In this document: piece by piece, positions 1-60,913 of the stretch
Layout of the letters: every line of letters starts with the position of its first letter
Position numbering within the stretch: position 1 is the first letter of the stretch
Assembly (NCBI GenBank): GCA_016124255.1
Contig: WGOB01000009.1
Span: 1-60,913 of the forward strand
Direction of reading: 5' to 3'
DNA: 60,913 nt
Source of the DNA: Alphaproteobacteria bacterium
Lineage (GTDB): Bacteria > Pseudomonadota > Alphaproteobacteria > Caulobacterales > Aquidulcibacteraceae
Position numbers and translations under genes: made by a program
The notes under the pieces: generated by a model
What the model saw: the letters and a program-made list of their open reading frames with translations, nothing else
What the model was told of the DNA's origin: nothing
The model's database searches: none

Positions 1-10
1 AATGGCGCCA

Positions 11-30
11 ATATGGTATATCAATAGACA
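11..30. promoter_or_regulatory. candidate operator, island motif copy 1
   Basis: The stretch contains TGGTATATCAAT. Read on the minus strand it is ATTGATATACCA, matching the copies at 6431-6450 and 6628-6645. It lies about 45 bp upstream of the ATG of the hydratase operon. The near-palindrome TGRTATAYCA resembles operators of FadR-type GntR regulators, which is inference. No such regulator is encoded in the window. Confidence 0.5.
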
Positions 31-73
31 GGCGGCCCCGAAAGGGCATGGCGCCTCGAAAGAGCCGGGACGG

Positions 74-1369
74 ATGGCCGAGGGCTGCACCCTAGCGCAT
101 AAATTGATCGCGCGAGCGGCGGGAAGACCGGCGGTCTCGGCTGGGGAAATCGTGAGCTGCCGGGTCGATCTGGCGTTTGCGCACGATTCGTCTGGACCTC
201 GGCGCTGGGGGCCGATGCTCGACGAACTCGGCCTCGGCTTGTGGGACCCGAGCAAGGTCGTGATCGCCTCGGACCACTACGTCCCTGCGGTCGACGCGGA
301 GAGCGCGGCGATCCTGAAGCTGACGCGTGAGTTCGCGGCGGCGCACGGCGTCGGGCGCTTCTTCGACATGGAGGGGATTTCGCACACGCTGCTGGCGCAG
401 AACGGATTGCTGGCGCCGGGCATGTTCATCGCCGGGGGCGACAGCCATTCCTGCCATGGCGGCGCGTTCGGGTGCTTCATCGCCGGCTATGGCGCAACCG
501 ACATGGCCGCCATCGTGGCGACGGGCGAAACGTGGGTCGCTGTGCCGGACGCCGATCTTGTGACGTGGCGGGGCCGGCTTGGCGCGGCTGTGTCGTCCAA
601 AGACATTATGCTGTTTCTGTGCGGCGCGCTCGGCATGGACAACGGCTTTCGGGTGGTCGAGTTCGCCGGCGACGCGGTGGCGGCGATGACGATGGACGAG
701 CGCATGGTGCTCACGAACATGAGCGCCGAACTGGGCTATGACACCGGCTTGGTCGCGCCGGACGCGGCGACGCTCGACCATATCCGCGCGCACGGCGGCG
801 TGGTTCGGGAAGACGCGATGGCGTGGCGTTCGGACGCAAACGCGGCGTTTGCGCGGCGCTTCGCGTTCGACGCCGACGCGCTCGCCCCGCAAGTCGCTGC
901 GCCGCACAGTCCCGCGAATGCAGCGCCGGCGGCGCAGCACGAGGGCGTGCGGATCGATCAGGCTTATATCGGCGCGTGCGTGGGCGCCAAGCTGGAGGAT
1001 TTGCGCATGGCGGCGCGCGTGCTGCGCGGGCGCAGGGTCGCGGGCGGGGTGCGGCTTCTCGTGGCGCCGGCGTCGACCAAGATCGCGGAAGCCGCGGCGC
1101 GCGAGGGCGTGCTGGCCGATCTCCTCGCGGCGGGAGCGCGGCTGATGCCGTCCGGCTGCGGCGCATGCGCGGGCATGGGCGCGGGGCTGTTGGCGGCGGG
1201 CGAGACATGCATCTCAACGACAAACAGGAATTTCAAAGGCCGCATGGGCCATAGCGACGCGGCGGTCTGGCTCGCATCGCCCTACACGGTGGCGGCGAGC
1301 GCGGTCGCGGGGCGCATCGTCGATCCGCGCGATATGCTCGGCATAGACGCGCAGCGGGGGGCGGCATGA
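74..1369 (+). CDS. aconitase/LeuC-family hydratase, large subunit (dimethylmaleate-hydratase-like)
   Basis: This is a 431-residue large subunit of a two-subunit Fe-S hydro-lyase of the aconitase superfamily, close in layout to LeuC and to DmdA of dimethylmaleate hydratase. Three likely [4Fe-4S] ligands are visible: Cys302, and Cys362 with Cys365 in a CGAC motif. The GGDSHSCHG-type substrate loop is near residues 117-125. The frame runs back to position 2, but the ATG at 74 puts the start just before the family fold. It overlaps the small subunit by ATGA and is followed by a lyase. A leucine role is unlikely because no leuA or leuB is adjacent and the neighbours are a lyase and amide hydrolases. 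The specific substrate (an alkylated maleate) is inferred from context. Confidence 0.85.
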   Translation: MAEGCTLAHKLIARAAGRPAVSAGEIVSCRVDLAFAHDSSGPRRWGPMLDELGLGLWDPSKVVIASDHYVPAVDAESAAILKLTREFAAAHGVGRFFDMEGISHTLLAQNGLLAPGMFIAGGDSHSCHGGAFGCFIAGYGATDMAAIVATGETWVAVPDADLVTWRGRLGAAVSSKDIMLFLCGALGMDNGFRVVEFAGDAVAAMTMDERMVLTNMSAELGYDTGLVAPDAATLDHIRAHGGVVREDAMAWRSDANAAFARRFAFDADALAPQVAAPHSPANAAPAAQHEGVRIDQAYIGACVGAKLEDLRMAARVLRGRRVAGGVRLLVAPASTKIAEAAAREGVLADLLAAGARLMPSGCGACAGMGAGLLAAGETCISTTNRNFKGRMGHSDAAVWLASPYTVAASAVAGRIVDPRDMLGIDAQRGAA

Positions 1370-1863
1370 GCGGGCGCGCCTGGGTGTTCGGCGATCGCAT
1401 CGACACCGACGTGCTGGCGCCTGGGGCGCTGATGAAGCTGCCGGCGGCGGCGCTCGCATCGCATTGTCTGGAGGCGGTGCGGCCGGGGTTCGCTGCGCAG
1501 GTGAAGCCGGGTGATTTCGTCGTCGCGGGCCGCGCGTTCGGCGTCGGCTCATCGCGGGAGCAGGCCGCGATCTCGCTGAAGCTTCTCGGCGTGCGCGCGG
1601 TGATCGCGCAGAGCTTTGCGCGCATCTTTTTCCGCAATGCGTTCAATGTCGGCCTGCCCGCGCTCATCTTGGAAGACGCCGCGCAGATCGGCGACGGCGA
1701 CGCGCTCGACCTCGATTTCCGATCCGGCCGATTGACGGACGAGTCGTCCGGGGAAACGTTCCAGGTGCAGCCGATTCCGGAGCACTTGCTGCAAATCATC
1801 GATGCCGGGGGCCTCATGGCGTATCTGAAGAACCGCCGTTCGGGGAGCGCAGCCGCACCATGA
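1366..1863 (+). CDS. aconitase/LeuD-family hydratase, small subunit
   Basis: This 165-residue protein is the swivel-domain partner of the preceding large subunit, together forming a heteromeric hydro-lyase of the LeuCD/DmdAB type. The N-terminus VFGDRIDTDVLAPG and the loop FGVGSSREQA (about residues 58-67) are the small-subunit hallmarks. The Ser-Ser-Arg loop contributes to substrate binding in the family. Its start overlaps the large-subunit stop (ATGA at 1366), and its own stop overlaps the next start (ATGA at 1860), so the three genes are translationally coupled. Length is typical for the small-subunit class. Confidence 0.88.
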   Translation: MSGRAWVFGDRIDTDVLAPGALMKLPAAALASHCLEAVRPGFAAQVKPGDFVVAGRAFGVGSSREQAAISLKLLGVRAVIAQSFARIFFRNAFNVGLPALILEDAAQIGDGDALDLDFRSGRLTDESSGETFQVQPIPEHLLQIIDAGGLMAYLKNRRSGSAAAP

Positions 1864-2738
1864 CCACGCTCAAGCAAAGATTGGACGCCGGCCCCGTGCT
1901 TGCGCCGGGGGTGTTCGATGCGCTCTCGGCGCTGCTCGCCGCCGAAGCCGGGTTTCAGGCGATCTACCTCTCCGGCGCCGCGATCGCGTACACGCAACTC
2001 GGGCGCCCCGACATCGGATTGGTATCGGCCACCCAGGTGGCCGATGTCGTCGCGCGCGTGCGCGACCGGGTGTCGTTGCCGCTGATCGTCGATATCGACA
2101 CCGGGTTCGGCAATGCGATCAACGTGAAGCAGACTGTGCGTCAGTTCGAGCGCCTCGGCGCCAGTGCGCTGCAGATCGAAGATCAGACGACGCCCAAGCG
2201 CTGCGGCCATTTGCAGGGGAAGGAATTGATCTCGGGCGAGGAGATGGCGGGCAAGGTGCGCGCCGCGGTGGACGCGCGGCAGAGTGCGGAAACGCTGATC
2301 ATCGCGCGGACGGATGCAATCGGGGTGGAGGGGCTCGGCCGCGCGCTGGAACGCGCGGCGCTCTATCGCGAGGCCGGGGCGGATATTCTGTTTCTGGAAG
2401 CGCCGCAGACGCTGGAAGACATGACGCGGATCGGCGCAGCGTTCGGCGCCGGCGTGCATCTCGTCGCCAACATGGTGGAGGGCGGGCGTACGCCGCTGCG
2501 TTCGCTGAGCCAGCTCTCGGATCTTGGCTTCCGGCTGGTGATTACGCCGGGGGCGCTGGTGCGGGCGTTCGCGTTCATGGGTCGCGCGTTCTTCCGACAG
2601 CTGCGCGACAGCGGGTCCACCACCGGCAGCCTCGATCGCATGCTCGATTTCGGCCAGATCAACGCGCTTCTCGGCTTGCCGGAGATGCTGGAGGAGGGAC
2701 GCGGCTACGCGTCCTGGCGCAAAGACGCCGCGGAGTGA
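1860..2738 (+). CDS. isocitrate lyase/PEP mutase-family lyase (2,3-dimethylmalate lyase-like)
   Basis: This 292-residue TIM-barrel enzyme belongs to the methylisocitrate lyase/PEP mutase superfamily, which cleaves 2-alkylmalate or isocitrate-type acids to a 2-oxoacid plus a carboxylate. Visible signatures are the Mg-binding DIDTGFGN loop (Asp78, Asp80) and KRCGH at residues 113-117 with catalytic Cys115, the hallmark of the lyases rather than the mutases. It follows the hydratase small subunit with an ATGA overlap. Hydratase plus lyase in one operon parallels DmdAB-Dml of Eubacterium barkeri nicotinate fermentation, which yields propionate and pyruvate. Methylisocitrate lyase is an alternative, but no methylcitrate synthase is adjacent. 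Confidence 0.85.
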   Translation: MTTLKQRLDAGPVLAPGVFDALSALLAAEAGFQAIYLSGAAIAYTQLGRPDIGLVSATQVADVVARVRDRVSLPLIVDIDTGFGNAINVKQTVRQFERLGASALQIEDQTTPKRCGHLQGKELISGEEMAGKVRAAVDARQSAETLIIARTDAIGVEGLGRALERAALYREAGADILFLEAPQTLEDMTRIGAAFGAGVHLVANMVEGGRTPLRSLSQLSDLGFRLVITPGALVRAFAFMGRAFFRQLRDSGSTTGSLDRMLDFGQINALLGLPEMLEEGRGYASWRKDAAE

Positions 2739-3857
2739 TCAGCGGATAATCCCGTCGCGCGCGAGCCGCTCGATGACGTCGCGCTGGCGCTGGATCACTT
2801 CGGGGCGTTCGATCATGCGCCCATCCGGCGTACGGTTGGCCGGCGCAAGCGCCGTGTCGCGATAGGGCCCTTCGAAGGCGTCGAGCGGCAGGCGCGAAAG
2901 CAGATTGGTCATGCCGGTGCGTCGGCGCGCGTCGCGCAGCGCGGCGACGTCAAGGACTGCGTTCGCATTGAAGGATTCGCCGGGCCCCGCCTCCGCCAGG
3001 GTGCGCCCGTACCAATCGATGACGATGCTCATCGCGTCGGTCGCGTGCGCCGGCGCCGGCGTGCCGTAAATGCCGGCGGAATTGGCGGACACGACATAGG
3101 CCATGTTCTCCACTGCGCGCGCCATCTTGGCGATGTGCTTGGGCGTGAGGTTCGGCGAAAACACTTCTGACGTCGGGTGCACAAGAATTTCCGCGCCCTT
3201 GAACACGTGCATGCGCGCGATCTCGGGGTAGAGAATTTCTTCGCTCGCGACCGAGCCCAGGAGGCCGATCTCGGTGTCGGCCACTGGGAAGATCGCATCG
3301 GCGCCGTAGGCGTCGAGATAACGGTCCCACACGTCATAGGGCGTGGGGGTGTAAAGCGAAATCATGCGCCGATAGCGCAAAACGGGATCGCCGTTCGGTC
3401 CGAAGATTACGTTCGACTGGAAATAGAGGTCGGGGAAGCGCGCGTCGTTCTCGTAATGATTGCTGCAGAGAAAGAGACGATGGCGCTGCGCAATCTCTCC
3501 GATCGCCGCGCTTTCCGGGCCGTCGACGTCGATGGCGGCCTTGTCCTGCCAGAGCTGGCGCGTCTCGCCGAGCGGGTAGCCTGTCATCCAGTATTCGGGG
3601 AGCACGACAAGGCGCGCATCGTAGCCGTTGAAGCCTTGCAGAAAGCCGCGTGCGGCCGCGATCTCGCCGCCGACTCGGGCGATTGCGGCGCGCATCCGCT
3701 CGCGCGCGGCGCCACGGGTTTGATCCTGGTTGACGGCGTCGCAGCGCGTCTGCAGCGCAAGCGCGGTGAAGCGAGGCGGCGCGGCCTGAGCTTGCGCGGT
3801 CGACATGGGAAAAAGCGCTCCTGCGAGAGTGGAGAGGAGGAAGCCGCGGCGCGTCAC
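2739..3857 (-). CDS. Tat-exported nitrilase-superfamily protein with altered active site
   Basis: This 372-residue protein starts at GTG 3857, overlapping the upstream TGA as GTGA. Residues 1-26 form a twin-arginine signal (TRRGFLLSTLAGALF, then AQAQA), so it should act in the periplasm. The rest is a carbon-nitrogen hydrolase fold: Glu88 sits in LVVLPEYWMTGYP, but the Lys position in the YRK motif reads YRR (Arg164). The nucleophile Cys of CYDxRFPE is Ser205 in SEEILYPE (codon AGC at 3243-3245). The triad is therefore Glu-Arg-Ser rather than Glu-Lys-Cys. It is the last gene of the amidase operon and ends base-adjacent to the converging lyase gene. Function may be an altered amidase or a non-catalytic binder. 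Confidence 0.8.
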   Translation of the reverse strand: MTRRGFLLSTLAGALFPMSTAQAQAAPPRFTALALQTRCDAVNQDQTRGAARERMRAAIARVGGEIAAARGFLQGFNGYDARLVVLPEYWMTGYPLGETRQLWQDKAAIDVDGPESAAIGEIAQRHRLFLCSNHYENDARFPDLYFQSNVIFGPNGDPVLRYRRMISLYTPTPYDVWDRYLDAYGADAIFPVADTEIGLLGSVASEEILYPEIARMHVFKGAEILVHPTSEVFSPNLTPKHIAKMARAVENMAYVVSANSAGIYGTPAPAHATDAMSIVIDWYGRTLAEAGPGESFNANAVLDVAALRDARRRTGMTNLLSRLPLDAFEGPYRDTALAPANRTPDGRMIERPEVIQRQRDVIERLARDGIIR

Positions 3858-4765
3858 GCGCAGGCCTCGACGAGTTCGGACGCGGTCGCGGTCCAGACCG
3901 CGTCGTCGGTTGCGAGCGCGGAAAGCAGCGCATCGAGCGCCCATATCCGGAACGGCTGCCCGATCACATAGGGCGTCAATGTGAAGGCGAGGGTCTGCCC
4001 GCCGAAACGATCGTGCTCGGATTGCAGGAGCGCGTTCGCCTCCAGGATCTGCGCGCGCCATTCTTCCTCGGTCTGGCGCTGATCGATGAGCAGTTTGCGG
4101 TCGTCGAGTTCGTTGCTCAGCGGCACGCAGTGCAACAGGCCTGCGGCGGTGCGCATCGCGACGGGCGTGTTGTCCATCTCCCAATCGAGGCAGATGTCGA
4201 ATCCGGCGGCGCGGACGATGTCCGGCGTCGCGAAGCTCTGGCTGCGCGCGGGACTCAACCAGGCGCGCGGCGCGAGGCCGGCGGCTGCGAACGCGGCGCG
4301 GACCTTGTCCACGCGTGCGGCCTCTTCGGTTTCGACGAGGCCGCCCCAATGCAGCGTATCGGTGTCCCAGCCGTAGGCCGCGATCTCATGGCCGTCCGCC
4401 GTGATGGCTTCGATCAACGGCGCGGCGCGGGTGAGCAGGACGGCGTTGACGGCGAACGTGATCCGAACGCGATGGCGCTTAAGCGCATCAAGCAGGCGGA
4501 AGGCGCCGACGCGGACGCCGTAATCGCGGGTCGTGTAATGGCGCAGATCAGGATAGGGCGTCTGCATCGCGCCTGGATGTTTGAACGGCTTGCCGCTGGG
4601 ATTGAGCATGTGGAATTCGAGCGGCGCGACGATGCAGGCGGCGACCTTGGCGCCGTTCGGCCAGGCGCGGCGCGGCGCATCGGCGCGCGGGCGCCATTCA
4701 TAGCGATCCTGATCCATGCCGCGCCGGCGCAGCGGATAGCGCAGGTAATCTTCCGGCAGGCTCAT
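3854..4765 (-). CDS. NodB/PuuE-type polysaccharide-deacetylase-fold protein, divergent paralogue
   Basis: This 303-residue protein is a paralogue of the upstream gene at 4762-5700. It keeps the family segments DWEMDNTP (residues 194-201) and PLSNELDD (215-222), but the conserved HG motif is replaced by AYGWDTDT (Tyr131 where the partner has His115). The family includes metal-dependent cyclic amide hydrolases such as PuuE allantoinase and cyclic imidase. Loss of the His suggests altered chemistry or a structural role, perhaps as a heteromer with its partner. Start and stop overlap both neighbours (ATGA at 4765, GTGA at 3857), so stoichiometric coupling is plausible. No signal peptide is seen. 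Confidence 0.78.
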   Translation of the reverse strand: MSLPEDYLRYPLRRRGMDQDRYEWRPRADAPRRAWPNGAKVAACIVAPLEFHMLNPSGKPFKHPGAMQTPYPDLRHYTTRDYGVRVGAFRLLDALKRHRVRITFAVNAVLLTRAAPLIEAITADGHEIAAYGWDTDTLHWGGLVETEEAARVDKVRAAFAAAGLAPRAWLSPARSQSFATPDIVRAAGFDICLDWEMDNTPVAMRTAAGLLHCVPLSNELDDRKLLIDQRQTEEEWRAQILEANALLQSEHDRFGGQTLAFTLTPYVIGQPFRIWALDALLSALATDDAVWTATASELVEACA

Positions 4766-5700
4766 GGCGCGAACCCCACGCCGGGGCGCGCCAGCCCCCG
4801 CCGATCGATGTCGGCGATGGTCTGATCCCAGCAGTGCTCGCGATAGAAGCCGGCAATCTCGACCGCGGTTGCGAACCAGACATCGTCCGCATGCGACGCA
4901 ATGTGGCGCAGCGCCTCTTCGAAGGGCCGGATGCGGTGGGCCTGGGAGACGAGATAGGCGTGGAGAGGGATGCACATCACCACGCCGGAGCGTTCCCCCT
5001 CTTGCAGCAATTGATCGAAATGCCGCTTCAGCACATCGGCGTAGCGCCAGGGCGACATCGCCATCGCGCCATAGGTGATGACGTCGTTCACTTCCAACGA
5101 ATAGGGCATGGAGACGACCTTGCCGCTCTTCGTCTTGAGCGGCTGGGGCTGATCGTCCTGGAAGAGATCGCAGGTGTACCAGAAGTCGAGCGCGGCGATC
5201 AGATCGAAGGTGCGCTCGGTGTGGGTGAGGGCGGGCGCCAGATAGCCGCGGATGCGCTGGCCCGTCGCCTTTTCGACGCTTGCGATCGAATCCTCGATCA
5301 TGGCGCGCTCCTGCGCCTCGCTCATGCCGTAGGAATAGCGCGTGTTGTAGATGCCGTGGCTGAAGAATTCCCACCGGCGCGCGACGCACGCCTCGATGAT
5401 TTCGGGATGGTGGTCGATCAGCGCGGTTGAGAGCGAGATCGAGCCGCGGATGGCGTATTTGTCGAGGAGCTCCATCAGCCGCCAATGGCCGATGCGATTG
5501 CCCCAATCGCGCTGAGAATAGCCGACGACATCCGGCGCAGGCCGCGGCCAGCCCGGGCGCGACGGATTCGCCGGCGGGTCGAACTCGTAGAACTCGATGT
5601 TCGGCGCAACCCAGAACGCCAGCTTCTTGCCGCCGGGCCAAGCGATCCTGGGGCGGTCCCGGTAGGGCCAGTAATCGTAGAGGTTGGGATCGGCGTGCAT
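4762..5700 (-). CDS. NodB/PuuE-type deacetylase-fold cyclic amide hydrolase (putative imidase)
   Basis: This 312-residue cytoplasmic protein has the polysaccharide-deacetylase (NodB) fold of the allantoinase/cyclic-imidase branch. The motif FSHGIYNTRYSYGMSEAQE around residues 113-131 carries His115, Gly116 and Asn119. DLFQDDQP (178-185) and PYSLEVND (199-206) match segments of this subfamily. The ATG at 5700 overlaps the upstream stop as TGATG; a longer ATG start at 5721 is less likely. No export signal or cell-wall-binding domain is present, which argues against a true polysaccharide substrate. Ring opening of a cyclic imide or ureide is the best inference, given the amidase gene just upstream. 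Confidence 0.8.
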   Translation of the reverse strand: MHADPNLYDYWPYRDRPRIAWPGGKKLAFWVAPNIEFYEFDPPANPSRPGWPRPAPDVVGYSQRDWGNRIGHWRLMELLDKYAIRGSISLSTALIDHHPEIIEACVARRWEFFSHGIYNTRYSYGMSEAQERAMIEDSIASVEKATGQRIRGYLAPALTHTERTFDLIAALDFWYTCDLFQDDQPQPLKTKSGKVVSMPYSLEVNDVITYGAMAMSPWRYADVLKRHFDQLLQEGERSGVVMCIPLHAYLVSQAHRIRPFEEALRHIASHADDVWFATAVEIAGFYREHCWDQTIADIDRRGLARPGVGFAP

Positions 5701-6395
5701 CACCGGCGCGCCTTCAGCCAATCGCGGGCTTCAGCGACGTCGACGACGTCGGCGTATTTGAGCTGCATGTCGGTGAGGTTGGCGAAATGGTAGCTCTCGT
5801 GTTTGTCGGCCACGCATTGCTCGGGAACGATCGTGCGGTAGCCATGGCTCAAGCTGTCGACGACGGTGGCGCGCACGCAGCCGGAGGTCGATCCGCCGGT
5901 GACGATGAGCGTGTCGGCTTTCGACCAGACGAGATAGCTCGCGAGCGGCGTCTCGAAGAAGGCGGACGGCATGCGCTTGTCGAACACCAGGTCGTCGGGG
6001 CCGATTTCGCAGCGCGGATCGAAGGCGTGGCGGTCGGAGCCCGCCTTGATGTTCTGAAGGCTGTCAGGCGTGTTCGTCCGTGTGCCCCAGATTCCGGCGT
6101 CGCCAGCGTCCGCCTTATAGCAAACCCGCGTCCAGATCACCGGCATGCCGGCGGCGCGCGCCAGCGCGGCCAGGTCGTTGACGTAGTCGATCTGGTTTGG
6201 ATCGGTGACGTAGGCGGTCTTGGGAAATAGATCTGGGCGCGTGTACGCCTGCTGAAAATCGATGTTCACAAGGGCGGCTTTGGCGCCGAAACCGAAGCGG
6301 GCGCGGGCGGGATTGGCGCGCACCTCCTCGAAGAGTTCGCGCGCGGTGCGGTCGGACCGCGCCATGGTCGACTCAAACTTGGGCAGGTCGCTCAA
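5700..6395 (-). CDS. isochorismatase-fold amidohydrolase (maleamate/N-carbamoylsarcosine amidase-like)
   Basis: This 231-residue cysteine hydrolase is the first gene of the operon. The triad is Asp46 (VNIDFQQAY), Lys140 (FDKRMPSAFF) and Cys173 (GGSTSGCVRATVVDS). The STSGCVR(A/T) string is typical of maleamate amidohydrolase (NicF) and N-carbamoylsarcosine amidase rather than of true isochorismatases. I chose the TTG at 6395 because AAGGAG stands eight bases upstream. The ATG at 6365 has no comparable ribosome site. It would hydrolyse a half-amide to the dicarboxylate plus ammonia, fitting between imide opening and the hydratase. N-carbamoyl amino acids are an alternative substrate class. Confidence 0.85.
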   Translation of the reverse strand: MSDLPKFESTMARSDRTARELFEEVRANPARARFGFGAKAALVNIDFQQAYTRPDLFPKTAYVTDPNQIDYVNDLAALARAAGMPVIWTRVCYKADAGDAGIWGTRTNTPDSLQNIKAGSDRHAFDPRCEIGPDDLVFDKRMPSAFFETPLASYLVWSKADTLIVTGGSTSGCVRATVVDSLSHGYRTIVPEQCVADKHESYHFANLTDMQLKYADVVDVAEARDWLKARR

Positions 6396-6430
6396 GAGGC
6401 ATGCTCCTTGGCTCAAATATCGCGCCGGCG

Positions 6431-6450
6431 AAACAAAGGGTATGTCAATC
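6431..6450 (-). promoter_or_regulatory. candidate operator, island motif copy 2
   Basis: Read on the minus strand this is GATTGACATACCCTTTGTTT, in transcription orientation 36 bp upstream of the TTG start at 6395. It agrees with the copy at 6628-6645 at 14 of 16 core positions. Confidence 0.55.
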
Positions 6451-6627
6451 CGACCCCGCAAGGGAATATGTCCCCGGGGCGTTCGCCCCATCGGCGGGCT
6501 CCGGCAAAACTGACGCCAAGACAGTGGCTTAGCGTCATTCCGACACGATCTGGGCCGCCAAGATCATGTGGCCGAACATCCACAAACCCCCGATGAAAGA
6601 CCGGCTACAGCGCGAATTGGCTTGCAG

Positions 6628-6645
6628 AAATGATATACCCTTTGC
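6628..6645 (+). promoter_or_regulatory. candidate operator, island motif copy 3
   Basis: The sequence AAATGATATACCCTTTGC lies 59 bp upstream of the TonB receptor ATG. It matches the copy at 15581-15598 at 15 of 18 positions and copy 2 in the opposite orientation. Confidence 0.55.
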
Positions 6646-6704
6646 TTAATGGCAAGGGCAGTCGTGCGTCGTGCGGGCGCGCAGCGGCGCTCGGGGAGGA
6701 CATC

Positions 6705-9170
6705 ATGGGCAAGTACGTTCGGTCAGCGCTGTGGGGGGTCGCTGCGGCGTCGATTGGGGCCGGGTTCGGGGTGAGCGCGCCGGCGGCGCATGCTCAGGAC
6801 GCCATGGCCGAAGAGAGCGACACGATCGTCGTCACGGCGCGGCGCCAGGAAGAGACCCTGATCGAGACGCCGGCGGCGGTGTCGGCGTTCGATTCAGAGG
6901 CCTTGGAGCGGCTGCAGATCGAATCGGTGGACGATATCGCGCGGTACACGCCGGGCCTCAGCTTCGCGCGCGCCTTCGGCCGCTCGACGGAGCGCCCGGT
7001 CATTCGCGGCCAATCGAACGTGCTGGCGAACGTGCAGTTCGGCGTGGAATCGGGCACCGCCTATTTTGTCGACGGGCTTTATTACCCAGGGTCGATCCAG
7101 AGTTTGGATCTCGCCGCCGTAGAGCGGGTCGAGGTCATCCGAGGGCCGCAAAGCGCGCTCTACGGGCGCAACACCTACGCCGGCGCCATCAACTTCATCA
7201 CGCGGCGCGCGAGCGACGAGTTCGGCTTCCGCACGTCGCTGCGCGGGGCCGAGCATGGCGAGTATGACGCGCGCGCGGCGGTGGAAGGGCCGCTCGCGCC
7301 CGGCGTCGGCGCGATCCTGTCGCTGCGCTACTACACGTATGACGGCGAGTTCGAGAACACGGTCACCGGCGATACGGTCGGTTCGGAGGAGACGTTCTCG
7401 GCCGCCGGTGCGCTGGACTGGGAGATGACGCCGAACTTCAACGTGCGCCTGCGCGCTTCGGCGAATTTCGATAATGACGGCCCGCTTGCGCTCTTTCTGC
7501 AGCCGGCGGCGTCCAACAATTGCATGCCGGGCCGGCGGTCGCTGGCGTTCTGGCCGAACTCCGGCTCGACGAACAATTTTCAATATTATTGCGGCGTGAT
7601 CGAACCGGCGCCGGTGGCGCTCAACACTGCGCCCTCGTCGGGACCGGTCCCGATCGTGCCAGGCGTTCCGCCGACCGCGCTTTTCAGCCCCGTGCCGCCG
7701 GGGCCCTACAATCCTGGAGACGGCACCGCGTTCGACGGCATCGAGCGCGAGACATTCCTGGTGAGCGCGCTTTCTTCGTGGGACATCGGCGGCTCAGGCT
7801 ACACGCTCGATTTCGACGTCGCATACCGCAATGAGACAGAGAAGTTCGGCGCCGATTCCGACCATTCGAGCGTCAACGTCATTACCGCCCCTGGGGCGGA
7901 GGCATTCTTCGCCAACACGTCGCGCGACGACATCGACGATTATTCCATGGAAGTTCGCCTGACGTCGCCACGCGAGGATCGCATTCGCTGGATGCTTGGC
8001 GCGTACTATTTCGACCAGGAGATCGTCGGCAACGACATCACGTTCGCCGATCCCGAAGGGCGGCGCACGCGCGACGATTTCTCCACGCTGACCAACAAGG
8101 CGGTGTTCGGGATGCTCGAGTTCGACATCACGGAAACGCTGACCCTGGCGCTGGAAGGCCGATCCGCGGAAGAGACCAAAACGCTTGACGACAACGGCAC
8201 CGCCGGCGGGCCGGTCACCTTCTCGCGCTCGGTGACGTTTGAGAATTTCACGCCGCGTGTGACCCTGCGCTGGATGCCGTCGAGCGACCTCTCGTTCTAC
8301 GCGATCTACGCTGAGGGTGTGAAGCCGGGCGGCCTCAACGGCTCGATCGGCGCGGCGGTCGCGCGGCCTGAATATGCGCAGGAAGAATCCGAGAATTACG
8401 AGCTCGGCATGCACGCGGCGTTTCTTGACGGGCGCCTGCAGGTCAATCTCGCGGGCTATTATGTCGAGGCGACCAACGTCCAATTGACGACGGCGATCCC
8501 GCCGCTCTCGGGCACGGGCGCCACGACATCGATCGTGACCAACCAGGGCCAGGGCGAAATCCAGGGCGCGGAGTTCGATTTCAATTGGCGTGTTTCGCCG
8601 AGCTGGACGTTCGGCGGCAGCTATGCCTGGACGCTGCCGGAATTCACCGCGGGCCGCGACGAGGATCAGTGGACGCTCACCTCCGGCGGCGGGCTCATCA
8701 CTGATCCGATCGCGTGCACGGGGACGGCGCAGGCCGGGTTCACCGGCAACGGCTCGATCGCGGGCAATCGCTATCCGCTCACCTCGGAGCACCAGGCGAG
8801 CCTCAACTTCGACTTCCGTCCGAACTTCGGCGTGGGCGAGATGACGTTCTTCGCGCAAGGCGACGTCACCTATGAAAGCTCTAAATACGTCCAGGTGCAC
8901 AATCTCGCGGAGACGGGCGATGCAACGCTTGTCGGGGGACGCCTTGGGCTCGAAGGCGAGCGGTGGACGATCGGACTCTTCGGGCGCAACCTGACCGACG
9001 AGGATTCCATCACGATGGCGACGCGCTGGCTGCAGACGCCGTACTTCACGTTCCTGTCGCCGACGCTGAACACGACCGCCTCCGGATTCTCGCGCGGCAC
9101 GCCGCGCGCGTTCTTCGGCAGCCTCCGCCGCGGCCGGACGCTGGGCCTTGAAGTGCGGTACCAATATTGA
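6705..9170 (+). CDS. TonB-dependent receptor
   Basis: This 821-residue outer-membrane receptor has a signal peptide ending AHAQ, a TonB-box-like start (DTIVVTARRQEE), a plug domain (VDDIARYTPG and RGPQSALYGRNTYAGAINF) and a long beta-barrel ending in an aromatic residue (VRYQY). I chose the ATG at 6705 because GGGGAGG precedes it; an in-frame ATG at 6630 lies inside the conserved upstream motif. It belongs to the class that imports substrates too large for porins by a TonB-energised gate. It is divergent from the amidase operon and probably co-regulated with it. A strong terminator follows. The substrate cannot be read from sequence. Confidence 0.9.
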   Translation: MGKYVRSALWGVAAASIGAGFGVSAPAAHAQDAMAEESDTIVVTARRQEETLIETPAAVSAFDSEALERLQIESVDDIARYTPGLSFARAFGRSTERPVIRGQSNVLANVQFGVESGTAYFVDGLYYPGSIQSLDLAAVERVEVIRGPQSALYGRNTYAGAINFITRRASDEFGFRTSLRGAEHGEYDARAAVEGPLAPGVGAILSLRYYTYDGEFENTVTGDTVGSEETFSAAGALDWEMTPNFNVRLRASANFDNDGPLALFLQPAASNNCMPGRRSLAFWPNSGSTNNFQYYCGVIEPAPVALNTAPSSGPVPIVPGVPPTALFSPVPPGPYNPGDGTAFDGIERETFLVSALSSWDIGGSGYTLDFDVAYRNETEKFGADSDHSSVNVITAPGAEAFFANTSRDDIDDYSMEVRLTSPREDRIRWMLGAYYFDQEIVGNDITFADPEGRRTRDDFSTLTNKAVFGMLEFDITETLTLALEGRSAEETKTLDDNGTAGGPVTFSRSVTFENFTPRVTLRWMPSSDLSFYAIYAEGVKPGGLNGSIGAAVARPEYAQEESENYELGMHAAFLDGRLQVNLAGYYVEATNVQLTTAIPPLSGTGATTSIVTNQGQGEIQGAEFDFNWRVSPSWTFGGSYAWTLPEFTAGRDEDQWTLTSGGGLITDPIACTGTAQAGFTGNGSIAGNRYPLTSEHQASLNFDFRPNFGVGEMTFFAQGDVTYESSKYVQVHNLAETGDATLVGGRLGLEGERWTIGLFGRNLTDEDSITMATRWLQTPYFTFLSPTLNTTASGFSRGTPRAFFGSLRRGRTLGLEVRYQY

Positions 9171-9189
9171 ACGCGTTCCCGCCTGAGCT

Positions 9190-9221
9190 TCGGGCCCGGT
9201 GAAAGCCGGGCCCGATCTTTT
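9190..9221 (+). terminator. Rho-independent terminator after TonB receptor
   Basis: A perfect 10-bp stem, TCGGGCCCGG paired with CCGGGCCCGA, encloses the loop TGAAAG and is followed by TCTTTT. It sits 20 bp after the receptor stop codon. It covers a possible GTG start at 9199 of the next frame, so that start is unlikely. Confidence 0.8.
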
Positions 9222-9243
9222 CGGGGCGCTGGTTCGCGGCTGC

Positions 9244-10260
9244 GTGCGCCTTGCCTTCGTCTGCGTTGCGCTCGCCATCGCGCCTGCCGCCGCGCAGGAC
9301 GCGCGTGGGGCGCTTGACCGTGACCTCGCGGAATTCGCGTCCTGGTTTGAAGGCCGCTTCGACAACGAATTGCAGGTGTTCTTCGAGCCGGACCTCAACA
9401 CGCCCGAGGCGGCGCGGCACGATCGCGTCCATTCGAGCTTCCGCCGCATCGAGCTTCCCGCGATCGGCGCGCACGTCTTCTATGTCGAGCAGCATAGCGG
9501 CGGCGATCCTGACGCGATCTATCGCCAGCGCATCTACACGCTGCGCGCCGATCATGCCGTGAACGCCATCCGTCTCGACATCCTGACCCCGCGCGATCCG
9601 GACGCGCTGCGCGGCGCGCATCGCGATCCGGCGCGGGCTGCAGCGCTCACGCCGGGGGACCTTACACCCCTTCACGACGGCTGCGCCGTCTACTGGCGCA
9701 GGCAGGACGCGCAATTCGTCGGGCAGACCGAGCGCGGCGCATGCCGCATCCAGTCCTCCCGGTCGGGACGCACGATCATTGTGGAGGATGATCTCGTGCT
9801 CAGCGCCGACGCGATCTCGATCCATGACCGTGCGACCGATGCGGACGGCGGCTACGCCTACGGCAATCGCGCCGGCGTTCCGCATCATTTGCGCCGCGTG
9901 CGGCCGTTCGCGTGCTGGGCGGCGGTTCTGCGCGGCGCACGCCATGGTGACGACGGCGCGGGCGCCGCCGACAGCGACTGGTTCTTCCGACGCGGCGTGC
10001 TGCTTCACGATCAGGGCGGCGCCGCCGTCATCGAGACGGACGAGACGCCCGCGCGGCGGATCACGTTGAAGCTGAGGCGCGTCGAATGGCCGACGGGAAC
10101 CAATCGCCCATCGCTTACGCTTTACGTCATGGAGGAGGGGAGCGACCGCGCCGTCTCCTACGCCTGGGGCGAGTATGACGCGGAGCGGCTTGGGATCAAC
10201 CTGCGTTGGATGCAGACGAGCTGCACCCATGCGCCCGACGAACTCTGGAACCTGCCTTAG
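9244..10260 (+). CDS. secreted CpcT/CpeT-family protein (chromophore lyase homologue)
   Basis: This 338-residue protein resembles the CpcT/CpeT (DUF1001) family, whose cyanobacterial members attach bilins to phycobiliproteins. Family-like segments are the start LAEFASWFEGRFDNELQVFF, the string HVFYVEQ, YRQRIYTL, and a GC pair in HDGCAVYWRR. The GTG at 9244 gives a clean signal peptide (RLAFVCVALAIAPAAAQD). A start at 9199 would lie within the terminator hairpin of the receptor. It is longer than cyanobacterial CpcT (about 200 residues), with an additional C-terminal region. Relatives occur outside cyanobacteria with unknown roles, so bilin binding is inference. Its place between the receptor and the oxidase suggests a periplasmic or surface substrate-binding task. 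Confidence 0.72.
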   Translation: MRLAFVCVALAIAPAAAQDARGALDRDLAEFASWFEGRFDNELQVFFEPDLNTPEAARHDRVHSSFRRIELPAIGAHVFYVEQHSGGDPDAIYRQRIYTLRADHAVNAIRLDILTPRDPDALRGAHRDPARAAALTPGDLTPLHDGCAVYWRRQDAQFVGQTERGACRIQSSRSGRTIIVEDDLVLSADAISIHDRATDADGGYAYGNRAGVPHHLRRVRPFACWAAVLRGARHGDDGAGAADSDWFFRRGVLLHDQGGAAVIETDETPARRITLKLRRVEWPTGTNRPSLTLYVMEEGSDRAVSYAWGEYDAERLGINLRWMQTSCTHAPDELWNLP

Positions 10261-10342
10261 CCGCGCCTTCAAGCAGCGCGCGTTTACGTTCATCGGCCGC
10301 TCCGGCACGCCGCTGCGGCGCGGGCGGGAACGTTGTCTTCGG

Positions 10343-11761
10343 CTATGCCGCAGCCGCGAGCACGGCTGCGGCGGCCGCCTCGCCGGATTCCACCGCGCCC
10401 TCCATGCCGGTGTAAATCCTGGAGAGGTGCTCGCCGGCGAAGTGCAGCCGGCCGGCGGGCGAGGCCATGACGTTCGCCCAGCGCCCGATCTGGCCGGGCG
10501 CGAAATGTGCGTACGCGCCGCCGGTGAGCGCGGTTTCATCAGTCCAGCGGATCACGCGGCGCAAACGGACGGCGCCGCCGCTCGCCGGGCGCAGGGCAGC
10601 GAGCGTATTGCGGGCGAGGTCCTCGATCGCCGCGTCGGATTGCCCGGCGAAGCGCGCGCATCCCGCGCCGTTGATCCAGCACAGCAGCATGCCGTTCGGC
10701 GCGCCCGCGGCGTCTCGCTGACAGAACACGCGTTCCAGCGGCCCGTCGGTCCACATGTCGGGCGCAAGGCCGTCGCGCTCCCAGTACGGCTGCTCAACAT
10801 CGAGATAGAGCTGGATGATCTGCGTGTAGGGCAGCGATGCGATGGCGTCACGCTGCGCCGCGCCTAGCGGCGCGTCGAGCGTGATGCGCCGGAGCGCTGG
10901 AAACGGCAACGCGCAGATCGCAAACGCGGCGCTGGCGCCCGCGCCGTCCTCGACGTCCACGCGCACGCCGTCCGTTGTCGCGCGGATCGATGTGACGTGG
11001 GAATTCAGGCGCACAGGGCGCCTCAGCGCGGCCGCCATCGCCTCGGGCAGACGCTGCGCGCCTGCGGCAACCGCGCCGACGGGGCCGAAACGGCGATCCT
11101 CCGCGTAAAGCGCTGCAGTGCGCCAGAGATTGATCATTGAATACGTGTCGCTGCGGTTGCCGTTGAGCGCGATGTCGACGAGGCGCCGTGCGGGTTCGGC
11201 GAATCCCGCCTCGGCCAGGAAGCGCGCTGCGTCGACATCGTATGCGGCGGCATCCGTCGCATGCCATGCGTCGAGCGTCGTCAGAGGGTTGGCGCGACCG
11301 GCGGCGGCGAAGAGGGCGCCCGCCGGCGACGCCGCGCGGAACCCCTCGGGAAAGGGATTCTCGTCGGCGTCGGCCCACGCCGCTTGCGAGATGAGACGCT
11401 CGCCGATTGCGATCATCGTCGCGCGCGGCGCGCCCGTTTCTGGAGCAATCGCGATGCCGAACGTCTCCGCCGCCGCGCGAAAGCGCGCATATCCCGCGCC
11501 GACCTGGCTGCCGCCGGCCTCCGGACGATCGGGCAGATCGTCAAGCGTGAGCACGCGGCCGCCGACCCGAGACGACGCTTCGAGCACGAGAACGCGCATG
11601 CCCGCGGCCTCCAGCATGCGCGCCGCGGCGAGGCCCGAGAGACCGGCGCCAATCACGATCACGTCGGCGTCGTGACGCGCGCCTCTCGCGGGAGACTGAC
11701 ACGCGGCGAGCCAGGCGCCGGCAGCCAGGACGCTGCGGCGTGTTGGAGCGGGGCTAGGCAT
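10343..11761 (-). CDS. Tat-lipoprotein flavin amine oxidase
   Basis: This 472-residue FAD enzyme is of the monoamine oxidase/protoporphyrinogen oxidase superfamily. It begins with a twin-arginine signal (PTRRSVLAAGAWLAAC) whose Cys is a plausible lipid-attachment site, so it is probably exported folded with FAD and membrane anchored. The dinucleotide-binding motif VIVIGAGLSGLAAARMLE and the GG motif SSRVGGRVLTL follow, and the C-terminus has a FAD-binding HFAGEHLS segment. I chose the ATG at 11761 because GGGAGA precedes it; it overlaps the stop of the upstream symporter. It is the last gene of the receptor-symporter-oxidase unit. The substrate is unknown. Confidence 0.85.
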   Translation of the reverse strand: MPSPAPTRRSVLAAGAWLAACQSPARGARHDADVIVIGAGLSGLAAARMLEAAGMRVLVLEASSRVGGRVLTLDDLPDRPEAGGSQVGAGYARFRAAAETFGIAIAPETGAPRATMIAIGERLISQAAWADADENPFPEGFRAASPAGALFAAAGRANPLTTLDAWHATDAAAYDVDAARFLAEAGFAEPARRLVDIALNGNRSDTYSMINLWRTAALYAEDRRFGPVGAVAAGAQRLPEAMAAALRRPVRLNSHVTSIRATTDGVRVDVEDGAGASAAFAICALPFPALRRITLDAPLGAAQRDAIASLPYTQIIQLYLDVEQPYWERDGLAPDMWTDGPLERVFCQRDAAGAPNGMLLCWINGAGCARFAGQSDAAIEDLARNTLAALRPASGGAVRLRRVIRWTDETALTGGAYAHFAPGQIGRWANVMASPAGRLHFAGEHLSRIYTGMEGAVESGEAAAAAVLAAAA

Positions 11762-13385
11762 CGATTGGTCTCCCACGCGTCTCTGGCGCCAAGACGATCA
11801 TGATCACGAAAGCGATTGCGGTGATCGTGAAAGGATACCAGAGCCCGGCGTAGATGTTTCCGGTCGCGGTCATGATCGCGAAGGCGATCGCCGGCATCAG
11901 CCCGCCGAACCAGCCGGAGCCGACATGATAGGGAAACGACAGCGCCGTGTAGCGGATCTGCGCCGGGAAGAGCTCCACCAGAAACGCAGCGAGGGGCCCA
12001 TACATCGCGGTCGCCGCAACGATGAAGAGCGTCACGATCGCGATGGCCAGGGGCACATTGACTTCCGCTTGCGCGGCGCCGTCCGGGTAACCCGCCGTGC
12101 GCAGGGCCGCGCGCAGGCGCGTGCGGAAGTCGTCCTGCGTCGTACGAAGCGCCGTCGTGGAGAGGCCATGGGCGTCGGGCGCTGCAAGTGCAACGTCTCC
12201 AATGTGGATTGCGGCGCGCCCGGCGCGCGGTTGCGTCTCAAAGCGAACCGCGTGCGCGGCGAGTGCAGCGCGCGCGATGTCGCACGAGGACGCAAAGCGC
12301 GCTGCGCCGAGGATGTCGAGCTGCAGCGCGCACTCCGCCGGATCGGCGTAGAGCGTGACGGCGACCGATCCGCGCGCTTCTGCGAGGCGCGGATTGGCGG
12401 CCTGGGTGAGCGCCTGGAAACCCGGGAAGTATGCGATCAGCGCCAGCGCCATGCCGAACAGCATCAGCGGCTTGCGCCCCACATGGTCTGACAGCCAGGC
12501 GAAGGCGACGTAGAGAAATGCGGAGATCACGCTGACTGTCAGCATGATCGCAGTGACAGTTGGCCCCGAGACGCGCAGTACGCGCTCAAGGAAATACTGA
12601 GCGTAGAAATACCCTGTGTAGTAGACGACGCTCTGCGCCATCATCACGCCGAAGAGCGCCAGGATGACGAGTCCCAGATTGCGGCGGTTGAGGAAGGTCT
12701 GGCGCAGCGGCGCCGTCCCGACGCGGCCCTCGGCGCGCATCTGCTGGAATACCGGGCTCTCGTGCAAGCTGAGGCGGATCCAGATCGAGATCGCAATCAG
12801 CACTGCGGACAACAAGAACGGGATGCGCCAGCCCCAGGCGGAGAATGCGTCCTCGCCGAGAATATTGCGCACGATGAGGATGACGCTGAGCGCCATGATC
12901 AAGCCGAGCGCGGCGGAGGTCTGGATCCAGCCGGTGTCGCGTCCGCGCCGGTGCGGCGCGCTGTGTTCGGCGACGAAGATCGCAGCGCCGCCGTATTCGC
13001 CGCCGAGCGCGAAGCCCTGCACGATGCGGAGGAGGACAAGCCCGACCGGCGCAGCGAGGCCGACATCCGCGTAGGTGGGCAAAAGCCCGGTTGCGAACGT
13101 GGCGACGCCCATGATCACAATCGTGTAGAGGAAGGCGCCTTTGCGTCCCCGTGCGTCGCCGATGCGGCCGAAGACGAGCGCGCCGAACGGCCGCGCGATA
13201 AAGCCGGCGGCGAACGTCGCAAGCGTCATCACAAACGCCTGGTTCTCCGGCAGCGCGGCGAAGAAGTTCGCCGCAAGGACCGACGCCATCGCCCCGAAGA
13301 TGAAGAAGTCGTACCACTCAAACGCGGTGCCCGCGGCCGCAGCCGCGATCACCCGGCGCAGATCGGCGGCAGGCCGCTCCGTCAC
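11754..13385 (-). CDS. MHS-family (MFS) metabolite:H+ symporter with inserted periplasmic domain
   Basis: This 543-residue inner-membrane transporter is of the metabolite:proton symporter branch (like ShiA, ProP and KgtP). It shows the family opening FEWYDFFIFGAMAS and the cytoplasmic motif GRIGDARGRKGAF. About 12 hydrophobic segments are present. Between the segment LMLFGMALALIAYFPGFQ and the final helices there is a hydrophilic stretch of roughly 120 residues with two Cys, longer than in classic members. The start is GTG 13385, 15 bp after the stop of the TonB receptor. Members carry organic acids or zwitterions, so it may import an acid released in the periplasm. Confidence 0.85.
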   Translation of the reverse strand: MTERPAADLRRVIAAAAAGTAFEWYDFFIFGAMASVLAANFFAALPENQAFVMTLATFAAGFIARPFGALVFGRIGDARGRKGAFLYTIVIMGVATFATGLLPTYADVGLAAPVGLVLLRIVQGFALGGEYGGAAIFVAEHSAPHRRGRDTGWIQTSAALGLIMALSVILIVRNILGEDAFSAWGWRIPFLLSAVLIAISIWIRLSLHESPVFQQMRAEGRVGTAPLRQTFLNRRNLGLVILALFGVMMAQSVVYYTGYFYAQYFLERVLRVSGPTVTAIMLTVSVISAFLYVAFAWLSDHVGRKPLMLFGMALALIAYFPGFQALTQAANPRLAEARGSVAVTLYADPAECALQLDILGAARFASSCDIARAALAAHAVRFETQPRAGRAAIHIGDVALAAPDAHGLSTTALRTTQDDFRTRLRAALRTAGYPDGAAQAEVNVPLAIAIVTLFIVAATAMYGPLAAFLVELFPAQIRYTALSFPYHVGSGWFGGLMPAIAFAIMTATGNIYAGLWYPFTITAIAFVIMIVLAPETRGRPIDA

Positions 13386-13400
13386 GAGGAGGCGTGAGCC

Positions 13401-15551
13401 TTAGAACCGCACGCCGAGATCGACGCCCCAAGTCAGCGGCGGGGCCGCGTAGACGCTGAACGATTGCGCCGTCGATGCGCGCCAATATTCCTCGTCGGTG
13501 AGGTTCTGGCCCCAGAGCGCGACGCGCCAGCGGCCCCCGGGAGATTCCCAGCCGACGCGGGCGTTGATGACGGCGCCAGGATCAGTGAGCGCATGCGGTG
13601 GGCCGTTGGCGACGAGGCTCCAGGAATCGTCTTCGAACTGCACATCGCCGCGCAGCGAAAGTTCGCCGCCATGGAGCGGGGTGCGGTAGACGAAGCCGAC
13701 AACGCCTTTGTATTCCGGCGCGTTCTTGAGTTCGAGGCCGAGGGCGCATTCGACGGTGACGACGCCGCCGGGGCACGATGCGCCGGAATTGGTCAGGCCG
13801 CCGGCCTGGGCGAGGGTGACGGAGGTGTATTCCCCGTCGAGCACGCCAAGATTGCCGGTGATGGAGAAATTGTCCGTCACTGCGAGATCGAACTCGACTT
13901 CGACGCCCTGGATTTCCGTCTCATCGACATTGAAGCGCGTGAAGCCGAGACCCGGGACCGTCGCGCCGATCTGGAGGTTCTCGTAGGAATTGAAGAAATA
14001 GGTTCCATTGAGGCGCAGGCGGCGATCGAACAGATCGCCGCGGAAGCCGATCTCGAAGGAGTCCAGCGTCTCTTCCGCCACCGGCAGGAAGCAGGCCGTG
14101 GCGCTGAAGCAATCCGGGGACCAGCCGCCCGACTTGAAGCCGGTTGAATAGGCGCCGTAGACCATCAGATTGTCCGTAAACTGATGGTCGTATTTGAGCG
14201 TGAAACTGGTGTTCTCGAAGTCCTGGCTTGCGGTGCGGGTGAGGGCGGCGTTGGAGAGGTTGGCGCCGAAGAAATCCTTGGTCTCGTCGGTGTAGCGGAC
14301 GCCCGCCGTCAGCGTGCCTTGGGCGGTGACGTCGAACGCGCCCTGCACGAATACGGCTGTGGATTCGGTGTCGAACGTCAGCGAGAACGGCGAGACGAAC
14401 ACGGTGTCGAGCTGGACGTCTTCAGTGAAGTAATAGACTCCAGCAACGAAGTTGAACGGCCCCGCGAAATTCGACGTGATCGTGAATTCCTGGCTGAACT
14501 GATCCTGGTCGGTCTGTTGGAGATACGGAAAGCCGATGCGGGATGCGAGTTCATCCTCCATCTGGCGATAGCCGCTGAGGGAGGCGAAGGTGAAATTGCC
14601 GATCTCGCCGGTGATGTTCACCGAGGCGCCTTGCGACTCGATCTGGCTGCCGTAGGCAGTGAAGCAGCCGATCGGCAGGAAGGCCGCCGGCGTCGCCGCC
14701 GAGCAGGTGACGCCGGGCAACGGCTCGATGGTGAAAACGTCGCCATCGGCGTCATTCGTAGGCGCTGCGCTATCGGGCGTCGGATCGGAATTGTCGTCGG
14801 TGTAGTCGTACGCGACCAGGATGTCCCAGTCGGGGTTGAATTGGTGGGAGAGGCTGATGCGGAAGGCGTCCGTCTCAACCGCGCCGACGTCGCGTGCTTG
14901 CGCTGCGAATGCGCCGTTCGGGGTGAGGCGCCAGAAACCGTCGCGTTCGCGATGGAGCGCGGTCACGCGCACTGCGGTGTCCGGGGTGAACGCGTAATTG
15001 CCCGTGCCGCGGAAATCGAGGCGGCCGTCGCTGCCGACAGTGGCGCCGAGATCGAGGCTCGCCTCGTTCTGGGGACGCACGCTGATCAGCTTGATGGCGC
15101 CGCCATTGGTGTTGCGCCCGTAAAGCGTGCCTTGCGGCCCGCGGAGGACTTCGATGCGTTCGATGTCGACAAGGTCGAGCAGCGAGCCGACCTGGCGGCC
15201 GATATAGATCCCATCGACATAGACGCCGACGGCGGGATCGACTGCGCCGCGGGATTCGTCTTCGCCGACGCCGCGCAGGAAGATCCGTGCGGAATTGGCC
15301 GTGCCGGTGCCCGTCGCGATGGAGATGTTCGGCGTCTGATATTGCAGGTCGAGCACGTCGGCGACCTGGCGTTCCTCCAGTTGCGCGGCGGAGAGGGCGG
15401 TCACGGACGCCGGAACGTCTTGGATGTTCTCCGCGCGCCGCTGCGCCGTCACCACGATTTCGTCGGATGTCGCGTCCTGCGCCAGGACCGGGGCTGCAAA
15501 CCCGATGCCGAACGCGGAAAGCGCCGTCGCCACAAGAAGCCGATGCCGCAT
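13401..15551 (-). CDS. TonB-dependent receptor
   Basis: This 716-residue outer-membrane receptor has a signal peptide ending VLAQD, then DEIVVTAQRRAENIQDVP (TonB box and plug start), FLRGVGEDESRGAVDPAVG, and the plug landmark RGPQGTLYGRNTNGGAI. It ends with the barrel motif VDLGVRF. The ATG at 15551 is preceded by GGGGAG; the in-frame ATG at 15569 lacks a site. It heads a unit with the symporter and amine oxidase. Two palindromic copies of the island motif lie upstream, suggesting shared control with the other catabolic genes. It belongs to the large receptor class common in Caulobacterales and sphingomonads; the ligand is unknown. Confidence 0.9.
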   Translation of the reverse strand: MRHRLLVATALSAFGIGFAAPVLAQDATSDEIVVTAQRRAENIQDVPASVTALSAAQLEERQVADVLDLQYQTPNISIATGTGTANSARIFLRGVGEDESRGAVDPAVGVYVDGIYIGRQVGSLLDLVDIERIEVLRGPQGTLYGRNTNGGAIKLISVRPQNEASLDLGATVGSDGRLDFRGTGNYAFTPDTAVRVTALHRERDGFWRLTPNGAFAAQARDVGAVETDAFRISLSHQFNPDWDILVAYDYTDDNSDPTPDSAAPTNDADGDVFTIEPLPGVTCSAATPAAFLPIGCFTAYGSQIESQGASVNITGEIGNFTFASLSGYRQMEDELASRIGFPYLQQTDQDQFSQEFTITSNFAGPFNFVAGVYYFTEDVQLDTVFVSPFSLTFDTESTAVFVQGAFDVTAQGTLTAGVRYTDETKDFFGANLSNAALTRTASQDFENTSFTLKYDHQFTDNLMVYGAYSTGFKSGGWSPDCFSATACFLPVAEETLDSFEIGFRGDLFDRRLRLNGTYFFNSYENLQIGATVPGLGFTRFNVDETEIQGVEVEFDLAVTDNFSITGNLGVLDGEYTSVTLAQAGGLTNSGASCPGGVVTVECALGLELKNAPEYKGVVGFVYRTPLHGGELSLRGDVQFEDDSWSLVANGPPHALTDPGAVINARVGWESPGGRWRVALWGQNLTDEEYWRASTAQSFSVYAAPPLTWGVDLGVRF

Positions 15552-15580
15552 GTGAATCTCCCCATTCACGACCAGCGGTT

Positions 15581-15598
15581 AAAGGATATACCTTTTGG
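15581..15598. promoter_or_regulatory. candidate operator, island motif copy 4
   Basis: AAAGGATATACCTTTTGG is close to a perfect palindrome (AAAGG, five central bases, CCTTT). It lies 30 bp upstream of the second receptor's start and matches 15 of 18 bases of the copy at 6628-6645. Confidence 0.55.
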
Positions 15599-15663
15599 CG
15601 GCGCTGTCCATCGCTTCGGCGCGGTTTCGCGTGATGGGCGTGCGTCTGCGGCCGCGCTCACGC

Positions 15664-15682
15664 AAAAAAGCATATCTTTTCG
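15664..15682. promoter_or_regulatory. candidate secondary operator, weaker palindrome
   Basis: AAAAGCATATCTTTTCGG repeats the architecture of the motif at 15581-15598 (AAAAG, CATAT, CTTTT) about 85 bp further upstream. It may be a second regulator site for the receptor unit. It is more degenerate than the other copies. Confidence 0.35.
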
Positions 15683-15747
15683 GCGATCCGCCCGCACGCC
15701 CGAGCGCTGCATGGGCGCTGGAGCGTGCGGGCGGCGCGCATGGGCGA

Positions 15748-16167
15748 TCACGCCGGGGCGACGCGGTAGTCGGTCTCGACATTGCCCTGGGTGGCGTGGG
15801 TGTAGGCGCAGACCCGCTTGGCGTCGTCGATCAGCGCGGTAAGCGCCTCATCATTGAGGGCTGACGCGCGAATATCCAGCGTCGCCTTGAGGCCGTAGCC
15901 GCCGTCGCCGCGGAGCGCGAGCGTCACGGCGGCGTCTATCGTCAGTGCGCCCAGATCGAGCTTGCGCTGATTGGCGACGTGCTTGAGCGAACTGGCGAAA
16001 CATCCTGCGAACCCGGCGGCGAAGAGTTGCTCAGGATTGGCGCCGGCGCCGCTGCCGCCGAGCGCTGCGGGAAGCGCCATCGCGATATCGAGACGCCCGT
16101 CTTCGGAACGCGCTGCGCCGTCGCGGCCGCCGACGACGTGGACGCGGGCGGTATAGAGATCCTTCAT
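15748..16167 (-). CDS. ohr: OsmC/Ohr-family organic hydroperoxide resistance protein
   Basis: This 139-residue thiol peroxidase of the Ohr subfamily reduces organic hydroperoxides. The two redox cysteines are in AGFAGCFASSLKH (about residue 56) and AKRVCAYTHATQGNVET (about residue 119), the second matching the Ohr pattern CPYSxATRGN with Pro replaced by Ala. The opening KDLYTARVHVVGGRDG is typical. It lies 35 bp after the SDR gene in the TetR-SDR-Ohr series. No OhrR is adjacent, so control may come from the TetR gene upstream. Confidence 0.88.
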   Translation of the reverse strand: MKDLYTARVHVVGGRDGAARSEDGRLDIAMALPAALGGSGAGANPEQLFAAGFAGCFASSLKHVANQRKLDLGALTIDAAVTLALRGDGGYGLKATLDIRASALNDEALTALIDDAKRVCAYTHATQGNVETDYRVAPA

Positions 16168-16202
16168 GGTCTAAGTCCTTTTAGGTGATGATTGCGATGC
16201 GA

Positions 16203-16904
16203 TCAGACGAGGCGGTGGCCGCCGTCGATGTGCACGACCTCGCCGGTGATGGCGGCGTTGTTCATGAGGAAGAGCACGGCGTCGGCGGCCTCGCTCGCCG
16301 TGGCGATGCGGCCGATGGGGAGCTTGGCTGCAACGTCGGCGAACGCCTCGGCTTTGCTCGCGCCCAAGATCGCGTCCCACATCGGCGTGTCGGTCCAGCC
16401 GGGGGCGATGGCGTTGACGCGGACGGGCGCCAGATCGAGTGCGAGGGCGCGGGCGCTCTGTTCTGCGGCGGCGGTGCCGATGTTGGTGATCCAGGCGCCA
16501 GGCGCTGGGCGATCTGTCGACACGCCGCCCGTCAGCGTCAGCGAGCCGCGCAGTTTGCCGCGCACCGCGCGCACCACATGCATGATGCTCCAAATGCGCG
16601 GTTCGAGCGCCTGTCTGTATACGGCTTCGTCGCCTTCGGCGGCCGCGCCGCCGACGAAGACGCCGGCTGCTTGGTAGATGTGGTCGATGCGTTCGAACGG
16701 CGCGAACAAGGCTGCAAGCGCGGCCGCGTCGACGGCGTCGGCCTGCGCCGTCGCGACGCCAGGCAGCGTCTGTTTGAGTTCATCGAGCGCGGCGGCGCCG
16801 CGGGCTGCGACCAGGACCCGCGCCCCCCGCGCCTGCGCCTGCCGCGCCACCTCTCGACCGATCCCGCGGCTGCCGCCGATCACCACTACGATTTGTCCGT
16901 CCAT
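16203..16904 (-). CDS. SDR-family protein lacking the YxxxK catalytic pair
   Basis: This 233-residue Rossmann-fold protein has the nucleotide-binding GGSRGIGRE motif at residues 10-18 and the C-terminal RVNAIAPGWTDTP segment. Where YxxxK should stand the sequence reads TNIGTAAAEQ, so both the catalytic Tyr and Lys are replaced by Thr. Such divergent short SDRs are known and may use another mechanism. The ATG at 16904 follows GGAGG. A candidate TetR operator lies 43-83 bp upstream. It precedes ohr on the same strand. Confidence 0.8.
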   Translation of the reverse strand: MDGQIVVVIGGSRGIGREVARQAQARGARVLVAARGAAALDELKQTLPGVATAQADAVDAAALAALFAPFERIDHIYQAAGVFVGGAAAEGDEAVYRQALEPRIWSIMHVVRAVRGKLRGSLTLTGGVSTDRPAPGAWITNIGTAAAEQSARALALDLAPVRVNAIAPGWTDTPMWDAILGASKAEAFADVAAKLPIGRIATASEAADAVLFLMNNAAITGEVVHIDGGHRLV

Positions 16905-16946
16905 GCGCAGTCCTCCATTGGGTTGCGCGACGGACGTAGGAAAACT

Positions 16947-16987
16947 GTATCAATCGTTCAAGTATAAAGTAGATTGATCGATAAAAT
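16947..16987. promoter_or_regulatory. candidate TetR operator, SDR side
   Basis: An AT-rich stretch carries the inverted half-sites ATCAATCG (16949-16956) and ATTGATCG (16973-16980). The same ATTGATCG word recurs on the other flank of the TetR gene at 17602. It is upstream of the SDR start and just before the TetR stop. Confidence 0.5.
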
Positions 16988-16988
16988 A

Positions 16989-17561
16989 TTAGCTGTGGAG
17001 CGCGTCCGCCGCGGCGCGGGCGACGTGGTTGATCGTGCGCTCGTCGGCGCCGGCGCGGCCGAGCGTCATGATGGAGACGACGGCGCCGAGAAGGGCGTCG
17101 GCGCGGGCGTCGACATCGGTGTCGCCTGCGAGTTCGCCGGCTTGCACGGCGAGCAGAAGATTGCGGGCGAAGAAGTCCCGGATCTCGCGCATGCGACCCT
17201 GCGCCAGAGCTTGCGTCGCCGGGGAGTGGGCCTCGCGCTCGGTGACTGTGTTGATGATGAGGCAACCCGCACGATGCTGATCCTCAATGGCCAAACGCGC
17301 CTGCAGCGCAAGCCATGTCTTGATCGCCGCGACCCCGGTTTGAGCCGTGGGCAAGGTCTGGCGGAAGCGCTCGGCGTACCGTTCAAACGTCTTTTGAAAC
17401 AGCGTCTCCTTGTCCTTGAACGCCGCGTAGAGGCTGCCGGCTTTCAGGCCTGTCGCCTCGTAGATGTCGGCCATCGAGGTGGCGACGTAGCCCTTGCGCC
17501 AGAACAGGCGCATGGCGGCTTCGAGGGCTTCGTCAGTGTCGAACTCGCGGACCCGGGGCAT
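16989..17561 (-). CDS. TetR/AcrR-family transcriptional regulator
   Basis: This 190-residue repressor-type protein has an N-terminal helix-turn-helix (ALEAAMRLFWRKGYVATSM, then IYEATGLKAGSLYAAFKDK) at about residues 11-50 and a ligand-binding C-terminal domain typical of the TetR_C group. It is divergent from a SnoaL-like gene at 17667 and upstream of SDR and ohr. Matching ATTGATCG half-sites lie in both flanking regions, so it probably controls itself and its neighbours. No operator resembling the island motif is adjacent, so it is less likely to govern the catabolic island. Confidence 0.88.
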   Translation of the reverse strand: MPRVREFDTDEALEAAMRLFWRKGYVATSMADIYEATGLKAGSLYAAFKDKETLFQKTFERYAERFRQTLPTAQTGVAAIKTWLALQARLAIEDQHRAGCLIINTVTEREAHSPATQALAQGRMREIRDFFARNLLLAVQAGELAGDTDVDARADALLGAVVSIMTLGRAGADERTINHVARAAADALHS

Positions 17562-17598
17562 GCGTTGAACATGGCGTGTTCTGGGAAAAAGCGCAATC

Positions 17599-17637
17599 TT
17601 GATTGATCGATCTTGAAATGGATCGAGCGATCAATAT
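17599..17637. promoter_or_regulatory. candidate TetR operator, divergent intergenic region
   Basis: The inverted half-sites ATTGATCG (17602-17609) and CGATCAAT (17628-17635) are separated by 18 bp. They lie between the divergent TetR and SnoaL-like starts, about 40 and 30 bp from each. The same half-site occurs at 16973-16980. Confidence 0.55.
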
Positions 17638-17666
17638 ATCCGCGATCTTCAGAACAGGAGATGTCC

Positions 17667-18326
17667 ATGCTTCGCACAGCCGTTTTTTCGTCCGCGCTCG
17701 CCGCGGCGCTGGTTCTGGCCATGCCTGCGGGTGCGCAGGAGCAGCCGCGGCCAGGCAGCGCGGCGTTCGACCGCTGGGCGGTCGCCGAGATCGGACGGCT
17801 CGCCGACCGGGAGGCGATCCGCGCGCTCGCCTACCATTACGGACGCGGGAACGACGCATTATCGGTGCGGTTCAACAATCGCGAGCAGGCGCGGGCCGAC
17901 GCGCAGGCGGAATACGCGCGCGCGTTCGCGCCGGACGTCCGGATCACGGTCTTCCCGCTGCGGTCCTCCACGCCGCTTCGGCAGGTGACGGGGATCGCCG
18001 AGTGGACCGCGTTCGCGGACGGTTTCTTCCACAATGCGCGCTACAGCAGCACGCTGCATCTGATGTCGAATTTCGACATCGCGCTCATCGACGGGGATGA
18101 GGCGCGCGGCTCGGCCTATGCGGGCGTGCCGCACTTCATCCAAAGCGCGACGGCGCGCACCAGGGAGACGCAGGACACGACGCTGGAATACATGCTGTGC
18201 CGCTACGAATTCGTGGCGCGCCGGCAGGCGGACGGGTCGTGGCGGATCGCGGAATTCACGATCCATCTCGACGAAATCTGGCGCGCTGACGGGTTCTATC
18301 CCGGCGGCCAGGCGCAGGGCGAGTGA
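17667..18326 (+). CDS. secreted SnoaL/NTF2-like protein
   Basis: This 219-residue protein has a signal peptide (residues 1-23, ending PAGAQ) followed by a SnoaL-like alpha+beta cone: DREAIRALAYHYGRGND begins the domain, and the end RRQADGSWRIAEFTIHLDEIW is the usual closing strand. I chose the ATG at 17667, six bases after CAGGAG; the ATG at 17661 is too close to that site. Its promoter region holds the candidate TetR operator. Family members are cyclases, dehydratases or ligand binders, and the specific role is unknown. Confidence 0.75.
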   Translation: MLRTAVFSSALAAALVLAMPAGAQEQPRPGSAAFDRWAVAEIGRLADREAIRALAYHYGRGNDALSVRFNNREQARADAQAEYARAFAPDVRITVFPLRSSTPLRQVTGIAEWTAFADGFFHNARYSSTLHLMSNFDIALIDGDEARGSAYAGVPHFIQSATARTRETQDTTLEYMLCRYEFVARRQADGSWRIAEFTIHLDEIWRADGFYPGGQAQGE

Positions 18327-18376
18327 GTGGACGCGGGCGTGCGCGGCGCGACCCGCGTGCGCCCGCGACCGACGTT

Positions 18377-18784
18377 TCAGGCGAAGACGGGGGACGCGTC
18401 GGCGTAGATGCGCACAGACGTCGCGAGGCCGGCGGCGTTCCGATCGGTGAAGGCGACGGCGCGGGTGGCGACGGATTTTCCATCGTGGCGGCTGTAATGG
18501 TTCAGCGCTTCAAGCACGAAGGCGTCGTCACGGCCGTAAATGTTGAGGAGCTCGTGCGTCAAGCCCGCGTAGCTGCGCCAGTATCCGCGTAGCATCGCAA
18601 GCACGGTCTCTTTGCCGGCGATAGCGGGGTCGTTGTTGAATTGCATCGTCACATCCTCGGCGAGGAAGGCCGCGTAGGCGTCAACATCGCGCGCGTCGAT
18701 GGCGTCGAGATAGCGGAAATACCAGGCGGCGGCCTCGCCCGACAGCTGGTTGATGCGCAGGTTGGCGGTGATCAAGGCGGACAT
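18377..18784 (-). CDS. SnoaL-like (NTF2 fold) protein
   Basis: This 135-residue cytoplasmic protein has the SnoaL-like fold: WYFRYLDAIDARDVDAYAAF, then EDVTMQFNNDPAIAGKETV, a pattern common in polyketide-cyclase-like and ketosteroid-isomerase-like proteins. No signal peptide is seen. It converges with the secreted SnoaL-like gene; the 50 bp between them is GC-rich with an imperfect hairpin around 18330-18368. Substrate and role are unknown. Confidence 0.75.
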   Translation of the reverse strand: MSALITANLRINQLSGEAAAWYFRYLDAIDARDVDAYAAFLAEDVTMQFNNDPAIAGKETVLAMLRGYWRSYAGLTHELLNIYGRDDAFVLEALNHYSRHDGKSVATRAVAFTDRNAAGLATSVRIYADASPVFA

Positions 18785-18874
18785 GCTGGGTCTCCGTGGG
18801 GACGTCGTTATACGCGCGCGTGGCGCGCGTAGATGCCCCGCCTCCAGACCCGTGCAAGCGGCGCGGGCGGGGGC

Positions 18875-19708
18875 TCAGAATGACGGCGCGAGGCGCCCCA
18901 TCTCGCCATCCGCGTACCGCCGCTGCGCGTTCGTCAGGCGCTCGCGCGTCGACAGCGCGAAGGGACCGGCGGACACGATCGGTTCGCGAAGCGGTTTGCC
19001 GCCGCCAATGAGCATGCTGGCGCCATGGGGACCGGCGCTGAATGAAATCTGCGCGCCGCCCTGCGACAGAACGATTGCAGAGACGGCGTCGATCGTGTCG
19101 TCGCCCACGCGGACCGCCCCGTCCCTGATGAAGGCCCAGGCGCTCGCTCCGGCCTTCAGGCGAAGGCGTACGTCGGCGTCGGGTTCGGCGGCGACGTCGA
19201 TGAGAAACGCATCGTGGCGGGTTTGCTGGAGCCCGCCCGGCATTTCGTTTGCGCGACCGCAGATCACCCGTCCCGTCCAGCCCGCGCCGTTCAAGAGCGG
19301 CGTCTCGGCGGCGTTCAAGTGGAAGGCCTCCGGCGGGGACAGTTCCTCGCTGGCGTCGAGCTTCACGAACATCTGGAAGCCTTTGCATGGAATCCCGATC
19401 TTGGAGGGCGTCTCCTCATGCATCATGCCGGCGCCGGCTTGAGTCCAGTGCGTGTCGCCCGGTCTGATCTCGGTGCGATCACCGAGGCTGTCGCGATTGA
19501 TGAAGGCGCCGCGGCTCTCCGGCGTCATGTAGGTGACCGCGGAGAACCCGGCGTGGGGATGGGGCGGGAAGATGGGCCGGCTCATCCAAAACAAGGTCAC
19601 GTCGATGAAAGGATCGATGTCGGCGTGACGGAATCCGAACATCTCAAACCCCGGCGCGGGTGTTTGCTTTTCGAGTCGGATGATTTCACGCACGGCTTTT
19701 GCGCTCAT
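18875..19708 (-). CDS. pirin family protein
   Basis: This 277-residue bicupin of the pirin family has the N-terminal cupin metal site in FPPHPHAGFSAVTYM and HWTQAGAGMMHEE (His residues near 49, 51, 93 and 98). Bacterial pirins include quercetin 2,3-dioxygenases and redox-responsive metabolic modulators. The ATG at 19708 is chosen because the fold starts within 20 residues. It stands alone, in the same direction as the SnoaL-like gene downstream. Confidence 0.87.
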   Translation of the reverse strand: MSAKAVREIIRLEKQTPAPGFEMFGFRHADIDPFIDVTLFWMSRPIFPPHPHAGFSAVTYMTPESRGAFINRDSLGDRTEIRPGDTHWTQAGAGMMHEETPSKIGIPCKGFQMFVKLDASEELSPPEAFHLNAAETPLLNGAGWTGRVICGRANEMPGGLQQTRHDAFLIDVAAEPDADVRLRLKAGASAWAFIRDGAVRVGDDTIDAVSAIVLSQGGAQISFSAGPHGASMLIGGGKPLREPIVSAGPFALSTRERLTNAQRRYADGEMGRLAPSF

Positions 19709-19871
19709 TGAATGGGGTCCTTCGGGGTCTTCCCCTGCTACCGCGATTTCTTGGTCGTCGCTCAAGCTAACGCGCAGCGCGGCCTGATCAACGCTGCATT
19801 TTCGGGACAGCCGTGCACATTTTGGGACGCGCGGTCTCGATCGCCTGAACGTGCGCATGCCGGCGTCAGAA

Positions 19872-19901
19872 GAGGCGCGCGGGGCTTGGCCCGCGCGCCT
19901 C
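19872..19901 (-). terminator. GC-rich hairpin downstream of EF-hand gene
   Basis: A perfect 12-bp stem, GAGGCGCGCGGG with CCCGCGCGCCTC, encloses a 6-base loop 20 bp past the stop of the EF-hand gene. The following minus-strand bases are TTCTGACG, so the T-run is poor and termination would be weak or assisted. Confidence 0.45.
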
Positions 19902-19921
19902 GCTACGATTGCGCGCGGCGT

Positions 19922-20404
19922 TTATTCGGCCGCGTCGGGCGCGGGCCGGCGTCCGCGGTGGCGGCGACGCTCGAATTCCTCGCCGGCGATCGCGCCGTCG
20001 TCATTCGCGTCGATATGATCGAACATGGCGGCGAGGGACGCGTCGAACTCGGCGCGCGTGATCCGGCCGTCGCCGTCAGCGTCGGGGCGCATGCCGCGCG
20101 GGGGACGCGCGCCGGCTTCCTGCGCACCGGCCGGCGGCGCCGCGGCGCCGTCGCGCGGGGGACCGCGGCGACGCGCCGGGCGTTCGCTCGCGTCGATGAC
20201 GCCGTCGCCGTTGGCGTCCATCTGCGCAAAGCGTGCGGCGTGGGCGGCGGTGAATTCCGCGCGCGAAACGGCGCCGTCGCCGTTGGCGTCCGCGGCGCGG
20301 AGATCCGGGCGCTGGTGCGGCGCGCGGGCGGGCGAGTCCTCCGCGGTTGCGACGCTGGCGAGCGCCAGAGCGGCGAGGGGCAGGGCTAGGAATGCGATGC
20401 GCAT
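19922..20404 (-). CDS. secreted EF-hand calcium-binding protein
   Basis: This 160-residue protein has a signal peptide (ALASVATAED) and four EF-hand-like loops: DANGDGAVSRAEF, DANGDGVIDASE, DADGDGRITRAEF and DANDDGAIAGEEF. A Pro/Ala/Arg-rich linker separates the two pairs and the C-terminus is Arg-rich. It likely binds Ca2+ in the periplasm or outside. The role is unknown. The gene stands alone on the minus strand. Confidence 0.85.
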   Translation of the reverse strand: MRIAFLALPLAALALASVATAEDSPARAPHQRPDLRAADANGDGAVSRAEFTAAHAARFAQMDANGDGVIDASERPARRRGPPRDGAAAPPAGAQEAGARPPRGMRPDADGDGRITRAEFDASLAAMFDHIDANDDGAIAGEEFERRRHRGRRPAPDAAE

Positions 20405-20486
20405 GGACGTCTCCTTTGAGTGGCGTGCGGGTTAGACGCCGCGTTGGTCACAACCGTTTGCCGGATTTCGACAAGATGTGTCGGTC

Positions 20487-21359
20487 TCAACAGGCGAGGC
20501 CTTCGCGGAACGTGGCGTAGAACGGCGCCCAATCGAGAGTGTTCTTGGCCCGGGTGTTGCGCATGCGGAAAGAGGGAAAGCTTTGCGCGCCGCCCGGTTC
20601 CGGCGCCGGCCAGCCGCCTGCGGCGGCGATGTAGCCGAACACGTCGCGCCAGGGCGCCGGGGCGTCGTCGCACACGATGAGCGTGTTTTGCGAAGGCCAG
20701 ACGCGCACCGCGGCCGCGGTTGCGGCGGCCATATCGGCGATGTGGACGAGCGAGACGTCGTCGCTTCCGTCTCCGGGAAGGCGGAGCTTTCCTGCGGCGG
20801 CGCGGGCGCGCCACCCATCGTCGAAGCCTGTGCCTGGACCGTAGAACAGGCCACCGCGCAGGATCAGCCAATCGAGCGCACTGGCTTTGATGGTCGCTTC
20901 CATCTCAAGCGCGGCGCGTCCCGCGCGCCCAGCGATCGTGTCGGGCGCGGGCGCGAATACGGTGTCCTCATCGGCCCATGCGCCGGGCGCGGAGGCGCCA
21001 AGGAAGCATATGCTTTGCTGCAGGATGCGGCGGACGCCGGCCGCTTCCGACGCGGCCACAAACGTGCGCGCGCCTTCGGTGCGCAGTCGGTCGTTGGCGT
21101 CGAAATCGCCGCGCCCGCTCGGACCCGGCAATGTCGTGGCGAGATTGATCGCGACCGTCGCGCCGGACAAAGCGGCGGCGAGGGCGTCGGCGTCGAACAG
21201 ATCGGCGACGGCGATCTCGCAGCCGCAGGCGCGGGCGACGCCGGCCGCTTCCGGGCGCCGCACGACGGCGCGCACGCGTGCGCCCGACTGCGACAGCCGC
21301 GGCAAGAGATGACGCGCATAGACGCCGTTGCCGCCAAGCACACAGATCACATCATTCAT
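20487..21359 (-). CDS. NAD(P)-binding Rossmann-fold protein (NmrA/NDUFA9-like)
   Basis: This 290-residue protein has an N-terminal nucleotide site VLGGNGVYARHLLPRL and the extended-SDR layout of NmrA/complex I NDUFA9-like proteins: VAINLATTLPG near residue 70 and LDWLILRGGLFYGPGTG near 163. No YxxxK site is obvious. It is monocistronic, and the upstream region is shared with the divergent esterase gene. Enzymatic activity is uncertain. Confidence 0.75.
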   Translation of the reverse strand: MNDVICVLGGNGVYARHLLPRLSQSGARVRAVVRRPEAAGVARACGCEIAVADLFDADALAAALSGATVAINLATTLPGPSGRGDFDANDRLRTEGARTFVAASEAAGVRRILQQSICFLGASAPGAWADEDTVFAPAPDTIAGRAGRAALEMEATIKASALDWLILRGGLFYGPGTGFDDGWRARAAAGKLRLPGDGSDDVSLVHIADMAAATAAAVRVWPSQNTLIVCDDAPAPWRDVFGYIAAAGGWPAPEPGGAQSFPSFRMRNTRAKNTLDWAPFYATFREGLAC

Positions 21360-21505
21360 CGCCTGCTCCTTTGGCCATCACACCTTAGGGCTGGGCGCGG
21401 CGCCGCCGCATCCGGAGAATTGTTGCGTGACAAGCGCGAGGGCGCGGCGGATAGAATGCACGCGGGACCTGGGAACGACGGCGCGGGGAACGCCGGGGGA
21501 CGGCC

Positions 21506-22747
21506 ATGAGGATCGACCGGAGAGCGGTGCTGCTCGCTGCCGGCGCCGCCGCGGTCGCGGGATGCGCGAACGCTCAGACGCATGCGCAGATCGAGCGGCC
21601 GGCGTCATCGCCGAGCCTGTTCGAGACGACACCGGAGAACCAGGCCGTCACCTACATGCGCGCGGATCGCAACGGACCTGCGCGCGTGATCCTGCGCGGA
21701 CGCCGCTCGAGCGCGCTGCCGGCGCATGCAGTGCAACTCGATCGACTTGAGTACGTGCATGAAGGCGGGCGGCGCAGCGTCGATGTTTACATGCGCGAGA
21801 ACCGGGTCTCGGGCCTGATCATCCTCAAAGACGGCGCGATCGCGCTCGAACGCTACGCGATGGGTCTGACGCCGAACGCGCGCTGGGCGAGCTTCTCCGT
21901 GTCCAAGCCGATGACGACGACGCTGGCGGGCGCCGCACACGCCGAAGGCGCGATCGAAAGCCTCGATGATCCGGCGGCGCGCTATGTGCCGTCGCTGCGC
22001 GGCAGCGCCTATGAAGGCGTTACAGTGCGCAATCTGATGCGGCTGATGTCGGGGGTCGCGTGGGAAGAGGATGTCGAGACGAGCGCCGGGGCGGGGATCG
22101 CGGCGGTCGACGCCGCCGCGCGCAGCGGCGACCGCAATGCGCTGTTCCGGGTGATGACGGCCCGGCCGCGCGCGCATGACCAGGGCGCCGTCTTCACCTA
22201 CAACACGGGAGAAGCGTATGTGCTCGGCGAGGTGATCGCGGGCGCAACCGGCAAGACGCTCTCAGGCTACATGTCTGAGAAGATCTGGGCGCCGATGGGC
22301 GCGGAGGCGGACGCGACGTGGCTCACTTGCGCGATGGGCGGGCCGGAATTGTGCGGGTACGGCATAAACGCGACATTGCGCGACTATGCGCGGTTTGCGC
22401 TTTTCGTCTCGCGTGACGGCGTCGTTGGATCACGCAGGATCCTGCCGCAAGGTTGGCGCGATCTCGCGGGGCAGCCGGACAATCCCGTCACGCACAACGG
22501 ATTCCTCGAAGAAGGATACCCGCTGGGGCACGGCTATATGTGGTGGACAATGCCGACGGGCGCGGACGCGCTGCCAAACCACGACGGCGCATTCACCGGG
22601 CAGGGGATCCATGGGCAGATCATGTATGTGAACGCGCGCGAAAACGTCGTCGCGATGGTGACGAGCGCGTGGCGCGACGCATGGGAGACGCCGCGCGAGA
22701 TGGAAACGTACGCACTGCTCGGCGAAGCGGTCGCGCGCTTACGCTGA
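21506..22747 (+). CDS. serine hydrolase lipoprotein, class C beta-lactamase/NylB-like
   Basis: This 413-residue hydrolase has a twin-arginine signal and lipobox (DRRAVLLAAGAAAVAGC). The active-site set is SVSK (Ser131, Lys134), Tyr in FTYNTGEAY, and a GIHGQ segment replacing the KTG box. This combination is seen in 6-aminohexanoate-dimer hydrolase (NylB) and EstB-type esterases rather than in true beta-lactamases. It is probably a periplasmic esterase or amidase anchored to a membrane. The gene overlaps the end of a small convergent membrane-protein gene by 9 bp. Confidence 0.83.
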   Translation: MRIDRRAVLLAAGAAAVAGCANAQTHAQIERPASSPSLFETTPENQAVTYMRADRNGPARVILRGRRSSALPAHAVQLDRLEYVHEGGRRSVDVYMRENRVSGLIILKDGAIALERYAMGLTPNARWASFSVSKPMTTTLAGAAHAEGAIESLDDPAARYVPSLRGSAYEGVTVRNLMRLMSGVAWEEDVETSAGAGIAAVDAAARSGDRNALFRVMTARPRAHDQGAVFTYNTGEAYVLGEVIAGATGKTLSGYMSEKIWAPMGAEADATWLTCAMGGPELCGYGINATLRDYARFALFVSRDGVVGSRRILPQGWRDLAGQPDNPVTHNGFLEEGYPLGHGYMWWTMPTGADALPNHDGAFTGQGIHGQIMYVNARENVVAMVTSAWRDAWETPREMETYALLGEAVARLR

Positions 22748-22945
22748 CGAGTGCGGCGGCTCGGGCGCGTCAGCGGGGGGATCACGCGGCTTGGTGCGCG
22801 ACACCGCCGACATGAGCCCTACGCCGATCAGAACCAGCGCGCCGACGCCGATCCAGGTCGGCGGGACGTTCAGCAAATATGCGCCATAGCCGAGCCCGGC
22901 CAGCAGTACGAGAAAACCGAGGACATAAAGCGAAAACGCGGACAT
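22739..22945 (-). CDS. small two-helix membrane protein
   Basis: This 68-residue protein has two hydrophobic segments (FSLYVLGFLVLLAGLGYGAYL and WIGVGALVLIGVGLMSAV) and a hydrophilic Pro-rich tail. The ATG at 22945 follows GGAG with proper spacing; a longer frame to 23026 has no site. It resembles small Alphaproteobacteria-wide membrane proteins of unknown role. Confidence 0.65.
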   Translation of the reverse strand: MSAFSLYVLGFLVLLAGLGYGAYLLNVPPTWIGVGALVLIGVGLMSAVSRTKPRDPPADAPEPPHSSA

Positions 22946-23018
22946 GGTCTGCTCCGAAATTTCTCTCAGGAACGCGGCGGCGGCGTCGATGTTCCATGAC
23001 AGCGGAACGGAGCGTCGC

Positions 23019-23393
23019 GTGGCCAAAGCGAAATCGGCGAAAGCGAAATCGGTGACGATCTACGGGATCAAGAACTGCGACACGATGAAAAAGGCGCGTG
23101 CGTGGCTGGACGATTCCGGCGTCGCGTACACGTTTCACGATTACAAGTCCGCCGGCATCGACAAGGCGCGCCTGGAGGTTTGGTGCAAGGCGGTCGGGTG
23201 GGAGGCGCTGCTTAACCGCGCGGGGCAGACGTTTCGCAAGCTCCCCGACGACGAGAAGGCGGATCTGAACGCAGCGAAGGCGGTTGCGCTGATGCTGGCG
23301 CATCCATCTGCGATCAAGCGGCCGGTGCTGGATGTCGACGGCGCGCTGATCGTGGGGTTCAAGCCGGAGGCGTACGCAAAGGCGCTCGGGTAG
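23019..23393 (+). CDS. ArsC/Spx-family thioredoxin-fold protein (YffB-like)
   Basis: This 124-residue protein has the ArsC-like fold: VTIYGIKNCDTMKKARAWLD near the start holds the single N-terminal Cys, followed by YTFHDYKSAGID and the cis-Pro segment IKRPVLDVDG. The YffB group is related to glutathione-dependent reductases. GTG 23019 follows CGGAG and is preferred over the in-frame ATG at 22989. The first codons contain a 15-bp tandem duplication. Confidence 0.82.
   Translation: MAKAKSAKAKSVTIYGIKNCDTMKKARAWLDDSGVAYTFHDYKSAGIDKARLEVWCKAVGWEALLNRAGQTFRKLPDDEKADLNAAKAVALMLAHPSAIKRPVLDVDGALIVGFKPEAYAKALG
23025..23054 (+). repeat. 15-bp tandem duplication in 5' coding region
   Basis: Two adjacent copies, AAAGCGAAATCGGCG and AAAGCGAAATCGGTG, encode Lys-Ala-Lys-Ser-(Ala/Val). 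They differ at one base. The duplication lengthens the basic N-terminus of the ArsC-fold protein. Confidence 0.9.
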
Positions 23394-23451
23394 CGCTGCA
23401 TCCAATCGCGCGCTTCGCGGCTGCTCAGTCGAAAGCGAACGGAGGCCGCGC

Positions 23452-23835
23452 ATGAGCGAAATTTATTTGGGCGTCGTGGTGTTCGGCGCCGTGATGCTGG
23501 CGGCCGCGGCGATGGGCTGGAGCCAATGGCTCGATCATCGCCGGCGGATGAAGGCATTGGACGTGATCAAGGCGGCGCTGGAGCGCGGGGCTGAGCCGCC
23601 TGCGCTGGTCTATGCCGAACTGACGCGGGGGCGTGCAGCCAAGCCGCCATGGTCGGAGGTGATCGTGTTCACCGCGCTGGCGGTGAGCTTCTGGGTCGCC
23701 TATTGGCGCATCGGCGGCGACGACGCCGTCCGTTTCATGGTGGTCGCCACCGCGTTCACAGTCACCGCCATCGGCTGTCTCGTCGTTGCGCTGATGGGCG
23801 CGCGCGGGACCCGTCCGACCGATGACCCCTCATGA
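23452..23835 (+). CDS. three-helix membrane protein next to ECF sigma factor
   Basis: This 127-residue protein has one N-terminal hydrophobic helix (YLGVVVFGAVMLAAAAMGW), a basic amphipathic stretch with ALDVIKAALERGAEPP, then two more helices (VIVFTALAVSFWVAYW and FMVVATAFTVTAIGCLVVAL). GGAGG precedes the ATG. It overlaps the sigma gene start by 14 bp, so translation is coupled. The layout is like DUF6249-type proteins that accompany ECF sigma factors; a regulatory role is inference. Confidence 0.7.
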   Translation: MSEIYLGVVVFGAVMLAAAAMGWSQWLDHRRRMKALDVIKAALERGAEPPALVYAELTRGRAAKPPWSEVIVFTALAVSFWVAYWRIGGDDAVRFMVVATAFTVTAIGCLVVALMGARGTRPTDDPS

Positions 23836-24361
23836 CGAGGCGCGCCTGCTGGGCGAGGCGCGGCGGGGCGGCACGCGCGCCTTCGCCTTCCTGGTGGAGG
23901 CGCATCAGCAGTCGGTCCGCGGCTTCCTGCGCCGCCTTGTGGGGAACCACGCGGACGCTGACGACCTGGCGCAGGAGGCTTTCGTGACGGCATGGCGCCG
24001 GCTTCGTCGCTTCGAGGGGCGGGCGCGCTTCGGCGTCTGGGTGTGCGGGATCGGGTATCGCCTGGCCCGCGACCAGCGCCGCGCCCGGGGACGCGCCATG
24101 GCGCGCGATGCAGCGTGGCTCGACGCACACGGACCTGCTGAAGCCGAGCATGCGGGGGAAGCGCTCAGCGACGCGCGGACGCTTCTGGCCATGCTGCCGG
24201 AGGATCAGCGCGCGGCCGTTGCGCTATGCCTGGGGTGCGGCTTTTCCCATGCGGACGCCGCCGAGGCGCTCGGGATGCCGCTGGGGACGGTGAAATCCCA
24301 TGTTCAGCGGGGCCGGGCGAGACTGCAGGCCTTGGTCGGAGAGGTCGATGCAGACGCTTGA
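23822..24361 (+). CDS. ECF-type RNA polymerase sigma factor
   Basis: This 179-residue sigma-70 family factor has region 2 (LVEAHQQSVRGFLRRLVGN, then ADDLAQEAFVTAWRRL) and region 4 (MLPEDQRAAVALCLGCGFSH, then GMPLGTVKSHVQRGRARL), with no region 3. It lies between two membrane-protein genes, overlapping both (14 bp on each side). The downstream 94-residue protein may be its anti-sigma partner. Target promoters cannot be assigned. Confidence 0.88.
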   Translation: MTPHDEARLLGEARRGGTRAFAFLVEAHQQSVRGFLRRLVGNHADADDLAQEAFVTAWRRLRRFEGRARFGVWVCGIGYRLARDQRRARGRAMARDAAWLDAHGPAEAEHAGEALSDARTLLAMLPEDQRAAVALCLGCGFSHADAAEALGMPLGTVKSHVQRGRARLQALVGEVDADA

Positions 24362-24632
24362 CGAAATCCTGGCCGCTGGGGATCCGCCGGCTCGTGATCC
24401 TGAGTTTACGCTGCGGGTGTTGGATGCGGCGGCGCGGGAGGAGGCGCGGCGAAGCTTGCGCCGGCGCCTTGCGCGGCTGGCGTTGTGGGCGGGCGCGGGG
24501 GTCTGTCTCGTCCCCGCCGCGGCTGCGGCGGCGCAGGGCGCGGCGGGAGACATCCTGATCGTGGCGGCGGGCGCGCTGGCGGCGGGGGTCGGCTTCGCCC
24601 GGCTGATGCGACGCTCCCTACGCCTTCCTTGA
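24348..24632 (+). CDS. small membrane protein, possible anti-sigma partner
   Basis: This 94-residue protein starts inside the sigma gene end (14-bp overlap). It has a short acidic N-terminus (TLDEILAAGDPPARDPEF), an Arg-rich stretch, and two hydrophobic helices. The position matches that of membrane anti-sigma factors, but no zinc anti-sigma motif is present. Call based on context. Confidence 0.6.
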   Translation: MQTLDEILAAGDPPARDPEFTLRVLDAAAREEARRSLRRRLARLALWAGAGVCLVPAAAAAAQGAAGDILIVAAGALAAGVGFARLMRRSLRLP

Positions 24633-24734
24633 AGGCCCGCCGCCGCATCCAAGTTCATCGCTCCGCGCATCTTGAATTATGACAAGAACAGGGCCCGTCC
24701 CGAGAAGGCGGACCCAGGCGATGGAGAACGAACA

Positions 24735-25136
24735 ATGGATGGTCCGGAAATCCTGATTCCGCTGGGCTTTTTTATCTTTTTGGGGGTCGTGATCGTGACG
24801 CCCGTGTGGCTGCGCGAGCGAACCAAGCAATCGGCGCACAGGCTGCTCTCCGAGGCGATCGCCCGCGGCGAAAAGGTTGATCCTGAGTTGATCTCGCGGC
24901 TGAGCGATCCCCCGCGCAGACGCCAGGACCGGTCCCGCGAAACGCTGGGCAGCGCGCTGATCCTGATCGCGCTCTCGGCCGCCTTCATCGGCATGGGTTT
25001 CGTCGACAGCGGCGGGTTCGGTCTCGATTGGCAGATCTATCCAGCCTCGATCCTGGGCGCGCTGGGGCTCGCGTTTCTGATCCTGGCGATCGTCGATTAT
25101 CGCTCCAAGCGCAACGAACCGCCGCGGGCCGAGTGA
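24735..25136 (+). CDS. membrane protein (DUF6249-like)
   Basis: This 133-residue protein has an N-terminal helix (ILIPLGFFIFLGVVIVTPVW), an amphipathic region with LLSEAIARGEKVDPELISRL, and two C-terminal helices. The layout repeats that of the protein at 23452-23835, including the position just before an ECF sigma gene. The two may be ancient duplicates. Confidence 0.65.
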   Translation: MDGPEILIPLGFFIFLGVVIVTPVWLRERTKQSAHRLLSEAIARGEKVDPELISRLSDPPRRRQDRSRETLGSALILIALSAAFIGMGFVDSGGFGLDWQIYPASILGALGLAFLILAIVDYRSKRNEPPRAE

Positions 25137-25145
25137 GCCGGGCGC

Positions 25146-25706
25146 GTGCGGCGGGGACTGCCCAATCCTGGATCGGCGCCGGAGGCCGCCCTGATCCTCG
25201 CCGCCCAGGCGCGGGATCAGGTTGCGTTCGCAGAGCTGGTGCGCCGTCGCCAGGGGTGGTTGCGCTCGCTGCTGCGGCGGATGTGCCGCAACGACGCGGA
25301 GGCTGACGATCTGGCTCAGGAGGCGTTCATACGGGCCTGGGATAGACTGGGCGATCTGGAGACGCCGGCGGCGTTTCCCGGCTGGTTCCGGCGGGTCGCG
25401 GTGACGACCTTCCTGATGGCCAGGCGTCGGCAGAAGGCCAATCTGGACTCGATCGATGACGAGACCGTGCAGATCGCTTCCGAGGACTCGCTCCCCGATT
25501 CCATCGCCGGGGCGCGGATCGATCTGCAACGGGCGCTGCAGCGGCTCAGCGACGGAGAACGCCTCTGCGTCACGCTCAATCACGGGGAGGGCATGAGCCA
25601 TGCCGAGATCGTTGACCTCACGGGCATGGCGCTTGGAACCGTCAAATCCCATTGCCAGCGCGGAACTGAGAAGCTGCGCAGAATGTTGACGCCGGAGAAG
25701 GCGTGA
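25146..25706 (+). CDS. ECF-type RNA polymerase sigma factor
   Basis: This 186-residue sigma factor has region 2 (AELVRRRQGWLRSLLRRM, ADDLAQEAFIRAWDRL) and region 4 (LSDGERLCVTLNHGEGMSH, LTGMALGTVKSHCQRGTEKL). It starts at GTG 25146, 9 bp after the membrane protein stop. It is a paralogue of the factor at 23822-24361, and the whole set of membrane protein, sigma factor and small membrane protein is repeated in tandem. Confidence 0.87.
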   Translation: MRRGLPNPGSAPEAALILAAQARDQVAFAELVRRRQGWLRSLLRRMCRNDAEADDLAQEAFIRAWDRLGDLETPAAFPGWFRRVAVTTFLMARRRQKANLDSIDDETVQIASEDSLPDSIAGARIDLQRALQRLSDGERLCVTLNHGEGMSHAEIVDLTGMALGTVKSHCQRGTEKLRRMLTPEKA

Positions 25707-25735
25707 TGTGCTATCATTGGAATGAGAGAAATCCG

Positions 25736-26101
25736 ATGCCGGAACACGATCCTGACCTGAAGCGCGCCTTTGCGCTGGTCGATGATCCTGTCGATGACGG
25801 GTTCACCGTCGCCGTCTCGACGCGGGTGGCGCGCAAGGAGCGCGTGCGCAGCGCTGGGCGGTGGGCGCAGTTCGGGGCGATCATGGTCGCCGGCGCGGCG
25901 GTCGCTTACGGCGTCGTCGGCGCGGCGCAATCGCTGGGCCCCACGCTGATGGGCGAAGTCGGACTTGGCCTGGCGCAGGCGCACGGGGCGCTGGCTGGCG
26001 GCTCGCTCTCGGCCGGGCTCGGCGCCGCCGTCATTCCCCTGTTCATCGCCGTTGCGGCCGGCGTCGGCGGCCTGGCTGTGGCCCGCGCCACGGTCGACTG
26101 A
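25736..26101 (+). CDS. small membrane protein, possible anti-sigma partner
   Basis: This 121-residue protein has an N-terminal hydrophilic part (PEHDPDLKRAFALVDDPVDDG) and two hydrophobic helices. I start at the ATG 25736; in-frame GTG 25703 and ATG 25706 overlap the sigma stop and would add up to 11 residues. It is the second-module counterpart of the 94-residue protein at 24348. Confidence 0.6.
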   Translation: MPEHDPDLKRAFALVDDPVDDGFTVAVSTRVARKERVRSAGRWAQFGAIMVAGAAVAYGVVGAAQSLGPTLMGEVGLGLAQAHGALAGGSLSAGLGAAVIPLFIAVAAGVGGLAVARATVD

Positions 26102-26205
26102 CACATCCCCGCGAAATCCGGCGCGGCGCGGAGAAGCTTCGCTGCGCGCTCGCGCAGATGGCAGGCTTCCTGGCGTCCGGGATCGCCATGCGCTAAGGCC
26201 GGCGG

Positions 26206-27054
26206 ATGTCACGCCACACCGCTATCAGACGCATCACCGCGCCGGACATCCGGGCGCGCAAGGGCGGCGAGCCCGTCGTCTGCCTCACCGCCTACACCGC
26301 CCCGATGGCGGGGCTGCTCGACGCGCATTGCGATCTGTTGCTGGTGGGCGATTCCCTCGGACAAGTGATTCATGGCCTCCTCAACACGGTGGGCGTGACG
26401 CTGGAGATGATGATCCTGCACGGACAGGCCGTGATGCGCGCGGCGGAGAAAGCGCTGGTCGTGGTCGACATGCCGTTCGGGTCCTACGAGGCCGGCCCCG
26501 AGGTCGCGTTCGCCAACGCCTCCCGGATCATGAAGGAGACGCTCTGCCAGGCGGTGAAGGTGGAGAGCGGACCGGCGGTGGCCGGGACTGTGCGCTACCT
26601 GGTGGACCGGGGCATCCCGGTGATGGGCCATGTCGGGCTCAGGCCCCAGGCGGTGAATGTCGACGGCGGGTTCAAGGCAAAGGGACGGTCGGACGGGGAG
26701 CGGGCCCGGGTGCTGGAGGAGGCGCGGGCCACGGACGAGGCCGGGGCCTTCGCCATCGTGGTGGAGGGGGTCGCTGAAACCCTGGCCGAGGAGATCACCG
26801 CCGCCGTGCGCGCGCCCACCATCGGGATCGGGGCGTCCGCGGCCTGCGACGGCCAGATCCTGGTGACCGACGACATGCTCGGGCTGTTCGACTGGACCCC
26901 CAAGTTCGTGCGCCGCTACGCCGATGCGCGGGCCCTGGTGGGGGAGGCGGTCGCCGCCTACGCCGCCGATGTGCGCGCCCGCCGTTTTCCCGCCGCAGCC
27001 GAGACCTATGCCCTCAAGCCGGCGCGCGTTGCGGCGGGCGAGGAGCCCCGCTAA
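26206..27054 (+). CDS. panB: 3-methyl-2-oxobutanoate hydroxymethyltransferase
   Basis: PanB makes ketopantoate from 2-oxoisovalerate and methylene-tetrahydrofolate, the first committed pantothenate step. The 282-residue TIM barrel shows [15 protein letters not shown], the Mg-binding LLVGDSLG (Asp near 47), [10 protein letters not shown] and GHVGLRPQ. Length and motifs are standard. The rest of pantothenate synthesis is not in the window. It is followed by a GC-rich imperfect hairpin (about 27068-27108) and the yfgM-bamB-der series. Confidence 0.95.
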
Positions 27055-27129
27055 CTAGCGTGCGCCGCCGCGGGGGCCGCGGCCAAGCCGAGCGGCCCCG
27101 CGGGCCAAAGACTCAAGTGGGATGCGCGC

Positions 27130-27864
27130 GTGACCGACGTTTTCGAAGAAGTTGAAGAGGAGGTCCGGCGCGACCGGTATCAGCGATTGTGGAGCCGCTG
27201 GGGCGTCTGGATCATGGGCGCGGCGGCGATCATCGTCCTAGGCGTCGCCGGCTGGCGGCTCTACGTCTGGAACGCGGACCGGCAGGCGACGCAGGTCTCC
27301 ACCGATTTCATCGCCGCGCAAAAGGCGCTGAACGACGGCGACCTTGAGGGCGCCGCCAAGACGTTCGCAGCGCTCTCCCAGAACGGTCCGACCGCGTACC
27401 GCGAACTCGCGCAATTGGAGGCCGCCGCGATCAAGCTTGAAGAGGGCGAGCTTGAAGAGGCGCTGGCGGGGTTCGATGCGGTGGCGGCGTCCGCGCGCAA
27501 CGACATCGTGCGCGACAGCGCGCGGCTGCGCGCGGCGTACATTTTTGCAGACACGGGCGATTTCGCGGGCCTGCAGCAGCGGCTGCAGCCGCTGATCGAC
27601 GCGGAGGGGCCGTTCGCGTATCTCGCGCGGGAGCTTCTCGCGGTGGAGGCCTGGAAGGAAGGCCGCTTTGATCTGGCGCGGGAGACGGCGCAGCCGATCT
27701 CGCTGGCGTTCGACGTGCCGGAATCGCTGCGTCAGCGGATTCAGATTCTGCTCGCGGTGCTCGGCCCTGGTCAGAGCGACGCGGCCCCGCAAGCAGACGC
27801 CGGCGATGACGCCCCCTCGGAATCGGGCGAGACGCAAGCGCGTCCGCAGGGAGATCAAGAATGA
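27130..27864 (+). CDS. YfgM-like membrane-anchored TPR protein
   Basis: This 244-residue protein has an N-terminal anchor (GVWIMGAAAIIVLGVAGWRLYVW at about residues 26-48) after a charged cytoplasmic start, then TPR-like helices and an acidic Pro/Ala tail. The YfgM family (DUF2133) works with periplasmic chaperones near the Sec translocon. It starts at GTG 27130 and overlaps bamB by ATGA. The yfgM-bamB-der order is widely conserved. Confidence 0.85.
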   Translation: MTDVFEEVEEEVRRDRYQRLWSRWGVWIMGAAAIIVLGVAGWRLYVWNADRQATQVSTDFIAAQKALNDGDLEGAAKTFAALSQNGPTAYRELAQLEAAAIKLEEGELEEALAGFDAVAASARNDIVRDSARLRAAYIFADTGDFAGLQQRLQPLIDAEGPFAYLARELLAVEAWKEGRFDLARETAQPISLAFDVPESLRQRIQILLAVLGPGQSDAAPQADAGDDAPSESGETQARPQGDQE

Positions 27865-29216
27865 AGCACATCCGTCCCCTGGCCGCGCTTGCAGCGGCCG
27901 CGGCGCTCTCCGCATGCGGCACGGTCGGCCGCGCCGCCGACGCGATCTGGCCGTTTAACAGCAACAGCTCGGGCGAGCGCGTGCCGGAGGAAGGGCGGAT
28001 CTCGATCCTGTCGTCGGAACAGGCGCTCGCCGTCGATCCGCAATTGGCGACGCGCGCGATCGTGGTGCCGGCGCCGTCGCCGTCCTCGGAATGGGCGCAG
28101 CCGGGCGGCGTCGCTTCCAATGCGCCGATCAATGTACAAGGGCCAACGTCGCTCACGATCGCGGATCGGCGCGACCTCGGCGCAGGATCAGACAACACCG
28201 TCCGGATCGCGGCGCCGCCGGTGATCGCCAATGGGCGGCTCTATTTCATCGACGCCGATCACGACGTGCACGCGTTCGACATCGAGAGCGGCCGGCGGCA
28301 GTGGACGCATCGCTTGCGTCCTCAAGAGTCGCGCGACCGGCGCGCGCGCGGCGGCGGCGTCGCAACCGACGGAACGCGCGTCTATGTCACCACCGGCTTT
28401 GCATTCCTCGCCGCGCTCGACGCTTCGACGGGAGACGAAATCTGGCGGCGGCGCACCAATGCGCCGTTCCAGTCGGCGCCGACTGTGTCGGGCGGGCGCG
28501 TCTATGCGGTGACAAACGACAGCGAATTGGTGGCGGTGGACGCCGCGACCGGCGATGTGCAATGGAGCCATCAGGCGATCGCGGAGCCGGCGCGGATCAT
28601 GTCGGCGTCGAGCCCGGCGGTCTCGGGCGACACGGTGATCGCGCCGTTCGCATCCGGGGAAGTCGTGGCGCTGCTGGGCGCCAATGGACGCCGTCTCTGG
28701 GGCGACTCGCTTACGCGCGCCGGCGGGCTCAACTCACTCTCGGCGATCAATGACGTCGCCGGGCGGCCGGTGGTGGACGACGGCGTGATGTATGCGGCGA
28801 GCCATTCGGGCGTGCTGGCGGCCATCGACATGCGCTCGGGGCAGCGCATCTGGGCGCGCAATTTCGCATCGACGCAGACGCCGTGGATCGCCGGCGAGGC
28901 GCTCTACGCTGTGACCGTCGACGGCGAACTGGCGGCGCTCGATCGCCAGACCGGCGGCGTCTACTGGCTGCGGCAACTCCGGCGCTTCCGCGACGAGGAC
29001 GACCGCCGCGGGCGCGTGGCGTGGACGGGGCCGGTGATGGTCGCGGGGCGTCTGATTCTGGCGAACTCGCTGGGCGAGGCAGCCGCGGTCAATCCTGTCA
29101 ACGGCGAGATCGTGGAGACGCGCGACGTCGGCGGGGAGATCTTTATTCCCCCGATCGCGGCAAACGGCGCGATCTATCTCGTCAACGACAGCGCGCGGCT
29201 GACGATCCTGCGCTGA
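27861..29216 (+). CDS. bamB: outer membrane protein assembly factor BamB
   Basis: This 451-residue lipoprotein (LSAC lipobox at about residue 19) is a beta-propeller of PQQ-like repeats, seen as ADHDVHAFDIESGRRQW, SELVAVDAATGDVQW and GVLAAIDMRSGQRIW. BamB is part of the BAM complex that inserts beta-barrels such as the TonB receptors. It is coupled to the upstream TPR gene by ATGA and lies 61 bp before der. An extended low-complexity linker follows the lipobox. Confidence 0.93.
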   Translation: MKHIRPLAALAAAAALSACGTVGRAADAIWPFNSNSSGERVPEEGRISILSSEQALAVDPQLATRAIVVPAPSPSSEWAQPGGVASNAPINVQGPTSLTIADRRDLGAGSDNTVRIAAPPVIANGRLYFIDADHDVHAFDIESGRRQWTHRLRPQESRDRRARGGGVATDGTRVYVTTGFAFLAALDASTGDEIWRRRTNAPFQSAPTVSGGRVYAVTNDSELVAVDAATGDVQWSHQAIAEPARIMSASSPAVSGDTVIAPFASGEVVALLGANGRRLWGDSLTRAGGLNSLSAINDVAGRPVVDDGVMYAASHSGVLAAIDMRSGQRIWARNFASTQTPWIAGEALYAVTVDGELAALDRQTGGVYWLRQLRRFRDEDDRRGRVAWTGPVMVAGRLILANSLGEAAAVNPVNGEIVETRDVGGEIFIPPIAANGAIYLVNDSARLTILR

Positions 29217-29277
29217 ACCGGGCGCGCAAGACGCGCGCGCTCTTGCCAACCGCGCGCGCGCCTGACACGTCCGGGCC

Positions 29278-30612
29278 ATGATCAAGCTCGCCATCGTCGG
29301 GCGCCCGAATGTCGGCAAGTCCACGCTGTTCAATCGCCTGGCGGGCAAGCGCCTGGCGCTGGTGGACGATTTACCGGGCGTGACGCGCGACCGGCGCGAA
29401 GGCGCGGGGCGGCTCGGCGATCTTGATCTGATGCTGATCGACACCGCGGGTTTCGAGGACGTAAGCGATGAATCGCTCGAAGCGCGCATGCGCGCGCAAA
29501 CGGAAGCCGCCATCGCCGACGCCGATGTGATCCTCTTCCTGATCGACGCACGGGTGGGCGTCACGCCGATGGACGAACGCTTCGCGGATTTGCTGCGGCG
29601 CTCCGACAAGCCGCTTATCCTCGGCGCGAACAAGGCCGAAGGCCGCGCCAGCGAAGCGGGGGTGCTGGACGCGTTTGCGTTGGGCCTGGGCGAGCCCGTG
29701 CCGATCTCGGCCGAACACGGCGAGGGCATGGGCGATCTCTACGCCGCGATCGTCGCGGCCGCGCCGGGCGCCGCTGATGCGCCGGATGCGGACGACGCCA
29801 AACCGCTCAAGCTCGCGATCATCGGGCGGCCGAACGCGGGCAAGTCGACTTTGGTCAACGCGCTGATTGGCGCGGACCGGATGCTGACGGGTCCCGAGGC
29901 CGGCATCACGCGCGACGCGATCGCGATCGATTGGGAATGGCACGGCAGGCCCGTGCGGCTCGTCGACACCGCGGGCGTGCGGCGCAAGGCGAAGGTGCAG
30001 GGGAAACTTGAAAACCTGTCGGTGGCGGACTCGCTGCGCGCGATCCGTTTCGCCGACATCTGCGTGCTGGTGATGGACGCCGACAACGCGTTCGACAATC
30101 AGGACCTGGCGCTGGGCGATCTGGTGATCCGCGAAGGCCGTGGGCTCGTTCTGTGCATCGCCAAGTGGGACAAGGTCGCGGAGAAGCAGGCGGCGCTGAA
30201 AGCGCTGCGCGAAACGGCGGAGGATCGCCTGCCGCAGGCGCGGGGCGCGCCGCTCGTCACGGTCGCTGCGCTGGCGGGCGTCGGGCTCGATCGGCTGATG
30301 CAGGCGGCGTTCGCCGTCGCGGAGGATTGGAACGCGCGGGTAAAGACGAGCGACCTGAACCGCTGGCTCCAGCATATGATCGAGCGGCATCCGCCGCCGG
30401 CCGTGCAGGGGCGGCGGATCAAGCCGCGCTACATGGCGCAGATCAAGGCGCGCCCGCCCACCTTCGTACTGGTCGCCTCGCGCGCGGCGCAGATGCCGGA
30501 GAGCTACAAGCGCTATCTCGTGAACGGCCTGCGCGAAGCGTTCGGTCTCGGCGCAACGCCCATCCGGCTACACGTGCGCGCGGGAAAAAATCCGTACGCG
30601 GAGGAGCGTTAG
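29278..30612 (+). CDS. der: ribosome-biogenesis GTPase Der (EngA)
   Basis: This 444-residue protein has two tandem GTPase domains, with P-loops GRPNVGKST and [16 protein letters not shown] and DTAGVRR G3 motifs, and NKAEG (G4) in the first and AKWDK in the second domain. A C-terminal KH-like domain follows. Der assists 50S ribosome maturation. Its TAG overlaps the convergent GNAT stop. Confidence 0.96.
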
Positions 30613-31145
30613 GGCGCGGTGCGGTAGAGCGTTACCGGAGAGCCGCGCAGTTCGATTTGGGCGAAGGGCGTAAAGCCGATCTTTTCCGCGACACGGATCG
30701 AGGGCGCGTTCGCCGGATCGATCATGCACACGAAGGGCGAGGCGGGAAACCGCGCCTGCGCCCAGTCCATTGCGGCGCGCGCGGCTTCGCTGGCGTAGCC
30801 CTTGCCCTGGTGCGCCGGCGAAAGCGCCCAGCCCATTTCGGGGTGGTCGTCAAAGTCCGGCATGAAGCCGCGTTTGAAGTCAGCGAAGCCGATTTCGCCG
30901 ACGAAGGCGCCCGTTTCGCGGTCCTCGATCAGCCAGAAGCCGTAGCCAAGCAGACGCCAGTGGCCGACGTAACGCAGAAGCCGCGACCAGACCTCGTCGC
31001 GCGAGGACGGGCGCCCGCCGATGAACGTTGTGACGGCGGGATCGCTCCAGAGCGCGAAGCAGGCTGCGAAATCGTCGAGAGCGTGTGCGCGCAGACGCAG
31101 GCGCGCGGTGTCGATCGTCGGCGCTTCCAGCAGCGCGCCGCTCAT
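30609..31145 (-). CDS. GNAT-family N-acetyltransferase (RimJ/RimL-like)
   Basis: This 178-residue protein has the GNAT layout: [14 protein letters not shown] start, [20 protein letters not shown] with the acetyl-CoA-binding QGKGYA (about residues 113-118), and the end [13 protein letters not shown]. It is the last gene of the purM-to-GNAT minus-strand series and its ATG overlaps the SDR stop (ATGA). Substrate unknown. Confidence 0.88.
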
Positions 31146-31849
31146 GGCGCGGCCTCGTACTCGATCAATTCGCCGTTGCGCCGGCAATCGGGCGAGAGCA
31201 GGGGAACGATCCGCGCGGCGACCTCTTCGGGGGTCTTCAACGACATTGGATCTTCGCCGGGATAGGCCTTCGCCCGCATTGCGGTCCGCGTTGCGCCCGG
31301 GTTGAAGAGGTTGACGCGGATGGGCGTGATCGCGACCTCGGCGGCGTAGCACTTCACCAGCGCTTCAAGGCCCGCTTTGCTCGCGGCGTAGGGGCCCCAA
31401 TAGGCTCGTGGGCGCGCCACGATCCCGGACGAGACGAACACCGCGCGGCCGTCCGGCGCGGCGCGCAGAAGCGGATGCATCGCCCGGATGAGACGGTGGT
31501 TGGACAGCAGATTGACCGCGATCACCTCGTGCATCACGCCCGGCGTCGCCTGATGGGCGGGGGTGAGCGGGCCGAGAACGCCTGCGCAGGCGGCCAGCGC
31601 GTCGAGCCTGCCCCAGCGCTCGTAAATCGTCGCGCCGAGGCGATCGATTCCGTCGCCGTCCTTCAGGTCGAGCGGGACAAGCGTCGCTTCGCCGCCGGCG
31701 GCGCGGATGGCGTCGTCGAGTTCCTCCAGGGCGCGCTGCGCGCGTGCGACGGCGATCACGCGAACGCCCGCAGCCGCGAGCGCGAGCGCAAGCGCGCGGC
31801 CAATCCCCCGGGATGCGCCGGTGACGAGGGCAAGGCGGGCCTCACCCAT
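31142..31849 (-). CDS. short-chain dehydrogenase/reductase
   Basis: This 235-residue classical SDR has the nucleotide motif GASRGIGRALAL, the NAG-like ACAGVLGP and the catalytic YAASK with upstream Ser (VFVSSG). It follows purF by 9 bp and overlaps the GNAT gene. This SDR commonly sits next to purF in alphaproteobacteria; its substrate is not known. Confidence 0.9.
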   Translation of the reverse strand: MGEARLALVTGASRGIGRALALALAAAGVRVIAVARAQRALEELDDAIRAAGGEATLVPLDLKDGDGIDRLGATIYERWGRLDALAACAGVLGPLTPAHQATPGVMHEVIAVNLLSNHRLIRAMHPLLRAAPDGRAVFVSSGIVARPRAYWGPYAASKAGLEALVKCYAAEVAITPIRVNLFNPGATRTAMRAKAYPGEDPMSLKTPEEVAARIVPLLSPDCRRNGELIEYEAAP

Positions 31850-31858
31850 GTGATGCGC

Positions 31859-33349
31859 TCATGAGCTGGAGCTCGAATCCGCGAGCAGCGAGAGCTGAAA
31901 ATCTTTCGCGGCGCGGTCGGCGTGATGGTCGATCAGTTTGGTCGGGTAATCGCCGGTGAAGCAATGATCGGAATATTGCGGACGCAGCGGATCGCGCTCG
32001 CCGGCCTGCATGGCCCAATAGAGCCCCTCCACCGAGAGGAAGCCGAGCGAATCCACGCCAAGCTGCTTCTTCATCTCGAGCTGGGTGAGGTTAGCGGCCA
32101 TCAGGTCTTCGCGCGTGGGCATGTCGATGCCGTAGAAATCAGGGTGCGCGATCGGCGGGCTCGCCGAGCGGAAATGAATCTCGGCGGCGCCGGCTTCGCG
32201 GATCATCTGCACGATCTTGCGCGAGGTGGTGCCGCGGACGATGGAATCGTCGACCAGAACGACGCGCTTGCCGGCGATGACGTCGCGGTTGGCGGAGTGC
32301 TTGAGGCGCACGCCAAGCGCGCGGATCTCCTGCTTGGGCTGGATGAAAGTGCGCCCGACATGGTGATTGCGGATGATGCCGAGTTCGTAGGGCACGCCGC
32401 TTTCGCGCGCGTAGCCGAGCGCTGCGGGCACGCCGGAATCGGGCACCGGGACGATCACGTCGGCGTCGACGCCGGTCTCGCGCGCGAGGCGCTCGCCCAT
32501 GCGCTTGCGGACCTCATAAACGCTCATGCCGTCCACGATCGAATCCGGGCGCGCGAAATAGACGTATTCGAAGATGCAGGGCCGCGCCGCCTGCCGGCCC
32601 CATGGGAAATAGGATTCAATCTCCGCCTTGCCGGTGGGGCCCATGGTGATCACCACCACCTCGCCATTGGCGACAGGGCGCACGAATTCGGCGCCGATGA
32701 TGTCGAGCGCGCAGGTTTCGGAGGCGAGGATATAGGCGTCGCCACGGCGGCCGATCACGAGCGGGCGAATCCCGAGCGGGTCGCGCGCGCCGATGATCTT
32801 CTTCTTGGAAAGACACACGATGGCGTAGGCGCCGTGCGCCTGGGAAAGCGCCTCAACAAAACGATCGACGATCTTGATCTTCCGCGAGCGCGCCGTGAGC
32901 TGGAGGATGCACTCTGAATCCGACGTCGATTGGAAGATGGCGCCGCTCTCAACCAGCTCTTCGCGCAACGCGCGCGAGTTGGTGAAGTTGCCGTTGTGCG
33001 CGATGGCGAAGCCGCCGGAGGAGATGTCGGCGAAGAGCGGCTGGACGTTGCGCAGGATGTTGGCGCCCTGCGTGGCGTAGCGGGTGTGGCCGATGGCGGC
33101 GCGCCCGGGCAGGCGCTGGGTGAGATCGGCGCCGGTGAAGTTGTCGCCGACGAGACCGAGATGGCGTTCGTTATGAAAGCGTTCGCCGTCGAACGTTGCG
33201 ATGCCGCATCCTTCCTGGCCGCGATGCTGCAGGGCGTGCAGCCCGAGCGCGACATAGGTCGAGGCCTCGTCCGCGCCCATGATGGCGAAGACGCCGCATT
33301 CCTCGTGCAGGCGATCTTCGAGGTCCTCGTCGTCTGCCTGCGGGATCAT
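31859..33349 (-). CDS. purF: amidophosphoribosyltransferase
   Basis: PurF makes phosphoribosylamine from PRPP and glutamine, the first step of purine synthesis. The 496-residue protein has an 17-residue propeptide before the N-terminal nucleophile Cys18 (HEECGVFAIMG), the glutaminase half, and a phosphoribosyltransferase half with VVLVDDSIVRGTT. It lies 5 bp after cvpA, which is the usual partner. Confidence 0.96.
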   Translation of the reverse strand: MIPQADDEDLEDRLHEECGVFAIMGADEASTYVALGLHALQHRGQEGCGIATFDGERFHNERHLGLVGDNFTGADLTQRLPGRAAIGHTRYATQGANILRNVQPLFADISSGGFAIAHNGNFTNSRALREELVESGAIFQSTSDSECILQLTARSRKIKIVDRFVEALSQAHGAYAIVCLSKKKIIGARDPLGIRPLVIGRRGDAYILASETCALDIIGAEFVRPVANGEVVVITMGPTGKAEIESYFPWGRQAARPCIFEYVYFARPDSIVDGMSVYEVRKRMGERLARETGVDADVIVPVPDSGVPAALGYARESGVPYELGIIRNHHVGRTFIQPKQEIRALGVRLKHSANRDVIAGKRVVLVDDSIVRGTTSRKIVQMIREAGAAEIHFRSASPPIAHPDFYGIDMPTREDLMAANLTQLEMKKQLGVDSLGFLSVEGLYWAMQAGERDPLRPQYSDHCFTGDYPTKLIDHHADRAAKDFQLSLLADSSSSS

Positions 33350-33354
33350 CCTGG

Positions 33355-33990
33355 CTAGTCCTTGGTTGCGCCCTCAGCGGGCGAAGGGGCGGCGTCGGGC
33401 TCGGCCGCGGGCGCGGCGGCCGACTCAGCTCGGCTGTTGCTATTATTATAGGGACCCCTTGCCCGTTCTTGAATCTCTTCAAGCCCGGGCAATTGCTGCA
33501 GCCAGACCGCAACCTGGCGGAACATCGGGTAGGTGGCCGCGCCCTCGATCCACGCCGGCATCCGCTGATCGGCGGCGTTGCCGCGCTCGGTGGACGTCGA
33601 TTGCAGCATCAAGAGCACGAAGAGCGCGATCACCAGAACGCCGCGCAAGACGCCGAAGACGCCGCCGCCGACGCGGTCGAACGCCCCGATCTCGACCGTT
33701 TCATGCACGCTCTTGGCGAGCACCGAGGTCAGCACTGTGATCACGATGAACACGACCAGGAAAATGAGCAGCCCCGCCGCCAGCGTCGCCAGCGTGCCGC
33801 TGAGCTGGATCACGGGCGCGATCATGGGGGCCAGATCGTCGGCGAAATAGATCGCGGCGAGCGCGCCGCCGATGAACGCCACGATGGAAAACACCTCGCG
33901 AATGAGGCCGCGCGCGAACGCCATTACCGCAGACAATAGGATGACGCCGAGCGCCACGAGGTCGAACCAGTTGAGGCCCAGATTTTCCAT
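33355..33990 (-). CDS. cvpA: CvpA family membrane protein
   Basis: This 211-residue protein has four hydrophobic helices starting with FDLVALGVILLSAVMAFARG, and a hydrophilic Pro/Ala-rich tail. CvpA proteins influence envelope integrity and purF expression. The ATG at 33990 overlaps the radA stop as TGATG, and purF follows after 5 bp. Confidence 0.9.
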   Translation of the reverse strand: MENLGLNWFDLVALGVILLSAVMAFARGLIREVFSIVAFIGGALAAIYFADDLAPMIAPVIQLSGTLATLAAGLLIFLVVFIVITVLTSVLAKSVHETVEIGAFDRVGGGVFGVLRGVLVIALFVLLMLQSTSTERGNAADQRMPAWIEGAATYPMFRQVAVWLQQLPGLEEIQERARGPYNNSNSRAESAAAPAAEPDAAPSPAEGATKD

Positions 33991-35384
33991 CACCGCTTTC
34001 TCCCCTCAGCGGGCGCTGTCGCCAGGGCTGCGAGATCGCTGATATGGGCGATCTCCCGAACCCGGACGCCGCCATTGTCTCCGGCCTTCTCCGCAGCGCC
34101 CTCTCGCCGCGGCGCATAGGCTGTCTTGAACCCCAGCTTCTGCGCCTCCTTGAGGCGCAATTCCGTGCGGCCCACAGGCCTGATCTCGCCGGACAATGCG
34201 ATCTCCCCGAAGATCACGCCATCAGCTTGGAGCGGGACGTCGGCCAGCGCCGAGACGAGGGCCGCGGCCACAGCAAGATCGGCTGCGGGCTCGGTGATCC
34301 TCAATCCCCCGGCGATGGAGAGGTACACGTCCCGCCCTGTGAAAGAAAGGCCGCAGCGCGTCTCCAGAACGGCCAGGATCATGGCCAGGCGCGCGCTATC
34401 GGCGCCGATGACGGCGCGGCGCGCGGCGCCGTAGGCGGCAGGCGCGGCGAGCGCCTGAACCTCGACGAGCAGGGGACGCGTGCCTTCGACGCCGGCGAAG
34501 ACGGCCGAGCCGCTGGGCCGGGCGCCCGCGGGGCCAAGGAAGAGCGCTGACGGGTTCGGCGTCTCGGCGAGGCCCTTTTCGCCCATTTCGAAGACGCCGA
34601 TCTCGTCAGTGGGGCCGAACCGGTTCTTCACGGCGCGCAGGATGCGGTAGGGCAGACCCCGCTCGCCTTCAAAGTAGACCACCGCGTCGACCAGATGTTC
34701 GACGACGCGGGGGCCCGCGATCTGGCCGTCCTTGGTGACGTGGCCGACCAGCAGCACGCACGCACCGCTCTTCTTGGCGAAGCGGGCGAGTTCGTGGGCG
34801 CAGGCGCGGACCTGGGTGACCGTGCCGGGTGCGGAATCGATGCCGTCGGACCAGAGCGTCTGGATGGAATCCACGACCACGAGGTCGGGGCGGAGCGTCT
34901 TGAGCCCGTCGAGAACTTTCCGGAGATCGGTTTCGGCCGCCAGTTTCACCGGCGCATCGGCGACGCCGAGGCGGCGGGCGCGCTCCTGGATCTGGGCTTC
35001 GGCCTCTTCGCCGGTAACATAGGCGACGGTTGCGCCCGCCTTCGCCGCGCCAGCCGCCGCCTGCAGCAGCAGCGTCGACTTGCCGACGCCCGGATCCCCG
35101 CCGACCAGAAGCGCAGACGCCGGCACCAGGCCGCCGCCGCAGACGCGGTCGAGTTCGCCGATGCCGGTCTTCAGCCGGGAGACGATCTGCGCTTCGCCGA
35201 TGAGGTCTACAAACGCTGCGCCTTTGCCGCGTTTGCCCACCGGGGCGGCCATGGCCCCCGGCGCTGCGCGGACGCCTTCTTCCTGCAGCGTGTTCCAGCT
35301 GCCGCAGGCTTCGCACTTGCCGAGCCATTTCGGGTGGATCGCGCCGCAGCTCTGGCACACGAAAATCGAGTCGGACTTGGCCAT
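33990..35384 (-). CDS. radA: DNA repair protein RadA
   Basis: This 464-residue protein has a zinc motif (CQSCGAIHPKWLGKCEACG at residues 10-28), a RecA-like ATPase with Walker A GGDPGVGKST, and a C-terminal Lon-like domain. RadA/Sms promotes branch migration in recombination. The ATG at 35384 is chosen because the zinc finger follows directly; the frame extends 12 codons further upstream. It is coupled to cvpA. Confidence 0.94.
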   Translation of the reverse strand: MAKSDSIFVCQSCGAIHPKWLGKCEACGSWNTLQEEGVRAAPGAMAAPVGKRGKGAAFVDLIGEAQIVSRLKTGIGELDRVCGGGLVPASALLVGGDPGVGKSTLLLQAAAGAAKAGATVAYVTGEEAEAQIQERARRLGVADAPVKLAAETDLRKVLDGLKTLRPDLVVVDSIQTLWSDGIDSAPGTVTQVRACAHELARFAKKSGACVLLVGHVTKDGQIAGPRVVEHLVDAVVYFEGERGLPYRILRAVKNRFGPTDEIGVFEMGEKGLAETPNPSALFLGPAGARPSGSAVFAGVEGTRPLLVEVQALAAPAAYGAARRAVIGADSARLAMILAVLETRCGLSFTGRDVYLSIAGGLRITEPAADLAVAAALVSALADVPLQADGVIFGEIALSGEIRPVGRTELRLKEAQKLGFKTAYAPRREGAAEKAGDNGGVRVREIAHISDLAALATAPAEGRKR

Positions 35385-35422
35385 GGGCGGAAGTATGCGG
35401 GCGCCCGCCGGCGCGCTCAACT

Positions 35423-35872
35423 TTACTCCTCCGCTCCGATGCGTGGGATGATCAGGTCACTGGCGTGATTGAGCTCGGGCCAAGCGGCGCAGGCGAGCAT
35501 CAGCGCGTCGTCGGTCAGCAATCCGGGCGCGGGCCCCGCGCCGTCGGCTGCATCAGGCCAGAGCGCGATTCCCTCGGCCGCGCTTTCGGCCCAGACCCGG
35601 ATGAGCATCGTTTCGCCGACGAACGCTTCCGCGCAGAGCCAGCCCGAGGGATGCACTTCACACTCGATGTGCGCGGAGGTTTCCTCTGAACGGGCTTCGA
35701 TGATGGCGCTCGCTGGGCCGTCATCGAGGGTGCGGGTGACGTAAACGGCGTCGTCCACGAGCCAGCCGGACGCGGCGTCCGCCGCACTGAGCACGCGCGT
35801 CAGCACCGAGGCCGCGTCGTCGGTTTCGCCCGCCAATCCTTCAAGCGGCGGGCGCTGCGGCGGCCGGCTCAT
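35423..35872 (-). CDS. hypothetical protein between alr and radA
   Basis: This 149-residue acidic protein has no motif I recognise. It has no signal peptide or membrane helix. The middle (SAHIECEVHPSGWLCAEAFVG) and the Ala/Asp-rich end are the most structured parts. Its ATG overlaps the alr stop (ATGA), so it is translated with alr. Confidence 0.65.
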   Translation of the reverse strand: MSRPPQRPPLEGLAGETDDAASVLTRVLSAADAASGWLVDDAVYVTRTLDDGPASAIIEARSEETSAHIECEVHPSGWLCAEAFVGETMLIRVWAESAAEGIALWPDAADGAGPAPGLLTDDALMLACAAWPELNHASDLIIPRIGAEE

Positions 35873-37020
35873 GGCGCGCCCTTCTGTGCGCGGCGCACGG
35901 CGCCGACCAGCGTGGTGAGGATTTCATAGGGCGCTGTGCCGGCGGCGGCTGCGACATCGTCCAAGCGGGCGTCGTCGCCGAGAAGCTCCACCATGTCGCC
36001 GGGCGCGATCCCGGGCGCCGCGGACGCATCGAAGATGAGCAGATCCATGCTCACCCGCCCAAGCAGCGGGAGCCGGCGTCCGTTGTGGAAGGCGAAGCCT
36101 TTGCCGGACGCGCTGCGAAGATAGCCGTCGGCGTAGCCGATCGCGGCGACGGCGGTCCGCATCGGGGCCGAGGCTGTCTGCGTCGCGCCGTAGCCGAACA
36201 TTGCGCCCGCTTCGACATCGCGCACCTGAAGGACCGGCGCCGTGACGTGCGCGACCGTGCGCAGGCGGGGATTGTCGCGATCGAGACCGGCCGAACCGTA
36301 AAGCCCGAGCCCCGGGCGGATCATGTCGAATTGATAGTTCGGCCCGATGAGCGCGCCCGCTGTCGCTGCGAGGCTGAGCGGCGCTGGCGGGAACGCTGCG
36401 GCGGCGTCGAAGAAGGCGCGGCGCTGGCGCGCATTCATCGGGTCGATGATATTGGAAGCGCAAGCGAGATGGCTCATCACGAGCTCGAGCTTCACGCCGT
36501 GGAGCAGCGCGGCCGCTTCGCCGACTTCATGCAGCGACACGCCGAGACGGTTCATCCCGGTGTCGATGTGAACCGCGCAAGGCCCTCGGCTGGACCACGC
36601 CGCAATCTGCGCCAGCGAGTTGAGCACGGGGACGGCGCCGCATGCCGAAAATGCGGCGGCGTCCTGTGCGGTCGCGCCGTTGAGAACGAAGATGCGTTTG
36701 CCTTCGCCGGATAGCGCGCGCACCGTGCGGGCTTCCTCCAGCGTCGCGGTGAAGAACGTTGCGGCGCCGGCCTGGGCCAGCGCCGGGACGGCTGCGTCAG
36801 CGCCAACGCCATAGGCGTCCGCCTTCACGACCGCGGCGCATTCGGCGGCGCCGCTCAGATGGGCGAACGAGCGCCAGTTTTCCGCAATCGCCGCTGAATC
36901 GATGGTTACGCGCGCTGCGCGCGGGCCAGCGCCGCCGACTTTATCGGCGATGGCGTCACCGATATTGGGCGTCCGGGTGGCGTCGTTCACGGTCGGCAAA
37001 GTAGGCGTATTGCCCGTCAT
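35869..37020 (-). CDS. alr: alanine racemase
   Basis: Alr converts L-alanine to D-alanine for peptidoglycan. The 383-residue PLP enzyme shows AVVKADAYGVGAD with the PLP lysine and the catalytic Tyr in MFGYGATQT; RVSMDLLIFD is in the C-terminal domain. The ATG at 37020 gives a 65-bp overlap with dnaB; the GTG at 36990 would reduce it to 35 bp. Either removes the non-conserved N-terminal extension seen in the full frame. Confidence 0.93.
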   Translation of the reverse strand: MTGNTPTLPTVNDATRTPNIGDAIADKVGGAGPRAARVTIDSAAIAENWRSFAHLSGAAECAAVVKADAYGVGADAAVPALAQAGAATFFTATLEEARTVRALSGEGKRIFVLNGATAQDAAAFSACGAVPVLNSLAQIAAWSSRGPCAVHIDTGMNRLGVSLHEVGEAAALLHGVKLELVMSHLACASNIIDPMNARQRRAFFDAAAAFPPAPLSLAATAGALIGPNYQFDMIRPGLGLYGSAGLDRDNPRLRTVAHVTAPVLQVRDVEAGAMFGYGATQTASAPMRTAVAAIGYADGYLRSASGKGFAFHNGRRLPLLGRVSMDLLIFDASAAPGIAPGDMVELLGDDARLDDVAAAAGTAPYEILTTLVGAVRRAQKGAP

Positions 37021-38428
37021 AGTGAAGCTCGACCTTGCCGATCGGGCCATGGCGCTGCTTGCCGATGATGATCTCGGCGGTGGAGCGCAATGCATCGAGG
37101 CTGCGTTGGTTTTCCACGCCTTGCTCGCTTTTGTCGCGCAGCGCGCGTTCGAGATAATAGGCCTCGCGGTAGACGAACATCACCACGTCGGCGTCCTGCT
37201 CGATGGAGCCGGATTCGCGCAGGTCAGACAGCATCGGTCGCTTATCCTCGCGGCTCTCCACCTGACGCGAAAGCTGCGAAAGCGCGATCACCGGGACTTT
37301 GAGCTCTTTGGCGAGCGCTTTCAGGCCCTGGGTGATCTCGCTGACTTCCTGGACGCGGCCTTCGCTGCGCCGCTGCGCGGCGGTGACGAGTTGGAGATAG
37401 TCAACGACGACGAGATCGAGGCCGATTGAGCGCTGCAGGCGCCGCGCGCGCGCAGAGAGCTGCGTGATGGAGATGCCGCCGGTTTCGTCGATGTGCATCG
37501 GCAGCGTGTTCAGTTCCGCCGATTTCTGCACCAGCACTTCATAGCCGGCCTTGCCGATCTTGCCCTTGCGGATGTCGTCGGCGGGCACGGAGGCGGCTTG
37601 TGACAGAAGGCGCGTCGCCAATTGCTCGCCCGACATTTCCAACGAGAAGAACGCGACTGTTCCGCCGTGTTTGGCAGCGTTCTCAACCCCGTCGGCCAGC
37701 GCGCGGCGGCGCGCTTCGGCGATGTTGAACGCGATCTGGGTGGCGAATGCGGTTTTGCCCATCGACGGGCGCCCGGCGATGATCACGAGGTCGGAGGCGT
37801 GCAGGCCGCCGAGCATTTCGTCGAGATCGCGCAGGCCGGTGGAGAGGCCGCTGACGTGACCGTCGCTCTCATAGGCGGCGGCGGCCATTTCGATCGACGT
37901 GGTGAGCGCGTCGGAGAAGGCGTAGAAGCCTTTGCCGGAGGTGCCGGACTCGGCGAGCGAGAACAGCGCGCGTTCGCTTTCCTCGATGATGTCTTCGGCG
38001 TCGGCGCCCTCTGGCGGGCTCTCCGCGAGCGCGGAGATTTCCTGGCCGACGCGGATGAGCTCGCGGCGCAGCGCGAGTTCGTAGATCAGTTCGGCGTATT
38101 CCTGCGCGTGTACGGACAGACGCGCGGCGTGCTCCAGCAGCGTGAGCAGGTAGGCTGCGCCGCCGATGTCCTTGAGCGCCCCGTCACGCTGAAAATGCTC
38201 GCGCAGGGTGACGCCGTCGGCGAGTTTTCCAGCACCCACAAACGTCTGGATCGTGGTGAATATCCGGCCGTGGACCGGGTCGTAGAAATGGTGCGCCTTG
38301 AGCTTGTCGGTGATTCGGTTGGCGTTCTCGTTGTCGAACAGGAGCGCGCCCAGGAGGCCCTGTTCGGCTTCCAGATTGTGCGGCGCTGAGAGTGGCGCTG
38401 CGGGGGTGAGAAGTCCGTCTGCAGGCAT
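36956..38428 (-). CDS. dnaB: replicative DNA helicase DnaB
   Basis: This 490-residue hexameric helicase has the N-terminal DnaG-interacting domain (PHNLEAEQGLLGALLFDN) and a RecA-like core with Walker A GRPSMGKTAF and DLVVVDYLQL. LSRQVESREDKRPMLSDLRESG is the standard motif 4 region. No intein is visible. It follows purN by 35 bp and overlaps alr. Confidence 0.96.
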   Translation of the reverse strand: MPADGLLTPAAPLSAPHNLEAEQGLLGALLFDNENANRITDKLKAHHFYDPVHGRIFTTIQTFVGAGKLADGVTLREHFQRDGALKDIGGAAYLLTLLEHAARLSVHAQEYAELIYELALRRELIRVGQEISALAESPPEGADAEDIIEESERALFSLAESGTSGKGFYAFSDALTTSIEMAAAAYESDGHVSGLSTGLRDLDEMLGGLHASDLVIIAGRPSMGKTAFATQIAFNIAEARRRALADGVENAAKHGGTVAFFSLEMSGEQLATRLLSQAASVPADDIRKGKIGKAGYEVLVQKSAELNTLPMHIDETGGISITQLSARARRLQRSIGLDLVVVDYLQLVTAAQRRSEGRVQEVSEITQGLKALAKELKVPVIALSQLSRQVESREDKRPMLSDLRESGSIEQDADVVMFVYREAYYLERALRDKSEQGVENQRSLDALRSTAEIIIGKQRHGPIGKVELHYDGQYAYFADRERRHPDAQYR

Positions 38429-38463
38429 TGTTTCGAAGTCGCGCCGAGTCCGTGAATCGAGTG

Positions 38464-39090
38464 TTAACGAGGGTTAGCGGCGAACCAGTAGTTCAGCGCG
38501 GGTTGAAACGCCGCAGGCGGAGCATCGCCGCCGGCGAACGCGGCAAGACAGAGCGGGTAAAGCGCGTGCTCCACGGGCAGGAGCCGCTCGGCCAGCGTTT
38601 CGGGCGTGTCCTGCGGCGTCACGGGAATCGCCGCCTGGCCGATGATGGGGCCGTCATCCACAGCGTCGCGCACGATGTGGACGGTGCAGCCGTGGAGCTT
38701 CACGCCCGCCGCCAGCGCGCGGGCGTGCGTATCGCGGCCGGGAAAGGCAGGCAGGAGCGAGGGGTGGATGTTGATGATCCGGTCGCGCCAGGCGGCGACG
38801 AACCAGGGCGTCAGCACGCGCATGAAGCCGGCGAGCGCGACGATGTCGATCCCCGCGCTGCGCAGCGCTGCGTTGACGGCGCGTTCGAACGATTCGCGAT
38901 CTTTGCCGTAGGGCCGATGTTCGATCACCAGCGCCTTGATGCCGGCGGCCTCCGCGCGCGCCAGCCCGCCGGCGCCGGCGATGTTGGAGATGACGAGCGC
39001 GATCTGGTAGGCGCCGAGGCGCGGTTGCGCGTCGATCAGCGCCTGCAGATTGCTGCCGCGACCCGAGATCAGCACGCCGACCTTCTTCAT
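38464..39090 (-). CDS. purN: phosphoribosylglycinamide formyltransferase PurN
   Basis: PurN transfers a formyl group from 10-formyltetrahydrofolate to GAR. The 208-residue protein shows [12 protein letters not shown], the active-site [18 protein letters not shown] and [12 protein letters not shown]. It overlaps the purM stop by ATGA. A 35-bp gap to dnaB contains no clear terminator. Confidence 0.95.
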
Positions 39091-40109
39091 CGCGGCGCAA
39101 CTTCTCCGATGATCGCGGCCATCTCGCCGGCCGCGGCGAAGGAGCGTTCGACTTCGTCTGCGAGGTCGGGCGCCACGATCGCGACGAGACCGACGCCGAG
39201 ATTGAAGGTGCGGCGCATATCGGCTTCCGGCACGCCGCCTTCGCGCTGCAGCCAGTCAAACAGCGCCGGGCGTTCCCACGCGTCCCAGTCGATCTTGGCG
39301 GCGAGACCATCGGGCAACGCGCGCGGCGTGTTTTCCACCAGGCCGCCGCCGGTGATGTGCGCCAGGCCTTTCACCGCGTCGATCAGCGGCAGCACGCTGC
39401 GCACATAGATGCGCGTGGGCGCCAGCAGCGCGTCGGCGAGATCGCGCGCCGCATCGAACGGCGCAGGCGCGGTCCAGGCGAGGCCGGTGCGCTCGACGAC
39501 TTTGCGGATCAGCGAATAGCCGTTCGAATGCGCGCCGCTCGATGCGACGCCGATGATGGCGTCGCCGGCGCGAATGTCGTCCGCGTGGGGCAGAAGGCGG
39601 CCGCGTTCGGCGGCGCCGAGGGCGAAGCCGGCGAGATCGAAATCATCGCCGGCATAAAGCCCGGGCAATTCCGCCGTCTCGCCGCCGGCCAACGCGCAGT
39701 CGGCCAGACGGCACCCCTCCGCGATGCCGGTCACGATCTCCGCGCCGATCTCGGCGTCGAGTTTTCCTGTGGCGTAATAGTCGAGAAAGAGGAGCGGTTC
39801 GCCGCCCTGGCAGATCAGATCATTGACGCACATCGCCACGAGATCGATCCCGATCGTGGCGCGCCGGCCGGTCTCGATGGCGATCTTCAACTTGGTGCCG
39901 ACGCCGTCGGTGGTGGCCAGCAGAATCGGGTCAACGAAGCCGGCGGCTTTCAGATCGAGGGCGGCGGCGAAACCTCCCAGGGCGACGGCGGCGCCTGGAC
40001 GCGCGGTCGCGCGCGCGGCCGGCTTGATCAGCTCCACCAGGCGCGCGCCCTCGTCGATGTCGACGCCGGCCTGGGCGTAGGTGAGGCCATTGTCGCCGCG
40101 CCGGCTCAC
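39087..40109 (-). CDS. purM: phosphoribosylformylglycinamidine cyclo-ligase PurM
   Basis: PurM makes AIR from FGAM with ATP. The 340-residue protein shows [14 protein letters not shown] at the start, [12 protein letters not shown] and [19 protein letters not shown] chose GTG 40109 because GGAGG lies six bases before it; an ATG at 40148 lacks such a site. Its start region faces the divergent DUF2066 gene. Confidence 0.95.
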
Positions 40110-40223
40110 AGGGGTCCTCCACAGCCGGTGAAGACCGGGGCGCGACATGAATGCGTCTGCGGGTTTGATCCGGCGCACCCGGTTGCTAGAACCGCGCGCG
40201 GACGACGCGACGAAGAGGGTGAC

Positions 40224-41282
40224 ATGGGTGTGAGGTTCATCGCCGGAATCATGGCCGCCTGCGCCGCTGTTGTGTGCGCGCTCGCGCCCGCCCCCGCAAG
40301 CGCGCAGGGCCGCGAGGGCGTCTATACGGTGGCCGGCGTGCGCGTCGACGCGGTCGCCGACAACGCGTCTGCGGCGCGTGATCAAGCGTTCGCCGCCGGG
40401 CACCGCCAGGCGTTCGAGCGGCTGGTGCGCCGAATCACGCTGCCGGATCAGCTGCAGCGGCTGGGCATGCCGACGCCGGATCAATCGGCGGTTGAGCGGA
40501 TGGTGTCGAGCTTCGACGTGGCCGACGAGCGGCGCTCGGGAACACGCTATCTCGGCCGGCTGACGCTCCGGTTCCTGCCGAGCGCGGTGCAGACCTATCT
40601 GAGCGGCGCCGGGTTCTCGATCGTGGATCAGCGGACGGCGCCGATCCTGGTCGTGCCGCTGGTGACGGACGTGACCCCGCAGGCGCTTGAGGCGTGGCGC
40701 CAGGCCTGGGAACAGGGCGGCTATGACAGCGAATTGGCGCCGCTCATCCCGGCGCCGCGTGAGCTGCAGGGCGCGCCGGATTGGGCCGCGGCCTCGCGCT
40801 ACGCAATCGCCGTGGGGGCCGGGAGCGCGCTCTATCTCGACCTGCGGATCGCTGGAGACCAGGCGCGGGCGACAGCGATCGAAGTCGGCGGCAACGGGCT
40901 GCGGCGGGATCGCGGGACAGCCCAGGTTCGTATTGGCGCTGACCAGGTCAGCGGGCTGCAGGCGCTCGCCGACCAGGTGGCTGACCGCATCCAGAGCGAC
41001 TGGAAAAGCCGGCTGACGAGCGCCGCCACGCAGCAGGAGCGGGTGTCGGCCACCGTGGAATACGCCAATCTCGCGGAGTGGCTTCGGATCAAGGGCGGGC
41101 TGGAGGCCGCGGCTGCGACCATGATCCGGGACATCCGGATCGAAGCGGTCGCGCGGCAGGGGGCGCTGGTGTCGTTCTCCTATGTCGGCGACCGGCAGGC
41201 GCTCGCGGAGGAGCTGCGCCGGCACGGCGTGTCGATGGAGGACGGGGCCACAGGGCCGGTGCTGCGCGCGCGGCGGCGCTAG
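40224..41282 (+). CDS. DUF2066 family secreted protein
   Basis: This 352-residue protein has a signal peptide (residues 1-28, ending ASAQG) and the DUF2066 domain: [20 protein letters not shown] begins it. The ATG at 40224 follows GAGG. Next to purM (divergent) and hdaA, it has the usual alphaproteobacterial neighbourhood. A periplasmic or outer-membrane role is likely but not known. Confidence 0.85.
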
Positions 41283-41410
41283 CGCGCGCCCACAACAATC
41301 ATCGGGTCATGATGAGAACCAGAAGAGCGTGTCGAATCAAGAGGTTGGGCCGGATTCGGGCTGAGGGCCGCGCCGCCCCTGTCCTGACGCTGGTCTAGAC
41401 GCGGGCGGCG

Positions 41411-42109
41411 ATGGCGGAGCAGGCGCGGCTCTTCGAATTCCGCATGGGCGAACGGGCGCCGGAACGCCATGTCGTCTCAGCCTCCAATCGCGCGGCGGCG
41501 GAATTGCTGACCAATTGGCGCCATTGGCCCGGCGGAGCGATGGCGCTGACAGGCCCCAAAGGCTCCGGGCGCACGCACCTGGCCCACGCCTGGGCCGCGT
41601 CGGCCGCGGCGCGCTTGATCGGGGCCGCCACGCTTGATCTGGAGATCAGCGGTCCCGCGGCCGCGGCGGAGGCGTTCGAGGCCGCCGAGGGGCGCCTGGC
41701 CATCGACGACGCCGATCGTGCGCGCGACGACATGGCGCTGGTGCGCATCCTGGATCTGGCGCGTTGGCGGGGCGGTGCGGTGCTGCTGGTCGGGGAAAGC
41801 GATCCCGCCCACTGGGCGTGCGCCACGCCGGACCTCACATCCCGATTTTCCGCGCTGCCCGCGGCGCGGCTTGAAGAACCGGACGAGGCGCTGCTCGAAC
41901 TGGTGCTGCGACGTCTTTGTCGTGAACGTTTTATGGAATTGTCGGACAAAGCCGTAACGTATCTGGTCACGCACATGGAACGCACCTTCGCCCAGGCGCA
42001 TGCGCTCGTCGCCGAACTCGACCGCACGGTCGTGAAGGGGGCGCGACCGATCGCGACGGCGCAGGCGCGCAAGGCGCTGCAGGCGGTGAGCGGGGAGGGC
42101 GCGCCGTGA
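41411..42109 (+). CDS. hdaA: HdaA, DnaA-related regulatory inactivation protein
   Basis: This 232-residue AAA+ protein resembles the ATPase domain of DnaA, without the DNA-binding domain. The Walker A is [14 protein letters not shown] and the Walker B region is [14 protein letters not shown]-terminal helical lid follows. HdaA stimulates DnaA-ATP hydrolysis at the replisome in Caulobacter. It overlaps ppk1 by ATGA/GTGA. A QxxLxF clamp-binding-like start (QARLFEF, residues 4-10) is visible. Confidence 0.9.
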
Positions 42110-44283
42110 CCGCCGCCAAGCCGCGCAAACGCGCCGCTGCGGCCAAGGCGCCGTCGCTCGCCAGCCCCAACCGGTTCATCAATCGCGAGCTCTCGTGGCT
42201 CGCGTTCAATTCGCGCGTGCTGGAGGAGAGCCAGAACCCCAACCATCCGCTGTTGGAGCGGCTGCGCTTCCTGTCGATCTCGGCGAGCAATCTCGACGAG
42301 TTCTACATGGTGCGCGTGGCGGGACTGCATGAGCAGGCGAAGGCGGGCGTCATGGTGCGCAGCCAGGACGGCCTCTCGCCGGCGGAACAGCTGGCGCGGA
42401 TCAACATCGAAGCCACCAGGTTGATCGAGGCGCAGCAGGGGCGCTGGCGGGCGTTGCGGCGGGAGTTGACCGCCGCGGGCGTCGAGGTCGTCGATCCCGA
42501 GGCGCTTTCGCGGGCGGAGCGCGCGTGGCTGCGGCCTCTATTCATGGAGCGGGTGTTTCCGTTGCTGACGCCGCTGGCGGTGGATCCGGCGCATCCGTTT
42601 CCGTTCATTCCGAACCTCGGTTTCGTCATCGCGCTCAAGCTGCGTCACCGCGCAGAGGGCCGGCCGCTGTTTGCGCTGATGCCTGTGCCGACCCAGGTCG
42701 AGCGGTTCATCGAATTGCCGGGCGCGGACAAGGACCAGCGCCGCTTGGTCACGCTTGAGAACGTGATCATGCTTTTCCTCGACGAACTTTACCCGACGTA
42801 CGACGTCGAGGGCAAAGGCGCGTTCCGGATCATCCGCGACAGCGACGTCGAGCTGGAGGAAGAGGCCGAAGATCTCGTCCGCGACTACAAGAGCCTGCTC
42901 AAGCTGCGCCGCATGGGCGATATCGTGCGGCTCAAGATCGAGGCCTCGATGCCGGAGGATTTGCGTGCGTTCATCGTGCGCGAGATCGAGGCGAGCCCGC
43001 AGGACGTGATGGTCGTGGACGGCATGCTCGGCATGTCTGCGCTGGGCGAACTGGTGAAGGAGGATCGCCAGGAATTGGTGTTCCCGCCGTTCGAGCCGCG
43101 CTTTCCTGAGCGCATCCTGGAATTCGGCGGGGATTGCTTCGCCGCGATCCGCGCCAAGGACATTCTCGTCCACCATCCGTTCGAGAGCTTCGAGGCGGTG
43201 GTGCGGTTTCTACGCCAGGCCGCCGCCGATCCCGCAGTCGTCGCGATCAAGCAGACGCTTTATCGCACCTCGAAGAACTCGCCGATCGTCAATGCGCTGA
43301 TCGAAGCGGCTGAGGCGGGCAAGAACGTCACTGCGGTGGTGGAGATCAAGGCGCGGTTCGACGAGGCGGCCAATCTCGAATGGGCGGAGAACCTGGAACG
43401 TGTGGGCGTGTCGGTGGTCTACGGGTTCGTGGACTATAAGACCCACGCCAAGGTGAGCCTCGTGGTGCGCCGCGAACAGGACGGCCTGCGCACCTATGCG
43501 CATTTCGGCACCGGGAATTACCACCCGATCACGGCGCGCGTTTACACCGACCTTTCGCTCTTCACCGCCGATCCCGCGTTGGGGCGCGACGCAGGCCGGC
43601 TGTTCAATTTCGTCACCGGCTACGCGCGGCCCGACGAACTGGAGCGGATCGCGATTTCGCCGATCACCATGAAATCCACGCTTCTGACACTGATCGAAGA
43701 CGAGATCGCGCATGTGGCCGCGGGGCGCCCTGGCGCGATCTGGGCCAAGCTCAATGCGCTCGTCGACGCCGAGATCATCGACGCGCTCTATCGGGCAAGC
43801 AATGCGGGCGTGCGCATCCAGCTCGTGGTGCGCGGCATCTGCTGCCTGCGCGCGGGGGTGCGGGGGCTCTCGGAGAACATCACCGTCAAGTCCATCGTCG
43901 GACGGTTTCTGGAGCATTCGCGCGTGGTTTGTTTCGGCGCCGGCGCGGCGCTGCCGCACCCGGCCGCGAAAGTGTTCATCTCATCCGCCGATTGGATGCC
44001 GCGCAATCTCGACCGCCGCGTCGAATTGATGTGCCCGATCTTAACCGAAACCGTGCACCGTCAGGTTCTCGACCAGATCATGGTGGCGAATCTGAACGAT
44101 GAAGCGCAGAGCTGGTACATGAACGCGGACGGGACCTACACACGGGTCGACGCCTCAGCGCTCGAAGAGCCGTTCTCAGCGCACACCTATTTCATGCGCA
44201 ACCCAAGCCTCTCGGGCCGTGGCCGCGCGCTTTCCAAAGACCTCCCGCCCAGTTTCGATCATGTCGGACCCCGTACGAATTGA
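42106..44283 (+). CDS. ppk1: polyphosphate kinase 1
   Basis: PPK1 makes polyphosphate from ATP. The 725-residue protein has the N-terminal domain ([19 protein letters not shown]), the [13 protein letters not shown] middle part, the catalytic-His region in [19 protein letters not shown], and NLDRRVELM near the end. It starts with GTG overlapping hdaA and ends 23 bp inside ppx, an operon hdaA-ppk1-ppx. Confidence 0.95.
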
Positions 44284-45799
44284 CCCGGCGGCGCGGGGCG
44301 CCGCCGCGCTCGCGCAGGACGGCGCCGTCGCCGCCGTCATCGACATCGGCTCGAACTCGGTGCGTCTGGTGATCTATCGCCTCGATGGGCGCGCCCCGAT
44401 TCCGATCCTCAATGAAAAGGTGATGGCGGGACTCGGGCGCGACATGCCGCAGACGCAGCGTCTTTCGCCCGCGGGCGTGGAGACGGCGCTGCGCGCGCTG
44501 CGCCGGTTCGCAGCCATCCTGGAGAGCCAGACGCTGCAATCGCTCCAGGTGGTGGCGACGGCGGCGGTGCGTGCGGCGGAAGACGGCGGCGCGTTTGCGG
44601 AGCGGGTGCGGCGCGAAACCGGGCTCACGCTGCGCATTCTCTCCGGCGAAGAAGAAGCGCGGCTTTCCGCGCTCGGCGTCCTCGGCGCGAAGCCGGATGC
44701 GTGCGGCGTCGTCGGCGACCTCGGCGGTTCGAGCCTTGAGTTGGTGGAGGTCGCGCAAGGGCGGCCGATGCCGGGGGAATCCTTCGCCGTCGGCCCGCTC
44801 GCGCTGATGCGCGAGGAGCCGTTTGATCCCCTGCGCGCTGCCGCCGCGATCGAGGCGGCGCTTGCCGACGCCAAGGCGCTGCATGGGCAGGGCGGGGATT
44901 TCTACGCTGTCGGCGGCGCGTGGCGCGCGATCGGGCGCATCGACATCGCGGTGAAGCAGCATCCGCTGCACATCCTCCAGCATTACGAGATGACGCGCGC
45001 GGAGGCGCTCAAGATCGCGGAATTCGTGCGCAAGCAGAGCCGGCGCTCGCTGGAGCGGCTGGAGGAGGCCGCCGCCAAGCGCGCCGATCTCCTGCCGTAC
45101 GCCGCGATCGCGCTGGAGCACATTCTGCAGCGCGGCAAATTTGAGCGCGTGATCCTCTCGTCCTTTGGGCTGCGCGAGGGATTGTTGTTCGACGCCATGC
45201 CGGTGGCGGCGGTGCGCGAGCATATCCTGGTTGCGAGCGCGGAGGCGTTTGCCGCGCCGACAGCGCCAGTGCGTGCGTTCGTGCGCGCGCTGGGGCCGTG
45301 GATCGCGCCGGTGTTCGTCGGCGAGGCGGCGGTGTTCGCGCCCGACCGCGATCCGCTGCTGCGCGAGGCGGCGGCGCGGATGGCGGACCTGGGCGGGATG
45401 CTGCATCCCGATCAACGCGACGAGTTGATTTTCGATCTCGTGGTGCGCGCGCCGCTGGCGGGCGTTTCCCATCGTGAGCGCGCGTTCCTCGCGGCGAGCG
45501 TCCATCACCGCTACACCAAGCGCCCGCCGCCGGCGCATACGATCGCCTATACCGCACTCCTGAGCGAAGAGGAGCGGCGTGCTGCGGCGACGGTGGGTGC
45601 TGCGTTGCGCCTTGGGTGCGATGCGGCCGGGCGGACAGAGGATCTGCTGGCGCGTTTCGCGCTGACGCGTGAGAGCGGCGCGTTGACGCTGAGCACGAGG
45701 GCGAAGGATGCGCATCTCGTCGGGGAGCAGGCGGAGCGGCGCCTCGATGCGCTCGGGGCGTTGCTCGGGCTATCGGTGCGCGTCGCGGCTGAAGGCTAG
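44261..45799 (+). CDS. ppx: exopolyphosphatase Ppx/GppA family
   Basis: This 512-residue ASKHA-fold phosphatase removes terminal phosphates from polyphosphate or pppGpp. The motifs are [27 protein letters not shown] and a C-terminal HD-like helical domain. ATG 44261 lies 23 bp before the ppk1 stop, indicating coupling of polyphosphate synthesis and turnover. Confidence 0.93.
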
Positions 45800-45808
45800 A
45801 GCCGACGC

Positions 45809-46957
45809 TCAGCGCACCTCTTCAACCGCGACCTTGCCTTGGCTGATCGTCAGCGCGAGTTTGCCCTGCTTGAGCGCGATCGCCTTCTCCCCGAACACGT
45901 CGCGGCGCCATCCGCGCAGGGCGGCCACGTCGGCCGTGTCAGAGGCGGCGATCGATTCCACATCGGCGGCGTTGGCGATGAGGCGCGGCGCAACGCCGTG
46001 CGCTTCGGCTTCCGTGCGCAGTAGCACTTTGAGCAATTCGATCGTTGGCCCGAGTCCAGAGGGCAGAGGCGGCGCGCGTTGCACCAGCGGCGGCCTGCGC
46101 TCACCCGACAGGGCCTGGTCGACGGCGCGCACGAGTTCTTGGCCGGCGCGGGAATTGCCGAACCCCTTGGGCACGGTGCGCAACCGCTCAAGCGCTGCGG
46201 CTGAGCGCGGGCGCTGTTCTGCGATCTCCTGCAGCGCGTCGTCCTTGAGGATCCGGCCGCGCGGCACGTCGCGCGCCTGCGCCTGGCGTTCGCGCCAGGC
46301 CGCGGCGGCTTCGAGCACGACGAGGTAATCGCCTGAGGTCTTGCGCAGCTTGAGGCGGCGCCAGGCGTTCTCTGGCGCAGTGTCGTAGATCTCGGGATCG
46401 GTCAGGCCGGCGAGCTCTTCGCTGATCCAGTCCGTCCGTCCCTGCGCCTGGAGGCGATCGCGCATCAGCGGGTAAAGGTCGCGCAGGTGGGTGACATCCG
46501 CCAATGCATAGGTGAGCTGCGCTTCCGAGAGCGGGCGGCGGCCCCAATCGGTGAAGCGGTGGGACTTGTCGATCCGCCGCCCGAGCATGCCCTGCACGAG
46601 GGAATCGTAGGAGATCGAATCGCCGAGCCCCACCGCCATCGCGCCGATCTGGGCGTCGAAGATCGGGGCCGGCAGGGCGCCCATCAGATTGAGGAAAATT
46701 TCCAGATCCTGGCGCGCGGCGTGGAAGACCTTGAGCGTGGTGGGCTTGGCCATCAGCGCCAGAAACGGCTGGAGATCGATGTCGGGGGCGAGCGGATCGA
46801 TCAGCGCCTCGGCGCCGGGGGCCGCCGCCTGGACCAGGCAGAGCTTGGGCCAGTAGGTGCTCTCGCGCATGAACTCGGTGTCCACCGCGACAAAGGGGGC
46901 GTCTGCGAGCGTCGCGCAGGCGGCGGCGAGCTCTTGCGTCGTTCTGATCAGCTGCAT
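45809..46957 (-). CDS. rnd: ribonuclease D
   Basis: This 382-residue 3'-5' exonuclease for tRNA maturation shows FVAVDTEFMRESTYWPKLCL, FHAARQDLEIF and YALADVTHLRDLYPLM, followed by an HRDC domain near residues 210-290. In the last motif the DEDDy Tyr is His (DVTHL), a pattern typical of alphaproteobacterial Rnd. The ATG at 46957 is chosen because it starts the fold; the frame runs further upstream without a site. Confidence 0.93.
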   Translation of the reverse strand: MQLIRTTQELAAACATLADAPFVAVDTEFMRESTYWPKLCLVQAAAPGAEALIDPLAPDIDLQPFLALMAKPTTLKVFHAARQDLEIFLNLMGALPAPIFDAQIGAMAVGLGDSISYDSLVQGMLGRRIDKSHRFTDWGRRPLSEAQLTYALADVTHLRDLYPLMRDRLQAQGRTDWISEELAGLTDPEIYDTAPENAWRRLKLRKTSGDYLVVLEAAAAWRERQAQARDVPRGRILKDDALQEIAEQRPRSAAALERLRTVPKGFGNSRAGQELVRAVDQALSGERRPPLVQRAPPLPSGLGPTIELLKVLLRTEAEAHGVAPRLIANAADVESIAASDTADVAALRGWRRDVFGEKAIALKQGKLALTISQGKVAVEEVR

Positions 46958-47094
46958 GAGCGGGGTCTCATGCGGCCCACGAGCGCCTCGGGTCAAGCCG
47001 GGGGGCGGGGGCTGCGGTCGCGCTTGACAAGCCAAACCGGGCCATGCGCTCTCTCGCGCCTTTCGTTCAGCCCCGTCGTTCCTGGAGACCAATG

Positions 47095-48894
47095 ATGCAC
47101 CCGTACCGATCCCACACGTGCGGCGCGCTGCGCCCCGCGGATGCGGGAAAGACCGTCCGTCTGGCGGGCTGGGTGCATCGCAAGCGGGACCATGGCGGGC
47201 TTCTGTTCGTCGACCTGCGCGACAATGAGGGGCTGACCCAGATCGTGATCGCGCCGTCGAGCAAGGCGTTCGCCGCGGCCGAGCGCGTGCGCGCGGAGAG
47301 CGTGATCAGCGTCGACGGCAAGGTGGTGGAGCGCGCGGGCGACACGGTGAACCCGAACCTGCCGACGGGCGGCGTCGAAGTGCAGGCGAGCGGGTTCGAG
47401 GTGCTGGGCGCGGCCGAGGAATTGCCGCTGCCGGTGTTCGGGGAGCCGGACTATCCCGAAGACATCCGGCTCAAGTACCGCTTCCTCGATCTGCGACGCG
47501 AGACGCTGCACAAGTCGATCCTGCTGCGCAGCCAGGTGATTGCATCGCTCCGCAGACGGATGATCGATCAGGGCTTCGTGGAGTTCCAGACGCCAATCCT
47601 GACGGCGTCCTCTCCCGAAGGCGCGCGGGATTTTCTCGTGCCGTCGCGGCTGCATCCGGGGAAATTCTACGCGCTGCCGCAGGCGCCGCAGCAGTTCAAG
47701 CAGCTCTTGATGGTCGCGGGCTTTGACAAGTACTTCCAGATCGCGCCGTGCTTCCGCGACGAGGACGCGCGCGCGGATCGTTCGCCGGGCGAGTTTTATC
47801 AGCTCGATTTCGAGATGAGCTTCGTCACCCAGGAGGACGTGTTCAACGCGATCGAGCCGGTGCTCGCGGGCGTGTTCGAGGAATTCGGGCAAGGAAAGCG
47901 CGTCACCAAGGCCGGGAAGTTCCCGCGCATTCCGTACGCGGAAGCGATCGCGAAATACGGCTCCGACAAGCCCGACCTGCGCAACCCGCTCGTCCTGCGG
48001 GACGTGAGCGCGCATTTCAAAGGCTCGGGCTTCAAAGTGTTCGCGACCATGTTGGAGAAGGCGGGCAACGCCGTGTGGGCGATCCCCGCGCCCGGCGGCG
48101 GTTCGCGCGCGTTCTGCGACAAGATGAATTCCTGGGCGCAGAGCGAAGGGCAGCCGGGCTTGGGCTACATCTTTTGGCGCGACGGCGAGGAGGGCGGCGC
48201 GGGGCCGATCGCGAAGAATATCGGTGCGGAGCGGACCAGCGCCATTCGCGATCAGCTCGGCCTCAAGGTCGGCGATGCGGCGTTCTTCGTCGCCGGCGAT
48301 CCGAGCGTGTTCTACAGGTTCGCCGGCCTCGCGCGGAACAAGGTGGCGGACGAACTCAGCCTCAGCGACAAAGACCAGTTCGCGTTCTGCTGGATCGTCG
48401 ATTTCCCGATGTACGAGTGGAGCGAAGAGGAGAAGAGGATCGACTTCTCGCACAACCCGTTCTCGATGCCGAATTTCGATCACGCGAAATTCCTCACGCT
48501 CGATCCGAAGGACAAAGAGACGATCCTCGCCATCACCGCGTTCCAGTACGACATCGTCTGCAACGGCGTGGAGCTCTCGTCCGGCGCGATCCGGAACCAC
48601 AAGCCCGAGATCATGATCAAGGCGTTCGAAATCGCGGGCTACGGCCAGGAGGTCGTGGAAGGAAAGTTCGGCGGCATGCTGAACGCGTTTCGCTACGGCG
48701 CGCCGCCGCACGGGGGATCGGCGCCGGGCGTCGACCGCATCGTGATGCTGCTCGCGGGCGTGGAGAACATCCGCGAAGTGATCGTGTTCCCGTTCAATCA
48801 GCAGGCGCAGGATCTGATGATGAATGCGCCGGGCGAGGTGACGCCGAAGCAGCTGCGTGAACTGCACATCCGCGTGCTCGAACCGAAGACCTAG
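47095..48894 (+). CDS. aspS: aspartyl-tRNA synthetase
   Basis: This 599-residue class II synthetase has an OB-fold anticodon-binding domain ([20 protein letters not shown]), motif 2 in [19 protein letters not shown], a bacterial insertion (GAD) domain, and motif 3 [13 protein letters not shown]. ATGs at 47092 and 47095 both follow GGAG; 47095 has better spacing. No gatCAB is in the window, so Asp/Asn discrimination cannot be judged. Confidence 0.96.
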
Positions 48895-48903
48895 GCGCGG
48901 CGC

Positions 48904-49398
48904 ATGGCGATCGACTTCAAGCGTCTGCGTCTCGCGCTGGCCGAGCTGTCGAAGATGCCGGCGCCGTTTGAGGGCGGCTGTCTTTGCGGCGCGGTCCGTT
49001 ATCGCTGTGAGGCCGCGCCGCTGTGGAGCGGGCATTGCCACTGCAACGCCTGCAAGAAGCTGAGCGGGGCGCCGTTCACGACCGCGTTCACGGTCCGCAC
49101 TGAGCATTTCCATGCGCTGTGCGGCGACATACTCTCGTTTTCGCGGACGACCGAAAACGGCCAGGGCGTGCGCTCGCGACGGTGCGCGGGGTGCGGGGTG
49201 TGGGTGTGGGCCGAGCGCGACGCGCGTCCCGATTTTCGCGCCGTGTTGGCGACGACGCTGGATGACCCGCGCGCGCTGCCGCTGGTGGCGCACGCTTATG
49301 TCAGCGAGGCGCTGCCGTGGACGCCGCTCGATCCGGCGCTCGCACACTTCCAGAAAATGCCGGAAGACGAACTGCCCGCGCCGCGCGCGCAGACTTAG
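48904..49398 (+). CDS. GFA/CENP-V-fold zinc protein
   Basis: This 164-residue protein has the glutathione-dependent formaldehyde-activating enzyme fold: [26 protein letters not shown] and [11 protein letters not shown] provide the zinc-binding cysteines. Many members lack the founding activity. It starts 9 bp after aspS and is likely co-transcribed. Substrate unknown. Confidence 0.85.
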
Positions 49399-52154
49399 CG
49401 TCCCGCTGCTGCGCCTTGCCAGTTGCAGGCTTCGCAAGACCAGAGGTTGCCCGCGCCCGTCAATGTGAAGCTGCCGCAGGAGGGGCAGGCTTCGCCGAGA
49501 TAGCCGTCCGCGTTCGCCGGCGCGCCAGCGTCGCCCTTTGCGCGCGGCTTCAGCATGACGAGATTGTCCGGCGTCTGTCCGCGCGAGAAGCCGCGTGAGA
49601 TGAGGCGGGCCGCCTCCTGCGCTTCCACAGCGCGGCGGCTGATGCCGTCCTGGCGCGCTTCGAACGGATCGACATGGGCGAGGTCAGTGCGGTTGAGATA
49701 GCTCACAGCCAGTTCGCGGAAGATGTAGTCCAGGATCGAGGTGGCGTGGCGGACGCTGTCATTGCCGCGCACTTCGCCCGAGGGCTCGAAGCGTGTGAAC
49801 ACGAAGGCGTCGACATATTCTTCCAGCGGCACGCCGTATTGCAGGCCGATTGAGATCGCGACGGCGAAATTGTTCATCAGCGAGCGGAAGGCGGCGCCTT
49901 CCTTGTGCATGTCGAGGAAGATTTCGCCAAGGGCGCCGTCGTCATATTCGCCGGTGTGCAGATAGACTTTGTGGCCGCCGACGGAGGCCTTCTGGATATA
50001 GCCTTTGCGCCGATCGGGCAGGCGGCGGCGCTCGCCGCCGCGCTCGACGATCTTCTCGACCACGCGCTCGACGATGGTTTCCGCCTCGGCGCTAAGCTCG
50101 GGCAAGGGTGCAAGCTCGATCGGCGGGAGCGGCGGCAGCGTGAAGTGAACGAGTTGCACGCCTGCGGCGCCGGCGCGTCGCGCGATCGCGTCGCTGTCTT
50201 CGTCGGCGGCAAGCGCGGCTTCGATCACGAACGGGCCGAAGGCGAACGGGGCCACCGCTTCCGCCATTGCAAGGCGGGCGTCGGCGCCGATCGCGCCTGC
50301 GGGTGCGAAAATCTTACGCTGCGCCTCGCTCAGATGCGGCGCGGCGACAAGCGAACCTGCGCCCATGCAGTGGCTTTCCGCGGCGGCGATATCGGCTTCG
50401 CTGAAGCCGAGCGTCATGAGCAGATCGCCGCGCTTGCCGGCGGCGACGTCGGGCGGGAGCTTCAGCACGCGCTCGCAGAAATCGGCGCCGACCACGAGGG
50501 GATGCACCGCCGCGCGCAGCGAGAGCGCGTCGCGGGCGGCTTCCTCCACCGCCTGGAGCGCCGGATCGGTGAAGCCTTTGCGGCGCAGCGCCTCCAGATT
50601 GAGGCCGGGCGCGCCTGCGAAACTGCGGCGGCCCTCGACATGGGTGAGGATCGCGGCGCGCTCTGCGTCGCTGACGCCCAAGCGCTCAAGGGCCATGGCG
50701 GCGGCGTCGCTGAGGCGGCGGCCGAAGCCGCCGTCGGTGCGCGCGCCATAGCCGCAGGCGTCCATCATCGGCGAAAGGCCGCCGCCGTCGACGTCGAGCA
50801 AGCGCGCGGCTTCCCGCGCGGGCGCGAGCGCGATGAGCGACAGGTTGCGCATGCGCTTCGGCTTGAGCTCCGCCCACAGCGCCTTTGCGGCGGCGGCGGT
50901 CGCGGCGAACACGCCCTGCAGATCCGGCGCCGCCGCGATGGCTTCGCGCGCCTGCGTGAGCCGCGTTTCGAACGCGCGCTTGGCGGTTTGCCAGCCGTCG
51001 GCGGCGCCGAGTTCTTCAGCGCGCGCGGCGCTTTCGCCGATCGCGGCGCCGGTGACGAGCGCGATGAGCGCGGCGGCGGCGGCGCGGCCAGCGTCGCTGT
51101 CATAGGCAAGACCAGCGCGCGTGAGCGCGGCGCTGAGACCCACGATGCGGATGGAGATCGCGCGGTCGCGCAAGGCCGCGTCGCCGTCGATTGCATCGAG
51201 CGCTGCATCGAGCGCTGATGTCAGGGCGCGCGTTGTCGCAATCAACGCGTCGCAGTCGAACGCGCCGTCCGCATTGAAGAAGCGGTCGAGCGCCAATGTT
51301 CCGCCTACGGTGCACTGTGCGGCGTCGCCGGCGCAGGCGCCGCCCGGATCGGCGGCGGCGGCGCTGGTGAGGCGCATGCGGCCCCCCTTGCTTGCGATCG
51401 CGACGCGCGGCGCGGAGAGCCCTGCTTCCGCCGCCGCGAGAAAGGCGCCGCGGGAAGCTGCGCCGCGGAGCGCGGCGCTCAGATCGGCATCGGGCGCGCC
51501 GGCCTGACGGGCGGCGCGCGCCTTCCGCGCCACCGCTGGCGCGGCTGGATCAAGCCCGTTTCGCACCGCCTCGATGGCGAGATCGGCCAACGCGGCGTCG
51601 ATGGCGCGGGCGCCGGCTTCTTGCGCGGCCGCCCGGCGCGTCCGGGCCTCATGGGCGTCCGCGATGGGATTTTCACCGACGTCGCAGATGAGCGCGCCTG
51701 CCGCATCGCCGGCGAGCCGGGCTGCGGCGTCGATCAGGTCGAGCGCGGCGGGGCTTGGCGCGCCGCGGATGATGACCTGGGCGCCGCTGCGCAAGGCCGC
51801 CTGCGCCTGCATGAGGGCGGCGGTTTCGTCCTGGCCGGGCCCCGGCCAGACGATCAGGCATCCGGAGGCGTCGCCAGTCGCCGCCGCGGCGTCGACGGCG
51901 ATGCGGCGGGCGAGAAGCGCGGCGATGAAGGGCTCGATATGGTCGCCTTCGACAAGCCGGGCCGCCAAGCCGGCGATCCCGTCTTTCAGGCTGAGCGCGT
52001 CGCCGCCGTCCGCGGCGAGGCCCGCCTCGACGGCCCCGATGACCGCCGCGTCGCTCCAGGCGGCCGGCGCTTCGATGAGCGCTGCGGGGCCGTCTTCCTC
52101 GATTTCGATAAGGCGCTGCGCCCAATCGGCGGCCTCGATCGCCTCGACGTTCAT
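49395..52154 (-). CDS. NrdJ-related TSCPD-domain protein without intact catalytic barrel
   Basis: This 919-residue protein matches the C-terminal part of B12-dependent ribonucleotide reductase: [20 protein letters not shown], a TSCPD-type domain at about residues 715-850 ([20 protein letters not shown]), and a C-terminal zinc ribbon (CPSCGSFTL and WSCEACNW). The preceding 700 residues are Ala-rich and helical with weak echoes of NrdJ ([11 protein letters not shown]), but none of the reductase barrel motifs or catalytic cysteines are visible. It could regulate or partner a true NrdJ elsewhere. It has a normal frame throughout, so it is not an obvious pseudogene. Confidence 0.75.
51193..51216 (-). 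repeat. 12-bp tandem repeat in coding region
   Basis: GCATCGAGCGCT occurs twice in a row within the NrdJ-related gene, encoding Ala-Leu-Asp-Ala repeats. It keeps the frame. Confidence 0.9.
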
Positions 52155-52260
52155 GAATCACTCCCGTGCTTGATGCGAGACTAGGGGCGCCGATCATTTC
52201 GGATCAAGACCTAGTATCGAACTGTTCACAAGGGCCACTAGATGTGGTCGGAAGGGTCCG

Positions 52261-52719
52261 ATGGACGCGCGCAGGGCCCTCGGGCATAAGAAGCGGCGCG
52301 TCTCGCTCGGAAAGGCCTCAGTTTTGTCCCTGCTCGCCCGCATCTTCACGTGGTGGAACGGCGCCACGCTTGGCGCCCTCTTCGACATCGGACGGCGCGG
52401 GGCGTTCGTCGGCGAGGATGAACAGGGCAATCGCTATTATGAGGAACGCCGTCCGAGCCTGGAGGGCCGCAAGCGCCGGTATGTGGTCTACAAAGGCCTG
52501 GCGGAGGCGTCGCGGGTGCCGCCGGACTGGCATGGCTGGATGCATCATATCGTCCAGGACCCGCCCACGATCGCGCCGCTGCCGCGGAAGCGCTGGGAAA
52601 TCCCGCACCGGCCCAATCTCACCGGCACCGCCTACGCCTATCGCCCGCCAGGCTCGCTTGCGCGCGGCGGAGCGCGCGCGCCCGCCACGGGCGACTACGA
52701 GGCCTGGAAACCGGATTGA
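52261..52719 (+). CDS. NADH:ubiquinone oxidoreductase subunit NDUFA12 family
   Basis: This 152-residue protein is the complex I accessory subunit shared by alphaproteobacteria and mitochondria. TWWNGATLGALFDIGRRGAFVG and WHGWMHHIVQDPP are family marks. It probably sits on the peripheral arm. The ATG at 52261 follows GGAAGGG. DUF2155 follows after 42 bp; this pairing is conserved. Confidence 0.93.
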   Translation: MDARRALGHKKRRVSLGKASVLSLLARIFTWWNGATLGALFDIGRRGAFVGEDEQGNRYYEERRPSLEGRKRRYVVYKGLAEASRVPPDWHGWMHHIVQDPPTIAPLPRKRWEIPHRPNLTGTAYAYRPPGSLARGGARAPATGDYEAWKPD

Positions 52720-52761
52720 GGTTTGCGTTCACGCTGCAACGTCCGCAGGAGGCGGCCGAGG

Positions 52762-53139
52762 ATGACCATGATGATTCGCGCGTTATTCGCCGCACTGGCG
52801 CTTGCGCTGCTTCCGGCTGCGCCCGCGTTTGCACAGACGGCTGTGCTGCGCGGGCTCGACAAGGTGACGGGCCACGCGCGCGACTTCAACGCGCCGATCG
52901 GCCGGCCGGTGCGCTACGGCACGCTGGAGATCATCGCGCGATCCTGTGTGCGGTCGCCGCCGGAAGAGCCGCCGGAGACCAAGATTTTCGTGGAAGTGTT
53001 CGATCATCCGATCGCGCGCCAGGATGAGGAGCGGCCGCGCCGCGAGGTGTTCTCGGGGTGGCTGTTCGCATCGAGCCCCGGCGTCTCGGCGATCGAGCAT
53101 CCAGTCTACGACATCTGGGCGATCAATTGCAGGGCATAA
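52762..53139 (+). CDS. DUF2155 family periplasmic protein
   Basis: This 125-residue protein has a signal peptide (ending AFAQ) and the DUF2155 domain: [19 protein letters not shown], two Cys (about 62 and 123) that could form a disulphide, and [11 protein letters not shown] at the end. Starts at 52762, 52768 or 52771 are all possible; the first keeps GGAGG spacing. Its end overlaps the convergent aat by 34 bp. Role unknown. Confidence 0.85.
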
Positions 53140-53759
53140 GCGCCTGACATCGGATCGGGCGCGCGAGCGAAACGCCCGTCTCGTGCAAGCGCATCCTCGA
53201 GCATCCGATGAAACGCGGCGCGCGGCAGCTCGACTGCCCCGAACTGCTCCAGATGCTCGGTCATGAATTGCGTGTCGAGCAGAGCGAAACCGCCTGCGAT
53301 CAAGCGTGCGACCAGATGCACGAGGCATACCTTGCTGGCGTCGCGCGCGGTGGAGAACATGCTCTCGCCGAAAAACGCGCCGCCGAGCGCGACGCCGTAG
53401 AGCCCGCCGACGAGAACGCCGTGGCGCCGCGCTTCGACGCTGTGGGCGAAGCCGCGACGATGCAGGTCTCCGTAGAGCGAGCGGATAAGCGGGTTGATCC
53501 AGGTTTCTTCGCGGCCGGCGCGCGGCGCGGCGCAGCCGTCGATGACGCCGGCGAAGTCGCGATCGACGGTGACGGTGAACCGTTCGCTGCGGACGGTGCG
53601 CGCAAGACGCCGCGCGGCGTGGAAGCCGTTGAGCGGCAGGATCGCGCGCCATTCGGGATCGACGAAGAAGAGGCCGGGATCGTCGCGCCGTTCCGCCATC
53701 GGAAAGACGCCGCGGCGGTAGCAGCCGAGCAATTCCTCAGGGCCGAATGCACGCGACAC
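53106..53759 (-). CDS. aat: leucyl/phenylalanyl-tRNA-protein transferase
   Basis: Aat adds Leu or Phe to N-terminal Lys/Arg for the N-degron pathway. The 217-residue protein shows [12 protein letters not shown] at the start, [20 protein letters not shown], and FFGESMFS. It starts at GTG 53759, 12 bp after accC. Placement after accBC is typical. Confidence 0.94.
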
Positions 53760-53771
53760 CGGTTGCTTCCG

Positions 53772-55121
53772 CTATTCTTTCGGGCTCGCTGCGAGGTGCT
53801 CTTCGAGCCAGTGGATGTGATAATTCCCGTCCAGGACGTCGGCCTCCTGAATGAGGCGGAGGAAGAGCGGGGCGGTGGTGTCGACGCCGAGGATCACCAT
53901 TTCGTCGAGCGCACGGCGCAGCCGCATCATGCAATCGTTGCGGTCGCGTCCGTGGACGATGAGTTTGCCGATCAAGGAGTCGTAGTAGGGCGGGATCTGG
54001 TAGCCGGCGTAGATCGCGCTATCGAGGCGTACGCCGAGACCGCCCGGCGAGTGGAAGCTGGTGATCATGCCCGGCGACGGCGCAAACGTCTCGGGATGCT
54101 CCGCATTGATGCGGCACTCGATGGCGTGGCCGCTGAAGCGGATGTCGCCCTGCTTGAACGACAGCGGCTCGCCGTGCGCGATGCGGATTTGCTCGCGCAC
54201 GAGATCGATGCCGGTGACCATTTCCGTGACCGGATGCTCGACCTGCAGGCGGGTGTTCATTTCGATGAAGTAGAATTCGCCGTCCTCGAAGAGATACTCG
54301 ACCGTGCCGACGCCAAGATAGCCGAGCTTCTTGATCGCCTTGGCGGTGATCTCGCCGATCTGGGCGCGCTGATCGGCGTTGAGCGCCGGTGAGGGCGCTT
54401 CTTCGAGGATTTTCTGGTGGCGGCGCTGCAGCGAACAATCGCGTTCGCCCAGATGCGCAACGTGGCCCTTGGAATCCGCGATCACCTGGATCTCGATGTG
54501 GCGCGGGCGCTCCAGATATTTCTCAAGATAAACGGCGTCGTCGCCGAAAGCGGCTTTTGCTTCGGCCCGGGCGGTGGAGAGCGCTTCGCCCAATTGCTCG
54601 GCGCTGCGGGCGATCTTCATGCCGCGTCCGCCGCCGCCGGCAGCGGCCTTCACCAGGAGCGGAAAGCCGATCGATTTGGCGACCTTGCGCGCCTCGGCGT
54701 CGTTGGCGACGCCGCCGTCCGAGCCAGGCACGACGGGGATGCCAACCTCGGCGACCGCCTTCTTCGCCGCGATCTTGTCTCCCATCAGCCGGATGTGTTC
54801 GGCGCGCGGGCCGATGAACGTCATGCCGTGCTGTTCGACGATCTCGGCGAACTTCGCATTCTCCGACAAGAAGCCGTAGCCAGGGTGGATCGCATCGGCC
54901 TCGGTGATTTCCGCCGCCGTGATGATCGCGGGGATGTGCAGATAGGATTTCGCCGCGGGCGGCGGGCCGATGCAGACGCTTTCGTCCGCCAGGCGCACCC
55001 ACATGGCGTTTGCGTCGGCGGTGGAATGCACCGCGACCGTCGCGATGCCCATCTCCTTGCACGCGCGGTTGATGCGCAGCGCGATCTCGCCGCGGTTCGC
55101 GATCAGGACCTTTTCGAACAC
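53772..55121 (-). CDS. accC: biotin carboxylase subunit of acetyl-CoA carboxylase
   Basis: AccC carboxylates biotin on AccB with ATP and bicarbonate. The 449-residue ATP-grasp protein shows [10 protein letters not shown], the Gly-rich loop [12 protein letters not shown], and [14 protein letters not shown]. It lies 4 bp after accB. Length and motifs are standard. Confidence 0.96.
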
Positions 55122-55125
55122 CGCG

Positions 55126-55596
55126 CTACTCGACCAGCGCCAGCGCCTCGCCGAACTCGACGGGCTGGCGATCGGCGACCAGAACGCGCTTGACGACGCC
55201 TGCGCGCGGCGCCGGGATCGGGTTGAACGTCTTCATCGCTTCCACAATCATCAACGTCTGGCCCTCGCTGACGCTGTCGCCTTCCTTCACGAACGGGGCG
55301 GATTCGGGGTCGGGCGAGAGGTAGATCGTGCCGACCATAGGGGAGGTGACCGCGCCTGGGTGCTGGCGGAAGTCGCTCGCCTGGACAGGCGCGGGCGCAG
55401 TCGGGGCTGGCGCGGGCGCTGCAGCGAGGGGCGCGGCCGCGACCGGCGACGCTGCGGCAAGCACGCCGCGCGACAGGCGCAGCTTGAGTTCGCCCTGTTC
55501 GTACTCGATCTCGCTCAACCCGGTGTCTTGAAGGATCGCGGCGAGTTCGCGCACGACCGAAGGGTCAAGCGGGGCGCCGGGCTTCTTTTCGCTCAT
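55126..55596 (-). CDS. accB: biotin carboxyl carrier protein
   Basis: This 156-residue carrier has an N-terminal domain, an Ala/Pro-rich linker (residues about 55-80), and the biotinyl domain with the target Lys in [13 protein letters not shown] 55596 follows GGAG and lies 14 bp past aroQ; the longer in-frame start at 55614 overlaps the aroQ stop. It is coupled to accC. Confidence 0.95.
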
Positions 55597-55610
55597 TTTT
55601 GCTCCATTTT

Positions 55611-56072
55611 TCATGAGCCCGGGCGCTCCGCCGCGGTCAACAACACCGCGGCGGCGTCGATGGCGAGAATATAGGAATGCGCGCCGAAGCCGGCGATCAC
55701 GCCTTTGGCGACGGGCGCCACGTGCGAGACATGTCTGAAGGCCTCACGCGCAGCCGGATTGCTCAGATGAATTTCGATGACGGGGATGGCGATTGCAGCG
55801 ACGGCGTCGCGAAGCGCCACGGATGTGTGCGTGTACGCCCCAGGATTGAAGAGCACGAGTGCGGCGTTTTCCCGCGCTTCGTGAAGCCAGTCGATGAGTT
55901 CACCTTCGTGGTTCGATTGCCGAAACACCAGGTCGCGGCCATGAGCGCTCGCCCGCGCCCGGCAAGCGGCCTCGATATCGGCGAGGGTGTCGCGGCCGTA
56001 CACCTCCGGCTCGCGCACGCCGAGCAGATTGAGGTTGGGCCCGTTCAGCACATGGATGGGCTTTGGAGACAT
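55611..56072 (-). CDS. aroQ: type II 3-dehydroquinate dehydratase
   Basis: AroQ dehydrates 3-dehydroquinate in the shikimate pathway. The 153-residue protein shows [50 protein letters not shown] and [14 protein letters not shown]. The catalytic Tyr and His regions are conserved. It heads the aroQ-accB-accC-aat series. Confidence 0.95.
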
Positions 56073-56173
56073 CGGCGGATGCAGGCTCTGCTGGGCGAGG
56101 CGGGGGTTGCCAGACAGCCGGGCCGTTGCGCCGTGCGGCGCAGCGCCCTAACTCGGGCGCGATAGGAATGCCG

Positions 56174-56374
56174 ATGCGCGTTTGGGTCAATGGCGAAGCG
56201 CTCGATGCGCCCGAAGAAGCGAACCTCGCGCGCTTTCTCGCCGGACTGGGGATCGATCCGGCCAAGGTCGCGGTGGAACGAAACCGGACAATCGTCCCGC
56301 GCTCGCAATATGGCGAAACTGTGCTCGACGACGGCGACCGGCTGGAGATCGTCCAGTTCGTCGGCGGCGGGTGA
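56174..56374 (+). CDS. thiS: sulfur carrier protein ThiS
   Basis: This 66-residue ubiquitin-fold protein ends in the Gly-Gly motif (IVQFVGGG) that becomes a thiocarboxylate for thiazole synthesis. The ATG at 56174 gives the canonical MRVWVNGE start; 56168 is possible. It would normally sit next to thiG, but a toxin-antitoxin pair intervenes. Confidence 0.9.
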   Translation: MRVWVNGEALDAPEEANLARFLAGLGIDPAKVAVERNRTIVPRSQYGETVLDDGDRLEIVQFVGGG

Positions 56375-56410
56375 GCACAGGATGATTGCAATTCGCTGGC
56401 GGGTGAGCAC
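56366..56410 (+). repeat. 13-bp direct repeat at thiS end
   Basis: GGCGGGTGAGCAC occurs at 56366-56378 (including the thiS stop codon) and at 56398-56410, just before the antitoxin start. The copies are 32 bp apart. They mark the left edge of the inserted DUF433/DUF5615 pair. Confidence 0.85.
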
Positions 56411-56419
56411 CATGGCGCG

Positions 56420-56638
56420 ATGTTGGATTGGTCCCACTGTCCGGCGGTCGAACGCGCGGCTGACCGGGTGAGCGGCGCGTGGGTCTTTCGCGGCACACGC
56501 GTGCCCGTTAAGGCGCTGTTTGAGAACCTTGAGGGCGGGGCCACCGTCGGCGAGTTTCTGGAATGGTTTCCCGGCGTAAGCGCCGCTCACGTGGACGCCG
56601 TTCTCGAACACGCCCAGCAGAGCCTCGAAGAGGCCTAG
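56420..56638 (+). CDS. DUF433 antitoxin-like protein
   Basis: This 72-residue protein of the DUF433 family has the strings GAWVFRGTRVPVKALFENL and EFLEWFPGVSAAHVDAVLEH, a small helix-turn-helix-like fold. Members are found beside PIN-like toxins of the DUF5615 family. Its stop is 2 bp before the toxin GTG. It interrupts thiS-thiG. Confidence 0.85.
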   Translation: MLDWSHCPAVERAADRVSGAWVFRGTRVPVKALFENLEGGATVGEFLEWFPGVSAAHVDAVLEHAQQSLEEA

Positions 56639-56640
56639 GC

Positions 56641-56967
56641 GTGAAGATTTTGTTCGATCAGGGCACGCCCGCGCCGCTGCGGCGCGCCTTGGTCGGGCAT
56701 GACGTGTCGATTGCGTTTGAACTGGGCTGGAGCACTCTCTCGAACGGCGCGCTGCTTAATGCGGCCGAAGCTGACGGCTACTCGATGCTGATCACCACCG
56801 ATCAAAACCTGCGATACCAGCAAAACCTTTCAAACCGCCGGTTGGCGGTGGTGATCCTGTCGACGACGGACTGGCGCCGGATTCAATCGCATGTGCACTT
56901 GGTTTGCGACGCTGTCGACGCGGCTGCGGCCGGCGATGTGATCGCGGTGACGATCCCGCCGCGCTAG
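56641..56967 (+). CDS. DUF5615 PIN-like toxin
   Basis: This 108-residue protein of the DUF5615 PIN-like family starts at GTG 56641. The motif [14 protein letters not shown] carries the acidic Asp near residue 6, and [17 protein letters not shown] carries a second acidic site. It is a presumed nuclease toxin, neutralised by the DUF433 protein. It lies 14 bp before thiG. Confidence 0.83.
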
Positions 56968-56981
56968 GTTCAGGGGTACGG

Positions 56982-57761
56982 ATGAATGGAATGACAGACG
57001 CTCTCGTCATCGCCGGGCGGACGTTCGCGTCGCGCCTGATCATCGGCACCGGCAAATATAAGACGTATGCGGAGAATGCGGCGGCGCTGGAGGCGAGCGG
57101 AGCCGAGATCGTGACCGTCGCGCTGCGGCGCGTGAACCTCACGGATCCGAGCGAACCGCGGCTTGTCGATTTCATCGATCCAAAAATCGTGACCTACCTC
57201 CCCAACACCGCCGGCTGCTACACAGCCGACGACGCGGTGCGCACGCTGCGCCTTGCGCGCGAAGCCGGCGGCTGGACGCTGGTGAAGCTCGAAGTGCTGG
57301 CGGACCAAAAGACGCTCTATCCGGAGATGGAGGAGACGCTGAAGGCGGCGAAGGCGCTGATCGCGGACGGCTTCGAGGTCATGGTCTATTGCAGCGACGA
57401 TCCCGTCTATGCGCGCAAGCTGGAGGACGCCGGCTGCGCGGCGATCATGCCGCTCGGTTCGCTGATCGGGTCCGGCCTCGGGGTGCAGAACCCGGTCAAC
57501 ATCCGCCTGATCATCGAGCAGGCGCGCGTGCCGGTGATCGTGGACGCGGGCGTCGGCTGCGCCTCCGACGCCGCGATCGCGATGGAGCTCGGCTGCGACG
57601 GGGTGCTGATGAACACGGCGATCGCGGAAGCGCGCGATCCGATCCGCATGGCGCGCGCGATGAAGCATGCGGTGATCGCGGGGCGCGAAAGCTATCTCGC
57701 GGGGCGCATGGGCAAGAAGCGCTACGCCGATCCGTCGAGCCCGCTGGGCGGGCTGATCTGA
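56982..57761 (+). CDS. thiG: thiazole synthase ThiG
   Basis: ThiG forms the thiazole of thiamine from DXP, ThiS thiocarboxylate and a glycine-derived imine. The 259-residue TIM barrel shows [15 protein letters not shown], the catalytic Lys in [25 protein letters not shown] and [17 protein letters not shown]. It ends 2 bp before the convergent dsbA stop. Confidence 0.95.
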
Positions 57762-57762
57762 G

Positions 57763-58566
57763 TTAGGGCGTCGCCGCAGCCGCGGCGCGGCGCTTGGCCT
57801 CGACGAGGCGGGCGTTCATCGTCGCCTCCGCGTTCTCGCGCGGCCAGCCGTTCATCCACTCGCCGTTGATGAAGAAGGCCGGCGTGCCGGTGACGCCGGC
57901 TTCGGCCGCCTGGCGGTGGTTTTCCAGCAGCAGCGCGTCGATCGCCGGATCCTCCATGTCGCGGCGCATGCGGGCGACGTCGATCCCGTTGCGGCGCGCG
58001 AGGTCGTCGATGACAGCCGACGTGAGCGGGCCCTGGCGCGCCATCATCGCCTGATGGAACGGCAGGTATCGGCCCTGCCGGATCGACGCGACTGCGGCGC
58101 GGGAGGCCTCCGCGGCTTCCGATCCGCGGACGGGATATTCCTTGAACACGATGCGGACGTCGGGGTGGTTGCGCGCGATGCTCGACACCCAATCGTTCGC
58201 CGCCTGGCAATAGGGACAGGTGTAGTCGAAAAATTCGACGACGGTCACTTTCGCGTCGGCGGGACCGATGGAGAAGGAGCGGGGATCATTGACGATCGCC
58301 ATCTCACGCTCGGCGCGCTCGCGCGCGGCCAGCACTTCGAGGGCCTCGCGGATCACGCTGGGATCACGGATCAGGTAGTCGCGCACGACCGCGCGCATGT
58401 CGGTCTGCTGTTGCGGCGTGAAGCTCTCCACGTCGATCGGCTCGGAGGCGGGCGGCGCCGGCGCGACGGAGGGGCTGGCGGAGGCTTCGACGTCCTGACG
58501 GCTGCAGCCGCCCAACGCCAGAAGCGCGACCGCTGCGATCGCAACGAGAGGTCGAACCTTGGTCAT
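57763..58566 (-). CDS. DsbA-family thiol:disulphide oxidoreductase lipoprotein
   Basis: This 267-residue protein has a signal peptide with lipobox (LALGGC), a linker, and the DsbA fold with CPYC in VEFFDYTCPYCQAAND and the cis-Pro loop GVTGTPAFFINGEW. It is likely a periplasmic thiol oxidase or reductase, close to the Com1/ScsC type. The M48 protease gene is upstream on the same strand, with 49 bp between them. Confidence 0.88.
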   Translation of the reverse strand: MTKVRPLVAIAAVALLALGGCSRQDVEASASPSVAPAPPASEPIDVESFTPQQQTDMRAVVRDYLIRDPSVIREALEVLAARERAEREMAIVNDPRSFSIGPADAKVTVVEFFDYTCPYCQAANDWVSSIARNHPDVRIVFKEYPVRGSEAAEASRAAVASIRQGRYLPFHQAMMARQGPLTSAVIDDLARRNGIDVARMRRDMEDPAIDALLLENHRQAAEAGVTGTPAFFINGEWMNGWPRENAEATMNARLVEAKRRAAAAATP

Positions 58567-58615
58567 GGCGTGCAGGTGCAGGAGCCGCGGCGCGAATGCA
58601 AGGCGCTTCGCTCGG

Positions 58616-60019
58616 CTAACTCGGCGGCCGTCTGCCGCGGTCGTCGCCCATGATGTTCTGCACCGAGGCGACGATGTCGGTGGCGCGCTGCCAGGCGACG
58701 CTGCCCTGTTCCAGCGAGCGGCGGGCGCGTTCGGCGAAGTTCCGGGCGCCGCCGTAGTCGCCAATGACATAGGCGCGCTCGGCCGACGAGAGCCGCGCCA
58801 TGCCGTCTTCGCCGCGCAGATCGTGGGCCGCGGCGCGTTCGGTCCAGGCGAAAGCGTTGTCGGGCTCGGCGTGGGTGGCGTGCTCCAGGAGACCGATCGC
58901 TTCGTCGGCGGCTTCGCGGCCGTCCGCCGCGATCAGCGCCCGCGCGAGGTTGATCTCGAACAGCGGCGTGCGGGGGCGCAGCTCAAGCGAGCGACGATGA
59001 TGCACGATCGAGTCTTCGAACCGGCGGTTCTCAAACAGAATCTGCCCCTGCAATTCATGGAAGAACGGATTGGTCGGGTCTTCCTGCGTCAGCGAGCTGA
59101 TCTCGGCGAGGGCGCGCGGGAGGTCCGGGACGCGTGATTGGATGCCGCAGCCGCAATACGCGATCGCGCGGGCGTAGCGCGCGGGCTGGGAGGTGTTGCT
59201 TGGCGGGTAGAGCTGCAGCGTGCGCGATAGCGGCTCGATGAAGCCCACGAGCTTGGCCTGCATGAACTCAAAGCGGCGGATGTTCTCGGGGGTGTCGACG
59301 GCGTCGTAATGCGCGGCGTTCTCCACGCGCTCGCGCAGCGCCTCGATCCGATCGGATGTGAACGGGTGCGTCACGACCCAGGCGGGGGCGCGTCGTGCGG
59401 CGAATTCATAAGGGCGGAATTCGCGATTGAAGAACGTGATGAGGCCGCGTCCGGACTGGCCGGAGCGCTCGAGGAAATCGGCGCCAGCCTGATCAGCGGA
59501 GGCTTCCCAGGTGTTGGTGTAGCGGACGAAATTGCCCTGCGCGAACTGGCCGGAGCCTGAGATGATCGCGGCGCCTGCATCCGGCGCGCCGCTTGCGATG
59601 GCCAGGATGCCAAGCCCGATCGCGATCAGCGCCGGGCGCATCGACCGATTGATCGCTTCATTGGAGCGCGCGAGGTGGCCGCCGGAAATGTGGCCGGTTT
59701 CGTGCGCCAACACGCCGATCAATTCATTGGGATTGCGTGCGCGCATGATGAGGCCGGTGTGCACGTGGATGCGTTCGCCCTCGGCGACGAACGCGTTCAC
59801 CGACGCATCGCCAATCAGCACCAGCCGCACGCGGCTCGGATCAATGTTGGCGGCGTCGAGCAATGGCCGCGTATAGACATCGAGCGTCTCTTCGATCTCC
59901 ACATCGCGGATGACCGACATGCCTTGCGCCGAAGCGGGCGCGGCGCACGCCGCGAAGGCTGTCGCCGCAGCAATCAGCGGCGCGGCGAAGAACCGTTTGG
60001 CGGCGGCGCCGATGCGCAT
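58616..60019 (-). CDS. M48 metalloprotease with TPR repeats (BepA-like)
   Basis: This 467-residue secreted protease has a signal peptide (ending ASAQG), the zinc motif HETGHISGGH (about residues 105-114) and C-terminal TPR helices. BepA-type proteins check LptD and BAM assembly at the outer membrane. ATG 60019 follows AAGGAG. It precedes the dsbA-type gene, and a disordered hypothetical gene lies upstream. Confidence 0.9.
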   Translation of the reverse strand: MRIGAAAKRFFAAPLIAAATAFAACAAPASAQGMSVIRDVEIEETLDVYTRPLLDAANIDPSRVRLVLIGDASVNAFVAEGERIHVHTGLIMRARNPNELIGVLAHETGHISGGHLARSNEAINRSMRPALIAIGLGILAIASGAPDAGAAIISGSGQFAQGNFVRYTNTWEASADQAGADFLERSGQSGRGLITFFNREFRPYEFAARRAPAWVVTHPFTSDRIEALRERVENAAHYDAVDTPENIRRFEFMQAKLVGFIEPLSRTLQLYPPSNTSQPARYARAIAYCGCGIQSRVPDLPRALAEISSLTQEDPTNPFFHELQGQILFENRRFEDSIVHHRRSLELRPRTPLFEINLARALIAADGREAADEAIGLLEHATHAEPDNAFAWTERAAAHDLRGEDGMARLSSAERAYVIGDYGGARNFAERARRSLEQGSVAWQRATDIVASVQNIMGDDRGRRPPS

Positions 60020-60103
60020 GCGTGCTCCTTGCGAGGCGCCGACGCGGGAAGCGCGCGTCGGCGCTTCGATCAAAGCGCCCTTTGCGGCATCAAGATGACG
60101 CCG

Positions 60104-60682
60104 TCAGCGCTCCTTCTTGCCCCACCGTGAGAAGCGCGCAAGGAACCGCTCCCGGCGTTCCTGATCGGGCTGGTAATCGGAAACTTCGGCCCCGTCGTCT
60201 GGATCGGCAGGGGCGTCAGCGTCGACCAGCGCATCCTCGGGCTCCAACTCGTAGGGCGCGGCGGCGGCAGCGGGCGCGGCCGCCGCGGGTTCCGCATCAG
60301 CGGCATAATCGGTTTCGCCAGCGTCCAGCGGATCGCTTTGGTAGACCGGTCCGTCACTTTCGTCCGTCTCGGCGATGTCTTCTTCCGCGGTGTCGCCTTC
60401 GGGCGCCGCGGCGACGATGTCGGCGAAGCTCGCGTCGGCGTCGAGGGCCGCGGGCGCGTCTTCGCGGCGTCCGCGTCCACGCCGGCGTCGGCGGCGGCGG
60501 GGGCCGCCTTCGCCGGGGGCGCCGGCGGTTTCGGCGGCGGCCGGCGTCGCCTCGTCATCGAGCGCGTCATCGCCGTCCGCGCGCGTGTCGTCGGCGCCTG
60601 TTGGTTCGCCTTCGGATTCGCGCCGGCGGCGTCCGGCGGGCGAAACGTTCAAGGCGCTGAAGGCGGAAGATCTGGCCGCCAA
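60104..60682 (-). CDS. hypothetical low-complexity protein, Arg/acidic rich
   Basis: The 192-residue frame encodes an intrinsically disordered sequence: an Arg-rich patch (RRRRRRRGRGRRED), a long acidic Ala-rich part and a basic end (ERFLARFSRWGKKER). It resembles linker regions of RNase E-type proteins, without any domain. It starts at TTG 60682 with no ribosome site, so the start is uncertain, and the gene itself is only moderately supported. Confidence 0.4.
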   Translation of the reverse strand: MAARSSAFSALNVSPAGRRRRESEGEPTGADDTRADGDDALDDEATPAAAETAGAPGEGGPRRRRRRRGRGRREDAPAALDADASFADIVAAAPEGDTAEEDIAETDESDGPVYQSDPLDAGETDYAADAEPAAAAPAAAAAPYELEPEDALVDADAPADPDDGAEVSDYQPDQERRERFLARFSRWGKKER

Positions 60683-60775
60683 GCAACGCCGCGGCGCGGA
60701 TGTGCGGCGCTCGCGCGAAGCGGCGGCCTGACCTTTTTACCCTGTGCATTGACCCGCCGCAGGAGGGGGCTATTG

Positions 60776-60826
60776 ATGGCTGGAGCCTTTCGGGCTCCAG
60801 CTATTTTCTTATGGAGTGAGCGTTGA
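60776..60826 (+). CDS. possible 16-residue leader peptide upstream of ilvN
   Basis: An ATG at 60776 follows AGGAGGGGG with good spacing and encodes MAGAFRAPAIFLWSER, ending TGA at 60824-60826, which overlaps the TTG start of ilvN. A terminator hairpin lies inside it. Ile, Phe and Leu codons occur in a row, but this is not a classic multi-Leu/Val/Ile run. Attenuation is a hypothesis. Confidence 0.35.
   Translation: MAGAFRAPAIFLWSER
60779..60810 (+). terminator. terminator/attenuator hairpin before ilvN
   Basis: A 9-bp stem, GCTGGAGCC with GGCTCCAGC, and loop TTTCG are followed by TATTTTCTT. It lies within the leader region and ends 13 bp before the ilvN start. This fits either premature termination control or the end of an unseen transcript. 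Confidence 0.65.
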
Positions 60827-60913
60827 ACCAGAGCGTGGACCCGGTGGTCGTCAGACGCACGATCGCCTGCATCGTCGATAACGAGCCTGGCGTGCTGGCG
60901 CGGGTCGTATCGT
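60823..60913 (+). CDS. ilvN: acetolactate synthase small subunit, partial
   Basis: The window ends inside this gene; 30 codons are visible. The frame from TTG 60823 (GGAG 7 bp before) begins with a short lead, then RRTIACIVDNEPGVLARVVS, the ACT-domain start of IlvN that senses valine. IlvB is not in the visible sequence upstream. The partial length limits certainty. Confidence 0.7.
   Translation, partial: MNQSVDPVVVRRTIACIVDNEPGVLARVVS

Follow-up and report, generated by a model that had tools for sequence, protein, structure and literature searches.

The 60,913-nt stretch of alphaproteobacterial DNA analysed here (the window), which begins at base 1 of contig WGOB01000009.1, represents one edge of a roughly 50-kb catabolic island that probably opens alkylated maleimides and succinimides to half-amides, converts these to C4 diacids and yields pyruvate plus an acid or acyl-CoA; in islands with TonB-dependent receptors and a CpeT-family protein the imides would derive from a large precursor, for which a tetrapyrrole is the best candidate. 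The island is truncated at the window's left end, since the window starts with the contig itself, and a further part of it is carried by a second contig of the same genome, C85. Every gene named in a previous sequence-only reading of this DNA was located in the window by domain and profile matches (Table 1). The table also includes a nitrilase-superfamily protein absent from that reading's list.

Table 1. Island genes located in the window, with the matches that support their assignment.
Feature	Position	Strand	Evidence
LeuC/HacA-type hydratase large subunit, putative dialkylmaleate hydratase, DmdA-like	74..1369	+	PF00330 E 1e-78
LeuD/DmdB-type hydratase small subunit	1366..1863	+	TIGR02087, 180 bits vs cut-off 109
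Dml/methylisocitrate-lyase-type C-C lyase	1860..2738	+	PF13714 E 8e-48; KRCGH
Nitrilase-superfamily protein (Nit)	2739..3854	-	PF00795 E 1e-23
PDA2, PuuE-like, putative cyclic imide/amide hydrolase, divergent	3854..4765	-	PF01522 E 4e-8
PDA1, PuuE-like, putative cyclic imide/amide hydrolase	4762..5700	-	PF01522 E 4.5e-9
Ami, isochorismatase-fold half-amidase (N-carbamoylsarcosine/maleamate amidohydrolase type)	5700..6365	-	PF00857 E 1e-32
TonB-dependent receptor 1	6630..9170	+	PF00593 + PF07715; directly upstream of CpeT
CpeT/CpcT-family protein	9199..10260	+	PF06206 E 8e-31
Flavin amine oxidase	10343..11776	-	PF01593 E 1.6e-54
MFS permease, metabolite:H+ symporter type	11754..13385	-	2A0106 330 bits, below cut-off
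TonB-dependent receptor 2	13401..15569	-	PF00593 + PF07715

The hydratase was described in the sequence-only reading as LeuCD/DmdAB-type with its Fe-S cysteines, and the large subunit indeed carries all three (C302, C362 and C365) and is paired with a separate small subunit, as in the LeuCD/HacAB/DmdAB group, the two genes overlapping by 4 bases. The large subunit exceeds the cut-offs of PRK00402 (488 bits against 385) and hacA_fam (438 against 386) and stays below those of the leucine-biosynthesis 3-isopropylmalate dehydratase equivalogs (leuC, 214 of 560 bits; LEU2, 373 of 611 bits). A LeuC-length sequence that matches the aconitase family more strongly lies on contig C50, and in nine of nine island genomes an aconitase-family gene is present in addition to two stronger ones, located within the island stretches read of G000, G074, G075, G094 and G274. 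The adjoining lyase has the KRCGH active-site stretch of 2,3-dimethylmalate lyase, at residue 113, as the sequence-only reading had noted; its PDB relatives are petal death protein, 2-methylisocitrate lyase and 2,3-dimethylmalate lyase, and it scores 281 bits against the cut-off of 354 for the methylisocitrate lyase PrpB equivalog. As KRCGH is common to the whole lyase superfamily, the motif does not fix the substrate.

For the amide-cleaving steps, the enzyme previously described as maleamate-amidohydrolase-like, Ami, contains the STSGCVR motif with Cys163, and possesses the Asp-Lys-Cys triad of isochorismatase-fold amidohydrolases, kept across aligned family members (Asp in 80/81, Lys and Cys each in 81/81); its PDB matches include N-carbamoylsarcosine amidohydrolase (26st, E 3e-33) and 3ot4 (E 1e-23). 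The two cyclic-amide-hydrolase-type proteins correspond to the PuuE-like pair PDA1 and PDA2, of which the former retains SHG and LHAYL histidines found in all 69 aligned members, and the latter has a Tyr at a position occupied by His in 46 of 58. All three PuuE-like proteins of the island score below the curated cut-off of the PuuE allantoinase model TIGR03212 (424.6 bits), with 108 bits for PDA1, 57 for PDA2 and 242 for PDA3, the last encoded on C85. PDA1 also falls outside the HpPgdA branch (CIH/HxnM), a hallmark of which is the second His of an HGxxH stretch: the aligned PDA1 stretch, SHGIYN, is without it, and PDA1 scores 87 bits to PuuE-like 1z7a versus 27 to 3qbu. The closest solved relatives, PuuE allantoinase for PDA1 and N-carbamoylsarcosine amidohydrolase for Ami, are ureide enzymes, so a ureide substrate is possible for both steps. 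Ami homologues at 55% and 62% identity sit in unrelated contexts, and some lineages have the amidase without the remaining island genes.

Searched for in other genomes, the gene set recurs as a unit, plasmids included. Among 80 loci with a related amidase, read with flanks of up to 10 kb (some loci being short), PDA1 is present in 66 and absent from 14, and a lyase is present in 42. The sequence-only reading's own ground for rejection, homologous clusters that never combine these genes, did not materialise. The lyase is of the Dml type in 8 loci and of the HMG-CoA-lyase (HMGL) type in 34, with a LeuC gene in 40 of the 42; PDA1 accompanies all eight Dml loci and 33 of the 34 HMGL loci, 32 of which also encode a CoA transferase III. 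Two unrelated enzyme routes, Dml or CoA transferase III plus HMGL, hence fill the cleavage step, and 35 of the 80 loci have neither LeuC nor lyase. Compact operons of the core set are found on plasmids of Acidiphilium, Burkholderia, Sphingomonas and Sphingobium, the first two typed as conjugative, and the Burkholderia proteins are 53% (LeuC), 50% (LeuD), 54% (Dml), 62% (Ami), 59% (PDA1) and 44% (PDA2) identical to those of the window. With PDA1 in 66 of 80 loci and the set recurring on plasmids from a second class as well as from other orders, the grouping of these genes exceeds chance. No CpeT or TonB receptor gene lies beside the core in the stretches seen of these four plasmid groups. The island block occurs in many water and soil bacteria.

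From this gene content we infer a pathway in which PDA1, PDA2 and PDA3 would hydrolyse the five-membered imide rings of alkylated maleimides and succinimides to half-amides, from which Ami would release ammonia and a dialkylated C4 diacid. The LeuCD-type hydratase would then convert the maleate form to a dialkylmalate, and the Dml-type lyase would cleave the latter to pyruvate and a fatty acid, the side chains deciding between propionate, butyrate and glutarate, a step that CoA transferase III and the HMG-CoA-lyase-type enzyme may perform in relatives. Saturated and alkylidene succinates would instead enter the C85 module through its CoA transferases, acyl-CoA dehydrogenase, hydratase, citramalyl-CoA-lyase-type enzyme and MmgE/PrpD. 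Next to PDA3, C85 encodes this itaconate/methylsuccinate-type module as RipB/Ich-, RipC-, acyl-CoA-dehydrogenase- and PrpD-type genes and CoA transferases, CoA transferase III among them; the RipB and RipC equivalog cut-offs (340 and 375 bits) are not reached, with 235.6 and 196.9 bits, respectively. The idea that imide, half-amide, diacid, malate and cleavage steps form one pathway is supported in part: the set recurs as a unit, and among solved structures PDA1 and Ami are nearest to ureide enzymes.

Parts of this scheme have known counterparts. In anaerobic nicotinate fermentation DmdAB and Dml act on a dialkylmaleate, and they resemble the window's enzymes in pairing a LeuCD-type hydratase with a lyase of the ICL/PEP-mutase superfamily; unlike that system, the window is alphaproteobacterial and its diacid would be made from an imide by way of a half-amide. 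PDA1 and Ami in turn sit with C4-diacid enzymes, in contrast to the context of PuuE and N-carbamoylsarcosine amidohydrolase. In Aspergillus nidulans nicotinate use, as covered in the available part of PMC9304392, the PuuE-related fungal cyclic imide hydrolase HxnM acts with the amidase HxnN, the same succession of a polysaccharide-deacetylase-superfamily imide hydrolase and an amidase; the fungal substrate, however, is a six-membered glutarimide, and HxnM is likened there to HpPgdA and CIH, whereas PDA1 is far closer to PuuE. A Cupriavidus/Pseudomonas cluster, a gene set of the C85 kind shown to use itaconate and methylsuccinate, shares with C85 the CoA transferase III, RipB/Ich-type hydratase, RipC-type lyase, acyl-CoA dehydrogenase and MmgE/PrpD; compared with the cluster as given in the accessible portion of PMC12290011, C85 scores below NCBIfam cut-offs and the island adds three PuuE-like proteins, amidases, the LeuCD-lyase branch, TonB receptors and calycins.

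A large precursor was originally suggested by the two TonB receptors and the CpcT/CpeT-like protein, all of which are present. The latter scores 107.8 bits against the PF06206 gathering score of 21 bits, a profile of eight homologues finds the phycocyanobilin lyase CpcT (4o4o, E 1e-16), and a hydrophobic, signal-peptide-like N-terminus, found along with a C-terminal extension, predicts its export. It thus shares by profile the fold family of the CpcT/CpeT phycobilin lyases and, as a putative lyase, differs from them in its apparent export, its proximity to TonB receptors and its catabolic context. CpeT is rare (5 of 385 Alphaproteobacteria, 3 of which also have Ami), is found no more than about 40 kb from Ami or PDA1 in G000, G012, G074, G075 and G274, and is the gene directly before Ami in six loci (L070, L074, L082, L090, L093 and L109); a TonB receptor adjoins it in 6 of 27 CpeT loci, and relatives of receptor 2, 57-58% identical, lie upstream of the amidase in L072, L087 and L103. 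DUF3598-type proteins (24 of 80 amidase loci), DUF1838 (14 of 80) and a HapK-like protein are also among related-island genes. The model of a DUF3598-like island protein encoded outside the window (pLDDT 92.8) is a calycin beta-barrel, a statement on fold only, with Z scores of 17.1 to BFA1 (rmsd 2.5, 137 aligned), 15.3 to DUF3598 2o62 and 14.1 to CpeS 4tq2, the last tied with nitrobindin (14.4); a spirocyclase fits too.

Other observations loosen the link. G071, G076 and G080 have no CpeT at E 1e-5, though their large islands are among the fullest; co-occurrence of CpeT and PDA1 by genus is not significant (p 0.11), and of 101 relatives seven have CpeT but no PDA1 orthologue and seven the reverse. 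In those genomes of genus g6 that were read, CpeT and the other island genes are separated from the amidase and PDA1; neither an amidase nor a PDA gene occurs on the CpeT-bearing contigs read from G344, G391 and G423, and none of the scanned proteins was recognisable as an enzyme cleaving heme or bilins. The large-precursor idea gains some support from CpeT linkage, CpeT-receptor pairs and calycin and HapK-like genes, and loses some to CpeT-free islands and plasmid cores. A tetrapyrrole as imide source, at which the CpeT, CpcS/DUF3598-fold and HapK-like genes hint, is in our estimate a real possibility that falls short of an even chance, marked down slightly because large islands exist in CpeT-free genomes. 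In islands that have TonB receptors and CpeT, the receptors may import the precursor, exported CpeT and further beta-barrel proteins would handle it, and oxidoreductases, either exported or cytosolic, would oxidise it to imides; the best candidate is a linear tetrapyrrole, whether phycobilin or chlorophyll catabolite. It is conceivable, though less likely than not, that the island encodes complete linear-tetrapyrrole breakdown, in which exported CpeT-type proteins would remove or bind bilins and pass them on to the paired receptors, oxidoreductases would cut the methine bridges, and three imidases would feed ring A (alkylidene- or dihydro-succinimide) to an itaconate-like branch and rings B-D (hematinic acid, ethylmethyl- and methylvinyl-maleimide) to a citraconate-like one.

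Alternatively, the core may degrade small alkylated imides of other origin (metabolites from soil or plants, humus, alkylmaleic or itaconic compounds made by fungi, agrochemical imides) beside a separate uptake function comprising CpeT and the TonB receptors. This is conceivable, if somewhat against our expectation: it would account for the Acidiphilium, Burkholderia and Sphingomonas operons, which consist of the core with MFS genes and, in two, porin genes, for the failure of the window CpeT to match anything in the plasmid collection, and for the CpeT-free large islands and the distance of CpeT from the amidase in g6, but leaves unexplained why an otherwise rare CpeT directly precedes Ami in six loci and why DUF3598-type, DUF1838 and HapK-like proteins recur near the core.

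The solved relatives of PDA1 and Ami, together with the comparatively high PuuE score of PDA3, would also suit a ureide or hydantoin pathway, where PuuE-like proteins open hydantoin- or allantoin-like rings, Ami releases N-carbamoyl groups, and LeuCD and the lyase serve an unrelated substrate. We regard this as improbable, as LeuCD and either lyase type, useless to such a pathway, recur beside Ami, PDA1 and PDA2 even on plasmids whose hosts belong to other orders and to another class, and C85 carries a module of C5-diacid type. Still further from our expectation, and very improbable, is a nicotinate- or nicotine-like pathway with Ami as a maleamate amidohydrolase yielding plain maleate or fumarate: Ami does belong to the fold family of these enzymes, matching 3ot4 and 3uao (E 1e-23), the latter presumably NicF (PDB title: putative isochorismatase), but nicotinate hydroxylase, 2,5-dihydroxypyridine dioxygenase and maleate isomerase are absent from the scanned window and island proteins, and an alkylmalate-type C-C lyase would be superfluous.

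The small products of tetrapyrrole oxidation include ethylmethylmaleimide, methylvinylmaleimide and hematinic acid, and our literature search found no bacterial gene set for using these three compounds. Reports of maleimides and hematinic acid come from senescent leaves and lake sediments (PMC7318184, in the part available). The nearest study deals with a bacterium that converts porphyrins from sediment to single-pyrrole compounds and, in its accessible part, mentions no enzymes beyond general oxygenases and dehydrogenases (PMC8669743). The island offers a widespread, partly plasmid-borne unit that fits maleimide use step by step, with named genes and cultured carriers for testing. If imide degradation is its function, it would provide a natural source for methylsuccinate-type acids, whose environmental importance has lately been inferred from gene clusters (PMC12290011, as accessible); if the tetrapyrrole reading also applies, it would describe a route by which some of Earth's most abundant pigments return to central metabolism.

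Three further proteins are encoded in the cluster. The nitrilase-like protein does not conserve the Glu-Lys-Cys triad, the catalytic Cys position being Ser in 35 of 35 aligned members and the Lys position Arg in 33 of 35, and its N-terminus, TRRGFLLSTLAG, is twin-arginine-like. The MFS permease scores 205 bits to the tricarballylate symporter TcuC, below cut-off. The flavin amine oxidase likewise begins with a twin-arginine-like N-terminus, which suggests export, and has homologues in L041, L069 and L082 and in the islands of G074 and G075.

The island is truncated at LeuC, since the window runs from base 1 of contig C57 in a genome of 97 contigs. The genes from which the sequence-only reading had built a catabolic island for cyclic imides are present and intact: those for LeuC and LeuD (together LeuCD, the subunits of an aconitase-type hydratase), for Dml, a lyase of the dimethylmalate/methylisocitrate type, for Ami, an isochorismatase-fold half-amidase, and for PDA1 and PDA2, PuuE-like putative cyclic imide/amide hydrolases. 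Beyond the Ami group, a TonB receptor gene and a CpeT/CpcT-family gene (CpeT) lie on the plus strand, and past CpeT genes for an amine oxidase, an MFS permease and a second TonB receptor lie on the minus strand.

Features of the window, of other contigs of its genome (C58, C85) and of loci around homologues (L numbers)
Feature	Location	Position	Strand	Remark
LeuC-, LeuD- and Dml-type genes	window	74-2738	+	neighbours overlap by four bases each
Ami, PDA1, PDA2, nitrilase-superfamily gene	window	6365-2739	-	packed head to tail, convergent with LeuC-LeuD-Dml group
Nitrilase-superfamily protein	window	2739-3854		
PDA2	window	3854-4765		
tRNA-Ser(GCT)	window	22814-22909		downstream of island
PDA3, SDR, HapK-like protein (PF11639), VOC proteins, HpcH/HpaI lyase	C85			block, part 1
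Mesaconyl-CoA-hydratase-type protein, acyl-CoA dehydrogenase, two CoA transferases III, MmgE/PrpD	C85			block, part 2
AMP-binding protein, amidase, enoyl-CoA hydratase, aldehyde dehydrogenase, FAD oxidase, GntR regulator	C85			block, part 3
Further LeuC/HacA-like gene	C58	8362-9570		two-piece match
Methyltransferase-domain protein	L114	2244-3653		N-terminal half of unknown type; adjoins ~120-residue protein
~120-residue protein	L114	1888-2244		no Pfam match
Ami homologue	L157	8001-8660		55% identical to window
Ami homologue	L159	10001-10663		62% identical to window
Two CpeT homologues	L041	1733-3823		one across several frames; beside TonB receptor

The core gene set is an evolutionary unit. 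The sequence-only reading had proposed looking for it in other genomes, and when species genomes were searched with Ami, 345 relatives came up, the best 80 of which were kept as loci, with genes called by codon usage and some missed by the caller; PDA1 is present in 66 of these 80. Dml (>50% identical) occurs in eight, all with PDA1 and six with LeuC shown, the other two (L041 and L082) ending at or just past Dml or LeuD. An HMG-CoA-lyase-type gene (HMGL) occurs in 34 loci, all of which hold a LeuC-type gene, a family whose earlier counts may take in leucine-biosynthesis genes; PDA1 is found in 33 of the 34 and a CoA transferase in 32, the gene caller having missed in this count the CoA transferase that L083 and L102 each show. 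LeuC of the hacA type marks 6/8 Dml loci versus 1/72 others (p 6e-7, relatedness ignored), and no locus of the 80 holds both lyase types at the same Dml threshold. Neither LeuC nor a lyase was found in 35 of the 80, and in Caulobacter-type loci (e.g. L033-L038) Ami accompanies a CoA transferase, with PDA1 not found within 10 kb. As a separate observation, the methyltransferase and ~120-residue protein of the L114 type occur together in 30 Ami-scan loci and stand side by side in 29 of these.

The island extends beyond the window. A further PuuE-type match lies 18-28 kb from PDA1 in four related genomes (G071, G075, G076 and G080) and 6 kb away in G074, and that of the window genome, PDA3, is found on contig C85 within a block of catabolic-type genes, some identified by likeness to annotated relatives only. 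Much of this block is contiguous with Ami-PDA1-PDA2, in similar order, in G076, G071, G080 and G075, and it is rearranged in G274 and in low-GC G074, where codon-usage gene calls gave nothing and the island was read by similarity. The C85 hydratase is similar to RipB/Ich and the lyase to RipC, both known from itaconate degradation, with scores under the cut-offs, and one study assigns the acyl-CoA dehydrogenase and MmgE/PrpD of itaconate-type clusters to methylsuccinate (PMC12290011). Besides two stronger matches, each of nine island genomes carries one more aconitase-family gene. This gene falls within the island stretches read of the window genome (G000), G074, G075, G094 and G274; in G071, G076 and G080 it shares a contig with PDA1 at a distance of 40-50 kb, and in G012 it is on a separate contig.

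Ami was also found in 21 plasmid records, eight of which were inspected, one unannotated and the annotation tables being incomplete. An Acidiphilium plasmid (L153) holds CoA transferase, HMGL, Ami, PDA1, PDA2, LeuC and LeuD in compact form, and Burkholderia plantarii p1 (L155) carries LeuC, LeuD, an FAD oxidoreductase and Dml, with Ami, PDA1 and PDA2 divergent, its proteins being 44-62% identical to six window proteins. The FAD oxidoreductases beside LeuCD in these two plasmids are 48% alike and could desaturate a succinate. Plasmids pJE1 and pTomTYG65b each carry two LeuCD pairs and both lyase types, which shows that Dml and HMGL do not strictly exclude one another. By plasmid typing L153, L155 and a Sphingobium plasmid (L158) are conjugative and pJE1 (L156) mobilizable. 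A Comamonas plasmid has Ami-PDA1-PDA2, with no LeuCD annotated within 10 kb, and on two inspected plasmids (L157 and L159), where neither PDA nor LeuCD is annotated, Ami adjoins a 4-hydroxyphenylacetate-hydroxylase-type monooxygenase and a flavin reductase, in L159 also amidases and RidA; there the amidase family seems to serve a different pathway.

From this gene content we infer that the substrates of the island are probably dialkylmaleimides and dialkylsuccinimides. A LeuCD-type hydratase with a pyruvate-making lyase requires an alkylated cis-unsaturated C4 diacid, the itaconate/methylsuccinate-type module requires alkylated succinates, and a mixture of the two imide classes would call for ring hydrolases and a half-amidase acting ahead of both branches. 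Window LeuC keeps its three Fe-S cysteines (302, 362 and 365) and scores above the general aconitase/IPM-dehydratase and hacA model cut-offs; it falls far under those of the leucine equivalogs, and the genome has other aconitase-family genes, on which grounds we rejected leucine biosynthesis for LeuCD. The lyase scores under the PrpB cut-off, its solved relatives including 2-methylisocitrate lyase and 2,3-dimethylmalate lyase, and the Asp-Lys-Cys triad of Ami is kept in 80, 81 and 81 of 81 aligned members.

PDA1 and Ami might instead act on ureides, as do their closest solved enzymes: the structure nearest Ami is an N-carbamoylsarcosine amidohydrolase, and PDA1 is closest to PuuE allantoinase, yet well under the PuuE cut-off. 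In Aspergillus nidulans such a pair is established: a cyclic imide hydrolase related to PuuE, with an amidase acting after it (PMC9304392). Riboflavin catabolism was rejected as a rival to imide breakdown, its gene set being different as judged from the outline of that pathway. A search of open-access literature, with subscription papers mostly outside it, turned up no set of bacterial genes by which these imides are catabolised or bilins are brought into central metabolism, which weakly suggests that the gene set is novel; a study of bacterial porphyrin transformation names general oxygenases and dehydrogenases (PMC8669743).

Two members of the Ami group depart from their families. In the nitrilase-superfamily protein Ser replaces the catalytic Cys in 35/35 aligned members and Arg replaces Lys in 33/35, so that, judged by alignment, it would either be no normal nitrilase-type hydrolase or use another nucleophile, and it appears to be a conserved non-canonical or inactive nitrilase within a catabolic island. 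PDA2 has Tyr in its HEIAAYG stretch where 46/58 aligned members carry His, and perhaps assists PDA1 without being catalytic. Twin-arginine-like N-termini occur on the nitrilase-like protein and on the amine oxidase, whose resemblance to many amine oxidases gives no hint of a substrate. Of the nitrilase-like members, 25/35 have a loose RR motif close to their N-terminus, versus 15/81 for Ami, where the examples inspected belong to a conserved part of the protein proper. Together with the hydrophobic, signal-peptide-like N-terminus of window CpeT, these features make a periplasmic handling stage plausible.

The sequence-only reading had also taken CpeT and the TonB receptors to hint at a tetrapyrrole source. 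Phycobilin oxidation yields such imides, and HapK, which has a relative in the C85 block, is part of a tripyrrole pigment cluster. Oxidation of chlorophyll and heme likewise yields them (PMC7318184). Family membership of window CpeT is clear (PF06206, E 8e-31), and an eight-homologue profile matches the CpcT structure 4o4o (E 1e-16). CpeT is rare: among 385 evenly drawn Alphaproteobacteria it occurs in five, three of them among the 23 with Ami (one-sided p 0.002 with the window genome, 0.018 without). Among 101 near relatives a PDA1 orthologue occurs in 20, CpeT in 20 and both in 13 (p 4e-7); counted by genus (both 6, one alone 5 and 4, neither 14) p is 0.11, so relatedness accounts for much of this co-occurrence. 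In L070, L074, L082, L090, L093 and L109 CpeT immediately precedes Ami, with both genes in the same orientation, and in G000, G012, G074, G075 and G274 the two genes, or CpeT and PDA1, are ~3 to 40 kb apart. CpeT adjoins a co-oriented TonB receptor gene in 6/27 CpeT loci (the window, L041, L118, L133, L147 and L148), where receptors were detected solely by their similarity to a set of four references (two from the window, one each from L041 and L133). A DUF3598-like family, present in 24/80 Ami loci, is confidently modelled as a calycin; BFA1 and DUF3598 are its nearest matches, followed by nitrobindin, a spirocyclase and CpeS, a phycobiliprotein lyase. DUF1838 (pLDDT 87) is the weaker case, its structural resemblance being only suggestive, since unrelated barrels tie for its best Z of about 10 to 12; PDB profile searches with either alignment gave no meaningful match.

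Against this source, CpeT was not found at E 1e-5 in G071, G076 and G080, the genomes of three of the fullest islands, which still carry TonB receptors and DUF3598-type genes, and neither CpeT nor a TonB receptor is annotated beside the compact core in the inspected plasmid stretches. In the genomes read of one related genus (g6), CpeT and a receptor lie together, a long way from Ami and PDA1; a CpeT-LeuCD link in two of them (L147 and L148) was rejected, since that LeuC looks by sequence like the leucine-biosynthesis type. Neither amidase nor PDA was found on the CpeT contigs read of G344, G391 (short contigs) and G423, and none of the island genes scanned was recognisable as coding for a known enzyme that cleaves bilins or heme. 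Because CpeT-free islands exist, we slightly lowered our estimates for a tetrapyrrole source of the imides, which we hold to be possible and somewhat doubtful, and for the island as a complete linear-tetrapyrrole breakdown pathway, which we consider unlikely. Most record names from the Ami scan do not suggest algae or cyanobacteria; a few do, among them Candidatus Phycosocius and Sandarakinorhabdus cyanobacteriorum. The broken CpeT frame of L041 reflects frameshifts or assembly errors.
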